From an uncultured bacterium (GTDB lineage: Bacteria > Verrucomicrobiota > Kiritimatiellia > CAIVKH01), in the NCBI GenBank assembly GCA_903906425.1, contig CAIVKH010000160.1, positions 51,510 to 115,509 of the forward strand: a stretch of 64,000 bases of DNA, given 5' to 3'. Positions 1 through 64,000 of this stretch are shown in pieces; position 1 is the first letter of the stretch; the number at the start of each line of letters is the position of its first letter. The translations under genes and the position numbers were made by a program. The notes beneath the pieces are model-generated. The model had not been told where the DNA came from. It worked only from the letters and a program-made list of their open reading frames with translations, and ran no database searches.

Positions 1-3000
1 TGATACGGCGGATGCATCGCGATCGCATCATGTTCAACGCCGCCGCAAATCTGTCCGCTCTTCGCGACGTGCGCGCCGCTCGTTCCCATTTCGCCGCGTT
101 CAGGCTGTCCGCGATAGCGCATTCCGGCCGTCCAGTTCGGCAACGGACAAATCGGAACAGTTTCACGCGATGTCTTGATTCCCGTTTCCGCCGTCATCCG
201 CGCGCCAGAGGATTCGAGTTCGAGGCGGAAGACATCGGCAGATTCGCACTTCGGCGCGCCAAGATCGGTTGAGATTGTCGCGGCGATTCCGGGATTGAGT
301 TTCACATCACTGCGCATCCCGCCAAGCGACGCGCTCACAGCGCGCGGCGCGTCGAGATGCGAAACGAGTTTTGCGTTGAGGCGATTTTCTTCAAGCTGCC
401 ATGAAATATCCGCGAGCGAGCCGATGGTGAAATCAATCCACGCGCCTTCGAATTCCTGCCATAGCCGCTGGCCTGTTTTCGCGCCAGCCGGCGCGCGAAA
501 TGTGTGCGTCTCACGTCCGCGAACGACGACTTCCTCGCCCGGCAAAATAATTTCGCAGTCACATAGCAACCTTGTCGCAGGCGCGCCCAATTTGCCGGAA
601 AGGCGATAGCTGAACGCGCCTGTGATCGGTTGAATGAAAGTCAGCCCTCGCGAAACACGAAGTTGCGCGGGACCGATTTCGTTGCCAGCGAATTTCAACG
701 CAGCGGCATTTGTCGCGACAAGTGCAAATCCGCAATCGGCGTTGTTCATTGGAATGATTTCAAATTGTCCATCGCCGAGGATTCGACAAACAGCCTGACC
801 ACTCGATGCAGCCTTGGGAAAGCGCGCGAAATTTCCGCGACCATCAACGTAGATGTATGCCGCCGTGTCCGCATAATCGCATCGCGAGCCGAGACGATCA
901 GACGATGAAACTTCAATCGTTCCGTCTTCCGTCCAACCGCACCAGCCATTTGGAGCAAGATCAAGCGCGCGTCCGAACGCGCTCACTTTCATCCGCCGAT
1001 CCTTGCTTCCATTTGCGGCAGTGATCGTGCTGTCGGCATATCGCGTGACAACTTGCGAAAGTTTGAACGCGCCCGATGCAAGTGCAGCGCTCGAATCAAG
1101 AAGGCTTCCGGTTTCGTCGGCGTAAAGAATTTCCGCCGCGTTCGTCAGGCAATAGCGGCCTGCGATTTGTTGCAACAGAAAATAACTGCGCATCGCGTTG
1201 TTCATTCCGCCTTCCATCACGAGAAATCCCGGATGGCCAAACGCGACCGTCGCGGTGAGAAAACGGTCAAGCCACTCGTCGCGCTCCGCCGGATCGTCCG
1301 GCATCGTGCGGCGGCTCGAATAAAACATGTCAGGATTTCCAATGCCAAAGTTGCAGCACTTGTCGTGAAGCCGTCGCAGATCGAAATCCACGAACCACGG
1401 ATTTTCGGCGATGCGATAGTCCTGATCCTGTCCGTAATTTCCGTCGGTCAGTCCGCAGTAAAGCGCGTGGTTGTTTCCTTCCGAATAGACCGGCCCGTTC
1501 CACGCCTTCTTCTGGAGCAGCATGATTTCGCCGAAGGCGTAATAGACCGCTGCAAATGTTCCAGCACCGGGAACACGCGCGTCGTAGTCAACGCGATCCC
1601 ACGGCGCAACAGCTGTGTGAACATCACAGTACGCGGTACTGAAATGAAACTTTTTCTGAATTTCCGGCGCAAGCCGCGCGCAGTATTCGACGGCGCGCGC
1701 GGGCTTCGGTGCGTAGCAGCGCATCCACGCGTGCTGAAGCTGGTTGTCCGGCGTGCGGCTGATCATATCCGCTGACCAGAATTCATTCACTGGCGCGAAG
1801 TCGGTGAAATTGTTGTACGGGCCATAAACGAACCCGAGCTTGTCCTGCATCAACCGCGCGTAATCGAACTGTCCCTGATCGCCGCCTTTTCCGGGCGCGG
1901 GCCGCGTACGAAACGTGAAACTCTCGCCGCCATCGCGCCACCCGGTTTCATGATCGGTCACCACGACTTGCGTCATGCCGTGACGATGGACATCGGTCCA
2001 ATATTTCGCATCATATTCGCGATTTGACGCGCCGTGTGCGCGCCAGACGTGCGTGCCGGTGATGTTCTTCCAAGGTGAAACAGGATTATCAATGACCGGT
2101 AAAACTTCATTGAGCCGTGGTGCAATCGTCAGGAAAAAACGTTCGAAACAATCGTTGAGCGTTCCATCTGTCTTCGTGATGTATCGTGTTCCATCGGGAG
2201 TCATCGCTGATGCGTTCGAACGGTACCAATCGACATTTCGCATCAGGAAAAGCGGCTGGTTCGTCGGGCCCGAAACGATCACGAAATTGTGCCCACCTTG
2301 CAGGCGGTAATATGGAACAGGGATCAAACGCGGATTTTCCAAACCGTCCGCGTGGCCAAAATTCACCTGACTGACGACGACGCCCGGCGCAATAACATCC
2401 GCCACAAGCGACTTGTTCCAGAGCCTGAAAATATAGGTCACGCCCGTTTCGCCGATCCGCCATCGCGCCGTGACCGTGGCGTCGTTTCCGTCGCAAGAAA
2501 TCAAATTCAACGTGTTGCTACCGGCAAGGTCGATTCCGCCGCCGAGGCTCGGAAAAAAGATAACTTCATTCGTCGCGCCCGCCGCCCGCCACGTCGCGGT
2601 CAGATCGTCCCAACGCCCGGTTTTTGGCGCGTAGCGATAGATGAGTTTTCCGTCGCCGCCTTCGTAGACGAGCTTCCATGTATCTCCTTCCCGTTCGATT
2701 CGCGTTGAGAATTTCGCCGTCGCATTCGGCGGCAAAATTGTCTCTTCACGCGTCGGGAACGGAAGCTTTCCAAGCCCGGAGTTCGCGCCCGATGACTGGC
2801 CTGGAAACAGCGCGACTCCGCGTTCAGCGCGCGGCTCGAATTTCAACGGGGAAAATTGTTCCGTGAAGAATGCGAGGTTATCAAAATAGAGCGTACAGAT
2901 TTCGGTATTCTTGATGTTGGAAACCAACAGGGCCTTGAATTTTGCCCCGTTTTTTACGCGCTCGATTTGCGCCGGCTCAAGCCGGCGGTGGAGCATGAAC

Positions 3001-3467
3001 CACTCCTTCCAGTTGACTGTGTAAAGCAGGACGCTGAACTCCTGTCCCGCGGCGTCCTCGATTACGACTGAAAGATTCGCCGGTGGAGTTTTCGGATCGC
3101 GTGCGTAGCCCCAGTTGTTGCCGTAGCACCAGAGCGTCACCGCATCGAACGAGTGCGAAATCGCAATCGGCGCGGGCGGCACGATCCGCAACATGCCGCG
3201 CGGCGACATGGCGCGATAGGTGAGTTTGCCGACGCGTGCACCCCAGATTTGTTGTTCGCGCGAAGACTCGATTCTCGCGATGACTTGAGTTTCAGCGATA
3301 CTCCATCCGTCGAGATTTTCAAAATCAACCAGCGGCGGATGATCGTCGTTCGTGCGACCCGCCCAATCCATTTCGTAGGGCCGCACGCCGATAATTTCGG
3401 CAGACACAGTTCCGGCAACGAGCAGCAAGATGGAAACGGAGGCGAAATGAATGCGATGAATATTCAT
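1..3467 (-). CDS. Large secreted TIM-barrel protein, putative glycoside hydrolase (C-terminus off left edge)
   Basis: The reading frame is open on the minus strand from ATG at 3467 to the left edge (at least 1155 codons), so the 3' end is missing. Residues 1-24 form a Sec signal peptide ending VSA. An N-terminal beta-rich region is followed by a region that reads like a TIM barrel, with acidic candidates in YCDVHTAVAPW (about residue 613) and VYSEGNNH (about residue 660). That pairing recalls retaining alpha-glycosidases such as GH101 or GH36-type enzymes, but I cannot assign a family. The C-terminal part again looks beta-sandwich-like. The protein is probably exported and acts on a polysaccharide. 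A perfect 8-bp inverted repeat lies inside the gene at 2970-2987. The start was chosen because the signal peptide begins there. Short plus-strand frames over this region are shadows. Confidence 0.7.
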   Translation of the reverse strand, partial: MNIHRIHFASVSILLLVAGTVSAEIIGVRPYEMDWAGRTNDDHPPLVDFENLDGWSIAETQVIARIESSREQQIWGARVGKLTYRAMSPRGMLRIVPPAPIAISHSFDAVTLWCYGNNWGYARDPKTPPANLSVVIEDAAGQEFSVLLYTVNWKEWFMLHRRLEPAQIERVKNGAKFKALLVSNIKNTEICTLYFDNLAFFTEQFSPLKFEPRAERGVALFPGQSSGANSGLGKLPFPTREETILPPNATAKFSTRIEREGDTWKLVYEGGDGKLIYRYAPKTGRWDDLTATWRAAGATNEVIFFPSLGGGIDLAGSNTLNLISCDGNDATVTARWRIGETGVTYIFRLWNKSLVADVIAPGVVVSQVNFGHADGLENPRLIPVPYYRLQGGHNFVIVSGPTNQPLFLMRNVDWYRSNASAMTPDGTRYITKTDGTLNDCFERFFLTIAPRLNEVLPVIDNPVSPWKNITGTHVWRAHGASNREYDAKYWTDVHRHGMTQVVVTDHETGWRDGGESFTFRTRPAPGKGGDQGQFDYARLMQDKLGFVYGPYNNFTDFAPVNEFWSADMISRTPDNQLQHAWMRCYAPKPARAVEYCARLAPEIQKKFHFSTAYCDVHTAVAPWDRVDYDARVPGAGTFAAVYYAFGEIMLLQKKAWNGPVYSEGNNHALYCGLTDGNYGQDQDYRIAENPWFVDFDLRRLHDKCCNFGIGNPDMFYSSRRTMPDDPAERDEWLDRFLTATVAFGHPGFLVMEGGMNNAMRSYFLLQQIAGRYCLTNAAEILYADETGSLLDSSAALASGAFKLSQVVTRYADSTITAANGSKDRRMKVSAFGRALDLAPNGWCGWTEDGTIEVSSSDRLGSRCDYADTAAYIYVDGRGNFARFPKAASSGQAVCRILGDGQFEIIPMNNADCGFALVATNAAALKFAGNEIGPAQLRVSRGLTFIQPITGAFSYRLSGKLGAPATRLLCDCEIILPGEEVVVRGRETHTFRAPAGAKTGQRLWQEFEGAWIDFTIGSLADISWQLEENRLNAKLVSHLDAPRAVSASLGGMRSDVKLNPGIAATISTDLGAPKCESADVFRLELESSGARMTAETGIKTSRETVPICPLPNWTAGMRYRGQPERGEMGTSGAHVAKSGQICGGVEHDAIAMHPPY
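2970..2987. repeat. Inverted repeat inside CDS (8-bp arms, 2-nt loop)
   Basis: CGCCGGCT (2970-2977) and AGCCGGCG (2980-2987) form a perfect hairpin. It is read as part of the large secreted protein around the segment HRRLEPAQ. It may be an interspersed GC-rich palindrome that entered a coding region. Confidence 0.5.
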
Positions 3468-3490
3468 GACGCGGGCAGCATGATACAAAC

Positions 3491-3537
3491 TTCCAATGAT
3501 TGGAAAAACCGGGCGCGGAATTTTCAAATCATTGGAA
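3491..3537. repeat. 32-bp-period palindrome pair, locus 1
   Basis: Copies at 3491-3505 (TTCCAATGATTGGAA) and 3523-3537 (TTCAAATCATTGGAA, one mismatch in the left arm), start-to-start 32 bp. The pair sits in the gap between the isomerase gene ending at 3547 and the large secreted gene starting at 3467. Confidence 0.95.
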
Positions 3538-3546
3538 GTTTCGGAC

Positions 3547-4542
3547 TCAAGTTTCTTCGGCGATGCCAAGTTCCTTGAACGTCTTGCGCAGCCACGCGAG
3601 CGATTGCTCGATCATCGGGCCGCCCTGGCCCTCGCATTCCATGCTCAGGTTGCCGGTGTAGCCGCTGTCGCGGAGGATCGTCAGACACTTCTTGATGTTG
3701 TCCGCGTTGACGCCATCGCCGAGCGCGCACTGGCTCACCGCGATGCCCGTTGCGCCGCCGCGCAGCACTTTCGCGAGCGATTCGGAAACGTCCTTCACGT
3801 GGATATGATTCACTTTCTTGATGAACCGTTTCAGAAATTCGACCGGGTCCTGTCCGGCGATGAACGTGTTGCCGGTGTCGAGATTCATCCGCAGATACGG
3901 GCTGTCGCAGAACGCGAGCATCCGCTCCATCATCTCCGGCCGCGTCGTGAAATATCCATGCGGCTCGATGTTGACAGTGATCTTGTGCGCCTCGGCGACC
4001 TCGATGATTTGTTCGTAGCAGAATTTCATCGAGTCCATCGCCTGCGGATCGCTCAAGCCTTCCGGCGCGTGCAAGCCGTCGGTCGTGTCAACGCGCGGAC
4101 AGCCGATGAGCTTCGCCCACGCGATGGATTTCTGCACGTAGGGCACGCCGCGAATCGCGCCGTCCTTGCCGGACAGCGGATACGCCGCGTCCACCTGCGA
4201 GAACTGCACGCCGTATTTGTCCATCTTCCGCCGCCGCAGCGCGGGGTCCTCGTAGAGCGCGACGTGCGGCTGGTAACCGAGGCCGTGAATCCAGCTCACG
4301 CCGTCGATGAGGCCGCACTCGATGTAGTGGACGTTGTTTCTCTGCGCCCACTTCAGGCAGTCCTCGAAACTTTTGTAGCTCGAATTGAACGCATCCGTAT
4401 GGAACCCGATCTTCATTTTGCCTGTCTCCTTCTTCTCAGTTGTTTTCGTTTCATCCGCCGCCCGCGCCAGCGCGCCCGCGGCAATCGCGCCGCCCGCGAC
4501 TGCGCCGGCCGCCAGGAATTCCCGTCTCGTCACTTCTGTCAT
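3547..4542 (-). CDS. Tat-exported sugar phosphate isomerase/epimerase family protein
   Basis: 331 residues. Start ATG at 4542 is preceded by a good ribosome site (AAGGAG). The N-terminus carries a twin-arginine motif (TRREFLAAG, residues 5-13) and an Ala-rich hydrophobic segment, so export by Tat is expected. The body is a xylose-isomerase-like (AP endonuclease 2 family) TIM barrel. The metal-ligand pattern Glu193 (NIEPHG), Asp222 (NLDTGN), His248 (HIHVKD) and Glu302 (SMECEG) is complete, so the fold is probably active as an isomerase or epimerase on an unknown sugar. A palindrome pair flanks it on each side, suggesting its own transcription unit. The substrate cannot be told from sequence. 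Confidence 0.85.
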   Translation of the reverse strand: MTEVTRREFLAAGAVAGGAIAAGALARAADETKTTEKKETGKMKIGFHTDAFNSSYKSFEDCLKWAQRNNVHYIECGLIDGVSWIHGLGYQPHVALYEDPALRRRKMDKYGVQFSQVDAAYPLSGKDGAIRGVPYVQKSIAWAKLIGCPRVDTTDGLHAPEGLSDPQAMDSMKFCYEQIIEVAEAHKITVNIEPHGYFTTRPEMMERMLAFCDSPYLRMNLDTGNTFIAGQDPVEFLKRFIKKVNHIHVKDVSESLAKVLRGGATGIAVSQCALGDGVNADNIKKCLTILRDSGYTGNLSMECEGQGGPMIEQSLAWLRKTFKELGIAEET

Positions 4543-4564
4543 GTCGTTCTCCTTCTTCTATGAC

Positions 4565-4612
4565 TTCCAATCATTGGAACTTTTCGTCCCCGGTCTTTTC
4601 CAATCATTGGAA
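4565..4612. repeat. 33-bp-period palindrome pair, locus 2
   Basis: Two exact copies at 4565-4579 and 4598-4612, both with central C, 33 bp apart. The second copy overlaps the end of the 4604-5449 gene and supplies its final Phe-Gln-stop (TTC CAA TGA on the minus strand). Confidence 0.96.
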
Positions 4613-5449
4613 ACTCTTGTTCAACTTCCGCCACGCTTCCATTGAGCGCGCCAGATGTTCGCGCGTGTCGCCTCCGATGCCGTAGCACTGGAGACCGACC
4701 GGGCCTTTGAAGCCGAGTTCGTTCAGCGTTTTCAGAAACGTCGCCATGTCGAAGTTGCCGGCGTCGAGCGGCTGGATGTAATGCGCCCAGCCGGGCTTGT
4801 CATCGCGTTCGTCCGCGCCGTTGATCGAGACGGCGCGCAGACGCGGCATCGCCTTTTGCAGAAGCGACCGGCAATCGCGCGATGAATCCACGCGCAGCCA
4901 GTGGCATAGATTAAACATCACGCCGACATTCGGCCGGTCTACTTTTTCGGCGACGCGGCACGCGGCCTCGATGCGCTCGATCCAGTCGCCGGTGTGCGGA
5001 TAAAGCAGCAACTCCGAGCCGGAATCTTTCGCGAGATCGGACATCTCGCGAACAATCGCGACAGCGCGCTCATCCAGATTCGTCTCCGAAGGCTTTGCGC
5101 CTTGCATGATCAGCAGGAACTGGACGTTGCGGCCCTTCACCAGCGCGAGCGTGTCCTTGAATTGCTTCGCGTCGTACGGCGTTTTGTTCGTCGCGAGATT
5201 CACCGTCATCGTGATCTGGAAGAGTTTGAGCCCAACGGCGTCGAGCGACGCGATGCGTTCGGCGACTTTCGGGAGCCAGATGTGGCCGACACCATCGTAG
5301 CCGAGTTCCTTGAGCATCGCCGCCTGCTCCGTGAAGTTCCGTTTTTTTGCATCGTGCCAGTCAATGCAGAACGGAAAGAACGGCTGGGCCGCGCGGGCCG
5401 CGAAACTGGACGCGAGCAGCGCGCCGATGGTGATGGTTTTCCAATTCAT
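4604..5449 (-). CDS. Secreted sugar phosphate isomerase/epimerase-like TIM barrel
   Basis: 281 residues with a Sec-type signal peptide (residues 1-20, ending AARA). The body has the pattern of xylose-isomerase-like TIM barrels: MFNLCHW around residue 190, SINGADE, and GLQCYGIGG near the end. Catalytic acidic positions are less clear than in the neighbour at 3547-4542, so activity is uncertain. Its start overlaps the stop of the upstream oxidoreductase by four bases (ATGA), which indicates translational coupling. The last codons and stop (FQ-stop) come from a palindrome copy at 4598-4612. Confidence 0.82.
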   Translation of the reverse strand: MNWKTITIGALLASSFAARAAQPFFPFCIDWHDAKKRNFTEQAAMLKELGYDGVGHIWLPKVAERIASLDAVGLKLFQITMTVNLATNKTPYDAKQFKDTLALVKGRNVQFLLIMQGAKPSETNLDERAVAIVREMSDLAKDSGSELLLYPHTGDWIERIEAACRVAEKVDRPNVGVMFNLCHWLRVDSSRDCRSLLQKAMPRLRAVSINGADERDDKPGWAHYIQPLDAGNFDMATFLKTLNELGFKGPVGLQCYGIGGDTREHLARSMEAWRKLNKSFQ

Positions 5450-6675
5450 GCCTTCAACCCTGTCAGATTAACTTCCAGCCGTTTGTTCTCTTTGATCAGT
5501 TCGTCCATCGTCAGGTAGCGCCGACGCGCCGCGGCTTCGCGGCCGAGAATCGCGGTGAGGTGCCCGTCCACCGCGCGCTGCACGACCGCGTTTTCGAAAT
5601 GGCCCTCGGTGATGTTGCGATAGAACGTCGCGATGTTTCGCTCGACGCCTTCGACGAAAACGTCGCCGACTTTGCCGACATAATTCTTCTCGCCGCCCTT
5701 CAGATATACCTTGCCGCCGTATTGCACGTGCGCAGTCGCGGTCATGCCGAAGATTTTTCCGGAAAGCGTCGTGACGTCCCATTCGTTGTCGAGTGACTGT
5801 GTGACGTGCGTCCACGTCGCGCCGCCTTCGAGTTCGTAGATCACCGACGCGGTGTCGGTGCGGTCGCCGTTGACCTTCGCTCGAACCGTACGCGAGTAGC
5901 CGCAGGCGCTGACGGGGCGCTTGCCGAGCAAATAGACGAGTCCGTCAATGAGGTGGATGTCGTACGAGACGATCGTGTCTCCGCTGAGCCCCGTGTCGGA
6001 AAGCCAGATTTGGTTCTGCAAACGGCTCTCGATTGTCTTGCCCAGCGCCGGATCCGGCCACGCGTGCCATGCGAAACCGAGCGACATGATATGCGAGAAC
6101 GCGCCCATCCCGCCCTCGCGGATACGCTTCCCGATTTCGATAATCGCGGGATCGGTCGGCAGTTGATAATCCACAAGCATCACGAGTTTTTTCTGCGTCG
6201 CGAGCTTGCCTGCCTCGCCGACCATCATCGTACCGGGCACGTCCACCGCGACGGGCTTGGCCATGTACACATGCAGCCCGGCCTCGATCGCAGCCTTCGC
6301 CTGCTCGGGATAAAAATACGGAACGTCCTCAATCGCCACCGCCTCGACGCCGCTGGCGATCAGTTTCTTGTAGCCCGACAGCCCGCTGAAGCGCCGCGCC
6401 TTGTCCACGCCCATCGCCTCGCCCGATTTGTCGGCGACGTTCTCAAAGTAATCCGCCATTGCGTGAATCGTGTAGCCACCATGCTTTTTGAAGAAACCTG
6501 AAATCCAATTTCCGCGACTTCCTCCGCCAATGATCCCGATCTTGATCTTGCGTGCGTACTCCGGCGGTTTGACCGCCGGAGTGTTCGTTTCCGCCGCATT
6601 CGCACCAATCGCCGCCAGCGGCAGCGCCGCCATCGTCCCACCGATGAAGTTGCGTCGTGTCATTTCGGTTTTCAC
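5446..6675 (-). CDS. Tat-exported Gfo/Idh/MocA family oxidoreductase
   Basis: 409 residues. An AGGAGA motif at 6681-6686 sits the right distance from a GTG at 6675 but too far from the ATG at 6663, so the GTG start is preferred. A Tat motif (MTRRNFIGG) is followed by a nucleotide-binding loop GIIGGGSRGNW near residue 50 and the family motif MAKPVAVD, where Lys-Pro belongs to the active site. These NAD(P)-dependent enzymes oxidise or reduce sugars and related polyols. It lies in a tight run with a nitroreductase-like gene upstream and a TIM-barrel gene downstream. The spacer between the Tat segment and the Rossmann domain (about residues 30-42, TPAVKPPEYA) is encoded by a perfect 11-bp inverted repeat at 6558-6582, an apparent insertion. 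Confidence 0.88.
   Translation of the reverse strand: MKTEMTRRNFIGGTMAALPLAAIGANAAETNTPAVKPPEYARKIKIGIIGGGSRGNWISGFFKKHGGYTIHAMADYFENVADKSGEAMGVDKARRFSGLSGYKKLIASGVEAVAIEDVPYFYPEQAKAAIEAGLHVYMAKPVAVDVPGTMMVGEAGKLATQKKLVMLVDYQLPTDPAIIEIGKRIREGGMGAFSHIMSLGFAWHAWPDPALGKTIESRLQNQIWLSDTGLSGDTIVSYDIHLIDGLVYLLGKRPVSACGYSRTVRAKVNGDRTDTASVIYELEGGATWTHVTQSLDNEWDVTTLSGKIFGMTATAHVQYGGKVYLKGGEKNYVGKVGDVFVEGVERNIATFYRNITEGHFENAVVQRAVDGHLTAILGREAAARRRYLTMDELIKENKRLEVNLTGLKA
6558..6582. repeat. Perfect 11-bp inverted repeat inside CDS
   Basis: ACTCCGGCGGT (6558-6568), a 3-nt loop and ACCGCCGGAGT (6572-6582). It is read in frame as the linker after the Tat signal of the Gfo/Idh/MocA oxidoreductase. Arms this long are unlikely by chance in a coding region. 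Confidence 0.85.
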
Positions 6676-6688
6676 TTAACTCTCCTGT

Positions 6689-7324
6689 TCACTTTTTCGG
6701 CCAGCCGACTGACTGGGCGAGGATGACTTTCGATGTGTCTGGCAGTTTCAGCGCGGCTGCGAGCGCGGGCTTGTCATTTGGCTGGCGCACGACGGTTGCG
6801 AGGCCTTCAGATGCGCAGAAGAGATAGATGTTCTGGCTGATGAATGCCGTATCCGTTGCGGAATAGAATGCAATTTCCTCTGGCGTCGTTTTCAGCATCT
6901 TCGTCGTGTCCGCCACATAAACGAGATTCACCGGCACATTCGGCACGAACTCCTGCTTGCCGGTCAGCTTGCGAAAATCGCCTTTCGCGACGGCCTTGAG
7001 GCAGTGGGCTTTGACGTCGTGAAGATATGCGCCGTCAGCGTTGATCACGTAGATTTCCATTTCGCGCCAGTCCTTGGCCGATGGCGCGGTGCGCTTGCCA
7101 TCCGCGCGCGTGATGCCGTGCGCCGCCCACAACAAATCGGACAGCGTTTGCGGCTCGATCGCTTTCGCCCCGAACTCGCGCGTCGAGGCGCGAGCCTTCA
7201 AAACATCGAGCAGCGGCTTGCCGCCTTCCGTCTTCGGCGGCGGCAACGCGATGTCGGCCAGCTCCTGTGCCGTTGCCACAGCACAGACCATCGCCAGTGC
7301 ACCAATTAGTATTCGGATTTTCAT
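6689..7324 (-). CDS. Exported nitroreductase / SagB-type dehydrogenase-like protein
   Basis: 211 residues from ATG 7324, preceded by AGGAG at a normal distance. A longer upstream frame overlaps the previous gene and is not needed. Residues 1-18 are a signal peptide. The mature part shows nitroreductase-fold features: STREFG-AIEPQTLSDLLWAAHGITR near the N-terminus (FMN phosphate and dimer region) and GLATVVRQPND with LPDTSKVILAQSVGWPKK at the C-terminus. FMN-dependent oxidoreductase activity is plausible, but export is unusual for the family. It lies between an unknown exported protein and the Gfo/Idh/MocA gene with gaps of 20 and 13 bp, so it is in an operon. Confidence 0.8.
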   Translation of the reverse strand: MKIRILIGALAMVCAVATAQELADIALPPPKTEGGKPLLDVLKARASTREFGAKAIEPQTLSDLLWAAHGITRADGKRTAPSAKDWREMEIYVINADGAYLHDVKAHCLKAVAKGDFRKLTGKQEFVPNVPVNLVYVADTTKMLKTTPEEIAFYSATDTAFISQNIYLFCASEGLATVVRQPNDKPALAAALKLPDTSKVILAQSVGWPKK

Positions 7325-7344
7325 TTTTGGTTTCTCCTGTTGCC

Positions 7345-8253
7345 TCAATCCGCTCCGCCTTTTTCTTTCACGAACGTTTCGAACATCGAGATCGCCTGCG
7401 CATCAGAAATTCCGCGACCGATCACGAGGCGCGAAATTGCCGACACGCTTTCGCCGGATTTGAGGTCGCGGCCGAACAGCGAGAGGTAAAGCGAGCGATG
7501 CCCTTCCTCGCCGAATGGCGTCAGCACGCCGAAGCAATCCTGCGGACGCGACATGATCAGCGCGGTCAAGCCGGTCGCATCGTCGTGGCGCATTCCCATC
7601 GGCGCGGCCAGTTGCGGCATGATGTTCCACTCGACCGGATGCGGCGGGCGTTTCCACCGGCCATCGCCGATGATTTTCACTGCGTCGTCATCGCGCGGAA
7701 ATGCCTGCCACGTGCCCGACGATTTTTCCGCCGCGATGAATTCAGATTTGCCGTTGTGTTGCGCAAAAACACGCGACTGCGAAAAGCCGTTGAAATACGA
7801 AGCAAGGAACGACTCGAACTTCCGCAGATCTTTTCGCGCCGTCACCGTCGTCGTCACGTCGAGCGCGTTCGAAGCCGTCCAGCGATAAATTGCCTTCAGA
7901 TCGAGCGGATGATCCGCATCGGCCCGCCACAAAGCTTCCACCGCGCCATCCGGCAAAAGTTTCACTGTGTTGGTCCAATCCCACGCTGCTGTGCCGAAGC
8001 GCGTTTCCGAATCGAGAAGGCGGTAATGCGAAAAGACCCCCATGCTCCTCGCGAGATTCGTGCCGGTCGCGCAATCAAACACCGCCGACAGCCCCGTTGA
8101 TTTTCCGCCGCCGCGCAAAGTCCCGCGCAACGCGCCCGTGTCGAAATGGAACTCATCGCCCGCCGGACTGAATCGCAAATCTTCAGCGTATGCCGGCATC
8201 GCCGCCGGCAACAGCACCGCCATCGCACCACCGATGAATGTCCGCAGTTTCAT
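7345..8253 (-). CDS. Exported protein of unknown function
   Basis: 302 residues from ATG 8253, chosen because it starts a clear signal peptide (MKLRTFIGGAMAVLL, cleavage after AYA). A longer frame reads upstream into a palindrome repeat and is rejected. The mature protein looks beta-rich with a conserved-looking C-terminus (RLVIGRGISDAQAI). The repeated aromatic and turn pattern suggests a carbohydrate-associated beta-sandwich. I do not recognise the family. It is the first gene of a four-gene run (this gene, nitroreductase-like, Gfo/Idh/MocA, TIM barrel), so a role in sugar conversion in the periplasm is an inference from context. Confidence 0.72.
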   Translation of the reverse strand: MKLRTFIGGAMAVLLPAAMPAYAEDLRFSPAGDEFHFDTGALRGTLRGGGKSTGLSAVFDCATGTNLARSMGVFSHYRLLDSETRFGTAAWDWTNTVKLLPDGAVEALWRADADHPLDLKAIYRWTASNALDVTTTVTARKDLRKFESFLASYFNGFSQSRVFAQHNGKSEFIAAEKSSGTWQAFPRDDDAVKIIGDGRWKRPPHPVEWNIMPQLAAPMGMRHDDATGLTALIMSRPQDCFGVLTPFGEEGHRSLYLSLFGRDLKSGESVSAISRLVIGRGISDAQAISMFETFVKEKGGAD

Positions 8254-8304
8254 TTCGGCCAGCCTGTCATGGATTGCTCGTCCGCGATCACATGTTTGAA
8301 AAAC

Positions 8305-8351
8305 TTCCAATCATTGGAAATTTCCGCGCCGGTCTTTTCCAATGATTGGAA
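8305..8351. repeat. 32-bp-period palindrome pair, locus 3
   Basis: Exact copies at 8305-8319 (central C) and 8337-8351 (central G), 32 bp apart. The pair lies between the HEAT-ThuA gene (ends 8377) and the next gene on the minus strand (starts 8253), separating two transcription units. Confidence 0.96.
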
Positions 8352-8376
8352 ACTCCGGCGCCCTTTCTTTATCTCG

Positions 8377-11300
8377 TCACTTTGGTTCCAATCCCGCGGC
8401 CCACGCGGTGCCGCGGCGATACAGGGACTGCACTCCGTCGGCCTTGAACGCCTTCGCGTCGTGGCCGAGCACGCAATGGAAAACGCGGCCCTTGCCGTAT
8501 TGCAGCACGAACGCCATCGGATAAACCTTGTGATCCACCTTCGATGTGGCCGTCGCCAGAATTTCGATCGGCGTGCTGCCGTCGAGGCACGTGTAGAGTT
8601 CGTCATCCGTGTCGAATGCTTCGAGGCCGCTGGTGACCGGATGTTTCGTGTCGGCAATCTCCACCTTGAACGGCCCACGCGCATCGTGCCCGCGAAACTT
8701 CGGGTTCCAGACGCGGCCCGCGATCTTCACGAACTCCGGCCATTCCTGAAACGCGCCGCACGCGAAGTGGACCATCACGAGCCCGGTGCCGTTTTCAACC
8801 GCCTTGCGCAAATTTTCCTGTGCCGCCGCGCCGGGACCGGGATCTTTCCAGTTCATATAATTCAAAATGATGACGGCATTTTTGCCGAGGTCCGGCGACT
8901 CCAGTGCAGCGTTCGCGTTGTCGTTGACGTCCACCGAAAGCCGGTCGTCCTTGGAAATAATTTCCTGCAGCAGCGGCGCCGTTTCGCGCCACGGATGTCC
9001 GGGATATTCCAAACCCGTCACGATCAGAACTTTTGTCTCCGCGCTCGGGTTTGTCCGTTTCAAAACGAGCGGCGCAGGCGCGGGTTTTGCTTCCACTTTC
9101 GCGGCGACTGGCGCGGCCGTCGGTTTTGTTTCTGGCGTCTTGACGGCCGGCGCCGGTTCGGGCTTGGGCTGCGCTGTTTTCACGGCCGGCGGTTCGGGTT
9201 TCATTTCAGCGGCGCCAGATTTTTCAACGAGCCAGATTTCGGAAACGACGCAGTTGCCCGTGCCTTCCTGCTTGAATGTGATTTCGATTTTCCCGTCGTG
9301 AATCGCATCCGCGGGAACCGCGCGCGTCAGCGTCGCCGGGCCTTGCTGTTTGCCCTGCCATGCCGGCAATGTCGTCTTCTCGACGATCTGTTTGCCGGAA
9401 ACCCAGACCGATTGCTCGCGCTTGTTGTCGTCGTAGTCCCACCAGGCGAAGCCAACATCATATTTCTTCTCCGCGTCCAAACCCGATGCGTCAATCCGCA
9501 CGTTTCCGCTGCCGAATGTCACCGTCAGCGCCACGGGACTTCCTTCTCCGCCCTTTTCACGCCAGTCGTAGTCCTTTCCGTGTGCGACCCACAGCCGCAC
9601 GCCTGCAGCAGATTGGTCCCCGGATTCGACTCCGCAATCCAGATATGCTGCCAGCCTGCTCCCGGCCGGCAGCGACTTTGCAATTTCATCGCGCCGGGCG
9701 CGGCTCGTTTCCGATTTCGCCTTCAGAATCTTCCTCGCTTGAGACTGGAGATTCTTCGCCTCGGCCGACTTCTTGTCGGCTTCCAGCACTTTCGCCATCG
9801 CGGCATCAACGGCATCCGGATGAGATTTCACGAGCGACTTCGCGATTTGCGTCGCGGCCAGCACCGCCTCCGCGGTGACATCTTTTTCCGAAACAAGATT
9901 GGCGGCCATCGCGAGCGCACCGGGTTCCTTCAACTGCGACAGCGCGCTCAGCAATTGCTGCTTCTCATCTTTGGAATGTGCAAGCGACTGGATTTGCTCG
10001 AGCAGTTTCATCGGCATGACCTCCGCGGGCGCGAGCCGGATGACACCGCGGAGCGCGAGTGTTTTGTGGAGCGAATTCGATGAACCCTCTGCGATCTTCA
10101 TCAGGCTTTCGATCGCTGCGCCATCAGGCCAGTCTGCCAGCGCGCGCACCGCGGCATCGCGGACGGCTTCGTTGTCCGCATTGATCCGCTCGCTGACGGC
10201 GGCCAGCGAATCCGCTCCGCCGATTCCGGCGAGCGCGTGCAAAACGGCGGCGATGCCGTCGGTGGAAATATTTTCGCGTTTCAGCGCCGCAGCAAGCGGC
10301 GCGATCTTCGCCTGCTGATCGTTGATCCTTTTCCCGACCGCGGAAACTGCGGCGCCCAGCACCTCGCGGCACGAAGCGTCCTTTGCATCGAGCATCGCAT
10401 TGACGAGCGCTTCGTAGTCTTCCGCGCGGCCAATTTTTGCCAGTGCCTGCGCGGCCGCGGCGCGAATCGTCTTATTTTTGTCGGCGACGGCCTTCATCAA
10501 CGGCGCGGATGCCGCGGTCAGGTTTCTGGCCGCTGCCGTGGCGATCATCGCCGCACGAAGCGCCGGCCCGCCGGAGGAAATCCCTGCGATGATTGCGCCA
10601 TCGGCAACATCCGCAGGAAGACCCGCGAGGGCTTCCTCCGCGGCAGTTTTGACGCGCCCTTTTTCTTCTGCTGCAGCCTTCGCCAGGATCTTCACCGTGT
10701 TCGCGTTTCCGATTACACCGAGCGTCGCAAATGCGGCAACGCGGACATCTTCGTTGGAAGAAGCCGCAGCCTCTTCAACCGCTGCCAGCGCCACCGTATC
10801 GCGACGCTCCGCAAACGCGCTCAAGACCAGGACCTGCCGCGTGGCGTCTGGTTTCTTCAGTTGTTCGGTCAGCGCTGCAACCGCTTTCGGATTCTTGATC
10901 TTGCTCGAAAGCCGGATCGCGCTTGCGCTCACCAAAGGATCGGCATCCGCGATTCCAAAGATGATGTAGTTTTCCGAATCGAGGACGTGCGCGTCGGCAA
11001 GCACCATCATCGCGGCGACACGCTGGTCCGGCGGATTTCCGGACGCGGCCAGCATTCGGCACAGTCCAACAGCCATTGGGTTGAAGCCATTTTGGAGCAG
11101 CCGCTGCGCGCAAAGCAGCTTCGCTGGCACGTCATCCGATTTTGCGACAGCCGCCGCAGCTTCGCGTGTTCCGATGCTGCCGAGCGCATGGGCGGCGGCG
11201 ATGGAAACATCGCGGTCGGAATTTGAGAGCAAGCCCTGAAACGGGGCAAGCGAGGCGACATCGCGGCGGTTGCCGAGCGAATTGATCGCGCCGACAAGTT

Positions 11301-11724
11301 GCTTCCCTTTCAATCGCGCCAGCGATTCGCGCAACGCGGAGTCCGCAGATTGAGTTCGCATGCCCTCCAGCGCGAAGCGCGCGGGATCGGAAAGCTGGGG
11401 ATCGTCGAGCAGCTTTGCGAGTTCCGGCACCTCGGCATCGGTTCCGACCTTTGCGAGCTGCTGGCAGATGATCGTCTTCGCGACAGCCGTCGTATTCGAA
11501 TCATCGAGCGCTTCGGCGAGCATCGCCGCGATTTGTTTGCCCTGCCCGGTTCCCGTTGACCGCGCCACGAATTGTTCGAGCGTGAACAGCGGGGCGCGCG
11601 GCTGGGATTGATCGTATTGCTTCAGATCTTTCAGCGCGTCGCGAACGTCGGCGGGAATTTCGGCCGCGAATGACGCGGCTGCAGTCACGATGCCGAAGAG
11701 AATTGTTCCGATTATTTTTTTCAT
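8377..11724 (-). CDS. Exported HEAT-repeat protein with C-terminal ThuA domain
   Basis: 1115 residues. Start ATG 11724 has an upstream AGGAG. Residues 1-21 are a signal peptide. Residues of about 80-620 are alpha-helical HEAT/Armadillo repeats (recurring VRxAAxxALxxIG units). A beta-sandwich-like region follows (about 680-810, DCGVESGDQSAAG), then a Pro-Ala-Lys-rich linker (about 825-880). The C-terminal 240 residues form a ThuA (trehalose-utilisation) domain with KVLIVTGLEYPGHPW at its start and FHCVLGHDA near its end. Such architectures are typical of PVC bacteria. The ThuA domain is glutamine-amidotransferase-like, but its substrate is unknown. The gene lies 12 bp downstream of a Gfo/Idh/MocA gene, so they are co-transcribed and probably act on the same sugar. 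Confidence 0.88.
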   Translation of the reverse strand: MKKIIGTILFGIVTAAASFAAEIPADVRDALKDLKQYDQSQPRAPLFTLEQFVARSTGTGQGKQIAAMLAEALDDSNTTAVAKTIICQQLAKVGTDAEVPELAKLLDDPQLSDPARFALEGMRTQSADSALRESLARLKGKQLVGAINSLGNRRDVASLAPFQGLLSNSDRDVSIAAAHALGSIGTREAAAAVAKSDDVPAKLLCAQRLLQNGFNPMAVGLCRMLAASGNPPDQRVAAMMVLADAHVLDSENYIIFGIADADPLVSASAIRLSSKIKNPKAVAALTEQLKKPDATRQVLVLSAFAERRDTVALAAVEEAAASSNEDVRVAAFATLGVIGNANTVKILAKAAAEEKGRVKTAAEEALAGLPADVADGAIIAGISSGGPALRAAMIATAAARNLTAASAPLMKAVADKNKTIRAAAAQALAKIGRAEDYEALVNAMLDAKDASCREVLGAAVSAVGKRINDQQAKIAPLAAALKRENISTDGIAAVLHALAGIGGADSLAAVSERINADNEAVRDAAVRALADWPDGAAIESLMKIAEGSSNSLHKTLALRGVIRLAPAEVMPMKLLEQIQSLAHSKDEKQQLLSALSQLKEPGALAMAANLVSEKDVTAEAVLAATQIAKSLVKSHPDAVDAAMAKVLEADKKSAEAKNLQSQARKILKAKSETSRARRDEIAKSLPAGSRLAAYLDCGVESGDQSAAGVRLWVAHGKDYDWREKGGEGSPVALTVTFGSGNVRIDASGLDAEKKYDVGFAWWDYDDNKREQSVWVSGKQIVEKTTLPAWQGKQQGPATLTRAVPADAIHDGKIEITFKQEGTGNCVVSEIWLVEKSGAAEMKPEPPAVKTAQPKPEPAPAVKTPETKPTAAPVAAKVEAKPAPAPLVLKRTNPSAETKVLIVTGLEYPGHPWRETAPLLQEIISKDDRLSVDVNDNANAALESPDLGKNAVIILNYMNWKDPGPGAAAQENLRKAVENGTGLVMVHFACGAFQEWPEFVKIAGRVWNPKFRGHDARGPFKVEIADTKHPVTSGLEAFDTDDELYTCLDGSTPIEILATATSKVDHKVYPMAFVLQYGKGRVFHCVLGHDAKAFKADGVQSLYRRGTAWAAGLEPK

Positions 11725-11736
11725 TCCGGTTTTCTC

Positions 11737-13020
11737 CTAAACCCGCCACGGGCTGCGCATGGATCGCGACAGCATCCGGTTTGCCGTCTCGTCGTTGACG
11801 AAGTTTTCCTTCTTCCAGTCCCACGTGAGCTTTCGGCCGGTCCGCGTCGCGATGTCGGCGACGAGCGTGGCGGTCGTGGCGGCGTGGCAGAACTCCACCG
11901 CCGCGCACGGATCACGGCGCGTGCGGATGCATTCGAGAAAATTCCCGTGGTGGTTTTTCGAGCGATACAAATGTTCGTCGCCCGGTTTCAGAATCGTGCT
12001 GAGAAGCGACGCCGGCTCGGAGAACAAACGGCCGCGATCAACGTGCGCCCAGCCGTTTTCGCCCTCGAAACGGACGCCGTGGCCGAACGGCGAACTGCCA
12101 TCGTCGTAGAAATTCATGACGAGGCCGTCGGGCGTCGTGAGTTTCACTTTCCATCCGAACGAAACATCAGCGTCGCCGGTCGTCAGGAAATCCGCGGTGC
12201 CTTCGACATCGAGCGTCGAGGCGGTCATTGCGGGCGCGCCCCAGAGTCCGATGTCCATGTGATGGACGCCCCAGCTTTGAATCCAGCCGGCGCAATAATC
12301 GGTGAGGAAGTACCAGTTGTAGTTGCAGAGATTTTCCCGGTACGGCTTGAACTGCGCGGGGCCGAGCCAGAGATCGTAATCCAAGCCTTCAGGCACGGCG
12401 CCCGGCTTCAAATGCAACTCGCGCCGGCCGCTCGGCACGGCGACGGTGACGGTTTTCAATTTGCCGAGATAGCCGTTGCGCGCAAGCTCGCAGGCGAATC
12501 GGAAACGCGGATCGGATCGCTGCTGCGTGCCCGCCTGGAAAACGCGGCCGTAGCGCCGGACCGCATCGCAAACGGCGCGGCCCTCGGCGACGGTCAGTGA
12601 CAGCGCTTTTTCGCAATAGACATCCTTGCCGGCTTTCATGGCCGCGATGGAAATCAGCGCGTGCCAGTTTTCCGGAGCGGCGATGAAGACCGCTTCAATG
12701 TCGGGCCGCGCGAGCAGCTCGCGGAAATCCTGGAAGGCGGTGCAGCCTTTCGCGCCGTATTTGTCGTCCACCTTTTTCGCCGCGGCCTCGGCGTGCCCGC
12801 GCGTGACATCGCAGACGGCGACGACCTGCGTTTCCGTCTCGCCCAGCGACATGTTGAGATGATCGTTGCCGCGGCTGCCGAGTCCGATGATCGCGACATT
12901 GATTTTTTCCGAAGGCGAGATCACGCCGCCGCGCCCGAGCACGCGCGATGGCAGGATCATCGGCGCGGATGCCAGCGCCGTGGCTGTCAGAAACGTCCGT
13001 CGAGTAATTCTTCTGTTCAT
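11737..13020 (-). CDS. Tat-exported Gfo/Idh/MocA family oxidoreductase
   Basis: 427 residues from ATG 13020, with GGAGGA just upstream. The longer frame starting at 13053 is not needed. Tat motif RRITRRTFLTATAL at the N-terminus; nucleotide-binding loop VAIIGLGSRGNDH near residue 42; YCEKALSL, the family EKP-like motif with Ala in place of Pro; and HHMDIG near the middle, where the histidines fit the usual catalytic HxxD region. Length and order of motifs match the full two-domain enzyme. It is first in a two-gene unit with the HEAT-ThuA protein. It is similar in type to the 5446-6675 protein but clearly a separate paralogue. Confidence 0.88.
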   Translation of the reverse strand: MNRRITRRTFLTATALASAPMILPSRVLGRGGVISPSEKINVAIIGLGSRGNDHLNMSLGETETQVVAVCDVTRGHAEAAAKKVDDKYGAKGCTAFQDFRELLARPDIEAVFIAAPENWHALISIAAMKAGKDVYCEKALSLTVAEGRAVCDAVRRYGRVFQAGTQQRSDPRFRFACELARNGYLGKLKTVTVAVPSGRRELHLKPGAVPEGLDYDLWLGPAQFKPYRENLCNYNWYFLTDYCAGWIQSWGVHHMDIGLWGAPAMTASTLDVEGTADFLTTGDADVSFGWKVKLTTPDGLVMNFYDDGSSPFGHGVRFEGENGWAHVDRGRLFSEPASLLSTILKPGDEHLYRSKNHHGNFLECIRTRRDPCAAVEFCHAATTATLVADIATRTGRKLTWDWKKENFVNDETANRMLSRSMRSPWRV

Positions 13021-13061
13021 ATCTTCCTCCGATGCTCGATACCGTGCATTCAACCAAACTT

Positions 13062-13108
13062 TTCCAATGGTTGGAAATTCTCGCGGCGGAAGTTTCCAAT
13101 CATTGGAA
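13062..13108. repeat. 32-bp-period palindrome pair, locus 4
   Basis: Copies at 13062-13076 (TTCCAATGGTTGGAA, one changed base) and 13094-13108 (exact). The second copy overlaps the 3' end of the CCA-adding-enzyme gene and encodes its final Phe-Gln-stop. Confidence 0.95.
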
Positions 13109-14446
13109 GTCTCCCTTTTCGATTTCGGACCGCAGCCAGGCGAAGAGCGCGTCGCGGTCGGGGAAGCGGTTTTCGAGCTGGGCGTCGTAGGCGAGTTTGA
13201 GCCAGCGGCCCATCGGCGGGCCGGGCGGCATTCCGATTTCGATCAGGTCGCGGCCGCTGAGCCACGGCTTCGGCAGCACCGGTTCGTTGCGGATTTTTTC
13301 GGAAAAGGTTTTGAGGATATCCACGTTGCTGGTGTCGGCGTGGCTGCTGAGGCAGTCAATGCGGTGAAGCTCCAATTCGGTTTCATAGGTCGGCGCGCCG
13401 ATGAGTTTTCGCAGCGTGGATTCTTTCATGCGGCTGACTTCGCCGAAGCGCATGTGGTTTTGGACACAATAGACGACGGCGTCGGTCAGTTCGCTGCTCA
13501 TGCGCAACCGGCGCAGAATTCTTTCCGCCATTTCCGCGCCGACATCGGCGTGGTTGTTGAAGCGAATGCGGTCGCTGCCGTCGGGTTCGCGCGTGATTTC
13601 AAACGTCGGTGGCTTGCCCACGTCGTGAAGCAGGACGGACCACGCGAGAACCGGCGACGGATTTTTCAGCGCGTCGAGCATCATCATCGTGTGGACGAAG
13701 ACATCGCCTTCGGGATGGAATTGCGGCGGCTGCTCGCAGCCGATCATCGGCGGAATTTCCGGCAGGACGTGCGCGAGCAGGCCAAGATCGTGCAGAAGCC
13801 GGATGCCGTTTCCGGCGCGCGGCGAATCGGTGAGCAGGCGCGTGAGTTCCTGCGCGGTGCGCTCGGCGCTGATCTCGGTGATCTCGTAGGCGAGTTCGCG
13901 GATGGCGGCGGCGGTCGCGGGCTCGATTTCAAATTCGAGCGTCGAGGCGAAGCGGGCGGCGCGGAGCATCCGCAGAAAATCCTCGGCGAATCTTTTTTTC
14001 GGATCGCCGATGGCGCGGATGACGCGGCGTTTCAGGTCGTCCTGCCCGCCGACGTAATCAATGACGTTGCCGGCGATGGGATCGTAAAAAAGTCCGTTGA
14101 CGGTGAAGTCGCGGCGCTGCGCGTCTTCCTCGGGCGTGCTGAAGACGACGCCTTCGGGGCGGCGGCCGTCAATGTAGGCGAGATCGCTGCGAAAGGTGGC
14201 GACTTCAAACGGCCGCCCGTTGCTGAGCACCTGAATTACGCCGAAGGCTTTTCCGATGGCGTGGGTGTTTTCGAAAAGCGCCTCGACCTGGTCGGGCGTG
14301 GCGCTGGTGGCGATGTCGAAATCTTTCGCGGGCCGGTTCATCAGCATGTCGCGAACGCAGCCGCCGGCAAACAGCGCGCGGTGGCCGGTGCCGCCGAGGC
14401 GGCGCGCGATCGACAGGGCCTCTTCGAAATCCGGGTGCGAAAACAT
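13100..14446 (-). CDS. cca: CCA tRNA nucleotidyltransferase / poly(A) polymerase family with HD domain
   Basis: 448 residues. The N-terminal nucleotidyltransferase domain shows GGCVRDML (residues 29-36) and the metal-binding DFDIATSA just after it, then RRDFTVNGLFYD and RMLRAARF, all hallmarks of class II CCA/poly(A) enzymes. A C-terminal HD domain carries HDVGKPPTFE with a further NNHADVG metal-ligand region. It adds or repairs the CCA end of tRNAs in the cytoplasm, although poly(A) polymerase activity cannot be excluded from sequence. The gene ends GDFQ-stop, where the last three codons (TTC CAA TGA) are half of a palindrome repeat copy. It is divergent from the lipoprotein gene at 14560. 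Confidence 0.9.
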   Translation of the reverse strand: MFSHPDFEEALSIARRLGGTGHRALFAGGCVRDMLMNRPAKDFDIATSATPDQVEALFENTHAIGKAFGVIQVLSNGRPFEVATFRSDLAYIDGRRPEGVVFSTPEEDAQRRDFTVNGLFYDPIAGNVIDYVGGQDDLKRRVIRAIGDPKKRFAEDFLRMLRAARFASTLEFEIEPATAAAIRELAYEITEISAERTAQELTRLLTDSPRAGNGIRLLHDLGLLAHVLPEIPPMIGCEQPPQFHPEGDVFVHTMMMLDALKNPSPVLAWSVLLHDVGKPPTFEITREPDGSDRIRFNNHADVGAEMAERILRRLRMSSELTDAVVYCVQNHMRFGEVSRMKESTLRKLIGAPTYETELELHRIDCLSSHADTSNVDILKTFSEKIRNEPVLPKPWLSGRDLIEIGMPPGPPMGRWLKLAYDAQLENRFPDRDALFAWLRSEIEKGDFQ

Positions 14447-14521
14447 GGGGACAGATTATGAAATGGAACTGCCAATGACCAAGCACCAATGACCAATGCC
14501 GGCGGATCGCAGACGAATTTG

Positions 14522-14550
14522 TTGACAGTGCTTCGTTGCGTCACGATAAG
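14522..14550 (+). promoter_or_regulatory. Candidate sigma-70-type promoter, possibly leaderless transcript
   Basis: A perfect -35 TTGACA at 14522-14527, a 17-bp spacer and a -10-like GATAAG at 14545-14550. Initiation about 7 bp downstream would begin only about 3 bases before the ATG at 14560, where no ribosome site is visible. Confidence 0.45.
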
Positions 14551-14559
14551 AAGTTTTCG

Positions 14560-15093
14560 ATGAAGGCACGGATTTTCAGAGCTTGCGCGGTAATTTTTGC
14601 GGCGACACTGCTGGCTGCGTGCCAGCAGCGGGAGCGACCGGTTTTGCCGCCGGTGGCCGGGCCGGCGGAAGCATTGAAAGTACCGCCGGAGCAACTGCGG
14701 ATGCCGCTGGTGATCGGCGAAGGTCAGGCCGCGATTTCGGATTACCGCGGAAAAGTTTTGCTCGTGAATTTTTTTGGCGGGAGTTCAGAAGAGTGCCGCG
14801 AGGAAATCGCGCCGTTGAACGCGCTGCTGGCGGAGCTGAACGGCAAGCCGTTTGCGATGATCGGCGTGGCGATGGATTTGAAACCGCAGATTTATGTGGC
14901 CGACGATCTGCGCGATTCGCAGCCGGCGTTCCCGTATGTGCTCGGCGGAAAAATCGCGCGGCAGGCGTTCCCGACGGTCCGCGTGCTGCCGACCAAATGG
15001 CTGATGGACCGATCGGGTCAGGTGGTGAAGCGCTACGAGGGAGCCACGTCGCTCATGCAAGTGCGCGCGGACATTGACGAGTTGATGAAATGA
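14560..15093 (+). CDS. TlpA/redoxin-like lipoprotein lacking a CxxC motif
   Basis: 177 residues from ATG 14560. The frame could also begin at TTG 14536, but the signal peptide and the candidate promoter favour 14560. A lipobox (LLAAC, Cys21) marks an exported lipoprotein. The mature part has a thioredoxin-like fold of the TlpA/AhpC type: ISDYRGKVLLVNFFG, GVAMDL, FPTVRVLPTKWLMDRSGQVV with the cis-proline region. Where TlpA proteins have WCxxC, this one reads GGSSEECREE with only one cysteine, so a normal disulfide reductase is unlikely and a peroxidase-like or non-redox role is possible. It overlaps the next gene by four bases (ATGA). Confidence 0.82.
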   Translation: MKARIFRACAVIFAATLLAACQQRERPVLPPVAGPAEALKVPPEQLRMPLVIGEGQAAISDYRGKVLLVNFFGGSSEECREEIAPLNALLAELNGKPFAMIGVAMDLKPQIYVADDLRDSQPAFPYVLGGKIARQAFPTVRVLPTKWLMDRSGQVVKRYEGATSLMQVRADIDELMK

Positions 15094-15929
15094 TTGACCT
15101 GCACATGCACTCGTCTTTTTCCGACGGGACGATGACCCCGGAGGAACTGGTTGCGCTGGGCGCCGAAGCCAAGCTGGAGGCGATGGCGCTGACGGACCAC
15201 GACAACATGGCGGGCGTTCCGCGATTCTTGGAAGCGGCTGCGAAGGCCGGAATACGGGCCATTTCTGGCGTGGAAGTGAGCGCGGACGTGGAGAAGGGCG
15301 CGCTGCATATCATCGGTTATGGCGTCAACCACGAAAGCCGGCAGTTCAACGAGGCGCTGGAGTGGATTCTTCAGAGCCGCGATCACCGGAACAAAGAAAT
15401 TCTGAGCAACCTGGCGCGCGCGGGAATTCCCATCACGATGGAAGAAGTCCGCTCGTATGCCGGCTCCGAGGTCGTCGGCCGTCCGCATTTCGCCGAGGCG
15501 CTGATCCGCCGCGGCTACGTGCGCAACAAGCGCGAGGCGTTTTCGCGTTTTCTGTCGCGCGGCCGCGTCGGCTACGCGGACCGGAAACGCTACCCGGCGG
15601 AGGCGATCTGCGAACTGATTCGCGCGGTCGGCGGCGTGCCGTCCATCGCGCACCCGTTCACGCTCGAACTCGACAACGACGGTCTTTTCGATTTCTGCGC
15701 CTATCTGAAAGATTGCGGACTGGTCGGTCTGGAATGTTTTTATCCCGAGCACACGCCCTCGATGCAGCGCGAATATCTGAACATCGCGGACGAACTCGGT
15801 CTGATCCCGACGGGCGGCTCGGATTTCCACGGCGCGGCGACGCCCGACCTGAAGCTCGGCCGCGGCTTCGGCCGGATGAACATCGGCTACGAATATTTTG
15901 ACCGCCTCGTCGCGGCGACGCTCCACTGA
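15090..15929 (+). CDS. PHP-domain phosphoesterase (RNase AM / YciV-like)
   Basis: 279 residues. The N-terminus has the PHP metal-binding motifs HMHSSFSDG (residues 5-13) and LTDHDNM (about residues 34-40), with GVEVSA, HIIGYG, IAHPF and GGSDFHG supplying the remaining His/Glu/Asp ligands. The order and length fit the YciV (RNase AM, 3',5'-nucleotide bisphosphate phosphatase) group, which degrades short RNA ends or pAp-type nucleotides. The start overlaps the stop of the lipoprotein gene. A palindrome pair follows 70 bp after its stop. Confidence 0.88.
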   Translation: MIDLHMHSSFSDGTMTPEELVALGAEAKLEAMALTDHDNMAGVPRFLEAAAKAGIRAISGVEVSADVEKGALHIIGYGVNHESRQFNEALEWILQSRDHRNKEILSNLARAGIPITMEEVRSYAGSEVVGRPHFAEALIRRGYVRNKREAFSRFLSRGRVGYADRKRYPAEAICELIRAVGGVPSIAHPFTLELDNDGLFDFCAYLKDCGLVGLECFYPEHTPSMQREYLNIADELGLIPTGGSDFHGAATPDLKLGRGFGRMNIGYEYFDRLVAATLH

Positions 15930-16000
15930 CGGCGCGCACGGCGCGTTTGCGCCCGCGGGTCGGTTGCGCGGGATGGGTTGCGAGATTAAAGTTGCGCAAT

Positions 16001-16047
16001 TTCCAATGGTTGGAAACAGTCGGGCTGGCTTTTTCCAATCATTGGAA
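16001..16047. repeat. 32-bp-period palindrome pair, locus 5
   Basis: Copies at 16001-16015 (TTCCAATGGTTGGAA, the same variant as at locus 4) and 16033-16047 (exact), in the gap between the PHP phosphoesterase and glycogen phosphorylase genes. Confidence 0.95.
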
Positions 16048-16097
16048 AGTTGCGCTGCGTGGGAAGAGCGGCGCCAATGCGAACGGGAGCTGCGAAC

Positions 16098-18620
16098 ATG
16101 GCTACAAAAATTGCGAACGGAAAAACGGCGACGGTGGCGTGCAAAATCACGGCGGCGGAGCTGCGCGACCGGATTTTGTTCCACATCAAATACACGCGGT
16201 GCAAGGACTGGCGCACGGCGACGGACTTCGACAAGCTCGAGAGCTTTTCGCTGGCGGTGCGCGAGCTGGCGATGTCGCGGATGATCGTGACGCAGCGGCA
16301 GTATCTGGATGCGGACGTGCGGCGCGTTTATTACATGTCGATGGAATATCTGCTGGGCCGGCTGTGCGAAAACAACGTGGCGGCGCTCGGCATCACGGCG
16401 GTGGCGCGCGAGGCGCTGAAGCAGCTCGACATCGATTTCGATCACCTGATGCAACTGGAAACGGACGCGGGCCTCGGCAACGGCGGCCTCGGCCGGCTCG
16501 CGGCGTGCTTCCTCGATTCGATGGCGTCGCTCGAGCTGCCGGGCTACGGCTACGGGCTGCGCTATGAGCACGGTCTGTTCCGTCAGGAATTCGAAAACGG
16601 CTGGCAGAAGGAGCGGCCCGACGACTGGCTGAAGTTCGGCAACCCGTGGGAAATCATCCGGCCGGAATATGCGATTCCGGTGATGGTGTATGGCCGCGTG
16701 GAATCCGTTCACGCGTTCGGCGGCGTGAAGAAACCGGTGTGGGTTGACTGGCAGTTGTTCGAGGGCGTGCCCTACGACGTGCCCGTGATCGGCTACGGCG
16801 TGAACACCGTGAACATGCTGCGCCTTTGGAGCTCGCGCTCGACGGAAAGTTTCCGCCTCGAAGTTTTCAACCAAGGCGAATACGTCAAGGCAATGGAGGA
16901 AAAAAACTGGGCCGAGACGATCACGAAGGTGCTTTATCCGTCCGATCACACCTACGCGGGCAAGGAACTCCGGCTCATCCAGGAATATTTTCTCTGCACC
17001 TGCACCATCCGCGACATCATCCGCCGCTACCGCAAGGGACATTCCACGTGGGGCAAGTTCGCCGACAACTGTTGCATCCAGCTCAACGACACACATCCCG
17101 CGCTGGCCGTCGCCGAACTCATGCGATTCTTCGTGGATGAAACCGATCTGCCGTGGAACGCCGCGTGGGAAATCACCAGCAGCACCTTCGGCTACACCAA
17201 CCACACGCTGCTGCCCGAGGCGCTCGAAAAATGGCCCGTGACGCTGCTCGAAAAGGTTCTGCCGCGCCATCTGCAGATCATCTACGAAATCAACGAGCGG
17301 TTCCTCCAGCAAGTCCGCGTCCGTTATCCCGGCGACGACGGCCGCGTCCGCCGCCTTTCGATCGTCGAAGAGGGCGACACGAAACAGGTGCGCATGGCGA
17401 ATCTCGCCATCGTCGGCAGCCGGTCGGTCAACGGCGTCGCCGCGCTGCACACCGACCTGCTCAAGGAATTTGTCATTCCTGATTTCGCGAATCTGTGGCC
17501 GGAGAAGATCAACAACAAAACCAACGGCATCACGCACCGCCGCTGGCTCGATGTCTGCAACCCGAGCCTCGCCGCGCTGCTCAACGAATACATCGGCGAC
17601 TCCTGGATTCGCGACGCATCGCAGCTCGCGCAGCTCGAAAAATTCACCGACGACGATGCGTTCCTCGAAAAATTCCGCGCTGTCAAACGCGGCAACAAAG
17701 TCCGGCTCGCGAACTATGTTCAGGACCTCACCGGCGAATTCATCGACCCCGACTCGCTGTTCGACGTTCAGGTCAAGCGCCTCCACGAATACAAGCGGCA
17801 GCTTCTGAACGCGCTTCACATCATCACGCTTTACCATCGGCTCAAGGACAACCCGAAGCTCGACATCGTTCCGCGCACCTTCATCTTCGGCGCGAAGGCT
17901 GCACCGTCGTATTACATCGCCAAGGTCATCATCAAACTCATCAACTCGATGGCTCGCGTCATCAACAACGACCCCTCCGTGAACGAGCGGTTGAAAGTCG
18001 TTTATCTGCCCGACTACAGCGTCTCGCAGGCCGAGATCATCATCCCCGCCGCCGACCTGTCCGAGCAGATTTCCACCGCCGGCAAGGAAGCCAGCGGCAC
18101 CGGCAATATGAAGCTCGCGCTCAACGGCGCACTCACCATCGGCACGTGGGACGGCGCGAACATCGAGATTGCCGAGCACGTCGGCCTCGAAAATATTTTC
18201 ATTTTCGGCCACAAGGCGCACGAACTGATGGAACTTCACCGCACCGGCCGGTACAACCCGTGGGATTACTACAACCGCGACGGCGAGCTCAAACGCGTGC
18301 TCGATTCCATCCGCCGAAATGAATTCACCGACGAGGGAGAGATCTTCAAAGGCCTCTTCGAAATCCTCGTCGAGCACGGCGATTTCTATTTCCATCTCGC
18401 CGACTATCGCATGTACCTCGACGCCCACCAGCGCGTCGCCGACCTTTACCGCGACCCGCGCGAATGGTCGCGCAAGGCCGCGCTGAACGTCGCGCGCATG
18501 GGCTGGTTCTCCAGCGACCGCACCATCTCCGAATACTCCCGCGACATCTGGCATCTCACCCCGAAGCACATCGAATGCAGCGCCGACACCAGCGGCATCG
18601 AGGACATTCTCAAGCCATGA
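16098..18620 (+). CDS. glgP: Glycogen/alpha-glucan phosphorylase
   Basis: 840 residues from ATG 16098, chosen because GGGAG lies at the right distance. Upstream in-frame codons reach back into a palindrome repeat. The family pattern is complete: YYMSMEYLLGR near residue 77, GLGNGGLGRLAACFLDSMA, GYGLRYEHG, NNKTNGITHRRW, VKRLHEYKRQ, and the pyridoxal-phosphate lysine in EASGTGNMKLALNG (about residue 670) followed by GTWDGANIEI. It releases glucose 1-phosphate from glycogen in the cytoplasm. The length equals the usual size. A minus-strand open frame of over 1200 codons across this gene is a codon-usage shadow. Confidence 0.96.
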   Translation: MATKIANGKTATVACKITAAELRDRILFHIKYTRCKDWRTATDFDKLESFSLAVRELAMSRMIVTQRQYLDADVRRVYYMSMEYLLGRLCENNVAALGITAVAREALKQLDIDFDHLMQLETDAGLGNGGLGRLAACFLDSMASLELPGYGYGLRYEHGLFRQEFENGWQKERPDDWLKFGNPWEIIRPEYAIPVMVYGRVESVHAFGGVKKPVWVDWQLFEGVPYDVPVIGYGVNTVNMLRLWSSRSTESFRLEVFNQGEYVKAMEEKNWAETITKVLYPSDHTYAGKELRLIQEYFLCTCTIRDIIRRYRKGHSTWGKFADNCCIQLNDTHPALAVAELMRFFVDETDLPWNAAWEITSSTFGYTNHTLLPEALEKWPVTLLEKVLPRHLQIIYEINERFLQQVRVRYPGDDGRVRRLSIVEEGDTKQVRMANLAIVGSRSVNGVAALHTDLLKEFVIPDFANLWPEKINNKTNGITHRRWLDVCNPSLAALLNEYIGDSWIRDASQLAQLEKFTDDDAFLEKFRAVKRGNKVRLANYVQDLTGEFIDPDSLFDVQVKRLHEYKRQLLNALHIITLYHRLKDNPKLDIVPRTFIFGAKAAPSYYIAKVIIKLINSMARVINNDPSVNERLKVVYLPDYSVSQAEIIIPAADLSEQISTAGKEASGTGNMKLALNGALTIGTWDGANIEIAEHVGLENIFIFGHKAHELMELHRTGRYNPWDYYNRDGELKRVLDSIRRNEFTDEGEIFKGLFEILVEHGDFYFHLADYRMYLDAHQRVADLYRDPREWSRKAALNVARMGWFSSDRTISEYSRDIWHLTPKHIECSADTSGIEDILKP

Positions 18621-18646
18621 TCCGTTGATCCGAAATCTCAAATAAT

Positions 18647-19261
18647 ATGTACCGCTCCACCGCCTACGTCTGGTTCGACACCGAATACAGCACCCTCGAA
18701 GTCGAGAACGCCGTCCTGCTGCAAGTTGCCATGCGCATCACCGACGCCGATCTTCAACCGCTCGACCCGCTCCGCCGCGACGTGAACACGTTTGTGAGAC
18801 TCCCCGACGGTGTCGAAGTCAGCCCGTGGATCAAGGAGAACATGCCCGACATCGTCGCGCGCTGCCGCTCGGAAGACGCCGTTGAAGTCGCCGACCTCGA
18901 CGCGCAACTCGCCGCGACCATCGATCGCGTCGTCGTCGTTCCCGGCGGCGAATTCAAGCGCCGCCCGATCCTCGCCGGCAACTCCATCCACGCCGACTGG
19001 TGGCTCGCGAAAAAATTCCTCCCGCGCTTCCTCGACAAGCTCCACTACCGCCACCTCGATGTCACCGCCCTGAAAATCCAGTGGCAGGACCTCGTCCAGC
19101 AGGAAGACGAATTCGACAAAGAGCGCACCGAACTCGTCGCGCAGTTCTGCCCCGAGCCGAAGATCGATCCCGCCTCCAAACGCCACGACGCCTACTACGA
19201 CGTCCAGGCCTCCATCGCCGAGCTGAATTTTTACCGCCAGCGCCTCCTCGCCCCGCGCTGA
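18647..19261 (+). CDS. orn: Oligoribonuclease-like DEDDh 3'-5' exonuclease
   Basis: 204 residues. The exonuclease motifs are in order: WFDTEYSTLE (Exo I, Asp11 and Glu13), GNSIHADWW (Exo II, Asp), and a C-terminal HDAYYDVQASIAEL (Exo III, His and Asp) followed by FYRQR. This matches oligoribonuclease, which removes nucleotides from very short RNAs. The protein is slightly longer than the usual 180 residues. Motif I reads DTEYS instead of the common DMEMTGL, so it is a divergent member. It starts 26 bp after the glycogen phosphorylase stop. Confidence 0.8.
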   Translation: MYRSTAYVWFDTEYSTLEVENAVLLQVAMRITDADLQPLDPLRRDVNTFVRLPDGVEVSPWIKENMPDIVARCRSEDAVEVADLDAQLAATIDRVVVVPGGEFKRRPILAGNSIHADWWLAKKFLPRFLDKLHYRHLDVTALKIQWQDLVQQEDEFDKERTELVAQFCPEPKIDPASKRHDAYYDVQASIAELNFYRQRLLAPR

Positions 19262-19274
19262 CCGGCGCGCCAGT

Positions 19275-19387
19275 TTCCAATCATTGGAAAACACCGCCGC
19301 GCGAACTTCCAATGATTGGAAGAATTCCATCGCACAAACCTCCAATCATTGGAGGACTCTGAAATCCAAAGTTTCCAATCATTGGAA
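19275..19387. repeat. Four-copy palindrome array, locus 6
   Basis: Copies at 19275-19289, 19307-19321, 19340-19354 and 19373-19387, with start-to-start steps of 32, 33 and 33 bp. The third copy is CTCCAATCATTGGAG: both end bases changed together so the palindrome is preserved. The array fills the gap between the exonuclease and 3-epimerase genes. Confidence 0.97.
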
Positions 19388-19461
19388 ACTTCGTCCGCGA
19401 TGAATTCCGCGCGACCAAAGAAACTCGCGCGCGCGACGGGATGAGGATAAAAGCCGGCAGC

Positions 19462-20343
19462 ATGAAAAACGGCTTCAAATTCGGCGCACACCAGTTTCTG
19501 TGGAGCGAACGATGGACCGACGATTCGCACCGGCTGCTCGAGCACGTCCGCAAACTCGGACTCGACGGCATGGAAATTTCGCTTGGCGACGACGTTTCAT
19601 TCGCGCCGGCACCGGTGCGCAAGCGAGCGGCCGAACTCGGACTTGAATTGACTGTCGGTCCGGGCAACGCGTGGCCGATGGAATGCGACATTTCGTCGGA
19701 CGATCCCGCGCACCGCGAACGCGGCCTCGCATGGCACCGAAAAATTTTGGACCGCACCGCGGAACTTGGAGCGGCCGCTTATTGCGGCGCGATCTACGGC
19801 CATCCCGGCCGCGCGCTCCGGCGACGGCTGCCGCGCGAGGAATTCGAGCGCGTCGCGGAAAATTTGCACGCGCTCGCGGAACAAGGCGCGAAACTCGGCG
19901 TGCGCCTCGTGATCGAGCCGATGAGCCGGTTTCGCACGCACATCGTGAACACGGCGGCGCAGGCGGTCGCGCTCGTCCGCGCGGCGGATCATCGGAATTT
20001 GCTCATCAATCTCGACACCTACCACATGATCACCGAGGAACGGGATTACGCGGCTGCGATCCGCACGGCGGGCGCGAAACTCTGGGGACTTCACGCTTGC
20101 GAAAACGACCGCGGCGTTCCCGGCGGCGGACTGGTTCCGTGGCGCGATGTTCTCGCGGCGTTGCACGAAATGCAGTCCGATGCGCGCGTCATGTTCGAGA
20201 CCTACAATACCTCCGGCGATTTCGGTTTCGCGCGCGGCATTTTCCAGAACCTCTGTCCCGACGGCGATGCGTTTGTCCGGCGCGGCCTCGAATTTCTGCG
20301 TCAGGAAATTGGCCGCGTCGAAAATTCCGCCGAGTCGCGTTGA
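19462..20343 (+). CDS. D-tagatose/D-psicose 3-epimerase family protein
   Basis: 293 residues from ATG 19462; an in-frame ATG at 19441 is less likely. A xylose-isomerase-like TIM barrel with the complete ketose 3-epimerase metal site: Glu152 (IEPMSRF), Asp185 (NLDTYHM), His211 (LHACEN) and Glu246 (MFETYN). The surrounding HACENDRGVPGGG and EPMSRFRTHIVNTAAQAV segments are typical of this family, and the residue numbers agree with those I recall for the Pseudomonas enzyme. It should epimerise a ketose at C3, probably in the cytoplasm since no signal peptide is seen. It is separated from the upstream exonuclease by the four-copy array and from gatC by 55 bp. Confidence 0.88.
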   Translation: MKNGFKFGAHQFLWSERWTDDSHRLLEHVRKLGLDGMEISLGDDVSFAPAPVRKRAAELGLELTVGPGNAWPMECDISSDDPAHRERGLAWHRKILDRTAELGAAAYCGAIYGHPGRALRRRLPREEFERVAENLHALAEQGAKLGVRLVIEPMSRFRTHIVNTAAQAVALVRAADHRNLLINLDTYHMITEERDYAAAIRTAGAKLWGLHACENDRGVPGGGLVPWRDVLAALHEMQSDARVMFETYNTSGDFGFARGIFQNLCPDGDAFVRRGLEFLRQEIGRVENSAESR

Positions 20344-20362
20344 CGCGAGGCTTCCGTGTTTC

Positions 20363-20390
20363 TTGCGCCGGTTGGCCGCGCCGTTATACT
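20363..20390 (+). promoter_or_regulatory. Candidate promoter for gatC-gatA, possibly leaderless
   Basis: A -10 TATACT at 20385-20390 with a weak -35 TTGCGC at 20363-20368, spacer 16 bp. The gatC ATG at 20399 is only 8 bases after the -10 and has no ribosome site, so the transcript may be leaderless. Confidence 0.4.
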
Positions 20391-20398
20391 CCGCCGCC

Positions 20399-20698
20399 AT
20401 GTCAGCTTCAGAAGATACGGACAAAATGGACGTCGCCTACGTCGCGCACCTCGCGCGGCTTCACCTCTCCGACGACGAGTGCGCAAAATTCCAGCGGCAA
20501 CTCGATGACATTCTCGCCCACGTCAACGAACTCAAGGAAGTTGATGTCACCGGCATCGAGCCGACCGCGCACGCGATCCCGGTGAAAAATGTTTTCCGCG
20601 CCGACGAACCGCGGCGCGGCCTCGACCACGAAGCAGTCATGGCCAACGCCCCGCGCGAAAAAGCCGGCCAGTTTTTCGTTCCCAAAATTATTGAGTGA
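20399..20698 (+). CDS. gatC: Aspartyl/glutamyl-tRNA amidotransferase subunit C
   Basis: 99 residues, the normal size. Family signature: VAYVAHLARLHLSDDE near the N-terminus, FQRQLDDILAHVNELKEVDV in the middle, and IEPTAHAIPV with NVFRADEP toward the end. GatC stabilises the GatA-GatB heterotrimer that converts misacylated Glu-tRNA(Gln) or Asp-tRNA(Asn) to the amide form. It ends three bases before gatA. Several longer in-frame starts read into the epimerase gene and are rejected. Confidence 0.95.
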   Translation: MSASEDTDKMDVAYVAHLARLHLSDDECAKFQRQLDDILAHVNELKEVDVTGIEPTAHAIPVKNVFRADEPRRGLDHEAVMANAPREKAGQFFVPKIIE

Positions 20699-20701
20699 CG
20701 C

Positions 20702-22159
20702 ATGTCCGAACTCGCACGCCAGACTCTTCAAGAAACATCACGCAAGCTCGCAGCCCGCGAAATCAGTTCGGCGGCTGTCGTCGAAGCGGTGCTGTCACAA
20801 ATCGAGAAGCTCAACCTGTCGCTCAATGCCTACGTCAACGTGAATGCCGACAAGGCGCGAGCCGCCGCAAAGGCGGCTGACGAGGCGCGGGCGAAAGGTG
20901 ATTCACGGCCGCTGCTCGGCGTTCCCGTTTCGGTCAAGGATGTGCTTAACGTCAAGGGCCAGCCCTGCACCTGCGGCTCGAAAATTCTGCGCGGCTACAC
21001 GTCGCCGTACGACACGACCGCGATTGCGAAATTAAAATCGGCGGGCGCGGTGATTCTCGGTCGGACAAACATGGACGAGTTCGCGATGGGTTCGAGCAAC
21101 GAAAATTCCTGCTACGGCCCGGCGAAAAATCCGTGGGATCTCTCTCGCGTTCCCGGTGGATCGAGCGGCGGCTCCGCTGTCGCCGTCGCCGCTGACATGG
21201 CAATTGCGGCGCTCGGTTCGGACACCGGCGGATCGGTCCGGCAGCCCGCTTCGTTTTGTTCGTGCGTCGGCTTGAAGCCGTCGTACGGCCGCACTTCGCG
21301 CTACGGCCTCACCGCCTACGCTTCGTCGCTCGATCAGATCGGGCCATTCGGAAAAACCGTTGCGGATGTCGCGATGTTGCTCGGCGCGATGGCGGGCCAC
21401 GATCCGATGGATTCGACTTCGGCGAATGTTCCCGTTCCCGATTACACCGCCGCGCTGAAAACTGATTTGAAGGGAATGAAGCTCGGCTTGCCGAAGGAAT
21501 ATTTCATTGAAGGAGTTGATCGCGAGGTGGGCGAAATCGTCCGCGCGGCGATTGCGCAGTGCGAAAAACTCGGCGCGGAAATTGTCGAGGTCAGCCTGCC
21601 GCGCACGAAATATGCGATTGCGACGTATTACGTCATCGCGACGGCGGAAGCTTCGGCGAATCTCGCGCGGTTCGATGGCGTCCGCTACGGCGCGCGCGTT
21701 GACGGCGAGGATCCGATTGACATGTACGGCAAAACGCGCGCCGCAGGCTTCGGTTCGGAAGTGAAACGCCGGATCATCCTCGGCACCTACGTTCTTTCGA
21801 GCGGTTATTACGATGCCTATTACGTCCGCGCGCAAAAAGTCCGCACGCTGATTCAGCGCGAATTTTCCGAAGCGTTCACGAAATGCGACGCGCTGCTGAC
21901 GCCGGTGTCGCCGATGCCCGCGTGGAAGCTCGGCGAAAAAGCTGACGACCCGTTGCAGACATACCTCGCCGACATTTTCACCGTCACCGCGAATCTCGCC
22001 GGTATTTGCGGGATGTCGGTTCCGTGCGGATTTACCGCAGGGAAACTTCCCGTCGGTTTGCAAATTCTCGGCCCGGCGTTTCGCGAGGAAACAATTTTCC
22101 GCGTCGGGCACGCGTACGAGCAGGCGACATCGTGGCATTCGATGCGGCCGAAAATTTAG
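20702..22159 (+). CDS. gatA: Aspartyl/glutamyl-tRNA amidotransferase subunit A
   Basis: 485 residues. Amidase-signature enzyme with the full Ser-cisSer-Lys triad: Lys79 (PVSVKD), Ser154 (PGGSSGGS) and Ser178 (GSDTGGSVR). These positions equal those of well-studied GatA proteins. It releases ammonia from glutamine for transfer to the aminoacyl-tRNA bound by GatB. It follows gatC with a 3-bp gap. A palindrome pair separates it from gatB, which may therefore be a separate transcription unit. Confidence 0.97.
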
Positions 22160-22178
22160 GAACCGGCGCGAGGAATAC

Positions 22179-22225
22179 TTCCAATGATTGGAAAAGAGCG
22201 CGAGACGGATTTCCAATGATTGGAA
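22179..22225. repeat. 32-bp-period palindrome pair, locus 7
   Basis: Exact copies at 22179-22193 and 22211-22225, both with central G. The pair lies in the 86-bp gatA-gatB gap, within what would usually be one operon. Confidence 0.96.
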
Positions 22226-22245
22226 ACGGCGAATAGGAATTGCAG

Positions 22246-23673
22246 ATGAATTTGCGAGCTGATGTTGGTCTGGAAGTTCACGTGCAACTGCGCACGCGGT
22301 CGAAAATGTTTTGCGGGTGCGCGACGAGTTCGGGCGAAGCGCCGAACACGAATGTGTGTCCGGTTTGCCTTGGCTATCCGGGCGCGCTGCCGGTGATGAA
22401 TGGCGAGGCGATCAAGCTCACGGTGATGAGCGGGCTGATGATCGGGTGCCGGATCAATCTTCGAAACAAGTTCGACCGGAAAAATTATTTTTATCCGGAT
22501 CAGGCGAAGAACTACCAGATTTCGCAGTACGACGAGCCGTTGTGCATCGGCGGGCATTTGGACATCGCGCTGGAGGACGGCACGACGAAGCGAATCGGAA
22601 TCACGCGGATTCATCTTGAAGAGGACGTGGCGAAGAACACGCATTTTCCGGATGGCAGCGGCGTGGATTTCAATCGCGGCGGAACGCCGTTGATGGAAAT
22701 CGTGACGGAGCCGGACATGGCGAACGCCGACGAGGCGATGGCATTTCTGACGAAGCTGAAACAGATTCTCGAATACGGCGGCGTGAGCGACTGCAACCTC
22801 GAAGAAGGCAATATGCGCTGCGACGTGAACAGCAGTGTGCGCGAAGAGGGCGCGGCGACGCTCGGCACGAAGGTCGAAATCAAAAACATGAACACGTTCA
22901 AGGGTGTTCATCGCGCGCTGTCCTACGAAATCCAGCGGCAGATGCGAGAGGTCTCGCGCGGCGGAACGATCATTCAGGAAACGCGACGATGGGATGACGC
23001 GGCGGGCGTGACGGAATCCATGCGAACGAAGGAGCGCGCACACGATTACCGCTATTTTCCCGAGCCGGATTTGCTGCCGGTTGAGCTGACGCAAGAGCAG
23101 GTTGATTTATGGGCGAAGTTGCTGCCGGAATTGCCGGAAGCGCGGAGGGCACGACTGGTTTCGGAATTTGGAATTCCTGAATACGATGCCGGCGTTCTTT
23201 CGGCGGATCGTCCCGTCGCGGATTTTTTCGAAGCGACGGCGAAGGCGTGCGGCAATGGCAAGGCGGCATCGAACTGGGTGATGACTGAAATTCTGCGGGT
23301 GCTTTCCGAAACGGGACAGTCGGTCGCGAATTTGAAATTCGGTCCGGCTGAACTCGCGGCGCTGATCAAACTCGTAGATTCAAAAGCGATCAACATGCCC
23401 AGCGCAAAGATCGTCTTCGCGGAGCTTCTCGAAAAAGGCGGCGATCCCGCTGCGATTGTGAAGGCGAAAGGTATGGCGCAGGTCAGCGATTCCGGCGTGA
23501 TCGAATCGTTTGCCGATCAAGCTATCGCGGCGAATCCGGGCCCGGTCGCGGATTTCAAAGGCGGCAAAGCCGCGGCGCTTCAATTCCTTGTCGGCCAGGT
23601 GATGAAGCTTTCGAAGGGCAAGGCGAATCCCGCGATGGCCCGCGAAATCCTCGAAAAGAAATTGAAGAGCTGA
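22246..23673 (+). CDS. gatB: Aspartyl/glutamyl-tRNA amidotransferase subunit B
   Basis: 475 residues from ATG 22246, preceded by AGGAA. A TTG two codons upstream is also in frame. The cradle domain has GLEVHVQLRTRSKMFCGC, PVCLGYPGALPVMN (zinc-region cysteines), RKNYFYPDQAKNYQISQYD and GTKVEIKNMNTF. The C-terminal helical and YqeY-like tail ends in FLVGQVMKLSKGKANP. It binds the misacylated tRNA and performs the kinase and amidation steps. The usual length and all expected motifs are present. Confidence 0.97.
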   Translation: MNLRADVGLEVHVQLRTRSKMFCGCATSSGEAPNTNVCPVCLGYPGALPVMNGEAIKLTVMSGLMIGCRINLRNKFDRKNYFYPDQAKNYQISQYDEPLCIGGHLDIALEDGTTKRIGITRIHLEEDVAKNTHFPDGSGVDFNRGGTPLMEIVTEPDMANADEAMAFLTKLKQILEYGGVSDCNLEEGNMRCDVNSSVREEGAATLGTKVEIKNMNTFKGVHRALSYEIQRQMREVSRGGTIIQETRRWDDAAGVTESMRTKERAHDYRYFPEPDLLPVELTQEQVDLWAKLLPELPEARRARLVSEFGIPEYDAGVLSADRPVADFFEATAKACGNGKAASNWVMTEILRVLSETGQSVANLKFGPAELAALIKLVDSKAINMPSAKIVFAELLEKGGDPAAIVKAKGMAQVSDSGVIESFADQAIAANPGPVADFKGGKAAALQFLVGQVMKLSKGKANPAMAREILEKKLKS

Positions 23674-23708
23674 ATCACAAAATTATTTGGTTTCACGCCG
23701 GCGGAAAT

Positions 23709-23755
23709 TTCCAATCATTGGAAACTGCGGTTGCGCTAACTTCCAATGATTGGAA
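23709..23755. repeat. 32-bp-period palindrome pair, locus 8
   Basis: Exact copies at 23709-23723 (central C) and 23741-23755 (central G) in the convergent gap between gatB (plus) and the phosphatase gene (minus). No other terminator is seen there. Confidence 0.96.
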
Positions 23756-23782
23756 AAGACGGTCGCGCTTCCGGCGTCGCGC

Positions 23783-24163
23783 TCAGAGGCCGGAGGATTC
23801 CTCTTCGGCGGCGGCCTGCTCAAGGTGATAGGCCTCTAAGGCGGCGGCGACATTTTCCTGCAACAGCTCGACCAGCTCGCGCTGCATGAAAATATATTCG
23901 TCGGAGATGTCGAGGTTCTCGATGGGCGGCAGTTCGTCAAGATGACCGAATGCGGCTTGCAGACGTCTGACATGCTTGCGCTCCATCGCGAGCACCAGAT
24001 CGGCCCAGCGCAAATCGTCCTCGGTAATCCTTCGCTTGCTCGTGTCAGCAATTCCGACGGCCCGCGCGCGCATCCGCGGGTCGTGCAGGAAAACGCGCTC
24101 GGCGGTCGGGCTGCGCCGGTTGTTGCGGCCGCAGACGAAAAGAACACGGATGGATTTTGGCAT
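23783..24163 (-). CDS. Small low-molecular-weight protein-tyrosine-phosphatase-like protein
   Basis: 126 residues from ATG 24163. A GTG at 24181 would overlap the upstream gene. The P-loop FVCGRNNRRSPTAE gives Cys12-X5-Arg18-Ser19, the LMW phosphatase signature. WADLVLAMERKHVRRL and LDISDEYIFM, with acidic residues in the general-acid region, match the short (about 105-residue) single-domain branch of the family. A Glu/Ala-rich tail of about 20 residues is added. It probably dephosphorylates tyrosine or a related phosphoester in the cytoplasm. It lies 18 bp downstream of the giant membrane protein and may be the last gene of the sigma-factor locus. Confidence 0.82.
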   Translation of the reverse strand: MPKSIRVLFVCGRNNRRSPTAERVFLHDPRMRARAVGIADTSKRRITEDDLRWADLVLAMERKHVRRLQAAFGHLDELPPIENLDISDEYIFMQRELVELLQENVAAALEAYHLEQAAAEEESSGL

Positions 24164-24181
24164 GGTGCAGCTTCTGTACAC

Positions 24182-27100
24182 TCAACGGCGCCCGAAAGCG
24201 AAGCGCGATGCAAAACCAAACAGCGAGACGAGGCCGAACGCGATGCCGCCGGTGATCAGCCAGCGCATCACTGCGCCGCTACCGGTGATGAACTCGACGC
24301 GCATCTCGGCGTCGGGCTGCACCTGCAACTCACGCGTAAACGTCAGCACGCGGCCTTCCATCGGCAACGTCACGCGTACCGGATGAACTTCACCGCTGGC
24401 CGCAACCTGCTGCTCGAGCAGTTTGTCGGCCACGAGCGAAAGACTGTCGCTTTCCTTTTCGCCGAGCCGTTGCTGGACCTGCACGCCGAAGTCCGCCGTA
24501 AAATTGCCGGCGTTGAACTGCGCCGATTGCTGGATGTCTTCCGCCGATGCGGTGTTCCCGAGGATCTTCATCTGGCTGCGCCGCGATGCGATGCCGGCCA
24601 CCGTCTGTTGCCGGGCGAGTCCCTTGAACTGAATCCGCGCGTCCTCGTTCAGGCTGCGGTCGCCCTGCGAATAGGCGATGGCCTGTTCGAGCGCCTGCTT
24701 CGCCTCGACGTTGCGGCCTGCCTTCGAAAGTTCCTGGCCCTGCTGCAGAATCTGCGCGGCCTTCCGGTTGTTGTCCGCGATGATCAGGCCGTTCATCTGC
24801 TCGTAGTTCTCCGGCGAATACACCGCCCACGGCATGCTGTCGTCCTCGCGGTAGATCAGCGTGCCGCCGAAGCCGCGGTAGCTCTGCGACGGCGGAACGA
24901 AAAGTTTCCACGTCACGTTTTGCAGCGGCAGATCGAACGACGGCCCGGGGACTTCGCGCTTGCCGGTCCAGCCCGCCGTCAGTCGCGCGCCGTACATCAG
25001 TTCGACTTCCGCAGCGCCGCCGCCCGCGCTGACCATCGGGATCAGCAACTGGTCCTTCTCCGTCAATGGCTTCACCGCGCGGCCATTCACGAATACCGAC
25101 CAGACATCCGCACCGGCCGGTAATTTCGCGCGCAGGAACCGCAGGTTGCCGTTATCGAGTTTCAGCGTCGCGATCGTCGCCATCGAGCCGTCCTCGGTCA
25201 TCACCGACATGATGTTCGCCGACTGCACGCGCGCCGCCAGCAGATCGGCCGTTTCGTGCCGCGTCACCGACAGCGGCAACTCGACATCGCCCTTCGTCGC
25301 GCGGAAGCAAAGCGCCGCACCGGAAAGATCGCCCGCGCCGAGCCGCGCCGGAACCGCACGCGGATCTTCCGCCTCGACTCCTTCGACGGCGCTCTCCGCC
25401 TTCACTTCGAGCCGCCCGCCGGCGAACACCGCGAGATAACCTTTCTGGCTATCCACGCCTTCGCACTTCAGCGAACGCAGCACGGCGCGACCCGCCGTCG
25501 CCTCGTACGGTTCCTGATAATTCACGTCCAGCGCGATGCTGCCTTCGCGTTTCGTCTGCAATTCGATTTCCCAGATTCCGTTCGTCGCGTCCGCCTGCCG
25601 CACGCTCGCGAGATTCGGGCCGGTGACAACTAGCGCCACGTCCGGCCGCGGCGCTCGCAGCCGCAAAGTCTTCACGCCGGCGTGCTCGATCGTATAAATC
25701 ACACGGCATCTCGCCTGCAGCATTCCTTCCGACACCGTCACGCGCTGCACCACTTCCGCCTTCACCACCGGCTGTGCCGTTTCGATCTTCAGCCGCACCG
25801 CCCAGTCAGGGCGCAGCAGACGGAATCCGAGATAGCCCTGTTGCTGGATTCCGAGATCGCGCGGGTTCACTTCCGTCGCGCCCTCGCGCTTCACCGTCGA
25901 GGCACGCAGCCCTCGCTCCGTCGAGACCGCCAACGTTCCCGTGTGCTTCAGCGAGCCGCGTACCGACACGCGCGGCATCTCGATTTCATCCATCCGCCCG
26001 CGTTCCTGCCGGCTCAAGACGACGTTCAGATTCCGCAGTCCCTGCGCCTGCCGGACGAATTGCACCGCGACGGCTCGCGCCTTGGACGCCTCGGGTTTTC
26101 CCGTCTCATCCTTCACTTCATCCCAATGGCTCACGTCATCGCCCGACAGCGCGTCGATGTCGAAACCCTCCGGCAATTCGAGCCAGACGGTGAAGACGCC
26201 GGCCTTCGCGATGTCGATTTGCAGGCGCGATGAAAGCACGACGCGTTCGTCGGTGATATCAACCCGCGCTTCCTCGGTCGCGCGCAATTCGGATTCGACG
26301 CGCGTCGCCGAGACCGGAATCGAAACCGGCGGTTGCTGGTAGCGGTATGCGCGTTTCACTTCCGCCACATCGCGGATCGGCGGAGTGGCCGATGGTGCCT
26401 GACTGACGGGCTGTCCGGAAAGCGTCGTCTGGCCGACGGCTTCCAGGTTGAGCGCGTTCGCCGGAAAATCGCCGGGATACATCGAGGCCGCGCCCTTCAC
26501 TTCGCCGGGCGTAATCTGCACGCCTTCGTCCGCGACGAGCGCGATCACGCCGCGCTGGCCGGCCGCCTCGCGTGCGACCAGTTCGCGAAGCTCCGCATCG
26601 TACGGCAGGCTTTCGCGCGCGACCTGCGTCACGACGCGCAGCGCATACGAACCGCTCAGCGGCTTTTCGAGCACGGCTTCCAGCAGCCGTGTCGCCGGAT
26701 CGAACCGCCACGTGCCGAGTCCGACGCCTGTGACCGCCGTCACTGTCGCGTTCGTCGGCACGTCGAAGCGCAGCGTCTGCAGTTCGCCCTGCGCGATCTG
26801 GTAGCGGATCAGGTGCGTCAGGCTCACGAGGCCGGGCCGCGCGCGGGCGATGGTCTGCATCTCGGCGAAGAACGACGCCTTCTCCAGCCGCGCGACGCGT
26901 GTCCGCGGCTTCCACGTCAGCGGCAGTTCGCTGTCCGATGCGATCAGCTTTGCGCTGCCGGTGTCGCTGATTTTCAGGAACGCCGCCGCTGGCGATTCGA
27001 CCGTCCAGTCCGCCGACGGCAGCCTCAACGTGACATCATTCGCGAGATGCGGCGGCAGATACACCGCCGTTTGCAGCGAGCCGCTCAGGTCGGCAACTGG

Positions 27101-30100
27101 CGCGCGATATTTGATCGTCACGGTGCGTTTGACCGCCGATTCGCGGCGCGAGAACCAGCCCGGCTTCTTCATTTCGCCGAGGCGCAGCCAGTAGCCGCCG
27201 TCCTTCGCGATGACTTCCAGATCCTTCGATGGCGACGAGAACGAAGTCAGCACGAAGCGGCCGGGCAATAGCAGATAATCCGCCGCTTCCTTCAACTCGA
27301 AGGAAAGCTGCAGCTCAACGTTCGCATCCGCGGGCGGCGTTCCGTCGGCGTTCGGCCCCGGTAATTCCACGTTCGCGGTCACGCGATTGATGACGAGCTT
27401 CGGCGGCGGTGGCGGAGGAGGAATCGGCTTCGGCGTCGCGACCTGCTGCTGCGGAGGCGGCGCCGACTGCGCCGCTTGTTTCTTCGCAGGCTCGGCGGCG
27501 AATGCCGCGAGTGCGGCCAGTGAAACGAGCGCGCAAACGAACATCACACGAAGATCGGCGCGACCGCTCGTGCCAGACGTGGCGGGCATTTCTTCTTCCG
27601 GAGGAATCACGGGTGGAATCACCGGTGCGACATATCGCGCTTTGCCCATGCGGCGCGCCGCGCGAACGAGGCCCACGGCACCGGCGAGCAGCACCGCGAT
27701 CACGACGAACCATGCTAGCGGGCCGATCACAGCGGCGGTTTGCGCCGCGGCGGCCAGCGCGACGGCGACATAGATTCCGAAAGCCGTGGCGACTTTGCGC
27801 TCCTTGAAGAATGCGAGCGCAAGCAGAAGCAATCCCGCCGCCGGCCAAGCCCACGCGATGGCTTTTCCGATCCACGTCCGCTGTACGGTGACCGCAACCT
27901 TCAGTCCGCCGTCAGCCAGCGTCACCGGCTTGCTCATCGTCCACGAAGACGAAGTTTCCAATGATTGGAAATTCTGCGCGCCGTCATTTCCAATCATTGG
28001 AACTTGCGCAGCCTGTTGCTGGGCAGCCTGCGCCCCCTGTTGCATCGGCATGATGACAGGTGGAGGCATGATGATCGGATTCGAAGCGCAATGGAACGGA
28101 AGGATCGCCACCGCCGCGCCGATGGCGAGAATCGCGCCGGTGCAACTGAGCCACGTCGAAAGCGCCTGCGCTTTTCCGCGAGCGGTGTTGAAGACAATGA
28201 CGGAAATCAGCGCCGCAAGAATTGCAATCAGCGCGATCCAACCGGTGCCGGAGAAGAGGAGGCTCAGCGCGGCGCTGCCGAGTTGTTTCGCGAAGGCGTG
28301 CAGTCCATTTTCGGGTCGCTGCGGCGGAGTGAGGTCGCCGGTCGCCGATGCGATTTCGTATCGGTTCGGCGGCGTGATGGTCCATCGCGCGTAAATCGAA
28401 CGCGCGTCGAGCGCGGGCGAAAGAAGGCTGACGCCCTGCCGCAGGCTGATCTTGCCCGACTGGCTCGCGCTGGCGACATCCACGCGCGTCGGCTGGTTCG
28501 GATCGAGACGGCGCGGGAGCGGAACGAGAATCTTGCCCGCGCCGCGTTCGAGTGCCTGCGCCTTCTGCCCGTCAACCTTCACCGACCAGAGCCGCGCGCC
28601 CTGCGGCAGCGTGACGCCGAGATATTGCCGCGATGCGTTCTTCACCTGGCACGAAAGCTCGGTGACCGCCTCGCCTTCCTCGCTCAGCCGCGTGTTCAGC
28701 AGAACGAGATCGGCGACGTGATCGAGCAGGTCCTTCGCGGTGTAGCGGCGGAACGCGACGCTCGCGGCGTGCGAACCGTTCGCATACTTGTATGCGCGCA
28801 GCACCGGATCTTTGATCATCACTGCGTATTCCGACGGCAGTTCCTCCGCCGCGATCGTGAGCAGGCCCGGCGCGCGGTTCGTCTCCGAAACGAGCGCGAC
28901 GCCCGGCGGCGCGGCCAGCGCGAGGTAGCCGCCCTCGGTCGCGGCGTCGAGCGCGCGAAGGCCGCCGGCCTGCAACTCGCCCGCCTCGTACGGAACGGCC
29001 ACGTCGTAGGTGACCAGCAGCGTGTAATCGCCGACGACTTTCTCTTGCAGCGACACGACGCACGTTCCGCTTTCGTTCCGCCAGCTCCGCACATCGCGGC
29101 CAGTCACCTCGACGTTGCGCCACGCCGTCGGAATCGCGAGCTTCAGCGTCCGCACCGGCGCGCCGTTGATCAGGTAGGTGACGAGGCTGCTGCCATACAC
29201 CGCGCTCTCGCCGAACGTCGCGAGGTCGAAAATCTCCGCGTTGATCGACGCCTGCTCGCGCACGATCCCCACATCGAGCTTCCAGTCCGGCGCCTTGAAT
29301 CGCGCCGCATATTGCGCGCCCGGCACCTTCACCGGCAGCGATCCGGTCGGCACCTCGCGGAGGCCTTCGTCCTTCGCTGCCCGCAGCGTCACACCGAGTT
29401 CGCCACGCAGCGCGAGATAGCCGCGCTCCGACCGCGCGCCCGCCACGGAAAACTTCGGTGCGATGAACGCCGTCGCGTTCGCGGGCAGCGTCTTTTCGAG
29501 ACGTACGTTCACGAGCTGGCGGCCCAGCGATGCTGTGCGGAAATAGACGCGGATTTTGCGGACGCCGTTTTCATCCTTCACATCGTTGTCCGCCACGTTC
29601 TGCCCCTCGACGCCCGTGACGTTCCACCCCGGTTCGGTCTCGATCACGAGTTCGCGTGCCGGCGCGTCGCGCACATCGACATCCACCGCGGCCTCCAGCG
29701 AAACATCGTTGTCGGCGATCGCGAGCGTGATCCGCTCCTCGGATTGAAGGCTCGTGACCACGTCCTCCGCCCCGACGCTCAACTGCCACGGCAGGTTCGC
29801 AAACTGGTAGGCGTAGCTCTCGCGCTGCGGCGCGGCCAGGCGAGTTCCGCCCTGCATCGTCGCGGGAGCGAACGCCGCGCGGTCAATTTGCGTGAGGCCC
29901 GACGCCTTCTTCACGATGAGCCGCATCGCGCCGTCCGCGCCGACGAGCGCGAAGCCGCTCGCGCGAAGCACGTCGCGCGGCGCGAGCGGGGACAGATCGA
30001 TGTTGCACGGCAGCGGCGGCAGCGCGCGCTCGTGCTCGACCTGGAGCTGGTACGTCTTTTCCTGTGGCCGGCTCAGCGTCACCGAAAGCACGCGGCCGTT

Positions 30101-30832
30101 GTCCTTCTTGTCCACGCTCCACTCGCGCACATCCGCGCCGCGAACCTGCGTGACCGTCTCGCCCTCCGGCACGTCAAACGACAGCTTGCTCATCGCGCCC
30201 TGCACGATGCGATATGAAAAAAGCGAATCGAGCCGAAGCGCGCCGGCGCGGGCCGCGGCGATCTCATTCACGTCGCATTCGAGCACCAGTTCGCCCGCGA
30301 GCCGCCGCACCTTCGGCTGCCAGCGCACCACCAGCGGGACCGTCGGTGGCAGCACCGCCGAAACGATCGCGCCGCCATCCGCGGTTTTATCGCGTTTCAT
30401 ATCCAGCGCGCCTTCGAAGCGTACGTCGAGATCCTCGCGGTCGCACTGCACGCTCACGCGGCGCAGCGGCGCGACGGGCAGCATCAGCCGCGTCGTCAGT
30501 GCATCGCCATCGCGCACCGGCTGCGCGACGAACTTGATCGCCAGCGCGCGGTCGCCGCGATCCGGACACTTCACCGAATATCCGTCCGCGCCGCGCACGA
30601 GATCGTCCTTCAGCAGCGGCGGAATTTCCGTCAGCACGACCGGCCCCGTGACCAGCGGCAGCATCGTCTCCGCCTTGTTCACGCGCGCCGTGAACGCCAG
30701 ATCGAACGTGATGTTGTCGCCGTCAATCTTCCCCGCGATCACCAGCTCGCGGATCTCGACCGGCTCCGGTTCCGGCGCGGCAACTGCGCACCACGGAAGA
30801 ACGGCAATCAAAGCTGCGATGATCTTTTTCAT
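24182..30832 (-). CDS. Giant exported membrane protein made of two duplicated halves
   Basis: 2216 residues; ATG 30832 is preceded by GAGG. A signal peptide (residues 1-18) is followed by about 830 residues of beta-rich sequence, then hydrophobic segments at about 854-885 and 895-917, an in-frame palindrome pair (about 944-959), four more hydrophobic segments at about 990-1113 (the last, VMFVCALVSLAALAAFAA, resembles a second signal peptide), a Pro-rich linker (about 1130-1145) and a second beta-rich half ending in a C-terminal membrane helix (about 2190-2212). The halves are homologous: YRIVQGAMSKLSFDVPEG against YQIAQGELQTLRFDVPTN, and LPQGARLWSVKVDG against LPAGADVWSVFVNG. I do not recognise the family. 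It is probably an envelope protein with large periplasmic or surface domains. Confidence 0.85.
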   Translation of the reverse strand: MKKIIAALIAVLPWCAVAAPEPEPVEIRELVIAGKIDGDNITFDLAFTARVNKAETMLPLVTGPVVLTEIPPLLKDDLVRGADGYSVKCPDRGDRALAIKFVAQPVRDGDALTTRLMLPVAPLRRVSVQCDREDLDVRFEGALDMKRDKTADGGAIVSAVLPPTVPLVVRWQPKVRRLAGELVLECDVNEIAAARAGALRLDSLFSYRIVQGAMSKLSFDVPEGETVTQVRGADVREWSVDKKDNGRVLSVTLSRPQEKTYQLQVEHERALPPLPCNIDLSPLAPRDVLRASGFALVGADGAMRLIVKKASGLTQIDRAAFAPATMQGGTRLAAPQRESYAYQFANLPWQLSVGAEDVVTSLQSEERITLAIADNDVSLEAAVDVDVRDAPARELVIETEPGWNVTGVEGQNVADNDVKDENGVRKIRVYFRTASLGRQLVNVRLEKTLPANATAFIAPKFSVAGARSERGYLALRGELGVTLRAAKDEGLREVPTGSLPVKVPGAQYAARFKAPDWKLDVGIVREQASINAEIFDLATFGESAVYGSSLVTYLINGAPVRTLKLAIPTAWRNVEVTGRDVRSWRNESGTCVVSLQEKVVGDYTLLVTYDVAVPYEAGELQAGGLRALDAATEGGYLALAAPPGVALVSETNRAPGLLTIAAEELPSEYAVMIKDPVLRAYKYANGSHAASVAFRRYTAKDLLDHVADLVLLNTRLSEEGEAVTELSCQVKNASRQYLGVTLPQGARLWSVKVDGQKAQALERGAGKILVPLPRRLDPNQPTRVDVASASQSGKISLRQGVSLLSPALDARSIYARWTITPPNRYEIASATGDLTPPQRPENGLHAFAKQLGSAALSLLFSGTGWIALIAILAALISVIVFNTARGKAQALSTWLSCTGAILAIGAAVAILPFHCASNPIIMPPPVIMPMQQGAQAAQQQAAQVPMIGNDGAQNFQSLETSSSWTMSKPVTLADGGLKVAVTVQRTWIGKAIAWAWPAAGLLLLALAFFKERKVATAFGIYVAVALAAAAQTAAVIGPLAWFVVIAVLLAGAVGLVRAARRMGKARYVAPVIPPVIPPEEEMPATSGTSGRADLRVMFVCALVSLAALAAFAAEPAKKQAAQSAPPPQQQVATPKPIPPPPPPPKLVINRVTANVELPGPNADGTPPADANVELQLSFELKEAADYLLLPGRFVLTSFSSPSKDLEVIAKDGGYWLRLGEMKKPGWFSRRESAVKRTVTIKYRAPVADLSGSLQTAVYLPPHLANDVTLRLPSADWTVESPAAAFLKISDTGSAKLIASDSELPLTWKPRTRVARLEKASFFAEMQTIARARPGLVSLTHLIRYQIAQGELQTLRFDVPTNATVTAVTGVGLGTWRFDPATRLLEAVLEKPLSGSYALRVVTQVARESLPYDAELRELVAREAAGQRGVIALVADEGVQITPGEVKGAASMYPGDFPANALNLEAVGQTTLSGQPVSQAPSATPPIRDVAEVKRAYRYQQPPVSIPVSATRVESELRATEEARVDITDERVVLSSRLQIDIAKAGVFTVWLELPEGFDIDALSGDDVSHWDEVKDETGKPEASKARAVAVQFVRQAQGLRNLNVVLSRQERGRMDEIEMPRVSVRGSLKHTGTLAVSTERGLRASTVKREGATEVNPRDLGIQQQGYLGFRLLRPDWAVRLKIETAQPVVKAEVVQRVTVSEGMLQARCRVIYTIEHAGVKTLRLRAPRPDVALVVTGPNLASVRQADATNGIWEIELQTKREGSIALDVNYQEPYEATAGRAVLRSLKCEGVDSQKGYLAVFAGGRLEVKAESAVEGVEAEDPRAVPARLGAGDLSGAALCFRATKGDVELPLSVTRHETADLLAARVQSANIMSVMTEDGSMATIATLKLDNGNLRFLRAKLPAGADVWSVFVNGRAVKPLTEKDQLLIPMVSAGGGAAEVELMYGARLTAGWTGKREVPGPSFDLPLQNVTWKLFVPPSQSYRGFGGTLIYREDDSMPWAVYSPENYEQMNGLIIADNNRKAAQILQQGQELSKAGRNVEAKQALEQAIAYSQGDRSLNEDARIQFKGLARQQTVAGIASRRSQMKILGNTASAEDIQQSAQFNAGNFTADFGVQVQQRLGEKESDSLSLVADKLLEQQVAASGEVHPVRVTLPMEGRVLTFTRELQVQPDAEMRVEFITGSGAVMRWLITGGIAFGLVSLFGFASRFAFGRR
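27956..28002. repeat. 32-bp-period palindrome pair inside a CDS, locus 9
   Basis: Exact copies at 27956-27970 (central G) and 27988-28002 (central C), 47 bp in all, read in frame as about 16 residues (including PMIGNDG and NFQSLE) in the middle of the giant duplicated protein. It is the only locus fully internal to a gene. Confidence 0.96.
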
Positions 30833-30845
30833 GGGCTACCTCTTT

Positions 30846-30892
30846 TTCCAGTCGTTGGAAATTTGTGGTTCATGGTTTTCCATTCATTGGAA
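30846..30892. repeat. 32-bp-period palindrome pair, locus 10 (divergent copies)
   Basis: Copies at 30846-30860 (TTCCAGTCGTTGGAA) and 30878-30892 (TTCCATTCATTGGAA), both variants. They match copies three and four of locus 11, and the linkers share the core GTTCATG. Confidence 0.9.
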
Positions 30893-30902
30893 ATCTGCGT
30901 CT

Positions 30903-31262
30903 TCATTTCGCGTCCGCGGGTTGGTTGGATTTCTTTTGCGAGTCGAGGAAGCGCATGAATTCGTCGGGAAGGAAGAAGCTCTGCCCCTCTTTGAGCGAGC
31001 CGATGAAGCCTTCGACATTGGGCGATGCGCCAGGGCTGCCGATGTAGAAAATGCGGCCGTCGTCGCTGTCTTTGAATTCAGCGAAACATGGGCAGAGTTT
31101 CAACATCGTCGCGTGGCGCGAAGGCATCGCCAGAACCTGCGCGTCGAATTCGAAAATCTCAGTGCGCGTCGGTTTGGCTGTCGGCGACTTGCAGGCGGCG
31201 ATGCAAGCGAAGGCGAGAATCGCGCAGATCAATTTTCCAATCATTGGAAATCTTGGGTTCAT
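30903..31262 (-). CDS. Small lipoprotein with palindrome-derived N-terminus
   Basis: 119 residues from ATG 31262, which lies between the first two copies of a four-copy palindrome array. Residues 5-10 (FPMIGK) are encoded by the copy at 31235-31249. The signal peptide continues LICAILAFACIAAC with the lipobox cysteine at residue 24. A start at the internal ATG 31244, itself inside the palindrome, would also give a working signal. The mature part (about 95 residues, CPCFAEFKDSDDGRIFYIGSP in its middle) is not recognised. It has palindrome arrays on both sides within the sigma-factor locus. Confidence 0.75.
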   Translation of the reverse strand: MNPRFPMIGKLICAILAFACIAACKSPTAKPTRTEIFEFDAQVLAMPSRHATMLKLCPCFAEFKDSDDGRIFYIGSPGASPNVEGFIGSLKEGQSFFLPDEFMRFLDSQKKSNQPADAK

Positions 31263-31345
31263 GGTTTTCCAATCATTGGAAATATTTCGCCGCTGTCTTT
31301 CCAGTCGTTGGAAGTTTGCTGTTCATGAGTTTCCATTCATTGGAA
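31235..31345. repeat. Four-copy palindrome array, locus 11
   Basis: Copies at 31235-31249, 31267-31281, 31299-31313 and 31331-31345, all steps exactly 32 bp. The first two are exact. The last two (TTCCAGTCGTTGGAA, TTCCATTCATTGGAA) are the same variants as locus 10. The first copy is coding (lipoprotein start). Confidence 0.95.
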
Positions 31346-31403
31346 GTTTTCTACGACGAAATGGGGCGGGCGGTTGTCATCGAATTGTCATGGGCGTGTA
31401 AAA

Positions 31404-31973
31404 TCAGTTTGCTTGCGGCGCGCGTCCGTCGCCGCCGGTCTTTTTCACTTCGACATTTTTCGGGACGACGATTTCGGCTTGCGCGACCTGCTTGTCGGTC
31501 CACAGGTCAATCGTGACGACATACCTTTCGGCGGGGCGGTTGGTAAGAACGTCCGCGTTCCATTCCGGCGGGCACCAGCCGCGCTTGAGAACGGCGAGCT
31601 TCCAGTCGTACGGCTCTTTCGGCTTGTCGCCCCAAAGCAGGCTGCGCCTTTCGGAGCCGGCGTGGATGACGAGCCGCAGCGGCGTGTTCGTAAGCGCGCC
31701 GTAGGTTTGGAGAAACGCGTTGAAGCGGGCGGCGTCGCCGCGAAAAAAGAATTCGTCGTTTGCGTTCACCCAATGCCCGGAGAAGCACCCGCCGGAATTG
31801 ATCAGCGACGCGACGCCGGCCGGCCACTCATGAACACTCAATTCGACTTTTCCATTCGGATCAACTTTGTGATCGCCGCCCATCGCCAGGACCGTGGTTG
31901 ATGGAAGCCAGCCAAGAAGGACGGCAAGAAACGAAAGAACAAACCGCCTCATCATTCTTTGCTGACCGCTCAT
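31404..31973 (-). CDS. Small exported protein of unknown function
   Basis: 189 residues from ATG 31973, which overlaps the upstream stop codon (ATGA). A start at 31955 (MMRRF) is also possible. The N-terminus is a signal peptide (RRFVLSFLAVLLGW, cleavage near VLA). The mature 160 residues contain GGCFSGHWVNANDEFFF, KRGWCPPEWNADVLTN and RYVVTIDLWTDKQVAQ. The two cysteines could form a disulfide. No family is recognised. Because it is translationally coupled to the sigma-linked vWA protein, it probably works with it in the envelope. Confidence 0.72.
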   Translation of the reverse strand: MSGQQRMMRRFVLSFLAVLLGWLPSTTVLAMGGDHKVDPNGKVELSVHEWPAGVASLINSGGCFSGHWVNANDEFFFRGDAARFNAFLQTYGALTNTPLRLVIHAGSERRSLLWGDKPKEPYDWKLAVLKRGWCPPEWNADVLTNRPAERYVVTIDLWTDKQVAQAEIVVPKNVEVKKTGGDGRAPQAN

Positions 31974-34900
31974 TTCGCCAGTCCTCCCGCCGTCTCCACC
32001 AGCCGCAGAAGCTCCTGCACTTTCTGGTCGAGGCGAAGTTCGGTTGCGGCGGGGCGGAGCGTTTCCGCGACGGTGTTCATGTCGGTGCCAGCGGTGTAGG
32101 GGCTCACGCGCAGCAGTTCGGCGAACTCGGAGGCGCACGCGGAGACGCGGAAACGCGCGGGGGCTGCGGCGAAATTCGCGATGCTGTTCGCGTCGGTGAC
32201 GCGCTGTTCGAGTTCGGTCACGCGGCCCGTGTCGGGATCCTTGTAGCGGACGCGGACGGTGGCGATCGTATCGCGCTCACTCCTGAGCGCGTCGTCGCGG
32301 GCAAGAGTGCCCGCGTTACGCAGATCGATGTCGTACAGCGCGGTGACGGACTGGCCGCTGCCGACTTCGCCGGCATCGATGGCGTCGTTGCGGAAGTCTT
32401 CGCGGTTGAGGTGGCGCTTCTCGTAGCCGATCTGCCGCCAGCGCTTCACGCGGTCAGGATTGAATTCGACCTGGATCTTCACGTCCTTCGCGATCACGTG
32501 CAGCGTCTGCTCCCACTGCTCGACCAGCAGCCGCTTGGCCTCCTCGTCGGAATCCACGAACGCGTACATGCCGTCGCCCTTGTCGGCCAGGTTCATCAGC
32601 ATCGCGTCGTCGTAGTTGCCGGAGCCGAATCCGAGGACGGTCAGATAAATCCCCTGGTTGCGGTACTGCTCGACGGTCTTGAGGATCGCCTCCGCGGTCG
32701 CCGCGCCGAGATTCGCGACGCCGTCGGACATCAGCACCACGCGATTCGCGCCGCCGCTGACGAAACCGCGCGCAGCGACTTCGTAGCCGAGCTTCATGCC
32801 GCCTTCGAGCTGCGTCGAGCCGTTCGCGACGAGGCTGTCGATCGCGGCGAGAATCTTCTGCTTGTTCTCGCCGCGCGTGCGGTCGAGCAGCAGCCGCGCG
32901 GTGTTGTTGAACGCGACAATGGCGATCGTGTCGTTCGGCTTGAGCTGGTCCACGAGCATCCGCAGCGCCGGGCGGATACGGCCGAGACGGTCCGCCGAAT
33001 CCATCGAACCGGAGCAATCGATCACCAGCGTCAGCGACGCGGACTTCTTCGCATCGCGTCCGATCACGCGGCCGCGGATTCCGATCTTCAGCAATTCCAG
33101 CGGCGCGCGGAACGGGGACGGCGCAAGCTGCGTGTGGATCGCGAACGCGCCATTCGCGGGCGTCGCGTAGTCGTAATCGAACGAGTTGACGATTTCCTCG
33201 GTGCGGACCTGCTCCGGATCGGGCCAGTTGCCAGCTTGCAGCGCGCGTCGCGTCAGCGTGTAAGACGCTGTATCCACGTCGATCCCGAACGTCGAAAACG
33301 AATCTTCCTTCGCCTCGATGTACGGATTGAATCCCGCCGGCTTCCGCGGCGGCGCGGCGCGAACGGGTTCGCTATTGATGGAGGCAAGGATTCCTTCAAA
33401 CTTCTCAAGATTATCCGGCGTGTTCTGAGCGATCAGCGTGCCATTCGTCGTGATTGCAAGGGATGTTCCCTGCGGAAAGGGAACACCGGCGGCTTCAAAA
33501 AAACGTTTCGCTTCGTTCGCATCGGCATGAAGATCATTCTTCCCAGCTTCACTGGCGCCGGCTTTAAGAGCGGTTGCGACTACGGATTGAAACCCTTGAG
33601 GCACTTGATATGTGCGAGCGATTACGCCTCCAACGACGACTGCGGCCGGCGTCACGAAAACAGTCCCGTTTTCGATCCGGTATTTAAGTCCGGCAACTTC
33701 AGAGATGTACTTGATCGCGTCCGACGCCGAAGTTTGATGCAGGTTCAAGGTGATCTTTGGGACGCTTTCGCCAGAAAGTTCAATCGCGGAAGTATCAACC
33801 TTGAAAGCTGCATTTTGAGGATCGGACTGCGTCACAGCTTCGCTCAAGAATTTCGCAACGTCATTGATGTTGGCAGCGCGAAAATTGATTTCGGGAATGA
33901 CCGTGCTTTCGAGTTTTTTTTGCGTCGCCTGTGGCGAAATCGCCTTGCTCTCGGCGAGAGTATTGGGTGATAGATCGCTGACCGCCCTGTCGAACGATTC
34001 GAGCGTGTCGGGGCGGGCGGAGACGACGAGCTTTTCGGTTGTGGGATCGTAGGAGGCTTTCGCGCCGGGCGGAATCTTGACGCCTTGGGCGACGAGATAG
34101 TCATCGAACTTGGCGTAGCCGTCCTTCGCATCGAAGCGGGCCATCGTGGAATTCGGAACGGAGTATTCGCGCGTGGCCGGATACGCGCCGTTGGCGTAGG
34201 CGCTGGCAACGGTGCCGCGCGCTGATGTCGGCGGTTCCAGATTCGGCAGTTTGATTGCGACGGGCGTGCCGACGAACATCGGTTTCGGATATTCGGTTTT
34301 CAGCTTCTCCATCGGCTGCGGCTTCTCTTCGGCAGGCGTCGCGGTCGCAGCGGCCAGACCGCCTTCCATGCCGATGAAATTCGCGCCGCCACTGTAGCCA
34401 AGGGCAACCTGTTCCTTGCCTCTCGCGGATTCGAGCGACCGCTGCTTCCCGCGTTCGGCGTGGGACTGATCTTGTTTTTTCGAAAGATCGCCGAGCATCG
34501 TCAGATTCTGATTAGGCGTCAGTCCGTTTGCGTCCGTGAGAAGCAAGCCGCCGGCCGTGACTCCGCCGACGGGAACCGCGACTGATTCCTCGGTTTTCTT
34601 CTCTCCTTCGCCAGTCACGGCCCAGCGACCGTTTGCAGTTTTGGCAGGCGGCGCAACCTGCGGCGGAACGACGGCAACCTTTCCGGCAATTATTCCGAGG
34701 CCTGTCTGATTGAGTTCCGCTTCTTTGGAGTCCGACACTGGCGTGGGCGTGGTGCCATAGCCAGCGGCCAGAGTGCCGCCGTTGATCGTGGTGAATCCGG
34801 AATACGCATTTGCGCCATCGAGCGTGAGCGTACCGCCACCGGCCTTTGTCAGCGCCAAAGCCCGCGCCGGTTGCTGCCCGCCGGATGAATCGAAATAGAG

Positions 34901-36505
34901 ATTCTGCAGCTCTTTCGCGGAGGATTCCCCAGCTTTGACGATCCCGAATTCGGAAGCGTCCTTCAATCCATCGCCATCGGAATCCTTGCCGGACTTCTTG
35001 CCGCTGATTTCGCCGAGGAATCTGTCGAAATCATCGCCAGCGGCCGCCGACTTGTTGTTGCCGAGTTGCACATTCTTTCCGGCTGTCACGGTGACCGCGA
35101 CGGGGCGGCCCAGCGAAACAACTTGTCCCGCAACGCCACCAGCATCAGCCGCGCCGGCGAAGTCCCACGTCGTCAACTGCTGTGCGCCAGCCAGCCCGGA
35201 TACGGGCGCTCCGCCTCCGCCTCCCAGACCCGCGGCTGTCGTGCCAAGGCTGATGTTGTATTTCGTGACCTCGTCATTAAAGGCGACGCCATCACCGTCA
35301 TGCCACGCGAGCTCTCCACGCCGGGTTCCATCAATTTGACCGCGCTCACGGCCCGCGTCCCGTCCGTCTTTCGTACCGAGCATAACCGCTCCTCCATACG
35401 ATACGACAGGACTGGCTGCGGCTGCGGGATCAGCGGTGGCCAGATCCAGGCCGAAGGCGGCAACATCTGCACGGCCCGCTTCGCGTTGCAAATCGCGACC
35501 ACCGCTGGAGCGGCCTTCGTAGAGGCCTTTCATGACGAGCGGTTGTTCGGCATCGGTGATTGCGAAGGCAACATCGGTGGGTTTCGTCACTGCTTCGCTT
35601 CGTTCCAGCTTATCAACCTCCGCCAATCCGCGCGTTGTCTCCGGAGATTTTGCAGGCTCTGCAACGGTCGCGTCGCCGAACGTGGTGGCTGCGTTCAGGC
35701 GCACCGGCGGCGGTGCCGGTGGCGGGGTTGTGTACGCGAAGAAATTCTCCGTGCTGGATTCGGCTTTCGGCGCAGCTCGCTTGTCGGATGCTCCCCATTG
35801 GGCGGTGAAATTTCCAGAGCGCGCGAGTTGCGACGCGCCGGCGTTGTTCACGATGACGGCGTTATTCTCGACAAGTTTTTCGCTGTAATGGTGGACGATG
35901 GTCGGCGTCGCCGGGGCGGCTGGCTTTGCGGCATGTGTCGCAGAGCGCCGATCTTCAACAGCTGCTGGCCGACTTTCGGATTCACGGGCGAATTCGGTGG
36001 GATTGTCCATTTCAGGCGCGGCGGCGGGCGTATAGACGCCTTGCACTCCGTGCGAAGTCGCTCGACTCAGAGTGATCTCATCGCCGGCGGAGAGATTGCC
36101 GGTGATGACGATATATTTCGGCATCTGCTGAAAGCAGATTGCAAAGATCACGGCCAGCGGAAGCAGAATAAAAAGCGCTGTCCGCGCGAGCGGAACGAGC
36201 CACGGCAGGCGCACCGACGTGAATTTCGGAAGGCGGAAAATCTTCTCGATGACTTTCTTTCGTTCGCGGACGGCAACTTCGCGGTGCTTCTGCACGATCG
36301 CGGCGCGGCGGTTCGCGTCGAGTTTTTCGGGCAACGGCGACATCGCCATCGCGCCAGAAAGCAGGCACAACAAATCGGCGATTTCGCGGCAGGCGGCGCA
36401 GGTTTCGAGGTGCGCGCGGATTTCTTCGCGCTCGGCGTCGGGGAGTTTTCCGTCGTGAAAGGCGGGAATCCGCTCGATGAATTTATCGCAATTCGGAGCG
36501 TTCAT
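31970..36505 (-). CDS. Zinc-finger / secretin-N-like / von Willebrand A chimeric membrane protein (putative anti-sigma factor)
   Basis: 1511 residues from ATG 36505 (GGAGG upstream). Order: an anti-sigma-type zinc finger (His32-X3-Cys36-X2-Cys39); a membrane helix (about 103-125); a long low-complexity region including one autotransporter-type strand unit (GGTLTLDGANAYSGFTTING, about 550-580); secretin N0/STN-like and N1-like modules (about 810-1020, e.g. EINFRAANINDVAKFLSEAV); then a vWA domain with MIDAS DCSGSMDS (about 1160) and a YfbK-type C-terminal region. It lies directly downstream of an ECF sigma gene, so the N-terminus probably holds the sigma factor and the large periplasmic part senses something. 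A perfect hairpin (32296-32315) interrupts the C-terminal region. Confidence 0.85.
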   Translation of the reverse strand: MNAPNCDKFIERIPAFHDGKLPDAEREEIRAHLETCAACREIADLLCLLSGAMAMSPLPEKLDANRRAAIVQKHREVAVRERKKVIEKIFRLPKFTSVRLPWLVPLARTALFILLPLAVIFAICFQQMPKYIVITGNLSAGDEITLSRATSHGVQGVYTPAAAPEMDNPTEFARESESRPAAVEDRRSATHAAKPAAPATPTIVHHYSEKLVENNAVIVNNAGASQLARSGNFTAQWGASDKRAAPKAESSTENFFAYTTPPPAPPPVRLNAATTFGDATVAEPAKSPETTRGLAEVDKLERSEAVTKPTDVAFAITDAEQPLVMKGLYEGRSSGGRDLQREAGRADVAAFGLDLATADPAAAASPVVSYGGAVMLGTKDGRDAGRERGQIDGTRRGELAWHDGDGVAFNDEVTKYNISLGTTAAGLGGGGGAPVSGLAGAQQLTTWDFAGAADAGGVAGQVVSLGRPVAVTVTAGKNVQLGNNKSAAAGDDFDRFLGEISGKKSGKDSDGDGLKDASEFGIVKAGESSAKELQNLYFDSSGGQQPARALALTKAGGGTLTLDGANAYSGFTTINGGTLAAGYGTTPTPVSDSKEAELNQTGLGIIAGKVAVVPPQVAPPAKTANGRWAVTGEGEKKTEESVAVPVGGVTAGGLLLTDANGLTPNQNLTMLGDLSKKQDQSHAERGKQRSLESARGKEQVALGYSGGANFIGMEGGLAAATATPAEEKPQPMEKLKTEYPKPMFVGTPVAIKLPNLEPPTSARGTVASAYANGAYPATREYSVPNSTMARFDAKDGYAKFDDYLVAQGVKIPPGAKASYDPTTEKLVVSARPDTLESFDRAVSDLSPNTLAESKAISPQATQKKLESTVIPEINFRAANINDVAKFLSEAVTQSDPQNAAFKVDTSAIELSGESVPKITLNLHQTSASDAIKYISEVAGLKYRIENGTVFVTPAAVVVGGVIARTYQVPQGFQSVVATALKAGASEAGKNDLHADANEAKRFFEAAGVPFPQGTSLAITTNGTLIAQNTPDNLEKFEGILASINSEPVRAAPPRKPAGFNPYIEAKEDSFSTFGIDVDTASYTLTRRALQAGNWPDPEQVRTEEIVNSFDYDYATPANGAFAIHTQLAPSPFRAPLELLKIGIRGRVIGRDAKKSASLTLVIDCSGSMDSADRLGRIRPALRMLVDQLKPNDTIAIVAFNNTARLLLDRTRGENKQKILAAIDSLVANGSTQLEGGMKLGYEVAARGFVSGGANRVVLMSDGVANLGAATAEAILKTVEQYRNQGIYLTVLGFGSGNYDDAMLMNLADKGDGMYAFVDSDEEAKRLLVEQWEQTLHVIAKDVKIQVEFNPDRVKRWRQIGYEKRHLNREDFRNDAIDAGEVGSGQSVTALYDIDLRNAGTLARDDALRSERDTIATVRVRYKDPDTGRVTELEQRVTDANSIANFAAAPARFRVSACASEFAELLRVSPYTAGTDMNTVAETLRPAATELRLDQKVQELLRLVETAGGLAK
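32296..32315. repeat. Perfect 8-bp inverted repeat inside CDS
   Basis: CGCGGGCA (32296-32303), loop AGAG, TGCCCGCG (32308-32315). It encodes part of NAGTLARDDA in the C-terminal region of the vWA protein, where related proteins would normally continue from the TALYDIDLR strand into the RVRYKDPD strand. Confidence 0.6.
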
Positions 36506-36537
36506 GGCGCCGACCCTCCGGCGAATGCGTGCGTGGT

Positions 36538-36584
36538 TTCCAATGATTGGAAATTGCGGCCGCGGGTTTTTCCAATGATTGGAA
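36538..36584. repeat. 32-bp-period palindrome pair, locus 12
   Basis: Exact copies at 36538-36552 and 36570-36584, both central G, in the 100-bp gap between the sigma factor and its putative anti-sigma partner. The linker ATTGCGGCCGCGGGTTT is a clear GC-core example. Confidence 0.96.
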
Positions 36585-36605
36585 AACAATTCTTGCGGTT
36601 CCTGT

Positions 36606-37190
36606 TCATGACACAACCGCTCCTGTTTTGCGGAGACGACGGGCGAGTTCCTTCGAGGCGGTGCTGATCAGGCAACCGACATTGCCTTCGCTGCGGCCGG
36701 TGATCGCCGCGATCTGCATGTAGGAAAGGCCCTGTTGCAATCGCAAGATCAGCACCTCGCGCTCCGCCTCGTCCATCCCGGCGAGCGCATCGAGCGCGAG
36801 CTTCTGGCGATCGGCCAGTTCGAGGGCCTCGTCCTGGCGCGGCGGATCGTCGATCTCGCAATCCTCCGCGTGCGCGGCGTGGAGTTTCTTGAGCCGTTCC
36901 TCTTTGCGGATCAGATCGAGCGCGGCGTTGTGCGTCGTTCGATAGAGCCACGCGCGAAGATGAACGTCCGTCCAATCGCGGCTCTCGGCCCAGGCATCGC
37001 AGAGGCGGATGAACGCGGTCTGGACGACATCCTGCGCGAGGTCTGCGTTGTTGAGCAGACGGGCTGCGTAACGCAGCAAAGGCGTTTCATGCGCGGCGAT
37101 CACGGTTTCAATTTCTCCACGGCCTTCCGGCACCGCGCCGGTCGGCTGGACTGCTGGGGGCATCTCTGGCCTCATGTTGTCCGATTTCAT
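36606..37190 (-). CDS. ECF-type RNA polymerase sigma factor
   Basis: 194 residues from ATG 37190; ATG 37175 is also possible. Region 2: ETPLLRYAARLLNNADLAQDVVQTAFIRLCDAW and the -10-recognition segment LRAWLYRTTHNAALDLIRK. Region 4: LDALAGMDEAEREVLILRLQQGLSYMQIAAITGRSEGNVG, a helix-turn-helix. This is the normal ECF layout and size. It directs polymerase to a small set of promoters and is presumably held by the zinc-finger protein encoded just downstream. The 270 bp upstream of the start would hold its promoter and contain palindrome locus 13, but I see no convincing -35/-10 pair. Confidence 0.93.
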   Translation of the reverse strand: MKSDNMRPEMPPAVQPTGAVPEGRGEIETVIAAHETPLLRYAARLLNNADLAQDVVQTAFIRLCDAWAESRDWTDVHLRAWLYRTTHNAALDLIRKEERLKKLHAAHAEDCEIDDPPRQDEALELADRQKLALDALAGMDEAEREVLILRLQQGLSYMQIAAITGRSEGNVGCLISTASKELARRLRKTGAVVS

Positions 37191-37369
37191 CGATAATACG
37201 TTTGTCGACTGGCCCGCCTTCAGAAAAAGTTTTGCCGCGGCGGGCATCATCGCAGAATTTCAATACGCCGCAAGGGCGCGGGTGGTTGACGGGAAGGAAG
37301 GGATGATGGGGAATTGGGGCGATGGGGTTTTGAATTTGTCCAAGGCCGCATTGTCCCGGGGTCCCATTC

Positions 37370-37416
37370 TTCCAATGATTGGAAATTGCGGAAGCGGCTT
37401 TTTCCAATCATTGGAA
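37370..37416. repeat. 32-bp-period palindrome pair, locus 13
   Basis: Exact copies at 37370-37384 (central G) and 37402-37416 (central C), in the 269-bp gap upstream of the sigma gene and downstream of the beta-propeller gene. Confidence 0.96.
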
Positions 37417-37459
37417 GTCACCGCCGGCGCGGCGCGGTGCGGCGAAAGGAGGCCGGCGT

Positions 37460-38923
37460 TTATTTCGGGGTGGCAAGCATGATGCGGGATTTGCCGGTTT
37501 CGTCCTGCTGCCAGACGATGTGGTGATTAGACGTGCGCGGATCGCGGTCCTCGACGTTGTTGTCGGTGATCTGGATGACGTCCTTGGCCACGGTGTTGCC
37601 TTCGGCGTCCTTGGTGAAGCCGCTGCTGATTTCCCAGGCGAAAATTTCGGCGTCCCAGTTGTCTTTGTAGCCCTGCCAGACGACAAGGCCGTCGCGGATG
37701 TCGGGGTTGACGTCGTCGTAGTTGTTGGAGGTGAGCTTGTAGGTTTTCTGGCCGTCGTAGTAGTAGATTTCGAAGTCGTCGCCATCGAAGCTCTGCCAGA
37801 CAACTTTGCCATCCCAGATGCGGGGGTTGATGTCGTCGTCGGGGTTGCCTTTGCTGATGTTGGTGATGCCTTTGACGGGGCCGGCCGGGCTGTTGGAAAC
37901 GGTGTGATAAAGGAAGATGTCGGCGGCGGTGGATTCGTAGCCTTCCCAGGCGACGTCGCCGTTCCAGATGACGGGGGCGACGTCGTCGTAACGGTTGGAG
38001 GTGATTTGCGAGGTGATGTCCTTTTCGTTGTCGTACATGAAAATCTCGAAATCGTGGCCGTCCCAACCGTACCAGACGACGAGTCGGCCCTGAACCTTCG
38101 GTGCCATGTCGTAATAGAAATTTGTCGTGAGTTGTTTCGAGACGCCATCCTTCCAAAAGAAAATCTCCCAGCCGAAGGGCCAGCCCTTTTCCTTCTGCCA
38201 GGAGACCTGTTCATTCCAGATGCTCGGTGCCAGATCGGCCCGGCCATCGCGCGTCAGACGACTGGTGTTTCCGGTGCCCGCTCCGCCACCACCGGTCCAA
38301 TAGAGGATTTCTGAGTCGCCACGAGGATGACGACGGACTTCGTTGGTGACGTCAATCTTCTCGACGATGTTGGTGGTTTCGATCATCCCCTGCGAATTGG
38401 TCACGAAAACCGCGCTGAATTGCTCGCCGGTCGGCGCCGCCACCATCGAAACAACGCCGTTGCTGTCTGCGACGGACGAGTAAAGAGCGCGCAGCTCGGT
38501 CATCCCACCCTCATCCCGCCACGGGACTTCTTTGAGCCTTACGGTGAGATCGCCGGGAGTGTTGGCAAAGCTCGCAATCCACACCAGCGAATTGCTGAAC
38601 GCCTGGGGCTTCGCGCTGTTTTGTCCGCCCTCCGGGTTTTCCAAGTCCCGGCGTTGGCCGTGGTCGAAAATCGTCACTCTTGTTGCGCCGCCGGCGATTT
38701 CATTGGTGTATGCGCTGACCCACGCAATCAGGCTTGAATTACCGATGGTTGGTTCGCGGCTGACGATCGCGTCGTCGGAAATCTGTTTCACATCAAACTG
38801 CAGCGCAGATGCGGCGCTCGCCCACGACAACAGCGCGCCGAGCAATGAAACGCCAGCCGGCCCAATCCCGGATCTGCGGCAGCGCAACGTGAAATCTACG
38901 TTATATCGGTCCGGCATGATCAT
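37460..38923 (-). CDS. Exported TolB-like beta-propeller protein
   Basis: 487 residues. The N-terminal hydrophobic stretch (GPAGVSLLGALLSWASAASA) is a signal peptide. The body has about eight repeats of a beta-propeller unit, best seen after residue 230: VVWYGWDGHDFEIFMYD, WEGYESTAADIFLYH, WQSFDGDDFEIYYYDG, each followed by an LTSN-YDDVNPDI turn. Such TolB-like propellers bind proteins or glycans at the cell surface; no catalytic motif is visible. The repeats are so regular at the DNA level that the reverse strand also carries long Thr/Ser-rich open frames. A palindrome pair follows its stop. Confidence 0.83.
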   Translation of the reverse strand: MIMPDRYNVDFTLRCRRSGIGPAGVSLLGALLSWASAASALQFDVKQISDDAIVSREPTIGNSSLIAWVSAYTNEIAGGATRVTIFDHGQRRDLENPEGGQNSAKPQAFSNSLVWIASFANTPGDLTVRLKEVPWRDEGGMTELRALYSSVADSNGVVSMVAAPTGEQFSAVFVTNSQGMIETTNIVEKIDVTNEVRRHPRGDSEILYWTGGGGAGTGNTSRLTRDGRADLAPSIWNEQVSWQKEKGWPFGWEIFFWKDGVSKQLTTNFYYDMAPKVQGRLVVWYGWDGHDFEIFMYDNEKDITSQITSNRYDDVAPVIWNGDVAWEGYESTAADIFLYHTVSNSPAGPVKGITNISKGNPDDDINPRIWDGKVVWQSFDGDDFEIYYYDGQKTYKLTSNNYDDVNPDIRDGLVVWQGYKDNWDAEIFAWEISSGFTKDAEGNTVAKDVIQITDNNVEDRDPRTSNHHIVWQQDETGKSRIMLATPK

Positions 38924-39024
38924 GTTTGGGATTTGCCGGGCGTTGCGAAGACATGGCCATGCGACCTGCGCGCTGGCGTTTTTCGGGACGTCTTTCTTAG
39001 CATGACCATTTCACGTTGATGTGT

Positions 39025-40209
39025 CTATTTCTGCTGCGTTGGTGCCGGCGCGGCGGACAGGCCGTTGGTCTCAACCGGCGGGATGGGCCAGTCCGGTCCC
39101 CATTGATGCGCGTCGTTCCAATAGTGCAGAGGTTTCTGCGATTTAAGCTGGGCATCGGCCAGCCGGGGATCGAGCCGGTCATCGCGGATCAGGCGCATCG
39201 CCGCCATGTCGCGGCCCATTCGTTCGATAGCCTTAAGGTTCGCATTGACCATCGGCCGCTCAAACGAAGTCTTCACGCTGATGATGTTTTGATCTGCCTT
39301 CAAATCCGAGCTTCCGATCATGTTGGCCATTTCATAGGCCCACCACGTTGAAACATGATCGCCCCACGGCGTCTTGTGAACGACGCCATCGAAGTGGGTC
39401 TTCATGGCCAGCATTGCCGCAAGCCGAAGGTCATTGACAATCGAGAGCGCGAAGCCGGCCGACTTCGTGTCTCTCGCCAGAAACAGCGCGTCATAATTGC
39501 CGTGCGTCCGCGAAAGGCTGCCCTTGAAAATACACGTCTGGATATGCGTCCGCAGCTGCGCCGGCATTATGCGCTTGGGGTCGGGAAACACGGCCGTGAA
39601 ATACAGCGTGCGGTTGGTCATGAGGCCCACCAGCGGAAGAATGTCGCCCGACAGTGTCGCCTCCAGAATTTCATCGTGAAGATGGCTCACCTTCGGATCG
39701 GCGAAAACAATCATGTCACGCCCGAGCAAACCCAACAGCGTGTTGCCCGAATTCCACAGATTGTGGTCAATCTGGGCGGCGAAGAACCCGTCGTGGTTCA
39801 TTGCCGGCCGCCGCCTGCCGATTTCAAATCCGCCCAGCACATGCACCGCCACGTCCTCGATCTTGCCCTCCGGCGATTTCGTATAGGTCACGGCCATGGC
39901 CGACACTTCACCCATGTTGATCGTCGGATCCTCGGCAATGCCCTTGGCGATCAGCCCGCGCAACTGGTTCAGTAATTCCGGCTCTCCGCCGAACACCGCC
40001 TCCAGGTAGCTGGCCTCGAAGGTTCTGGCCGCCGGCGCCTCGCCGATCGTCTCATGGCCATTGATCACGTGCCGGATTTGCGCCTGCCAGTCGCGGAGAA
40101 GGGAATACGTGCGCTTGGCGCGAAAGCCCATATAGCCGGCGGTGGCCACAAGCGCGACCATTGCCGAAACCGCGACCACCTGGGCCCATCTTTTGACTCG
40201 AATATTCAT
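39025..40209 (-). CDS. Membrane-anchored protein of unknown function
   Basis: 394 residues from ATG 40209; a longer frame to 40689 runs through a palindrome pair and the divergent gene and is rejected. One N-terminal membrane helix (VVAVSAMVALVATAGYMGF) is followed by a large soluble part, probably periplasmic. Recognisable segments are FGGEPELLNQLRGL, VHVLGGFEIGRRRP and a C-terminal Pro-rich end. I do not recognise the family. It is divergent from the glycosyltransferase cluster at 40463 and followed by the propeller gene 101 bp downstream, a gap that lacks a palindrome array. Confidence 0.72.
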   Translation of the reverse strand: MNIRVKRWAQVVAVSAMVALVATAGYMGFRAKRTYSLLRDWQAQIRHVINGHETIGEAPAARTFEASYLEAVFGGEPELLNQLRGLIAKGIAEDPTINMGEVSAMAVTYTKSPEGKIEDVAVHVLGGFEIGRRRPAMNHDGFFAAQIDHNLWNSGNTLLGLLGRDMIVFADPKVSHLHDEILEATLSGDILPLVGLMTNRTLYFTAVFPDPKRIMPAQLRTHIQTCIFKGSLSRTHGNYDALFLARDTKSAGFALSIVNDLRLAAMLAMKTHFDGVVHKTPWGDHVSTWWAYEMANMIGSSDLKADQNIISVKTSFERPMVNANLKAIERMGRDMAAMRLIRDDRLDPRLADAQLKSQKPLHYWNDAHQWGPDWPIPPVETNGLSAAPAPTQQK

Positions 40210-40337
40210 GCCGTCACGCGCCCGTCCTGCTTCAAGAACGAAGAATCTACATACACATTCCACCCGCCAACGACAAGGCCAAATCCAGCCCCGCCCCGCC
40301 GGATTTTTTCCCTGCCGCAGCCGTTCCGCAGCGGATT

Positions 40338-40384
40338 TTCCAATCATTGGAAGTTTCCGTGGCCGCAATTTCCAATCATTGGAA
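40338..40384. repeat. 32-bp-period palindrome pair, locus 14
   Basis: Exact copies at 40338-40352 and 40370-40384, both central C, in the divergent 253-bp gap upstream of the polysaccharide cluster. Confidence 0.96.
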
Positions 40385-40417
40385 AAATCCGTGCCCGCGA
40401 CGGCCGGCGTTTGAAAA

Positions 40418-40446
40418 TTGCACTGAAACCTCCGGGCGCATAGTCT
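40418..40446 (+). promoter_or_regulatory. Candidate promoter of the polysaccharide cluster
   Basis: TTGCAC (40418-40423), 17-bp spacer, TAGTCT (40441-40446), placed 17 bases before the ATG at 40463 and just downstream of palindrome locus 14. The -10 matches only at the key TAnnnT positions. Confidence 0.3.
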
Positions 40447-40462
40447 GCCCGCCTTTTCGGAA

Positions 40463-41383
40463 ATGAACGGCACGGCCAACCAGACAGTTTCAGTGGTGAT
40501 TCCGGTCCTGAACGCGGAAGCGTATCTCGACCGTCTGCTCGCCGCGCTCTTCAGCCAGAAGCCCGCCGCGCCGGCGGAAATCGTCCTCGTGGATTCCAAC
40601 TCGCAGGACCGCACGCGCGAAATCGCCGCGAAATTTCCGGCCGTCCGCGTCGTTCCGGCTGGAAAATTCACGCACGGCGGCGCGCGCAACCTCGGCGCCC
40701 GCGAGGCGAAAGGCGATATTGTCGTTCTGATGACGCAGGACGCGCTGCCGCAGGACGAAACCTGGCTCGCGAAGCTCCTCGCGCCGCTCGCCGATCCGAA
40801 AGTCGCCGCGACCTATTCGCGCCAGACTCCGTATCCCGATGCGAATCCGATGGAGCGCTACTTCCTTTTCACGCATTTTCCGCCCGGCGATGCCGTCCGC
40901 CGCGAGCAGCGCGAAGGTGATCTCGGCCTCGGAAATGTCTTCTTCTCCAACGTCGCCGCCGCCATCCGCCGCGATCTTCTTCTAAAATTTCCGTTCGACG
41001 AAAAAATCATCATGTCCGAGGACCAGCAGCTCTCGCGCGATCTGATCAAAGCCGGCTACACCGTGGTTTATCAGCCCGAATCGGTGGTCATCCACTCACA
41101 CAATTATTCTCTGCCGATCTGCTTCCGCCGTTATTTCGACAGCATTTATTCGCTCACGCAAATTTTTCCGAAGCACGACATGGGCGAAAGCGCCTCGATG
41201 GGATTTCGCTACCTGTTCCGCGAAGTGTGGCACATGGCTCGACACTATCCGGCGTGGTTGCCATATTACCTCTGCTACACCGCCTGCAAATCCGCCGGAA
41301 CCCTGATGGGCCACTTCGCCGGAAGAATGCCGCGCGCGTGGGCAAAAAAAATGAGCCTCCACCGATATTATTGGGACGCATGA
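40463..41383 (+). CDS. Family 2 glycosyltransferase (rhamnosyltransferase-like)
   Basis: 306 residues. The N-terminal GT-A fold has VSVVIPVLNAEAYLDRLL, the donor-binding EIVLVDSNSQDRTREIA and GGARNLGAREAKGDIVVLM, followed by the TQDALP region and an acceptor-side EDQQLSRDLIKAGY motif. It resembles dTDP-rhamnosyltransferases and other GT2 enzymes of polysaccharide synthesis. It should act on the cytoplasmic face of the membrane on a lipid-linked glycan. Its stop overlaps the start of the ABC permease gene (ATGA), making it the first gene of an export operon. Confidence 0.88.
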   Translation: MNGTANQTVSVVIPVLNAEAYLDRLLAALFSQKPAAPAEIVLVDSNSQDRTREIAAKFPAVRVVPAGKFTHGGARNLGAREAKGDIVVLMTQDALPQDETWLAKLLAPLADPKVAATYSRQTPYPDANPMERYFLFTHFPPGDAVRREQREGDLGLGNVFFSNVAAAIRRDLLLKFPFDEKIIMSEDQQLSRDLIKAGYTVVYQPESVVIHSHNYSLPICFRRYFDSIYSLTQIFPKHDMGESASMGFRYLFREVWHMARHYPAWLPYYLCYTACKSAGTLMGHFAGRMPRAWAKKMSLHRYYWDA

Positions 41384-42240
41384 ACGCCTCGACCGCACCG
41401 CATAATCCCGCGGCCGGCAGTCGTTCCTTTTTTGCCGCCGCCCGCCACGTCATCGGCTCCTGCTACACCCACCGCGAGCTGCTCTTCGCGCTGATGCGAC
41501 GCGAAATCGTCGCGCGCTACCGCGGTTCCGCGCTCGGACTTTTCTGGTCGCTCATCACCCCGATCGTTTTGCTCGCGACCTACACGCTCGTCTTTTCATT
41601 TTTCTTCCACATGAAATGGAGCCCCGAGGACAGCGGCCACGGCTACTTCATCGTCATGCTTTTCTGCGGCCTCATCCCGTTCAACTTCTTCAGCGAAGTT
41701 ATCTCTCGCTCGCCGATGCTCATCGTCAGTTCGCCGAACTACGTCAAGCGCGTCGCATTTCCCGTGCAGCTCCTTCCCGCCGTCGCCACCGGCGCGGCGC
41801 TTTTCCACGCGCTCATCGGCATGGCGATTCTGCTCATCATGCGCTGGGCCGTGCTCGGCTCGCTGCCTGTGCAAACTTTTTATCTTCCGCTGATCTGGAT
41901 TCCGCTCGTCATCTTCACGCTCGCCGTTTCGCTCATCATTTCCGCCGCCGGCGTTTTCATCCGCGATCTCGGTCACGCTGTCGGCCTGATCCTCAACATC
42001 CTGTTTTTCCTTAGCGCCGTGATCTATCCCGCGGCCACGATTCCCGGAACATGGCGGCCGTTCATCCTGTGGCCCAATCCTGTCGCGTGCGCGATTCTCC
42101 AGATCCGCGAAACATGTGTTGAAACCAAGCCGCTGAATTTCGTTCTGTTCGCCGTTCTCATGGGCGGCAGTTGCGCGCTGCTGTTCCTGGCCGCGGGCTG
42201 GTTCCGCAGCGTCAGCCGGAGGTTCGCCGATGTCCTCTGA
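41380..42240 (+). CDS. Polysaccharide ABC transporter permease (Wzm-like)
   Basis: 286 residues from ATG 41380. ABC-2 type integral membrane protein with about six membrane helices: LLFALMRREIVARYRGSALGLFWSLITP at the cytosolic entry, then PIVLLATYTLVFSFFF, YFIVMLFCGLIPFNFF and the C-terminal NPVACAILQIRE-type loop. These are typical of O-antigen, teichoic acid or capsule exporters. It forms the channel and the next gene supplies the ATPase. Overlaps of 4 bp upstream and 11 bp downstream show tight coupling. Confidence 0.92.
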   Translation: MNASTAPHNPAAGSRSFFAAARHVIGSCYTHRELLFALMRREIVARYRGSALGLFWSLITPIVLLATYTLVFSFFFHMKWSPEDSGHGYFIVMLFCGLIPFNFFSEVISRSPMLIVSSPNYVKRVAFPVQLLPAVATGAALFHALIGMAILLIMRWAVLGSLPVQTFYLPLIWIPLVIFTLAVSLIISAAGVFIRDLGHAVGLILNILFFLSAVIYPAATIPGTWRPFILWPNPVACAILQIRETCVETKPLNFVLFAVLMGGSCALLFLAAGWFRSVSRRFADVL

Positions 42241-43486
42241 CGGCCGCCTCCTCATCCGCGCGCAGGGCCTCGGGAAATTTTATCCCTCGACCCACCCGCG
42301 CCACATGCTCCGCTATCTCTGGCCCGCGCGGCTCCAGCCGCAGCCGCAGGATTTCTGGGCGCTCCGCAATATTGATTTTGAACTGCGCGAAGGCACGGTC
42401 CTCGGCATCCTTGGCCGCAACGGCAGCGGCAAATCCACGCTGCTGCAAATCTGCGCCGGCCTGCTCCAGCCGTCCGAAGGCACGATTGAAATTCACGGCA
42501 AGACCGCCGCGCTGCTCGAGCTCGGCGCCGGATTCAACCCCGATTTCACCGGCCGCGAAAACGTCCTGCTCTCCGGCGCGATCTACGGCTACTCGAAAAA
42601 CGAAATCCTCTCCCGCTTCGATTCCATCGCCTCCTTCGCCGACATCGGCTCACACATTGACCAGCCCGTCAAAACCTATTCCTCCGGCATGTTCGCGCGC
42701 CTCGCCTTCGCCGTCGCCATCGAGGTGAATCCGAAAATTTTGCTCGTGGACGAAATCCTCTCCGTCGGCGACGTCGGTTTCCAGGCCCGCTGCTACCGCC
42801 GCATCGAAAAACTTCGCGATGAAGGCACGAGCATCTTGTTCGTCTCGCACGACCTCAGCTCCGTGCAGATGCTCTGCGACGAAACCCTGCTGCTCGAGCG
42901 CGGCCAGAAAATACAATCCGGCCCGCCGAAGGAAGTCACCGCCTTTTATCTCGAACGCATCTCGCAGCAATCCGCCGACGCCATCGTCGCCGCCACGCAG
43001 CCCGGCGAAATGGCCGGGCCGCAGGTCGAGATCGAGGATGTCAAACTCACCGACAGCGACAGCGTCGAAACCGCGCACCCGCGCGCCGGCGACACCTGCC
43101 ATGTGGCGTTTCGCGTCCGCTTCAAGGCCGAGGTGAAACAGCCCGTCATCGCGATGCATCTGAAGACCATGACCGGCTTCGTCGTGTACGAACAAAACAC
43201 GACCTTCCTCAACCAGCCCGTCAAACCCTGCAACGTCGGCGACGAACTCAGCGTCACCTTCTCCTTCAAGTTGCACGTCTGCCCCGGCCCGTTCCGCCTC
43301 GGCATCGGAATTGCCGACGCCTCTGGCAATTTGCCGCGCCCGATTGGCGGCGTCGAAGCCCTCGCCTTCGAGGTCATCTCCGACCGCCCCGCCTTCGGCA
43401 TCGCCAATCTCGAAGGCGAAATCGACATCGGCTACGGCGCGCGGAAAACCGACCCGCAGCTCACCGTTCCCATCAGCCCGATATGA
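42230..43486 (+). CDS. Polysaccharide ABC transporter ATPase with C-terminal glycan-binding domain (Wzt-like)
   Basis: 418 residues. Walker A GRNGSGKST (residues 62-70), signature YSSGMFARLAFA and Walker B KILLVDEIL are all present. After residue 250 a separate beta-sandwich domain follows (GPQVEIEDVKLTDSD to the C-terminus), as in Wzt proteins that recognise the capped non-reducing end of the O-antigen before export. Its presence suggests a chain-terminating modification, for which the FkbM methyltransferase encoded downstream is a good candidate. The gene overlaps the permease by 11 bp. Confidence 0.93.
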   Translation: MSSDGRLLIRAQGLGKFYPSTHPRHMLRYLWPARLQPQPQDFWALRNIDFELREGTVLGILGRNGSGKSTLLQICAGLLQPSEGTIEIHGKTAALLELGAGFNPDFTGRENVLLSGAIYGYSKNEILSRFDSIASFADIGSHIDQPVKTYSSGMFARLAFAVAIEVNPKILLVDEILSVGDVGFQARCYRRIEKLRDEGTSILFVSHDLSSVQMLCDETLLLERGQKIQSGPPKEVTAFYLERISQQSADAIVAATQPGEMAGPQVEIEDVKLTDSDSVETAHPRAGDTCHVAFRVRFKAEVKQPVIAMHLKTMTGFVVYEQNTTFLNQPVKPCNVGDELSVTFSFKLHVCPGPFRLGIGIADASGNLPRPIGGVEALAFEVISDRPAFGIANLEGEIDIGYGARKTDPQLTVPISPI

Positions 43487-43505
43487 AAACGAGCTTCACT
43501 TTTTC

Positions 43506-43553
43506 TTCCAATGATTGGAAAAGATCGCCCCCGGTCATTTCCAATCATTGGAA
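43506..43553. repeat. 33-bp-period palindrome pair, locus 15
   Basis: Exact copies at 43506-43520 (central G) and 43539-43553 (central C), 33 bp apart, within the polysaccharide cluster between the ATPase and large glycosyltransferase genes. Confidence 0.96.
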
Positions 43554-43574
43554 CTTGCGGAAGATCTTTTGATA

Positions 43575-46500
43575 ATGGAAACCAACGCCACAATCGGAAC
43601 AGCGCCGCTCGTCAGCATCATCATTCCGTACCACAACTGCAAGAAATTGACCGACGAATGCCTCCGCTCGCTGGCCGAAAATTCCGACGGCGTTGCGCAT
43701 GAAATCATCCTCGTTGACGACGCCAGCACCGAGCAGCCCGATCTCGATTCGCTGCCGAACCGCGCGCTGATCCGCGTGCTGCGAAACGAGACGAGAAAAT
43801 CCTACAGCGAGAACAACAACGCCGCCGCGAACGTCGCGCGCGGCGAATTTCTCGTCTTGCTCAACAACGACACGCTCGTCACGCCCGGCTGGCTGCGCGC
43901 GCTCGTCGAGGCCGCGCGGCGCGAGGAACATCTCGGCGTGCTCGGCAACAAACACCTCTATCCCGACACAAAACTTCTCCAGCACTGCGGAATGGCGTTT
44001 GACGAAAAAGGTTTCGCCTATCATCTCAGCCCCGGCACCGATCCGAACGCACCCGCCGTGAACTGCCGGCGCGAATTCCAATGCGTCACATTCGCCTGCG
44101 TTTTGATCCCCGCGAAAATTTTCCGCGAACTCGGCGGCCTCGATACCGACTACAAAAACGGATTCGAGGACGTGGATTTTTGCCTGCGCGCCCGCGCCGC
44201 CGCCTATCGCGTGGTTTACAATCCCGGCAGCGTGATTTTCCATTACGGCCAGCAGACGCCGGGCAGGCAGGTCAACGACGACACGAACTGGCAGACGTTC
44301 CAAAAGCGCTGGGCCGGCAAGGTGAAACTCGATCTGCACCCGACTGGCGCAGCCGACAGCGCGCAAAACGAATTTCAGAAAATGCGCGTTCACTGCGCGC
44401 CGCCACCGCCGCCGGGCCTGCACATCGCGCTCGATTTCGGCGAGGCCAACGCCTTCACGTGGGTCATGGTCGAGATCATTCTCTCGCTCGTTCGACAGGG
44501 AATCCGTCCGAGCATTCCGCTCTCGCCGTTCATGCACAAAAGCATCGAGCCGGAGAAACAAAAGATTTTGCGTAGCCTCATGCGCTCGCAGCCGAACGGA
44601 ACCTGGCATGTCAAGTGGACGCACTACTGGCAGAAATATCTCAAGCAAACTGCCAGCGGCGACGTGAACGCCGAGGTCTTCGTCACCAACTACCGCTACC
44701 GCCCCGAAAAGAGCCTCCTCGATTTGTGGATGCGGCATGTTCAGGTCAACGAATACAAAAAACTTCCCGTCTCCAGTTTTTGCGCCGACGCGCTCCGCGA
44801 CATCGGAATTTGCGACAGCGACATCGCCATTGTTCCGCACGGCTACTCGACTGAAATTGACGACGCCTATCCGCTCTCAAATCCAATCGCCCCGCGCGAC
44901 CGGACCGATTTGCATTTGCTTTTCGTCACCAACTCGCACGACCTGCTCCGCTACGGAACCGACCTTGCGATCAAGGCGTTGGGCCGCGCATTCGGCCCGG
45001 AAGATCCCGTCGTCGTCCACATCAAGGATTACGGCACGCCGTCCGGGCGCGACCAGTTGCAGGAATGGATTCGCGAGCAGCCGCGATTTCCGCGGTTCGA
45101 ATTGCACCGCGAATTCCTGATGAAGGCGGAGCTGCTCAAACTTTACGCGAACGCTGACGCGCAGTTCGCGCCGTTCCGCGGCGAAGGCTTCGCGATGAAA
45201 ATTTGCGATGGCATGGCGCTCGGCATTCCCGCGCTCATGCCGCTCTTTGGCGGACCGACCGAATACGCATCCGAAAAAACCTGCATCGCGCTGCCGTTCG
45301 ACGAAGTGCCCGTCGGCAAATGCTACGACAGCGACAACTTCTTCCTCGGCGAAGGCGCATACTGGTGCGAACCGAAGATGGAACCGATGATCGAGCAGCT
45401 TCGCGGCCTTCTCACGCGCCGCGAAGACCTCGCCCGCATCGGCGCGGCGGCCCGCGATCACGTTCGCAAGAATTACTCGTGGGACCAGGCCGCGAAAAAA
45501 CTCATGCGCGCGCTCGAAGGCTGGAACAGCGTCCGCAACGCCGAGGTTTCCGTCCGCCGCGGTCCCGCCGAAATTCCGCTCACCGTCATCATTCCGACGA
45601 TCAATCGCGACGCGATTCTCGACAAGACGCTGGCCGCCTATTCGGAACAGTCCCTTCCGAAAAGCGAATTCGAAATCCTGATCGTCAACGATCACGGCGA
45701 CCGCGCACAGCTCGACGCGCTCGCGAGAAAATATTCCGCACTGCCGGTCAAAATGATGGACAATCCAATCGGCGAAAAACCGACCGGCCCGGCCGCGCCG
45801 CGAAATGTCGCGATAGAAAAATCGCGCGGCGAAATCGTGCTGATCACCGGCGACGACATCGTGCCGGACAGGGATTTTCTCAAGGAACATCTCGAAGGCC
45901 ACCGCCGGTTCCACGCGCTTGAAACCACCTACGTCGGGCTGACGAAGTGGCATCCCGACCTGCCGCACACACCGTTCATGGACCACATCACCGGCAAGGG
46001 CGGCCAGCAATTTTGCTACACCGGAATGTGGCACGACCACCCGACCTCCTTCGACCGGCTCTACACCTCGAACTGTTCGCTCAAGCGCGATTTCATGATC
46101 GAGGAGGCCGGGCTGTTCAGCACGAAATACCGCTACGCTGCCTACGAGGATGTCGAATTCGCATACCGCCTCTCGCTGCGCGGAATGGAGCTTCGCTTCA
46201 ACGAAAAAGCCGTCGGCTATCATCTGCACGAAATGAATCCGCGCTCATTTATTCAGCGGCAATACAAGGTTGGCCGGATGCTCACGCTGCTCGCGATCCA
46301 GCGCCCGTCATTCATGCCGAATGAACATTCCTGTTTTTTGCGCGCCCTCGAATTTTTGCGCTCGTGGCCGCCCGCCGCGACGGCGCTACCCGGCGCGGAA
46401 CACCAACCGAAACAATTTCTCGATCAGCTCGAAAAATCCTGCGAGGCAATGCTCGCGCTAAACCGCGAACTCGCGAACAAAATGGACGGCACGCTTGCCG

Positions 46501-46874
46501 ATGGGGACCGCGGCGCGTGGCAGCAGTGGATCAGCGACGCGATCCCGCAGACGTGGGAGACCACGAATGAAATCGTGCTGCGGCTCGGCATGGCCGAGGA
46601 ATGGGCGCAGCGGCAGGAAGATGTTTTGAAGGCACAGCAATGGATACAGATCGTCGCGCTGCCGCGCATCGTCGGCCACACCGGGCTGAACTGGAAGATG
46701 CCGTTTGCCGCGCCGGAATTTTCCGCGTTCCTTTTTCCGCAGTCGCAGTTCGCCTACAAACTCAGCAAATTTGTGCGCGAGCTTCCCGTCGTCGGCCGCG
46801 GCGTGACCGCGTTCGAACACAGCGGCGCCGGCCAGTACACCCGCAAAGTTCTTGCGCGCCTCGCGCACCGTTAG
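43575..46874 (+). CDS. Three-domain glycosyltransferase (GT2-GT4-GT2)
   Basis: 1099 residues from ATG 43575. A TTG inside the palindrome repeat also opens the frame but is not needed. Domain 1 (about 10-240) is a GT2 fold: SIIIPYHNCKKLTDECL, EIILVDDAST, LLNNDTLVTPGWL. Domain 2 (about 290-660) looks like a GT-B, family 4/1 enzyme: HLLFVTNSHDLLRYGTDLAIKAL and FRGEGFAMKICDGMALGIPAL, with the acceptor-side Glu-Gly pattern. Domain 3 (about 665-920) is another GT2 fold: LTVIIPTINRDAILDKTL, FEILIVNDHGDRAQL, VLITGDDIVPDRDFL. It could add several sugars of a repeat unit in one polypeptide. It ends three bases before the methyltransferase gene. Confidence 0.88.
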   Translation: METNATIGTAPLVSIIIPYHNCKKLTDECLRSLAENSDGVAHEIILVDDASTEQPDLDSLPNRALIRVLRNETRKSYSENNNAAANVARGEFLVLLNNDTLVTPGWLRALVEAARREEHLGVLGNKHLYPDTKLLQHCGMAFDEKGFAYHLSPGTDPNAPAVNCRREFQCVTFACVLIPAKIFRELGGLDTDYKNGFEDVDFCLRARAAAYRVVYNPGSVIFHYGQQTPGRQVNDDTNWQTFQKRWAGKVKLDLHPTGAADSAQNEFQKMRVHCAPPPPPGLHIALDFGEANAFTWVMVEIILSLVRQGIRPSIPLSPFMHKSIEPEKQKILRSLMRSQPNGTWHVKWTHYWQKYLKQTASGDVNAEVFVTNYRYRPEKSLLDLWMRHVQVNEYKKLPVSSFCADALRDIGICDSDIAIVPHGYSTEIDDAYPLSNPIAPRDRTDLHLLFVTNSHDLLRYGTDLAIKALGRAFGPEDPVVVHIKDYGTPSGRDQLQEWIREQPRFPRFELHREFLMKAELLKLYANADAQFAPFRGEGFAMKICDGMALGIPALMPLFGGPTEYASEKTCIALPFDEVPVGKCYDSDNFFLGEGAYWCEPKMEPMIEQLRGLLTRREDLARIGAAARDHVRKNYSWDQAAKKLMRALEGWNSVRNAEVSVRRGPAEIPLTVIIPTINRDAILDKTLAAYSEQSLPKSEFEILIVNDHGDRAQLDALARKYSALPVKMMDNPIGEKPTGPAAPRNVAIEKSRGEIVLITGDDIVPDRDFLKEHLEGHRRFHALETTYVGLTKWHPDLPHTPFMDHITGKGGQQFCYTGMWHDHPTSFDRLYTSNCSLKRDFMIEEAGLFSTKYRYAAYEDVEFAYRLSLRGMELRFNEKAVGYHLHEMNPRSFIQRQYKVGRMLTLLAIQRPSFMPNEHSCFLRALEFLRSWPPAATALPGAEHQPKQFLDQLEKSCEAMLALNRELANKMDGTLADGDRGAWQQWISDAIPQTWETTNEIVLRLGMAEEWAQRQEDVLKAQQWIQIVALPRIVGHTGLNWKMPFAAPEFSAFLFPQSQFAYKLSKFVRELPVVGRGVTAFEHSGAGQYTRKVLARLAHR

Positions 46875-46877
46875 CGC

Positions 46878-47969
46878 ATGATCACGATCCGCCTCACCGA
46901 ACCCGCCGTCGGCCCGATCCAACTCGGCGAGGTGATTTGCCGGTTTGAAATCCGCGCAAAACCTTCCGCGTCGTGGCGCGCCTACGTGAAATTTCAGAGC
47001 GTCGTTTATCCAAGCCCGATCGCCTCTAGCGATCCACCTGGCATGGACGCCGCGCTCGCGACCGATCTGAAAAAAATCTTCGTCGCGCCGCGGAATGAAT
47101 CCGAAATCACCGTTGAGTTTTCCCTCTTTCCCGAGGCCCCCGGCGATTACGAACTGCACGTTGTCTGGCACGACAACGGATCGAGCGGCATCGAGCGGCT
47201 GCCGTTTTTCGTGACGGCGGGCCGCCCGGTTTCGCAAACGCCGCGCCAGGTTTCGGTGAACAACGATTTGCGCGTGTGGGCGCCCGGGGAGTGGGACGGC
47301 CTCCACGTCAGCCATTACGAAACCCGCGCGTTTGAAGCCGCAAAATCCGTGTTGCGCCCCGGCCAGATCGCCTACGACATCGGCGCAAACCTCGGTGCGT
47401 TCGCGCTGCATTTCCTGCGCTGCGTCGGACCGCAGGGCCGCGTCTGCGCCTTCGAGTTGAATCCCGTTTGCGTTTCGTTTTTGCTCGCGACCATCGAGTC
47501 AGCCGGCCATCGCAACTGCACGGTTTTTCCCGTCGCGCTCGGCGATCGCGACGGCGGACGCATCGCCGCCGCCATCAATTTTGGCAATACCGCCGTTGGC
47601 AGCATCGCGGCCCCGAAGGCATTTGCGCGCACGGTCAGCCACGAAGTCAGCGTCGAATGCGCCTGCCTCGACACGCTCGCGCGGACCTTCGCGCTGCCGA
47701 AACCTGACCTCATCAAAATTGATGTCGAAGGTTCCGAAGCTGCTGTCCTCGCGGGCATGGAAGCGACGCTCGAAAAATTCCGGCCGGTTTTGCTGATCGA
47801 ACTGCACGGCCTGACCGCCGCCATCGCCGCGCTGCAGCGGCTCGACGGCCTCAACTATTCGATTCAGGATTTGGGAACGAATCGGACCGCAGCGAACTCC
47901 GCCGCGTTTATCGCCGGCATGACCGACACGACAATTCAGGTTCTGTGCCGTCCCGAAAACTTCCAATGA
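46878..47969 (+). CDS. FkbM-family methyltransferase with N-terminal beta domain
   Basis: 363 residues. Residues 1-125 are a beta-sandwich-like domain that may bind glycan, as in Wzt tails. Residues of about 150-363 are an SAM-dependent methyltransferase of the FkbM type: AYDIGANLGAFALHF (SAM loop), CAFELNPVC and DLIKIDVEGSEAAVLAGM, the family signature, followed by LLIELHG. It would methylate a sugar hydroxyl, perhaps capping the polymer for Wzt recognition. It is 3 bp after the multi-domain glycosyltransferase. Its last codons and stop (ENFQ-stop) are supplied by the palindrome copy at 47961-47975. Confidence 0.86.
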   Translation: MITIRLTEPAVGPIQLGEVICRFEIRAKPSASWRAYVKFQSVVYPSPIASSDPPGMDAALATDLKKIFVAPRNESEITVEFSLFPEAPGDYELHVVWHDNGSSGIERLPFFVTAGRPVSQTPRQVSVNNDLRVWAPGEWDGLHVSHYETRAFEAAKSVLRPGQIAYDIGANLGAFALHFLRCVGPQGRVCAFELNPVCVSFLLATIESAGHRNCTVFPVALGDRDGGRIAAAINFGNTAVGSIAAPKAFARTVSHEVSVECACLDTLARTFALPKPDLIKIDVEGSEAAVLAGMEATLEKFRPVLLIELHGLTAAIAALQRLDGLNYSIQDLGTNRTAANSAAFIAGMTDTTIQVLCRPENFQ

Positions 47970-48008
47970 TTGGAAAAGACCGTGACCGCACTTTGCCAAT
48001 CATTGGAA
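47961..48008. repeat. 33-bp-period palindrome pair, locus 16
   Basis: Copies at 47961-47975 (exact) and 47994-48008 (TGCCAATCATTGGAA, one mismatch). The first copy encodes the Phe-Gln-stop end of the methyltransferase gene. Confidence 0.95.
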
Positions 48009-48029
48009 GTTTTCCAACACCGCGGCATC

Positions 48030-48761
48030 ATGAAGACAAAATCGTTTTTTCTCCTGGCATTTTTTGCGGCGGCGCTGGCCCGCGCGGAAACCGGCGGCCT
48101 GCCGCTTGCGGATGAATATCTGCGCGATGTCGTTGCCGAAATGACGAAGGCGTGGCCGAAAAATCATACGATCAACATCGTCTGCCACGGCCACAGCGTT
48201 CCGGCCGGATATTTCAAAACGCCGGACGTGCGCACGCTCGATGCCTATCCGCATCTGTTGCTCGAAGGACTGAAGAAAATATTTCCGCTCGCGGTCATCA
48301 ACGTCATCGTCACGGCCATCGGCGGCGAGAATTCGATCAACGGGGCGAGGCGGTTCGACGCGGACGTGCTGACGCACAAGCCGGACGTGGTGCTGATTGA
48401 CTATGCGCTGAACGACCGGGGCGTCGGCCTCGAAAAGGCGCGCGCGGCGTGGAGCGAAATGATCGCCAAGGCGAAGGCGCGCGGGATCAAAATCATTCTG
48501 CTGACGCCGACCGGCGATCTGTCGGCGAAGCTGGACGACGCAAATGATCCGCTGAACCGGCACGCGGAGCAGATTCGCGCGCTCGCAAAAGAAAACGGCG
48601 TCGCGCTCGCGGACAGCCTGCAACAATTCAAGGATTACGTCGGAAAGGGCGGGCAGCTTGCGGACCTGATGGCGCAGGTAAACCATCCGAATCGCAAAGG
48701 GCACGAATTTGCCGCCGGCGAAATTCTGAAATGGTTTCCGGAGCCGGCGGCCGGACGCTGA
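48030..48761 (+). CDS. Exported SGNH/GDSL-family hydrolase
   Basis: 243 residues from ATG 48030, the start of a clear signal peptide (KSFFLLAFFAAALARA). The SGNH blocks are visible: block I GHSVPAGY (Ser; the usual GDS reads GHS here), block II TAIGGEN (Gly), block III DYALNDRG (Asn) and block V VNHPNRKGHE (His with neighbouring acid position). It should hydrolyse esters on glycans or lipids outside the cytoplasm, for example sugar O-acetyl groups. It follows the methyltransferase after a palindrome pair and converges on the DUF1080 gene with a 27-bp gap. Confidence 0.85.
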   Translation: MKTKSFFLLAFFAAALARAETGGLPLADEYLRDVVAEMTKAWPKNHTINIVCHGHSVPAGYFKTPDVRTLDAYPHLLLEGLKKIFPLAVINVIVTAIGGENSINGARRFDADVLTHKPDVVLIDYALNDRGVGLEKARAAWSEMIAKAKARGIKIILLTPTGDLSAKLDDANDPLNRHAEQIRALAKENGVALADSLQQFKDYVGKGGQLADLMAQVNHPNRKGHEFAAGEILKWFPEPAAGR

Positions 48762-48788
48762 ACTGAAGCGCAACGCCGATGCGCCGAT

Positions 48789-49382
48789 TTATTTTAGTTC
48801 AGTGATGAAGATATTACGGAACAAATTCTGTCCGCCGTTCGGCACTTCGGCCTGAAGGCCGATGAAGCCTTCGCGCGGCCCATCGAGATTGTCCACCGAC
48901 CACGCCGGCTTGCCGTTGATTTCCATCTCGACGTGATTGCCGCGGACCGTGAGTTTGAATTTGTTCCACTCGCCGTCCTTGAACAGCCCCTTGCTCGACG
49001 CGCCCTTCAGCTCGCCGACGTTGCCCTCGAGGCCCTGCCGGCAATTCGCCTGAAAACGCGGAGGCCACGCCTTGCCTGCGGGGATGCTCTCGTAGCGGAA
49101 ATACACGCCGCTGTCCCACGCGTTCGTCTTGAGCGCCTTCCACTCGTACTCCAAAACGAAGTCCGAATATTTCTTCTCCGTCTGCACCATTCCATTGCCG
49201 GCCTTCAGAAAAATATTCCCGTCCTCGACGACCGCCTCGCACTTCAGCACCGTCCAGCCGGCGAGCGTCTTTCCGTCGAACAACTGCACCCGCGTGCCGC
49301 CGCCATCGGCCGCGAGCGCGACGCCTGAAAAAATACCGAGAATCGAAACTGCAATGCCCGAGAGGAGAATTCGTGTTTTCAT
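48789..49382 (-). CDS. DUF1080 (3-keto-disaccharide hydrolase type) secreted protein
   Basis: 197 residues from ATG 49382. A signal peptide (KTRILLSGIAVSILGIF, cleavage near ALA) precedes a single concanavalin-like beta-sandwich: VQLFDGKTLAGWTV, FVLEYEWKAL, DSGVYFRYES, GEWNKFKLTVRGNHVEMEINGK and GFIGLQAE. These are textbook motifs of the DUF1080 family, some members of which cleave 3-keto-glycosides made by Gfo/Idh/MocA oxidoreductases. Two such oxidoreductases are encoded at 5446-6675 and 11737-13020. Enzymatic activity of this copy is inferred, not shown. Confidence 0.9.
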   Translation of the reverse strand: MKTRILLSGIAVSILGIFSGVALAADGGGTRVQLFDGKTLAGWTVLKCEAVVEDGNIFLKAGNGMVQTEKKYSDFVLEYEWKALKTNAWDSGVYFRYESIPAGKAWPPRFQANCRQGLEGNVGELKGASSKGLFKDGEWNKFKLTVRGNHVEMEINGKPAWSVDNLDGPREGFIGLQAEVPNGGQNLFRNIFITELK

Positions 49383-49447
49383 GGCCCGTTCCCGTAGCGC
49401 GAACGCCGCCCAAAAGCAATCCCGGCCCGCGCGCCGATCTCGCAAAC

Positions 49448-49494
49448 TTCCAATCATTGGCAAAGTGCGCAGCCGTGTTTTCCAATCATTGGAA
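49448..49494. repeat. 32-bp-period palindrome pair, locus 17
   Basis: Copies at 49448-49462 (TTCCAATCATTGGCA, one changed base) and 49480-49494 (exact), between the DUF1080 and FAD-oxidoreductase genes. Confidence 0.95.
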
Positions 49495-49502
49495 GTTTCC
49501 GC

Positions 49503-51794
49503 TCACGACGCGTAGCAGCGGATTTCGAAAATCGCCGCGGGTGTGCCGCCCTGTGTCGCGAGATTTTCGATGACGAGACGGTCGGTGTTCACCGGCGACG
49601 GCAATCGAATCACGTTTCGAGTTTGATGATTGTCCTCGCACGCCGCGATCACGGTTCCGCGCGAATCGCGAATGCAATACTGCCGGATGCAAAACGGCAT
49701 CGCGCGCTCCGGGTGGCCCCACTGCACCGATTCCATCGCGTGGTCGAAATCCGCATCGAAGGAAAGTTCGATTTGCGAAATCGTCTGCGGCTCTTCCCAT
49801 CGCAACGTCAGCGATGGCGATGGATCGCTTGCGGCCGCGACCCAGGCATTCGGCTGCGTCGTCGGCCGCGCCGGCCCGCGCAGAACATTCTCCGCGCCGA
49901 ACAGCGCGATCGGCGGATCGAAAGACATCGCGAGGTTCTGCCCGGCCGGCCGGCGGCCCGGCAGCCAGAATTCAAACGTGTCCACGCCGATTCCGGCGGG
50001 CGGTGTTTGCACGGCGCTCTTCGCGACTTTCTTGTTCGCGCCGTGCGTTAGCGACAAAACGCCGGTCACGCGCTGGTCGCTCAAATGAACACTCGCGCCA
50101 TCGCAAGGCATCAGGCAGACGAACACATATTGACCGTTGGAAATCTGCGTGGCGAAATCCACGCCGACTTCGCGATTTTTGCCGGCGGCAATTTTCACCC
50201 GCCGCGTCGCGAGGATCTTGTCGGGCGTGAAATTGCCTTCGCGTTCCGATGCGCGAAGATGGATCTCCAGTTCCGCGTCCCGCTCCGCGTCAACGCGCAA
50301 AGTCACGCGAGGCATCGGCCCGGCCGCAACGGGAACAAGCATGGCCCGCGCCGCATCCAGCGCGACCGTCGTTCCGTTGGATTTCAATTCGCCGAGGACA
50401 AGGCAACCCGACGCCTCCGCGCGCGCGGCGGACACGAGATCCCTTTCGTCATCGCGGACGACGTGAGGAATGTTCTGTCCGTTTCGCAATAACCGGGTCT
50501 GCAATTCACGCATCACGGACGGCGCGAGCACATCGCGCGGTGAAAGATTTTTTTCGCGACAGAGCTTTGCGGCCATGCCGACGGCCTGCGCGGAGTGCGC
50601 GCAAGTACACATGACGCGCGTTGAGCCGAAGGCGACGTGGCTCACGCTGATGTCGCGGCCCGCAAGAAAAAGATTCGTGATGTTGCGGCTGTAGAGGCAG
50701 CGGTACGGAATTTGATAGACGCCCTTGCTGTGCCACTGCGTGCAGGCTGACAGGGCGCTGTACACTCCGTCCGCCGGATGCAAATCAATCGCCCAACCGC
50801 CGAACGAAACCGCGTCGTCATGCCGCCGCTGCCCGATCAAATCCTGCTGCGTGAGCATGTAGTCGCCTTCAAATCGCCGGCTCTCACGTTTGCCGGGAAT
50901 TGTGCCGACCCATTCAAGCGTGAGATTTTCGACACCGGGAAATTTCCCGGAGTTCTTGATGTGGTTCCAAATTCCATAAACCACGGACCAGAGTTCCCAT
51001 TTGATTTTTTCCGTGTCGTGAACGGTGTCGTGCCGGCCTCCGTATTCGAGCCACCAGAACGCGCAGCCTGAATCTGACGCGGCAATCTGCCCGAACCGCG
51101 GAATTTTCGCGATGTCTTTCAGCGCGTAGCTCGGCGGAATAAATTTCACCGCACGGCCAACATCCTTCGAATAAAAATAGATCGTGTGGCCGAGCAATTC
51201 CCCGTAGCTCTTGTCCGGCGCGAAGCCTTCGCCAAATTCTTCGCGCGATTCCGCGCCGACGCGAAACGCCGCGCCGGCAAGGAAACCGACAACGCCGTCG
51301 CCCGACGCATCGCAGAAGAGCGGCGCGGAGATTTCGTACATCGTGGAATTCTGGCTGCAAAATCCGCGCACCGATGAAATCGTGTCGGCATCTTTCTTCG
51401 TAAGCTCGAAGACAGCGGTGTTCAGCAGCAGCGTGATGTCCTGCTCGTTGACGACTTTCTCCAGCAGTACGGTGTCGAAAATGTGCGGATTGCCTTCGGG
51501 ATTTCGAAAAGTGTTTTCGACGAGAAGCTCGTCAATGACGCCGCCCTCGCGCGCCCACCGGTTGTTGTTGCCCATGTGCGATGTCGCGCCGAGCGCCCAC
51601 AACCGCACTTCGCTCGACGCGTTTCCGCCGAGCACCGGCCGGTCTTGAACGAGCACAACTTTCAAGCCTTCGCGCGCCGCTGTGATCGCGCAACACGTTC
51701 CGGCTAGTCCGCCGCCGACAATCGCGAGATCGCAGGCGAGTTGCACAACTTTGAGTTGCCGGACGTTCGGCGTTCCATCGTTTCGCAAATTCAT
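49503..51794 (-). CDS. FAD-dependent oxidoreductase with C-terminal beta-sandwich domain
   Basis: 763 residues from ATG 51794; upstream in-frame codons lie in a palindrome pair and are rejected. The Rossmann loop DLAIVGGGLAGTCCAITAARE is near residue 22, followed by VVLVQDRPVLGGNASSE, and the second FAD motif NLFLAGRDISVSHVAFGSTRVM near residue 400. This is the FAD_oxidored family common in carbohydrate loci of PVC bacteria. After residue 480 an extended beta-rich part (discoidin-like, LRWEEPQTISQIELSFDAD) could bind glycan. No signal peptide is seen, so its location is uncertain. It lies 70 bp from the GH95 gene. Confidence 0.87.
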   Translation of the reverse strand: MNLRNDGTPNVRQLKVVQLACDLAIVGGGLAGTCCAITAAREGLKVVLVQDRPVLGGNASSEVRLWALGATSHMGNNNRWAREGGVIDELLVENTFRNPEGNPHIFDTVLLEKVVNEQDITLLLNTAVFELTKKDADTISSVRGFCSQNSTMYEISAPLFCDASGDGVVGFLAGAAFRVGAESREEFGEGFAPDKSYGELLGHTIYFYSKDVGRAVKFIPPSYALKDIAKIPRFGQIAASDSGCAFWWLEYGGRHDTVHDTEKIKWELWSVVYGIWNHIKNSGKFPGVENLTLEWVGTIPGKRESRRFEGDYMLTQQDLIGQRRHDDAVSFGGWAIDLHPADGVYSALSACTQWHSKGVYQIPYRCLYSRNITNLFLAGRDISVSHVAFGSTRVMCTCAHSAQAVGMAAKLCREKNLSPRDVLAPSVMRELQTRLLRNGQNIPHVVRDDERDLVSAARAEASGCLVLGELKSNGTTVALDAARAMLVPVAAGPMPRVTLRVDAERDAELEIHLRASEREGNFTPDKILATRRVKIAAGKNREVGVDFATQISNGQYVFVCLMPCDGASVHLSDQRVTGVLSLTHGANKKVAKSAVQTPPAGIGVDTFEFWLPGRRPAGQNLAMSFDPPIALFGAENVLRGPARPTTQPNAWVAAASDPSPSLTLRWEEPQTISQIELSFDADFDHAMESVQWGHPERAMPFCIRQYCIRDSRGTVIAACEDNHQTRNVIRLPSPVNTDRLVIENLATQGGTPAAIFEIRCYAS

Positions 51795-51812
51795 TATTGA
51801 TCTCCCGAAAGT

Positions 51813-51859
51813 TTCCAATGATTGGAAAAGGCGGTCGCGCAAATTTCCAATCATTGGAA
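51813..51859. repeat. 32-bp-period palindrome pair, locus 18
   Basis: Exact copies at 51813-51827 (central G) and 51845-51859 (central C), filling most of the 70-bp gap between the FAD-oxidoreductase and GH95 genes. Confidence 0.96.
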
Positions 51860-51864
51860 GTTTT

Positions 51865-54030
51865 TCATTTCGCGGCGGTCCATTCGTAATTTTCGCCGCG
51901 CGCGATTTTGAGCAGGCGGCTGTCGTTGCCGTAAAGCAGGCGGCACGGATTTCCGTCGAACGAATGGATCGTGGCGGAGATGAGTTTTCCTTTCTGCCAT
52001 TTCATCGCGACGTCGAAACCGCCGCGCGCGCGAAAGCCGCTGACGGAGCCGTCGGGCCACGCGGCGGGCAGCGCTGGCAGAAGATGAAGAACATAGCCGC
52101 CGGATTCCTTGAGCTGACTTTGCAGAAGCATTTCGGCGATGCCGGAGGTGCAGCCGAAGTTGCCGTCCATCTGGAACGGCGGATGCGTGTCGAAAAGATT
52201 CGGCAACATGCAGGCGCTGATCAGTTGCGCGGCGAGTTTGTGCGCGCGGTCGCCGTCGTGAAGGCGCGCCCAGAAATTTATTTTCCACGCGGTGCTCCAG
52301 CCGGTGCTGACATCGCCGCGCGCGTTGAGCGAGACCTTTGCGGCGTTCGCGAGCTCCGGCATCGTGAGCGGGCTGATCTGGCGGCCGGGATAAACGGCGA
52401 AGAGATGCGACGTGTGGCGGTGGTGATCGTTCGGATCGTCCGCATCCTCCATCCATTCCTGAAGCTGGCCCCACTTGCCAATCTTCGGCGTCAGCAGTTT
52501 GTCGCGCATCGCTGCGACTTTCGCGCGATAGTCGGAATCCACGCCGAGCTCGTCGGCGGCCTCGATGTAGTTGCTGAACAAATCCCAGACGATTTCCTGA
52601 TCGTACGAAACACCCGGATGAAATCCGTGGCCATCTCCCTTGCCGCCCGGCCCGTGCTCCGGCGACCAGCCGTCGGGCGTGATCAATTTTCCATCGGGCC
52701 GCGCGACGAGATGGTCTTCCCAATATTCCACAACGTCCTTCAGCGCCGGATACGCAACGGAGCGCAGGAAATCTTTGTCGCTGCCGAAGGCGTAGTGCGA
52801 CCACAAATGCTGGACGAGCCACGCGCTGCCGGGGCGATGAATCTGCCAGGTCGAATTTCCGCCCATCGGATTGTTCGTGCTGTAAATGATCCAGCCGCGT
52901 TTCGTCTTGAGCGCCTCCTGCACGCCTTTTTTGCGGACCGTCGCGAGATGCTGAATCCATGTGAACAGCGGCTCGGTGCATTCGGGAAGCGCCGTCGTTT
53001 CGGCGAGCCAGTAGTTCATCTCGATGTTGATGTCCGTCGTGTAGCCGGAATACCACGCGGGTCTCAGATCGGCGTTCCAGATGCCTTGCAAGTTCGCGGG
53101 AATTCCGCCGGGACGCGATGAGCTGATCAGTAAATAGCGGCCATATTGAAACAGCAGCGCCTCAAGCGCGGGATCGTTTTTGTGCTGCTTGTACGCGTCA
53201 AGACGATCAAGCGTGGATGTATCCGGCGATGCCCCGAGATCGAGTTTCACGCGCGAAAAGAGATTTTGAAAATCCGCGATGTGAGCCGCGCGGAGTTGTT
53301 CGAATGATTTTTTTGCCGCCGCGTCGAGCTGCCTCGAAACGGTTTCGTGCGGATGCGCGCCGCGCCAGCCTTTCGCCGGGTCGTTCGCAAACGAAGTTCC
53401 GGCGGCCAACAGAATCGTGAGGCCGTCAGCTTTTGTCACGGTGATGCGATTGTTCGAAGCGTCCACCTTTCCGCCGTCATTGAGCACGAGCACCTGTGCT
53501 TCGTATGCGAGATTGTTCGTGAGCGCGCCGGTTGAAATCAGCTTGTTGCCTTCCGCGCGAATCGCCGCCTTGTGCATGTCGGTGAGTTGAACCGTGCCCG
53601 AATAATTCCCCGGCTTGTCCGCCGTGAAATGCAGAACCATGATTTGATCGGGCTGGCTGACGAAACACTCGCGCAGGAATTTTACGCCATTCGCCGAATA
53701 GCTGACGCGATGAATCGCATCGTCGAGGCTGAGTTCACGGCGATAATCCGAAGCGGAGGCCGGCGCGAAATCGACGAACAACTCGCCGAACGGCTGATAA
53801 CTTCCCATGTCAATTTCATCGCCGAGCCAGAGCGTTTGCTCGTTGAACTGGATGTGTTCTCTTTCGACGCCGCCGAAAACCATTCCGCCGAGCCGGCCAT
53901 TTCCGAGCGGCAACGCCTCGACCCATTTCTGCGCCGGTTCGCGGTACCAAAGATTCAGCGGTTCGCTCGCGAATGAAGAAAGTTCCGACAACAACAGCGA
54001 TGCGACGCAAACACGAAAGAGAAATTTCAT
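51865..54030 (-). CDS. Exported GH95-family glycoside hydrolase (alpha-L-fucosidase/galactosidase)
   Basis: 721 residues from ATG 54030 with AAGGAG upstream; it overlaps the transporter stop by four bases. A signal peptide (residues 1-22) is followed by the family's N-terminal beta domain (YREPAQKWVEALPLGNGRLG and IQFNEQTLWLGD), then the helical barrel with GGIPANLQGIWN, DINIEMNYWLAET, HRHTSHLFAVYPGRQI and MDGNFGCTSGIAEMLLQSQ. These are GH95 hallmarks, including the Asn/Asp-bearing catalytic regions. It releases alpha-1,2-fucose or L-galactose from glycans. Its coupling to a sugar permease supports uptake of the product. Confidence 0.93.
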   Translation of the reverse strand: MKFLFRVCVASLLLSELSSFASEPLNLWYREPAQKWVEALPLGNGRLGGMVFGGVEREHIQFNEQTLWLGDEIDMGSYQPFGELFVDFAPASASDYRRELSLDDAIHRVSYSANGVKFLRECFVSQPDQIMVLHFTADKPGNYSGTVQLTDMHKAAIRAEGNKLISTGALTNNLAYEAQVLVLNDGGKVDASNNRITVTKADGLTILLAAGTSFANDPAKGWRGAHPHETVSRQLDAAAKKSFEQLRAAHIADFQNLFSRVKLDLGASPDTSTLDRLDAYKQHKNDPALEALLFQYGRYLLISSSRPGGIPANLQGIWNADLRPAWYSGYTTDINIEMNYWLAETTALPECTEPLFTWIQHLATVRKKGVQEALKTKRGWIIYSTNNPMGGNSTWQIHRPGSAWLVQHLWSHYAFGSDKDFLRSVAYPALKDVVEYWEDHLVARPDGKLITPDGWSPEHGPGGKGDGHGFHPGVSYDQEIVWDLFSNYIEAADELGVDSDYRAKVAAMRDKLLTPKIGKWGQLQEWMEDADDPNDHHRHTSHLFAVYPGRQISPLTMPELANAAKVSLNARGDVSTGWSTAWKINFWARLHDGDRAHKLAAQLISACMLPNLFDTHPPFQMDGNFGCTSGIAEMLLQSQLKESGGYVLHLLPALPAAWPDGSVSGFRARGGFDVAMKWQKGKLISATIHSFDGNPCRLLYGNDSRLLKIARGENYEWTAAK

Positions 54031-55328
54031 CCAGCTCCTTTTCTCCGCAGCACGCCCCACGCGATCAGGGGAATCACGGCGACATGCAGAAAAGCGGCAA
54101 TGATGAACCACTTGTTGTAGGCGTCCGGCTGCACAAGCTTGGTGATAGGATCGGGCATCAACAGTGCGCCGACCAGTTTGTTCATCGCAATCGCGCCGAC
54201 CGAGCTGCCGGCGGCGACGAGGCCGAAAACTTTCCCGAGCGATGCGCCGGGCACGATGTCAACGATGAGCGCGGTGATGTTCGTGAGCCACGCGAGATGC
54301 GCGAGGCAAATCACCGAGGCAATAGCGAGCGACCACGCGACGCCGGGCGAGTATGCGACGAGCGGCGAGAGCGGCATGAGGATCGCGCAGCCGAGCATAA
54401 TGAGCAGCCGCGCGCGCGGCGGCGTCCATCCGCGTTTGATGAAACGGCTCGCGAGCCAGCCGCCGAATGTGCTGCCGATGCCGGCGGCGAGAAAAACGAT
54501 CCACGTAATTTTCACTTCCGATTGCGTCAGGCCGCGCGCGGTCTGGAGATATTTCGGGAACCAGATCAGATAAAAAAACCACACGGGATCGGAGAGCATC
54601 CGCCCGATGAGCAGGCACCAGACTTCTTTTCGGCGCAGCGCTTCGCCGTAGGTCCAGCCCGCCGCGACAGGCGCGGCAACGGCCTGCGGCGCGGCATCGG
54701 CGATCAGCGCGCACTCGGCGCTGCCGAGCAGCGAGCGGCGATAGAACAGCAGCCACGGCACGAGCCAGACGAAGCCGAGCAGACCGGTGACGACGAAAGT
54801 CCCGCGCCAGCCCCACGCTTCGGAAAGTCCGACGATAAAAATTGGCGCGACGGTCATGCCGAGCGGCGTGCCGGCGGTGTAGATGCCGATGGCCAGCCCG
54901 CGCTCGCGCGATGGGAACCACGCGGAGACGGCCTTCGGCGCGGCGGTCCAGTTGCCGGCCTCGCCGAGGCCCATTGCAAACATCACAACGCCGAGCGAAA
55001 GCGCGCCGTGTGCGAACGACGTGCTCAAACTGGCGAGCGACCACCAGCCGAGAAACAGTGCCAGCGCCCATCGCGGGCCGAGCCGGTCCACGACGATGCC
55101 GGAGAGCAACAGCGCAATCGCGTAGGCCACTTGAAACGCGATCTGGATGTTCGCGTATTGCTGGTCGCTGACGACGAGACCGTCTTGAATCGTCTTCGCC
55201 AGCAGCGAGACCGAATTGCGATCCACATAATTCAGCACCGATGCCATGAACAGCAGCCCGGCGATCCACCAGCGCAGGCCGGGAATTCGGATGCCGGATG
55301 CTCGCGAAGCTGAATTTTCCGATTTCAT
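54027..55328 (-). CDS. MFS sugar/sugar-acid transporter
   Basis: 433 residues with twelve predicted membrane helices. Motifs of the anion:cation symporter branch are present: WWIAGLLFMASVLNYVDRNS near the N-terminus, GPRWALALFLGWWSLASL, MGLGEAGNWTAAPKAVSAWFP and ERGLAIGIYTAGTPLG, all typical of ExuT/GudP-type hexuronate or sugar-acid carriers. It probably imports the product of the GH95 enzyme encoded immediately downstream (4-bp overlap). The substrate is inferred from context. Confidence 0.88.
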   Translation of the reverse strand: MKSENSASRASGIRIPGLRWWIAGLLFMASVLNYVDRNSVSLLAKTIQDGLVVSDQQYANIQIAFQVAYAIALLLSGIVVDRLGPRWALALFLGWWSLASLSTSFAHGALSLGVVMFAMGLGEAGNWTAAPKAVSAWFPSRERGLAIGIYTAGTPLGMTVAPIFIVGLSEAWGWRGTFVVTGLLGFVWLVPWLLFYRRSLLGSAECALIADAAPQAVAAPVAAGWTYGEALRRKEVWCLLIGRMLSDPVWFFYLIWFPKYLQTARGLTQSEVKITWIVFLAAGIGSTFGGWLASRFIKRGWTPPRARLLIMLGCAILMPLSPLVAYSPGVAWSLAIASVICLAHLAWLTNITALIVDIVPGASLGKVFGLVAAGSSVGAIAMNKLVGALLMPDPITKLVQPDAYNKWFIIAAFLHVAVIPLIAWGVLRRKGAG

Positions 55329-55353
55329 TTTTCAGTCCGCACGCAACGGAAAT

Positions 55354-55400
55354 TGCCAATGATTGGAAGTTGCGGTTCCGGTTTTTTCCAATGATTGGAA
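55354..55400. repeat. 32-bp-period palindrome pair, locus 19
   Basis: Copies at 55354-55368 (TGCCAATGATTGGAA, one mismatch) and 55386-55400 (exact), in the 73-bp gap between the MFS transporter and GH16 genes. Confidence 0.95.
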
Positions 55401-55401
55401 A

Positions 55402-56148
55402 CTATTTCTTTTCATAAAACCGCACGTAGTCATAGACGGCCGCGGCGGGCAGTTTCGAGTCGTCCACGGCCTTCGTCTTGCCGAGCGACGACGCGATGGT
55501 CGTAAGCCAGATGTGCTGGTCGCTGTGCGGAAATTTTGTCGCGTCCACGGTCAGCACAACCTTATCATCGAAGAAATATTTCACGGCCTCCGGCGTGAAC
55601 TCGCAGCCGAAAACGTGAAAATCCTTCGACAGATCGGGCGTTTTGACGCCTTTGCCGCCCATGCCCACATGCGGCTTTGGATTCCAGCGGTGCGTGTTCA
55701 CGCCATAGCCGAGCGGATTCACCGAGTCGTTTTCGCACACGTCGAGTTCCTGCGCGGTGGCTTTCGGGTCGGTGCCGCCGGAGCCGTCGTGTGTCTGCAA
55801 CCAGAATGATGTGTGCCAGCCCGCGCCGGGCGGAACTTTGAAACGCGACTCGTAGTAGCCGTATTTGAACGTCTGCTTCGAGATGACGCCCGCGCCGGTG
55901 TAGTGCTTGTCGCCGGCGTCTTCTTTTTTCACGTTGAGCCGCAGCATGCCGTCGGCGACGGAAACATTCTCCGGCTTTTGCGTGCTCCAGTGTTTGCTGT
56001 CGGTTCGAAAATTCCATTTGGCCGCGTCGAGCGCCGCGCCGTCGAATTCGTCGGACCACTTCAGCGTGTAGCCGGCCGGCGGTTCGGCGACGGCGATACC
56101 CGACAGCGCGACGGCAACTGCGATGATCAATGATGACTTTGTTTTCAT
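55402..56148 (-). CDS. Exported GH16-family glycoside hydrolase
   Basis: 248 residues from ATG 56148 (AAGGA upstream, 4-bp overlap with the preceding gene). Signal peptide KSSLIIAVAVALSGIAVA, then a single GH16 jelly roll: WSDEFDGAALDAAKWNFR, YGYYESRFKVPPGAGWHTSFW, the catalytic ELDVCEND (nucleophile and acid/base Glu with middle Asp), then FHVFGCEFTPEAVKYFFDD. It should cleave a beta-glucan or marine galactan. It is closely similar to the N-terminal half of the neighbouring GH16-GH43-like protein, indicating tandem duplication. Confidence 0.92.
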   Translation of the reverse strand: MKTKSSLIIAVAVALSGIAVAEPPAGYTLKWSDEFDGAALDAAKWNFRTDSKHWSTQKPENVSVADGMLRLNVKKEDAGDKHYTGAGVISKQTFKYGYYESRFKVPPGAGWHTSFWLQTHDGSGGTDPKATAQELDVCENDSVNPLGYGVNTHRWNPKPHVGMGGKGVKTPDLSKDFHVFGCEFTPEAVKYFFDDKVVLTVDATKFPHSDQHIWLTTIASSLGKTKAVDDSKLPAAAVYDYVRFYEKK

Positions 56149-57941
56149 GGTTGTCCTTTCAAAGGAATCTGGATGTTGAACGATCCGTCGCGATTGTTGT
56201 GGTCGGCGGCGGCGCAAAAGAGCGCGACGGGTTTTCCATTTTCGAAATAAAGTTGCGGTCGTTCGAGCGCCGCGAGTTTTTGTTTGCGGCCATCGGCCCA
56301 TGTAATTTCGGGCGTCGTGACGAGCACGTGCGGCGATTGTTTCCAGTCAATGCCGTCGGCGGATTCGAAGAGCGCCAGCGAATAACCTCTGCCGGTAAAA
56401 TTGCCGCTGTTGTCCTTCACGATTGCGCGATAGCGGTCCGCGTCGAACCAGATGAACGGGTCCTCGGCAGCGAACGCGACGCCTGTCTTGCCGAAGATCA
56501 AATCGGGCTTTTTGACGAACGGCCCAGTCGGGCTGTCGCTCATCGCGACCATGTGCGAAACGGGGCCGCCGAACGGGCCTTTCGTTTTTTTCGCCACGGC
56601 CTTGTACACCATCAGGAATCCGCCGTCGGGCCGCTGGCAGACCGACGGGTTCGAAACCATCAGCGCGTCCCACGCATTTGTGTCGGCGCTGGCATCGAGC
56701 ACCGGTTTGTCGAATCGCTGCCATGGCCCGTTCGGCGAATCGGCGACGGCCACGCCAATGCGTTGGTTGTTTCGATGAATCCAGTTCAGCGGGTGCTGCA
56801 CGATCCCATCGCCGGTATTGCCCATATAATAAAGGTAATATTTTCCGTTCGCGCGGATGACCGTCGGGTTGTGCGTGCAAAGCCCGTCCCAGAATTCCTT
56901 GCCGCGCGCGGGCAGCACGACATCAACATGCTTGAACGGTCCGAACGGAGTGTCGGCAACCGCGTGCGCGATTTCCGAATGCGTGACCCACGCCACATGG
57001 CCGAGCGCACGCGGCCAGCGCGAATAAAACAAGTGACACTTTCCGTCCTCGCTTTGAATCGCGGAGCCGCACCAGATGTTGAAATTCGTGTCGGAAAATT
57101 TTGCGGTCAACGGAACCGGCTGGATCATCGCGTTGAAATCCGGCCCGGTCGGTTTCGGCGGAGGAATTTCGTAGGGCGCCAGCGGCTCGAAGAATCGGAC
57201 GTAATCGTATTCCGCCGCCGCCGGCAATTTTTCGTCGTCCACGTTTTTCGTCCCGCCAAGACTTGCCGCCAACGACGTAAGCCAGATGCTGTGGTCGTTG
57301 TGCTTCATCATGTCCACGGGGAACGACGCGACTTCCTTGCCCTCGAAATAATATGTGACTTTTGCCGGCGTGAATTCGCAGCCCCACGTGTGAAAATCCG
57401 CCGAGAGGTCGGGCGTCTCGACGATTTTGAAACCGACGGAGGTGTGCTTCGGATGATAGCGGTGCGTGTTGACGGAGTAGCGATGCACGTTGATCGAATC
57501 GTTCTCGCAGATGTCTATTTCCTGCTCCGCGCGCTGCGTGTTCATCAGCCAGAACGACGTGTGCCAGCCGCGGCCCGGCGGGCAGCGGAACCGCGCCTCG
57601 TAATAACCGTAGCGGAATTGCGGTTTCGAAATCAATCCGCCCGCCGTGTAGTTCATTTTCTGCGCGTCTTCTTTTTTCAGCGCGATGCGCATGACGCCGC
57701 CGGAGACGGAAATATTTTCTTTTTGCTGCGTGCTCCACCACGCGGGACCGGTCCGGAAATTCCATTTCGCTTCGTCAACGCGGTCACCGTCGAATTCGTC
57801 GTGCCACGCGAGCCGGAAAGTTTTCGCCGCCTCCGCGGGCAGATTCGGCCGCGGCTCCTCCGCACGGCAGACCAGCGCCAGCGCCGTGAAGGCGACGAGC
57901 GCGGCGCGATGGGTTCCAATGATTGGAAACTTCGTCTTCAT
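56145..57941 (-). CDS. GH16 hydrolase fused to a GH43-like beta-propeller domain
   Basis: 598 residues from ATG 57941, which lies between two palindrome copies. Residues 5-9 (FPIIG) of the signal peptide are read from the copy at 57914-57928, and the hydrophobic core follows (ALVAFTALALVC). Residues of about 30-255 are GH16 (WHDEFDGDRVDEAKWNFR; catalytic EIDICEND). Residues of about 270-598 look like a five-bladed propeller of the GH43/GH62/GH117 kind (CGSAIQSEDGKCHLFYSRW, DGLCTHNPTVIRANGKYYLYY, AEDPFIWFDADRYRAIV). The fusion suggests endo cleavage plus processing of a side chain or oligosaccharide. It is coupled to the smaller GH16 gene. Confidence 0.88.
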   Translation of the reverse strand: MKTKFPIIGTHRAALVAFTALALVCRAEEPRPNLPAEAAKTFRLAWHDEFDGDRVDEAKWNFRTGPAWWSTQQKENISVSGGVMRIALKKEDAQKMNYTAGGLISKPQFRYGYYEARFRCPPGRGWHTSFWLMNTQRAEQEIDICENDSINVHRYSVNTHRYHPKHTSVGFKIVETPDLSADFHTWGCEFTPAKVTYYFEGKEVASFPVDMMKHNDHSIWLTSLAASLGGTKNVDDEKLPAAAEYDYVRFFEPLAPYEIPPPKPTGPDFNAMIQPVPLTAKFSDTNFNIWCGSAIQSEDGKCHLFYSRWPRALGHVAWVTHSEIAHAVADTPFGPFKHVDVVLPARGKEFWDGLCTHNPTVIRANGKYYLYYMGNTGDGIVQHPLNWIHRNNQRIGVAVADSPNGPWQRFDKPVLDASADTNAWDALMVSNPSVCQRPDGGFLMVYKAVAKKTKGPFGGPVSHMVAMSDSPTGPFVKKPDLIFGKTGVAFAAEDPFIWFDADRYRAIVKDNSGNFTGRGYSLALFESADGIDWKQSPHVLVTTPEITWADGRKQKLAALERPQLYFENGKPVALFCAAADHNNRDGSFNIQIPLKGQP

Positions 57942-57960
57942 ATTTTTCCAATCATTGGAA
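57914..57960. repeat. 32-bp-period palindrome pair, locus 20
   Basis: Exact copies at 57914-57928 (central G) and 57946-57960 (central C). The start codon of the GH16-GH43 gene lies in the linker and the first copy is coding. Confidence 0.96.
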
Positions 57961-58074
57961 ATTCAAAGGCGCGCGTCACTTTTTGATTTTTTCGGTGCAT
58001 CTCGAATGCTCCCTTCATCCCCGCGACCGCCTCCGGGCGGCAGGGGAACGATCGGCGACAGTAGGCGGCTGGGG

Positions 58075-58091
58075 ACGTCTTCGCCAGACGT
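58075..58091. other. Inverted repeat downstream of the giant secreted gene
   Basis: ACGTCT (58075-58080), loop TCGCC, AGACGT (58086-58091), in the 185-bp gap 3' of the 58127-61396 gene. No T-run follows on either strand, so a classical terminator is not supported. Confidence 0.35.
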
Positions 58092-58126
58092 GAATACGCT
58101 TTTATTCTTCGTTTTCGCGCGGCGCG

Positions 58127-61100
58127 TCACGGCGAGGAAATCACGTAGAACCGGCGGGTGGCATTCGTGGCGTCGGCGAAGCTCGCCTCAGTCGCGCCGA
58201 AGACGGAATTCGTCAGCACAGTCCACGATGAAAGCGGCTGCATCAGGTCGGAGCTGGCGAGAACCGTGTAGGGCTGGCCCGGCGTGCCGGTGAAGGTCAT
58301 TTGCGAGCCGGCGGCGGGCGCGGTCAGCGAGGTGAGCGCGGGCTGCGGGTTGTAGTTGAGCTGCGCGGTGGCGGTCGTCGTTGCGTCGGCTTTCACGCGG
58401 ACCCAGTGCGCGGAATAGCCGTCGGGGAAAATGTGGCGCAGCGTCTGGCCGGGCTGCACGGTGAAGCGCGCATATTCGCTCCACGTGTTGTCCGCCGCGA
58501 AATCAACCTCGATGGCGAACGTGACCGGTGATGCGTTGCTGTGCGAAAGCGAAAGCTCCTTCCGGTCATAGCCGTACATCAGATACGGATCGCTCGCCGC
58601 GCCGTTGGTGACGGCGGAATCCTTCCACGGCCCGCCGATGCCGCACGGCGTTCCCATCCGCCACAGATCGTCCACGTTGCCGAACCAGAGCGCGGCCTGG
58701 TCATCGTCGGAGCGGAAAATATGCCCGTCGTTCGTGGCGCTGCCCGCGACGCCGGCGATGACGAACATGCCGCGCCACGAGGCGAAATCGCTGATCAGTT
58801 TGTTGTGCGTCGTGACGGGCCGGATGCGGCGGAAACCTCCGGCGTCCGCGTAGGGAACCTCGTAAAACGTCCCGTGGGCGTTGAGCATTTGCCGCTCGGT
58901 GATCACTTCGCGAAAGCCGCGCGGCCATCCGCTGGCGAACGAGGAATCGTAGGCGGTCAGAGTTTTGGGAAGCCTGTAGCGATTCGTGCCGGTCACGTAG
59001 AGAACCGACGCGGCATCGACAGTGAAGTTCGCGTTTGAAAGGCTGTAGGCGGTTCGAAGCGCGATGTCCGCCGTGACATTGTTCGTCACGCGCAGTTTCA
59101 TCGGCCCGCCGATTTCGTAGAAGGCCGTCGAGGAAAGTCCGCCGGTCGCGCCAAGGAAATTGACGGCGAATTGCAGCGTGGAGGCATCGTTGCTGCGCGG
59201 GCGGATGATTCCATCGGTGCGCGCGACATTCGTCGCAAGCGCGTCGGCGATGCCGGAGAAAAGCTGCGGTGCGGTTGCAGTCGGCAGATTCGCGAGATGG
59301 AAATACGCGGTGACATTCGTCGCGTCGCGATCAGGCGTGAGCCGGACCCACTGCGCGATGAGCGAGGGCGGAAGCACGAACCACGAGTAGCCGTTCGAAG
59401 CGACGGCGATGGTCGCGAGGTTCGACCACGCGCCAGTTCCGCCCGCATCGTAATCGAGCGCGAAGTTCACGGTGTTGGTCGTGCCCTGCCGAAGATGCAG
59501 GACACGCCGCTGAAATCCGGAAACGAAAAAAGCTTCGCTTGGCACATTTGCCGCGACGGAGTCTTCCTTCCACACGCCGCCGAATCCGGCGGGCGCACCC
59601 CATTTCTGCATGTCGGAAAGCTGTCCGAACCACAGCGCGGAATGTGACTGACCCGCGAAGTTGTTGCCGCCGGTGGTCGCGGTCTCGTCGCGGCCCATCG
59701 CGATCTGGCCGTTCCACCAGCAGTAATCCACCGGCATTTTCAGATACGTGCACAACGGCGAGATGCCCGCGGTGTTCGCGGCGGAGAACGTCTTCGGAAA
59801 CGTGTAGAAAAGCCCGTGCATGTGCATCAGCAGCGTGCCGGGGTTGATCTCGCGGATGCGCGGCCACTCGGTGTACCAGCCGTGAAGCGCATCGTGCGTG
59901 TAGCTTCCTTTCGGCAGCCGGAAGTTCCGCCACGCTCCGGCTTCGAGCAGTTTCAGAATCACGGAACGTTTGTCCCAGCCAAGCGACCAAATCACATCGC
60001 TGTCATTCGTCGCGCCGTAGATTCCGCCCGGCCCGGTGATCTCGGTGAAACTCTTCCGCTCGATCGTTGACCACCCGTTCGAAAAATTTGCGCCGGTATT
60101 TTCCGCGAGCAGGCCGGCCGGCCCGTTGAAACCGGGATCGGTCGCGGCGGTCCATCCCGGCTCGCCGTTGTTCGCATAAAGCAGCCGGCCCTGGCCCGAA
60201 TAGCAGCCCTTGCCGTGATTGCCCGCGAGGATCAACCCGTTACCGCTCGTTTGCGTCTGCTCGTCCGACTTCAGCGTCGTGACCGCGAGCGTGTTCACGT
60301 CCACCGTGTAGAAACCCTCCTCCATGCTCGCGAAATAGACCTTGTTCGTCGGGTCCGTCAGGTGCCGCGCCGTCGCGGTGAGCCGCCCCGGCATCGCCGT
60401 GCGCGAGACCGAGCGGACATTCGCATTCGTGTCCACGAAGTACGGCCCGATGATCATCTGCTGCGATTCGCGATGGATCATCCGGTTCGCGTGCGTGCCG
60501 CCGAGGCTTTCGGGCCGCGGAAGCATCGTGAAATTCGTGTCCACCGTCCACAGCTTGTCCGGGCTTGTGCCAGGCGCGCTCGGCGGATACGTGACGAACC
60601 ACAGCCGGTCCGCCCACGGAACCACCGCACCGATGCCGCACTCGCCGTCCGTGCTGAAGACCGTCAGATTCGGATACGTCCCGCTGATGTTCACCACCGC
60701 GTTGCTCTCGACCGCCGGGCCCGAGACGACGGCCGCGTTCACCTCGTCAACGTCGTAACCCCGGTCGGCGCCAAAATCCGTGGTGAAATCGAAATAGCGC
60801 GCCGTGTTCGTGAGCGGATTTCCGTTCTGAAACCAGACGAGGTTCGTCGCGATGCTCGTGAAATTCGTGCCGCCCGCATCGGAAAGTTCGATGTCATAGC
60901 GGGCGCTGGCCGCGCCCCAATCGCGGCCGGTCAGCCGCAGCCGGTACCACACACCGGTCGTAATGCCGGGCAGGCCGTTTGTCGTCAGCCCGCGCCATGT
61001 CGCGCTTGATCCCTGATACGCCTCCCATCGCGCCTGATAACGCAGGTTCACCGTCGGCGCACCGCTGCCCGTTGCGCCGGTCGAATCCGAGATGTGCAGG

Positions 61101-61396
61101 TTGAGCTGCCGCAGCGTCGAATTCGTGACGCGCACGAAACAATCCACGAAAAAATCCTTCGCGCCGGAAAGCGCGACGCCATCGAACCGCGCGCCGAGAT
61201 TATTCGTCGGCGCCAGCGCGGCAAACTTCGCCGTGCCGTTCGCGCCGGTTCCCGTCTGAATAGTCACGCCCTTCGCCACGTTCCACGCATACGAAAACGC
61301 ACCCGACTCGAAGCCATCCTGAACGACCGTCTGCGCGCCGGCGGACGCGGCAAACAGAACCGCGAGGCAAAACGGAATGAAGCGCACTTTGTTCAT
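58127..61396 (-). CDS. Giant secreted beta-rich protein of unknown function
   Basis: 1089 residues from ATG 61396, the start of a signal peptide (RFIPFCLAVLFAASAGA). A longer frame passes through a palindrome pair. An N-terminal jelly-roll-like region (about 25-215, DGFESGAFSYAWNVAKG) is followed by what looks like a propeller of repeated units with NGLILAGNHGKGCYSGQGRLL and two similar segments (SHSALWFGQLSDMQKWGAP and DQAALWFGNVDDLWRMGTP), each followed by FGGVWKEDSV or IGGPWKDSAV. The last 60 residues (GQPYTVLASSDLMQPLSSWT to RRFYVISSP) resemble a C-terminal domain I associate with secreted verrucomicrobial proteins. It is the last member of the glycan-degradation cluster; its enzymatic role is unknown. 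Confidence 0.8.
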   Translation of the reverse strand: MNKVRFIPFCLAVLFAASAGAQTVVQDGFESGAFSYAWNVAKGVTIQTGTGANGTAKFAALAPTNNLGARFDGVALSGAKDFFVDCFVRVTNSTLRQLNLHISDSTGATGSGAPTVNLRYQARWEAYQGSSATWRGLTTNGLPGITTGVWYRLRLTGRDWGAASARYDIELSDAGGTNFTSIATNLVWFQNGNPLTNTARYFDFTTDFGADRGYDVDEVNAAVVSGPAVESNAVVNISGTYPNLTVFSTDGECGIGAVVPWADRLWFVTYPPSAPGTSPDKLWTVDTNFTMLPRPESLGGTHANRMIHRESQQMIIGPYFVDTNANVRSVSRTAMPGRLTATARHLTDPTNKVYFASMEEGFYTVDVNTLAVTTLKSDEQTQTSGNGLILAGNHGKGCYSGQGRLLYANNGEPGWTAATDPGFNGPAGLLAENTGANFSNGWSTIERKSFTEITGPGGIYGATNDSDVIWSLGWDKRSVILKLLEAGAWRNFRLPKGSYTHDALHGWYTEWPRIREINPGTLLMHMHGLFYTFPKTFSAANTAGISPLCTYLKMPVDYCWWNGQIAMGRDETATTGGNNFAGQSHSALWFGQLSDMQKWGAPAGFGGVWKEDSVAANVPSEAFFVSGFQRRVLHLRQGTTNTVNFALDYDAGGTGAWSNLATIAVASNGYSWFVLPPSLIAQWVRLTPDRDATNVTAYFHLANLPTATAPQLFSGIADALATNVARTDGIIRPRSNDASTLQFAVNFLGATGGLSSTAFYEIGGPMKLRVTNNVTADIALRTAYSLSNANFTVDAASVLYVTGTNRYRLPKTLTAYDSSFASGWPRGFREVITERQMLNAHGTFYEVPYADAGGFRRIRPVTTHNKLISDFASWRGMFVIAGVAGSATNDGHIFRSDDDQAALWFGNVDDLWRMGTPCGIGGPWKDSAVTNGAASDPYLMYGYDRKELSLSHSNASPVTFAIEVDFAADNTWSEYARFTVQPGQTLRHIFPDGYSAHWVRVKADATTTATAQLNYNPQPALTSLTAPAAGSQMTFTGTPGQPYTVLASSDLMQPLSSWTVLTNSVFGATEASFADATNATRRFYVISSP

Positions 61397-61512
61397 GAGA
61401 CCCGGCAAACAAGTACCCCGCCGGCGCAAAATAAACCAGACGTGACTGCGCCGCGAAATCCGCAGCCGCCAAATGCCGTGGCTGGCGCGCCGATGGCCCG
61501 CACATCGCAAAC

Positions 61513-61559
61513 TTCCAATCATTGGAACTTTCCGGCCCGCACTTTTCCAATCATTGGAA
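61513..61559. repeat. 32-bp-period palindrome pair, locus 21
   Basis: Exact copies at 61513-61527 and 61545-61559, both central C, upstream of the giant secreted gene. This is the last array before the low-GC islet. Confidence 0.96.
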
Positions 61560-61914
61560 ACCCTGCCGGAGCGCCCCGTCGCGCAGCGACGCATGATCCG
61601 GCCAGCCGTCGCCACGCGACGTCAAGGCCCGGATGGGCCGATGGAAATTAGCCGGTGGCGCAAGCCCCCGATCGCGCGCGCAAAAGATGAATGCGCCTCC
61701 ATCAAGGAGGGGCGACATTCCTGTCACCCAATCAGGAACACCTGACGGCGGCGGGTTTGTCGTCTGATTCATTCACGCCAACGGCGTGAAAAGCCTTCAG
61801 CCCCGGGGTTGGCCGCGTGAGCCCTGGCTTTTACGCGGCCTATCCTGGGAAAAGTTAAAAAAAGCATCTTCAACCCCTTGTTTGTTCATCTGTACTGCCC
61901 CCTTTTCTCGGCGA
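61560..61914. other. Gene-free stretch with two GC-rich hairpins (possible interspersed element)
   Basis: No credible gene is seen. Two inverted repeats occur: CACGCC/GGCGTG (61774-61779 and 61783-61788) and GGCCGCGT/ACGCGGCC (61811-61818 and 61833-61840), the second framed by CCCCGGGG and CCTGGG. The block just upstream (about 61640-61700) resembles repeats I recall from PVC genomes, but I could not check. GC falls sharply after about 61855, marking the edge of the islet that follows. Confidence 0.45.
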
Positions 61915-62178
61915 CTATCTTGCGGCTATCTCAGTCTCAACCCTTTTCGCTGTTTTATAATCCGCCGCAAATCTAACAAATACTTCATCTACCTGTTTGG
62001 AGGGCCCGGATATAAATAGACAGCCTAATTCATGAGCGCCAATATAAACACTTCCCCATAAGCTATGCATCCTCTCTGAATGTTCACCACCTCTTCTAAC
62101 CCAATACATTATTTTATCATCAGCGAGCTTCGCGATGGCGGCTACTTTGTCTATCGTCTCCTGGTTTACGTCTATCAT
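61915..62178 (-). CDS. Small hypothetical protein in low-GC islet
   Basis: 87 residues from ATG 62178, chosen because GGAG lies at the right distance; in-frame ATGs at 62196 and 62235 lack one. The sequence starts MIDVNQETIDKVAAIAKLAD, helical at first, with SVYIGAHELGCLFISGPSKQ in the middle and a charged helical end. No family, signal peptide or membrane helix is recognised. Base composition is much lower in GC than the rest of the window and agrees with the next gene, so both were probably acquired together. Confidence 0.6.
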   Translation of the reverse strand: MIDVNQETIDKVAAIAKLADDKIMYWVRRGGEHSERMHSLWGSVYIGAHELGCLFISGPSKQVDEVFVRFAADYKTAKRVETEIAAR

Positions 62179-62313
62179 GGCTTTCTCCGGACTCATCGTT
62201 GCAGCGTCTCGCTTCAGACAAGCACGATCTTTCATGTCAGATTGAGTTGGCTAACATTGGGAGCCTCGTGTGTGTTAGTCGCTCGGCCGCCCTCCGCTGT
62301 GCATCTGCAGGCC

Positions 62314-63540
62314 TCAATACCGAATTTGGTTAAACGTTAGTGTATGCAATCTATCTTTTGCTTCTTCTGCTGTTCGACAGCCATCCTGCCTGTCTTCCTG
62401 CGCGATTTTCGCCAACACCGCCTGATCAGTGAGTTTACGAATGGCATAGGCGCAATACACTTTGCATGTACTGTCCAGTGCGATTTTCGCCAGCACCGCC
62501 TGATCAGTGATGCAATCAAAAGCAGCACCGCGAACATTAGTATCAGCGGTTTCGTCTTTAATCAAATTCATCAGCATTACTTGGTCGGTGATTTTTTTGA
62601 TGGCTGCCTGCCGAACGGAATAGTCCTCATCACCAGCAAGGGCGATTTTCGCCAACGCAGCTTGATTGGTGAGCCCTTCAATTACAGCAAAATTGAAATA
62701 TTTATAGCCGTTCTTCTGATAGATATTCATCAGCAAGTCTTGATCGGTGAGTTTTTTGATGGCGTCCGCGCGATACACTTCGTAGTCGCACTCAGCTATA
62801 CCAGTGTAATCAGTAGTAAGGGCGATCTTCGCCAACGCAGCTTGATTGGTGAGTCCTACAATTACAGCACGGCGGTGAGCATTATCTACGTTCTCCTGAA
62901 AGATTTTTTCCAGCAATGCTTGATCTGTGAGTTTCGCCACAGCAGCACAACGAACCTCCAGATGTTTGGCCTTTAGGGCATACTTAACGAGCAGTGTCTG
63001 GTCTGTTGTCTCCGGCAACTGTTCAACCTTCAAGTAGTCATTCGCATGAATACCGAGCAGAACCAGGACAATGATTGTAAGACAAGCCAGTCCTCCAATG
63101 ATGATTTTGAATAGTCCAATGACTTCCGTTTTCCCGGACGCAGGTTCAGGTGCCGGTTCTTCCTTCAGCGTTACGAAATAGAATGATTTTTGGTCTTTCC
63201 ATTCAGGCTTTAAATCAGCTACTACCGCGCGAACCATGTAATGTGACTGATCTACACGCTCGACTATCCTTGCGATTTGCTCAGCATCGTACACGGGCAG
63301 CACATGGACCATCCCTTTCGATGTTTTTTGGGCGAGTTGGGACGCAAACTGGGCTGCAGCAGCAGCCCCATATACATATTTGTTGCTGAACTTCTCAACA
63401 TGAGATTCCAGGAAGAGAACATTGACACAGCCTTGGAGGGCACCAGTAGGCCGTGCCACAACGGCGAAATCATACACCCGTGCTTCCACTCGTTCAGGCG
63501 TCGCCGGGTTTGTTGTGGACGGGATGCTAAATGAACTCAT
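62314..63540 (-). CDS. Membrane protein with tandem LTDQ-type helical repeats
   Basis: 408 residues from ATG 63540. Residues 1-130 are soluble, with FAVVARPTGALQGCVNVLFLESHVEKF near the start. One membrane helix is at about 144-164 (FKIIIGGLACLTIIVLVLLGI). After residue 178 come eight tandem units of roughly 25-45 residues that each start with LTDQ, LTNQ or ITDQ and continue xLLxKIA, with VRxxAVxK spacing between. They look like HEAT- or LRV-like alpha repeats that bind proteins. Near-identical DNA units (for example 62640-62670 and 62820-62850) show recent unit duplication. Low GC and the absence of palindrome arrays around it suggest transfer. Function unknown. Confidence 0.8.
   Translation of the reverse strand: MSSFSIPSTTNPATPERVEARVYDFAVVARPTGALQGCVNVLFLESHVEKFSNKYVYGAAAAAQFASQLAQKTSKGMVHVLPVYDAEQIARIVERVDQSHYMVRAVVADLKPEWKDQKSFYFVTLKEEPAPEPASGKTEVIGLFKIIIGGLACLTIIVLVLLGIHANDYLKVEQLPETTDQTLLVKYALKAKHLEVRCAAVAKLTDQALLEKIFQENVDNAHRRAVIVGLTNQAALAKIALTTDYTGIAECDYEVYRADAIKKLTDQDLLMNIYQKNGYKYFNFAVIEGLTNQAALAKIALAGDEDYSVRQAAIKKITDQVMLMNLIKDETADTNVRGAAFDCITDQAVLAKIALDSTCKVYCAYAIRKLTDQAVLAKIAQEDRQDGCRTAEEAKDRLHTLTFNQIRY
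62395..62960. repeat. Tandem DNA repeats encoding the LTDQ protein units
   Basis: The motif GCGATTTTCGCCAACGCAG and close variants recur about six times across this span, reflecting duplicated protein repeats. Confidence 0.7.
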
Positions 63541-63673
63541 AAATAATGAATACTCCGGATAGAAAATTGTTAGAGCGCGCACCGGGCGAAGAGGGTCAGT
63601 CCGTACATACGAACATTTGTTACTCTCAACTCGTTTGCCTATCAAATCCTTTTCTCATCTCGGTGATGAGCGT

Positions 63674-63849
63674 TCACATCTGTTGCAAGCGCGTGAGGAT
63701 TTCGTCTTGTCGGCTGGCGATGGCGTGACCTGACGGCGGGGGGCAGAGCACTTGCTTGGAGGCGAGCTGGCCGTTTTGGTCGGTGTAATAAATGGTATCC
63801 ACGATGATGTTCCAGGTCTTGAGGTTCGTTTATCGCGAATCAGAACCAT
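63674..63849 (-). pseudogene. Small frameshifted gene of unknown function
   Basis: From ATG 63849 the frame reads MVLIRDKRT. One base appears to be missing near 63824, and the sequence resumes in the next frame as LKTWNIIVDTIYYTDQNGQ and continues to a TGA at 63674, ending DEILTRLQQM. Joined, the product would be about 58 residues with natural-looking composition. Either frame alone is poor. This may be a real frameshift or a sequencing error. It lies 22 bp after the partial gene at the right edge and has returned to high GC. Confidence 0.5.
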
Positions 63850-63871
63850 AGGGCGCCCCACCTTGCCGCCA

Positions 63872-64000
63872 TCACGCGCCGATTTCGGTGCTCATCAGCA
63901 GGCCGCTGGCGAAATGCAGGATCGTGTAGCCGCCTTCGAGCCGCGGCACCATGATGTCCTGCGTGACGCCGCGCGTGGGCCGCCAGGCCTTGCTCGCGTC
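63872..64000 (-). CDS. C-terminus of an unknown gene, truncated by the right edge
   Basis: The frame is open from the window edge to a TGA at 63872, giving 42 residues: WRPTRGVTQDIMVPRLEGGY in the middle and a hydrophobic ILHFASGLLMSTEIGA end. The codon pattern is typical of the high-GC part of the window. No family can be named from this fragment. The following small frameshifted gene on the same strand suggests they were one unit. Confidence 0.5.
   Translation of the reverse strand, partial: DASKAWRPTRGVTQDIMVPRLEGGYTILHFASGLLMSTEIGA

What the first reader, a model, noticed from the sequence alone, without database searches (positions are those of the whole stretch)
3491..61559. A dispersed 15-bp palindrome family, TTCCAAT-S-ATTGGAA, in paired or four-copy arrays at 21 loci
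46 copies were found by reading the sequence: 35 exact and 11 with one or two changes. None is solitary; all occur as two (19 loci) or four (2 loci). A 15-bp palindrome at this density cannot be chance. It is not CRISPR (15-bp units, 17-18 bp linkers, only 2 or 4 copies, no cas genes) and matches no repeat class I can name. It could be the recognition site of a genome-wide dimeric DNA-binding protein, or a mobile palindromic element comparable in style to REP/BIME or Rickettsia palindromic elements.
Basis: seen in the sequence. Interest (0 to 1): 0.95.

Follow-up and report, generated by a model that had tools for sequence, protein, structure and literature searches.

The report
Evenly spaced paired palindromes genome-wide
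In this uncultured bacterium a 15-letter DNA palindrome occurs about 3,900 times, where sampled mostly in pairs three helix turns apart and about every 3,000 letters, which likely makes it the landing site of an unidentified protein predicted to organise the whole chromosome.

Summary
In detail: 46 copies in 21 arrays (19 pairs, 2 fours), against 1.3 expected. The whole genome holds 3,931 copies (up to 2 mismatches; reversed-pattern control 0). The generalised motif TTCCAA-N3-TTGGAA reaches 20 or more copies in 69 of 240 genomes of the class (Kiritimatiellia, inferred from record titles) and at most 4 in 98 genomes of other classes of the phylum. In this genome exact pairs lie 31-34 bp apart 1,231 times, 20-22 bp 3 times, 23-29 bp never: helical phasing. 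In 442 kb, arrays average one per 3.1 kb, far more evenly than random use of intergenic gaps (CV 0.44; lowest random value 0.58). Of gaps of 100 bp or more lying over 2 kb from another array, 44 of 48 are occupied. In SRP54 the pair sits without an alignment gap, pointing to substitution. Half-site letters vary independently, unlike a hairpin. Best reading: binding sites of one unidentified dimeric protein with a chromosome-wide role. Main rivals: a DNA-uptake signal or a mobile element (array copying does occur). Even spacing is clear only in this genome; the protein was not found.

The parts
3491..3537 (.). pair of palindromes, 32 bp apart
4565..4612 (.). pair, 33 bp apart
8305..8351 (.). 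pair, 32 bp apart
13062..13108 (.). pair, 32 bp apart
16001..16047 (.). pair, 32 bp apart
19275..19387 (.). four-copy array, periods 32, 33, 33
22179..22225 (.). pair, 32 bp apart
23709..23755 (.). pair, 32 bp apart, between convergent predicted genes
27956..28002 (.). pair inside the 2,216-aa reading frame 24182-30832 (-), in an indel-prone low-complexity stretch of the protein
30846..30892 (.). pair of two variant palindromes; the same two recur at 31299-31345
31235..31345 (.). four-copy array, period 32; its second half looks like a diverged copy of the pair at 30846
36538..36584 (.). pair, 32 bp apart
37370..37416 (.). pair, 32 bp apart
40338..40384 (.). pair, 32 bp apart, between divergent predicted genes
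43506..43553 (.). pair, 33 bp apart
47961..48008 (.). pair, 33 bp apart
49448..49494 (.). pair, 32 bp apart
51813..51859 (.). pair, 32 bp apart
55354..55400 (.). pair, 32 bp apart
57914..57960 (.). pair, 32 bp apart, overlapping the predicted start of gene 56145-57941 (-)
61513..61559 (.). pair, 32 bp apart

Best explanation
The palindromes are likely the binding sites of one unidentified dimeric DNA-binding protein, set in pairs three helical turns apart about every 3 kb, which is predicted to fold or partition the whole chromosome. Shown: the sites, their helical phasing, their spacing in this genome, their near-absence from short gaps, and the independence of their half-sites in a relative. 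Inferred: that each palindrome is bound as duplex DNA by a dimer, and that two dimers on one face of the helix form a cooperative unit. Inferred and untested: that units every few kb anchor loops or coat the nucleoid. Sites would persist because each stretch of a few kb needs one, so a gap far from any array keeps its array and a gap close to one does not.
For: 3,931 copies genome-wide against control 0. Exact pairs at 31-34 bp: 1,231 in this genome; at 23-29 bp: 0; at 20-22 bp: 3. Over 26 site-rich genomes the sums are 3,767, 40 and 389; 22 of the 40 out-of-phase pairs are in three genomes of family f30. In 442 kb, 131 arrays; on contigs over 13 kb mean spacing 3.1 kb, CV 0.44, against means of 0.75-0.78 for random intergenic placement, lowest value 0.58 in three sets of 2,000 trials. 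Gaps of 100 bp or more: occupied 3 of 18 when 0.5-1 kb from another array, 44 of 48 when beyond 2 kb; rank test p = 5e-7. All gene orientations are used: 19 of 24 convergent, 22 of 43 divergent, 71 of 125 tandem gaps of 60 bp or more, 1 of 114 shorter gaps; heavy use of convergent gaps speaks against promoter regulation. Half-site letters independent in G040: 123 complementary pairs observed, 122.4 expected, n = 188; in G013 15 against 15.4 of 20. SRP54 carries the pair without an alignment gap at the array against 14 homologues. Two orthologous arrays of G029 and G132: of five palindromes two are identical, one differs at the centre only, one at the centre and one end, one is decayed in G132.
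Against: No binding protein was identified. Four families tested over 52 genomes (Lrp/AsnC, Y1 transposase, ComEC, ParB) occur with and without the motif. Even spacing is clear only in this genome: G013 CV 0.51 against 0.86, p 0.018 with 12 arrays; G040 CV 0.77 against 0.85, p 0.115; in three f30 genomes and one f16 genome 55 of 76 arrays are inside genes, 69 of 76 are single sites, and spacing is not even. In f26 genomes long arrays replace dense pairs. Copy number changes sharply within genera (1 against 110; 3 against 1,177), unusual for core chromosome architecture. Intragenic arrays do not stand out as fillers of long gaps (p 0.49, 4 against 88). Long array-free stretches exist at two contig ends (13.5 and 9.0 kb).
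Confidence: 0.45

Rival explanations
1. Self-recognition signal for DNA uptake: the pair is what the competence machinery prefers, and the sites accumulate by drive through transformation.
For: Uptake sequences are abundant, relatively even in distribution, under-represented in coding and newly acquired DNA, and drive alone can produce this (passages of PMC7811141). Singles inside genes in f30 and f16 genomes look like this. ComEC is present in 51 of 52 genomes. The longest array-free stretch fetched from this genome is a defence island, the next is low-GC DNA. Only 4 stretches of the viral collection hold a pair.
Against: Known uptake sequences are not palindromic tandem units with 2- or 3-turn phasing (recalled). 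Arrays of 5-7 sites in f26 genomes would add little under drive. ComEC is present in genomes with and without the motif.
Confidence: 0.27
2. A REP/REPIN-like or RPE-like mobile palindromic element, spread by copying, with spacing set by insertion avoidance.
For: Two unrelated G021 loci share 91% identity over 148 bp that coincides with the array. The window pairs at 30846 and 31299 look like diverged copies. Linkers in this genome resemble each other more than column-shuffled ones. The window's intragenic pair lies in an indel stretch.
Against: SRP54 carries the pair with no gap in the array. Only one identical pair among 122 linkers. Y1 transposases in 48 of 52 genomes irrespective of motif count. 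The palindromes are symmetric, whereas REPs are imperfect hairpins with a guide tetranucleotide (recalled). I know of no basis for insertion avoidance over 1 kb in such elements.
Confidence: 0.16
3. RNA or single-stranded hairpin element: terminator, mRNA processing or stabilising hairpin.
For: As single-stranded DNA the palindrome folds at -3.2 kcal/mol and an idealised 23-mer with flanks at -7.9. In tandem gaps 42% of 73 arrays start within 30 bp of the upstream stop codon.
Against: Letters 7 and 9 pair no more often than chance in G040, G013, f30 and f16, and rather less in f30 and f16. None of the 6 arrays in window 1-20000 coincides with the 32 terminator-like sites. No Rfam match. Helical phasing is a duplex property. 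Sites also occur in coding DNA and divergent gaps.
Confidence: 0.04
4. Operators of a large but ordinary regulon.
For: Paired boxes about three turns apart resemble NrdR or Lrp operators (recalled).
Against: Convergent gaps are used most (19 of 24); neighbours in array-poor genomes share no theme by eye; occupancy depends on the distance to the next array.
Confidence: 0.06

Closest known systems
DNA uptake sequences (USS/DUS) of Pasteurellaceae and Neisseriaceae
   Same: Many copies, restricted to certain taxa, relatively even; Karlin read their even spacing as a sign of a role in replication, repair or compaction (passages of PMC1939737; PMC7811141)
   Different: 15-bp palindrome in helically phased pairs or arrays; 3.1 kb spacing against about 1 kb; mostly intergenic here; no uptake shown
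HIP1 palindromes of cyanobacteria
   Same: Iterated palindrome common in one phylum, rare in some members, with sequence variants (abstract and passages of PMC4390886)
   Different: HIP1 is an 8-bp site linked to methyltransferases; here 15 bp, paired and phased; no methyltransferase link tested
SegB sites of archaea
   Same: Palindrome with central S (TCTAGA-S-TCTAGA), sites scattered on the chromosome; the binder compacts DNA and makes loops (passages of PMC12284271)
   Different: 39 ChIP-seq peaks, clustered near segAB, against roughly 2,000 arrays here; no SegB homologue searched
REP/BIME and REPIN elements
   Same: Dispersed intergenic palindromes in pairs
   Different: Not tied to Y1 transposase presence; symmetric; gapless in SRP54
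NrdR and Lrp/AsnC operators (recalled)
   Same: 15-16 bp palindromes repeated at two or three helical turns
   Different: Regulon-sized; PF01037 presence does not track the motif; NrdR not tested

Membership tests
REP/BIME/REPIN | associated Y1 (RAYT) transposase tracks the repeat | tested here: not met
   PF01797 in 48 of 52 genomes, with and without the motif; RAYT subtype not resolved
REP/BIME/REPIN | inserted as a mobile unit | tested here: inconclusive
   copied arrays, gapless SRP54 case, indel case
Rickettsia palindromic element type | in-frame insertion in genes | tested here: inconclusive
   SRP54: no insertion at the array; window gene and HydF: indel-prone stretches
DNA uptake sequences | preferential uptake of DNA with the site | not testable with these tools
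   needs a competence assay
DNA uptake sequences | uptake channel ComEC present | tested here: met
   51 of 52 genomes, equally in site-poor genomes, so it does not discriminate
DNA uptake sequences | relatively even genomic spacing | tested here: met
   in this genome; not met in f30 and f16 genomes
HIP palindromes | cognate DNA methyltransferase | not tested
   none searched
Lrp/AsnC operator arrays | regulator present where sites are and absent elsewhere | tested here: inconclusive
   PF01037 in 26 of 26 site-rich and 22 of 26 site-poor genomes
ParB/Noc sites | extra ParB-like paralogue in site-rich genomes | tested here: not met
   PF17762 in 49 of 52 genomes, one match in 46 of them; the three without a match are site-rich
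CRISPR | clustered longer repeats with unique spacers | tested here: not met
   15-bp units in 131 dispersed arrays, 105 of them with two copies
CRISPR | cas genes | not tested
   not searched

The most novel reading that the evidence does not exclude
A bacterial chromatin ruler: a sequence-coded lattice of about 2,000 twin binding sites, one every 3 kb, on which an unknown protein builds regularly spaced anchors that fold the whole chromosome, with lineages of the class using singles, pairs or long arrays of the same palindrome.
Probability: 0.35. Interest if true: 0.96.

Novelty: new variant of a known kind. Interest (0 to 1): 0.86.

Why it matters
Few chromosome-wide, sequence-defined spacing systems are known in bacteria. 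Here the sites can be read from sequence alone, vary in style across a class (singles, pairs, long arrays, or none) and in this genome leave a spacing signature, so whether a bacterium fixes the distance between its chromosome anchors becomes directly testable. If the sites are an uptake signal instead, that would extend uptake sequences to a new class in a new, helically phased form.

Tried and rejected
Protein hunt. Lrp/AsnC, Y1 transposase, ComEC and ParB were searched in 26 site-rich and 26 site-poor genomes of the class; none separates them. Genes beside arrays in array-poor genomes showed no common family by eye. I did not identify the binder.

Orthologous gaps between G013 and G040: only 2 gaps could be compared, neither with an array, so no information. 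Motif turnover: in stretches of 3-20 kb from 20 mostly site-poor genomes no other paired palindrome recurred. Intragenic arrays as fillers of long gaps: not supported. Even spacing in other lineages: weak or absent.

Literature: the exact motif strings are in 0 papers of the held library. Searches on Verrucomicrobiota or Kiritimatiellia repeats showed nothing relevant in the listings seen; a search on regularly spaced palindromes listed, among others, a paper on Ss-LrpB that I did not read. The description of the first cultured member is not held; one Kiritimatiellales isolate paper was only searched for terms (PMC6388578).

Rows dropped and limits: the 3-mismatch hit at 9962; in the spacing test only the 9 contigs over 13 kb of 19 fetched were used (114 of 131 arrays), and end stretches were left out, including 13.5 kb at the start of C8 and 9.0 kb at the end of C167 without arrays. 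Three fetched contigs (C6, C163, C168) hold no G or C and are taken to be masked. Genes were predicted with my own hexamer script, not curated. The genome is a draft.

Full report
Check of the observation. One search confirms the counts of the finding: 46 copies with at most two changes, 35 exact, in 21 arrays, 19 of two and 2 of four, at 32-33 bp period; shuffles give 1.34 on average. The window is bases 51510-115509 of contig C160 of a 6.66 Mb draft genome in 383 contigs, 93% complete with 5.4% contamination. The genome holds 3,931 copies with up to two mismatches, and none of the reversed pattern. No tRNA and no Rfam family was found in the window.

Distribution. The core is TTCCAA-N3-TTGGAA; the central three letters differ by lineage (TSA here; mainly GGC and GCC in G040 of family f7). 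In 240 genomes of the class, 123 have at least one exact single copy and 69 have 20 or more (my count of the rows); the reversed pattern reaches at most 3. Exact pairs at 31-34 bp occur in 70 of 240. In 98 genomes of other classes of the phylum the largest count is 4. Contig lengths tie G013 and G103 to two of these records, so I take the class to be Kiritimatiellia; that is an inference. The viral collection holds 4 stretches with a pair and none with the window's own pair form.

Anatomy. Flanks extend the symmetry: in this genome the consensus is about CGGAAATTTCCAATSATTGGAAATTTCCG. Linkers are AT-rich at their ends and CG-rich in the middle. Only 1 pair among 122 17-bp linkers is identical, but high similarities exceed those of column-shuffled linkers. 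Centre letters favour G then C (51) over C then G (25) among 145 pairs. Spacing is helically phased. In this genome there are 1,231 exact pairs at 31-34 bp, 0 at 23-29 bp and 3 at 20-22 bp. Over 26 site-rich genomes the sums are 3,767, 40 and 389. Of the 40 out-of-phase pairs, 22 lie in three of the four f30 genomes, where sites are mostly single, and 14 in two f26 genomes, which also hold 282 of the 389 two-turn pairs.

Placement. In 442 kb of this genome 131 arrays were found, 105 with two copies. Gaps of 60 bp or more carry an array in 19 of 24 convergent, 22 of 43 divergent and 71 of 125 tandem cases; shorter gaps in 1 of 114. Nine arrays have their midpoint inside a predicted gene, some close to its end. 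On the 9 contigs over 13 kb the mean interval is 3.1 kb with CV 0.44. Random choice of the same number of intergenic gaps gives mean CVs of 0.75-0.78, and the lowest value in three sets of 2,000 trials is 0.58. The window alone gives CV 0.44. A gap of 100 bp or more is occupied in 1 of 2 cases when another array lies within 0.5 kb, 3 of 18 at 0.5-1 kb, 15 of 23 at 1-1.5 kb, 10 of 21 at 1.5-2 kb, 21 of 24 at 2-3 kb and 23 of 24 beyond. The one interval above 7 kb spans a single 9.2-kb gene. Array-free stretches at contig ends were left out of these numbers; the longest, 13.5 kb, is a defence island with McrBC and DISARM genes.

Limits of the spacing result. G013 agrees (CV 0.51 against 0.86, p 0.018, 12 arrays). 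G040 is not significant (0.77 against 0.85, p 0.115). In G113, G125, G119 (f30) and G055 (f16) 69 of 76 arrays are single sites and 55 of 76 lie inside genes, though in G119 only 6 of 14; their spacing is not even. The regular lattice is therefore established for this genome only.

Origin of sites. The SRP54 gene carries the pair, and alignment with 14 homologues shows no gap at the array; a one-residue length difference lies a few columns before it. The protein reads VPMIGKRAMQEFQSLES where one homologue has VPALGKRALAEAKALDA, so the sites there most likely arose by substitution. In HydF of G040, of four homologues with 86-92% identity two keep both palindrome-coded motifs (PSLG and FQALE) while residues between them vary, one keeps the first in changed form only, one neither; distant ones lack three residues there (nucleotides not seen). 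The window's own intragenic pair lies in a low-complexity stretch: one of two homologues has a 13-residue gap across it, the other keeps most of its residues next to an 8-residue gap. Arrays are also copied as units: 91% identity over 148 bp coinciding with the array at two unrelated G021 loci, and the window pairs at 30846 and 31299. In two orthologous arrays of G029 and G132, of five palindromes two are identical, one differs at the centre only, one at the centre and one end, and one is decayed in G132; linkers are conserved too.

Duplex, not hairpin. In G040 the letters at positions 7 and 9 form complementary pairs 123 times of 188, with 122.4 expected if independent; G013 gives 15 of 20 against 15.4, f30 11 of 65 against 17.2, f16 1 of 15 against 4.9, so never more than chance. 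None of the 6 arrays in window 1-20000 coincides with a terminator-like site. This, the phasing and the use of convergent gaps point to a duplex-binding dimer, not to an RNA element or promoter operator.

Search for the protein. Lrp/AsnC, Y1 transposase, ComEC and ParB families were searched in 26 site-rich and 26 site-poor genomes; they are present in 48, 48, 51 and 49 of 52 and separate nothing. The binder remains unknown, and the function is inferred.

Verdict. The best-supported reading is a genome-wide set of binding sites for one dimeric protein, with chromosome organisation as the most likely role, because in this genome a minimum and a maximum distance between sites are kept whatever the genes nearby. 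The strongest rival is DNA uptake drive, which also predicts a fairly even distribution (passages of PMC7811141). For known uptake sequences even spacing was once read as a sign of compaction among other roles, and later authors argued that it is not even enough for that (passages of PMC1939737), so caution is due. The exact motif strings occur in no paper of the held library.

Noticed in passing
L069 (G000 contig C8) 32-17006: Defence island with McrBC (McrC-like and AAA), DISARM DrmB, DrmA and DrmMI and a HTH-M78 peptidase gene; no array in its first 13.5 kb, then a pair inside drmMI near its 3' end.
   Followed up: partly
window 30846-30892 and 31299-31345: Two pairs with the same two variant palindromes and similar linkers about 450 bp apart: apparently a local duplication of a pair.
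   Followed up: partly
L196, L197 (G068), L200 (G086): Family f26 carries near-symmetric arrays of 5-7 palindromes with periods of about 22, 30-31 and 22, similar between loci.
   Followed up: partly
G018 contig C1:1409676-1410500 and 1893839-1894171: ComEC match with 3 internal TAG and a Y1 transposase match with 1 TAG; TAG reassignment or gene decay in this 3.1 Mb genome.
   Followed up: no
family f30 genomes G113, G125, G119: 640-1,177 exact palindromes per genome; in the stretches read nearly all single, 47 of 65 inside genes and in all three frames overall, neither phased nor evenly spaced.
   Followed up: partly
G035: 67 Y1 transposase matches in one genome, far above its relatives.
   Followed up: no
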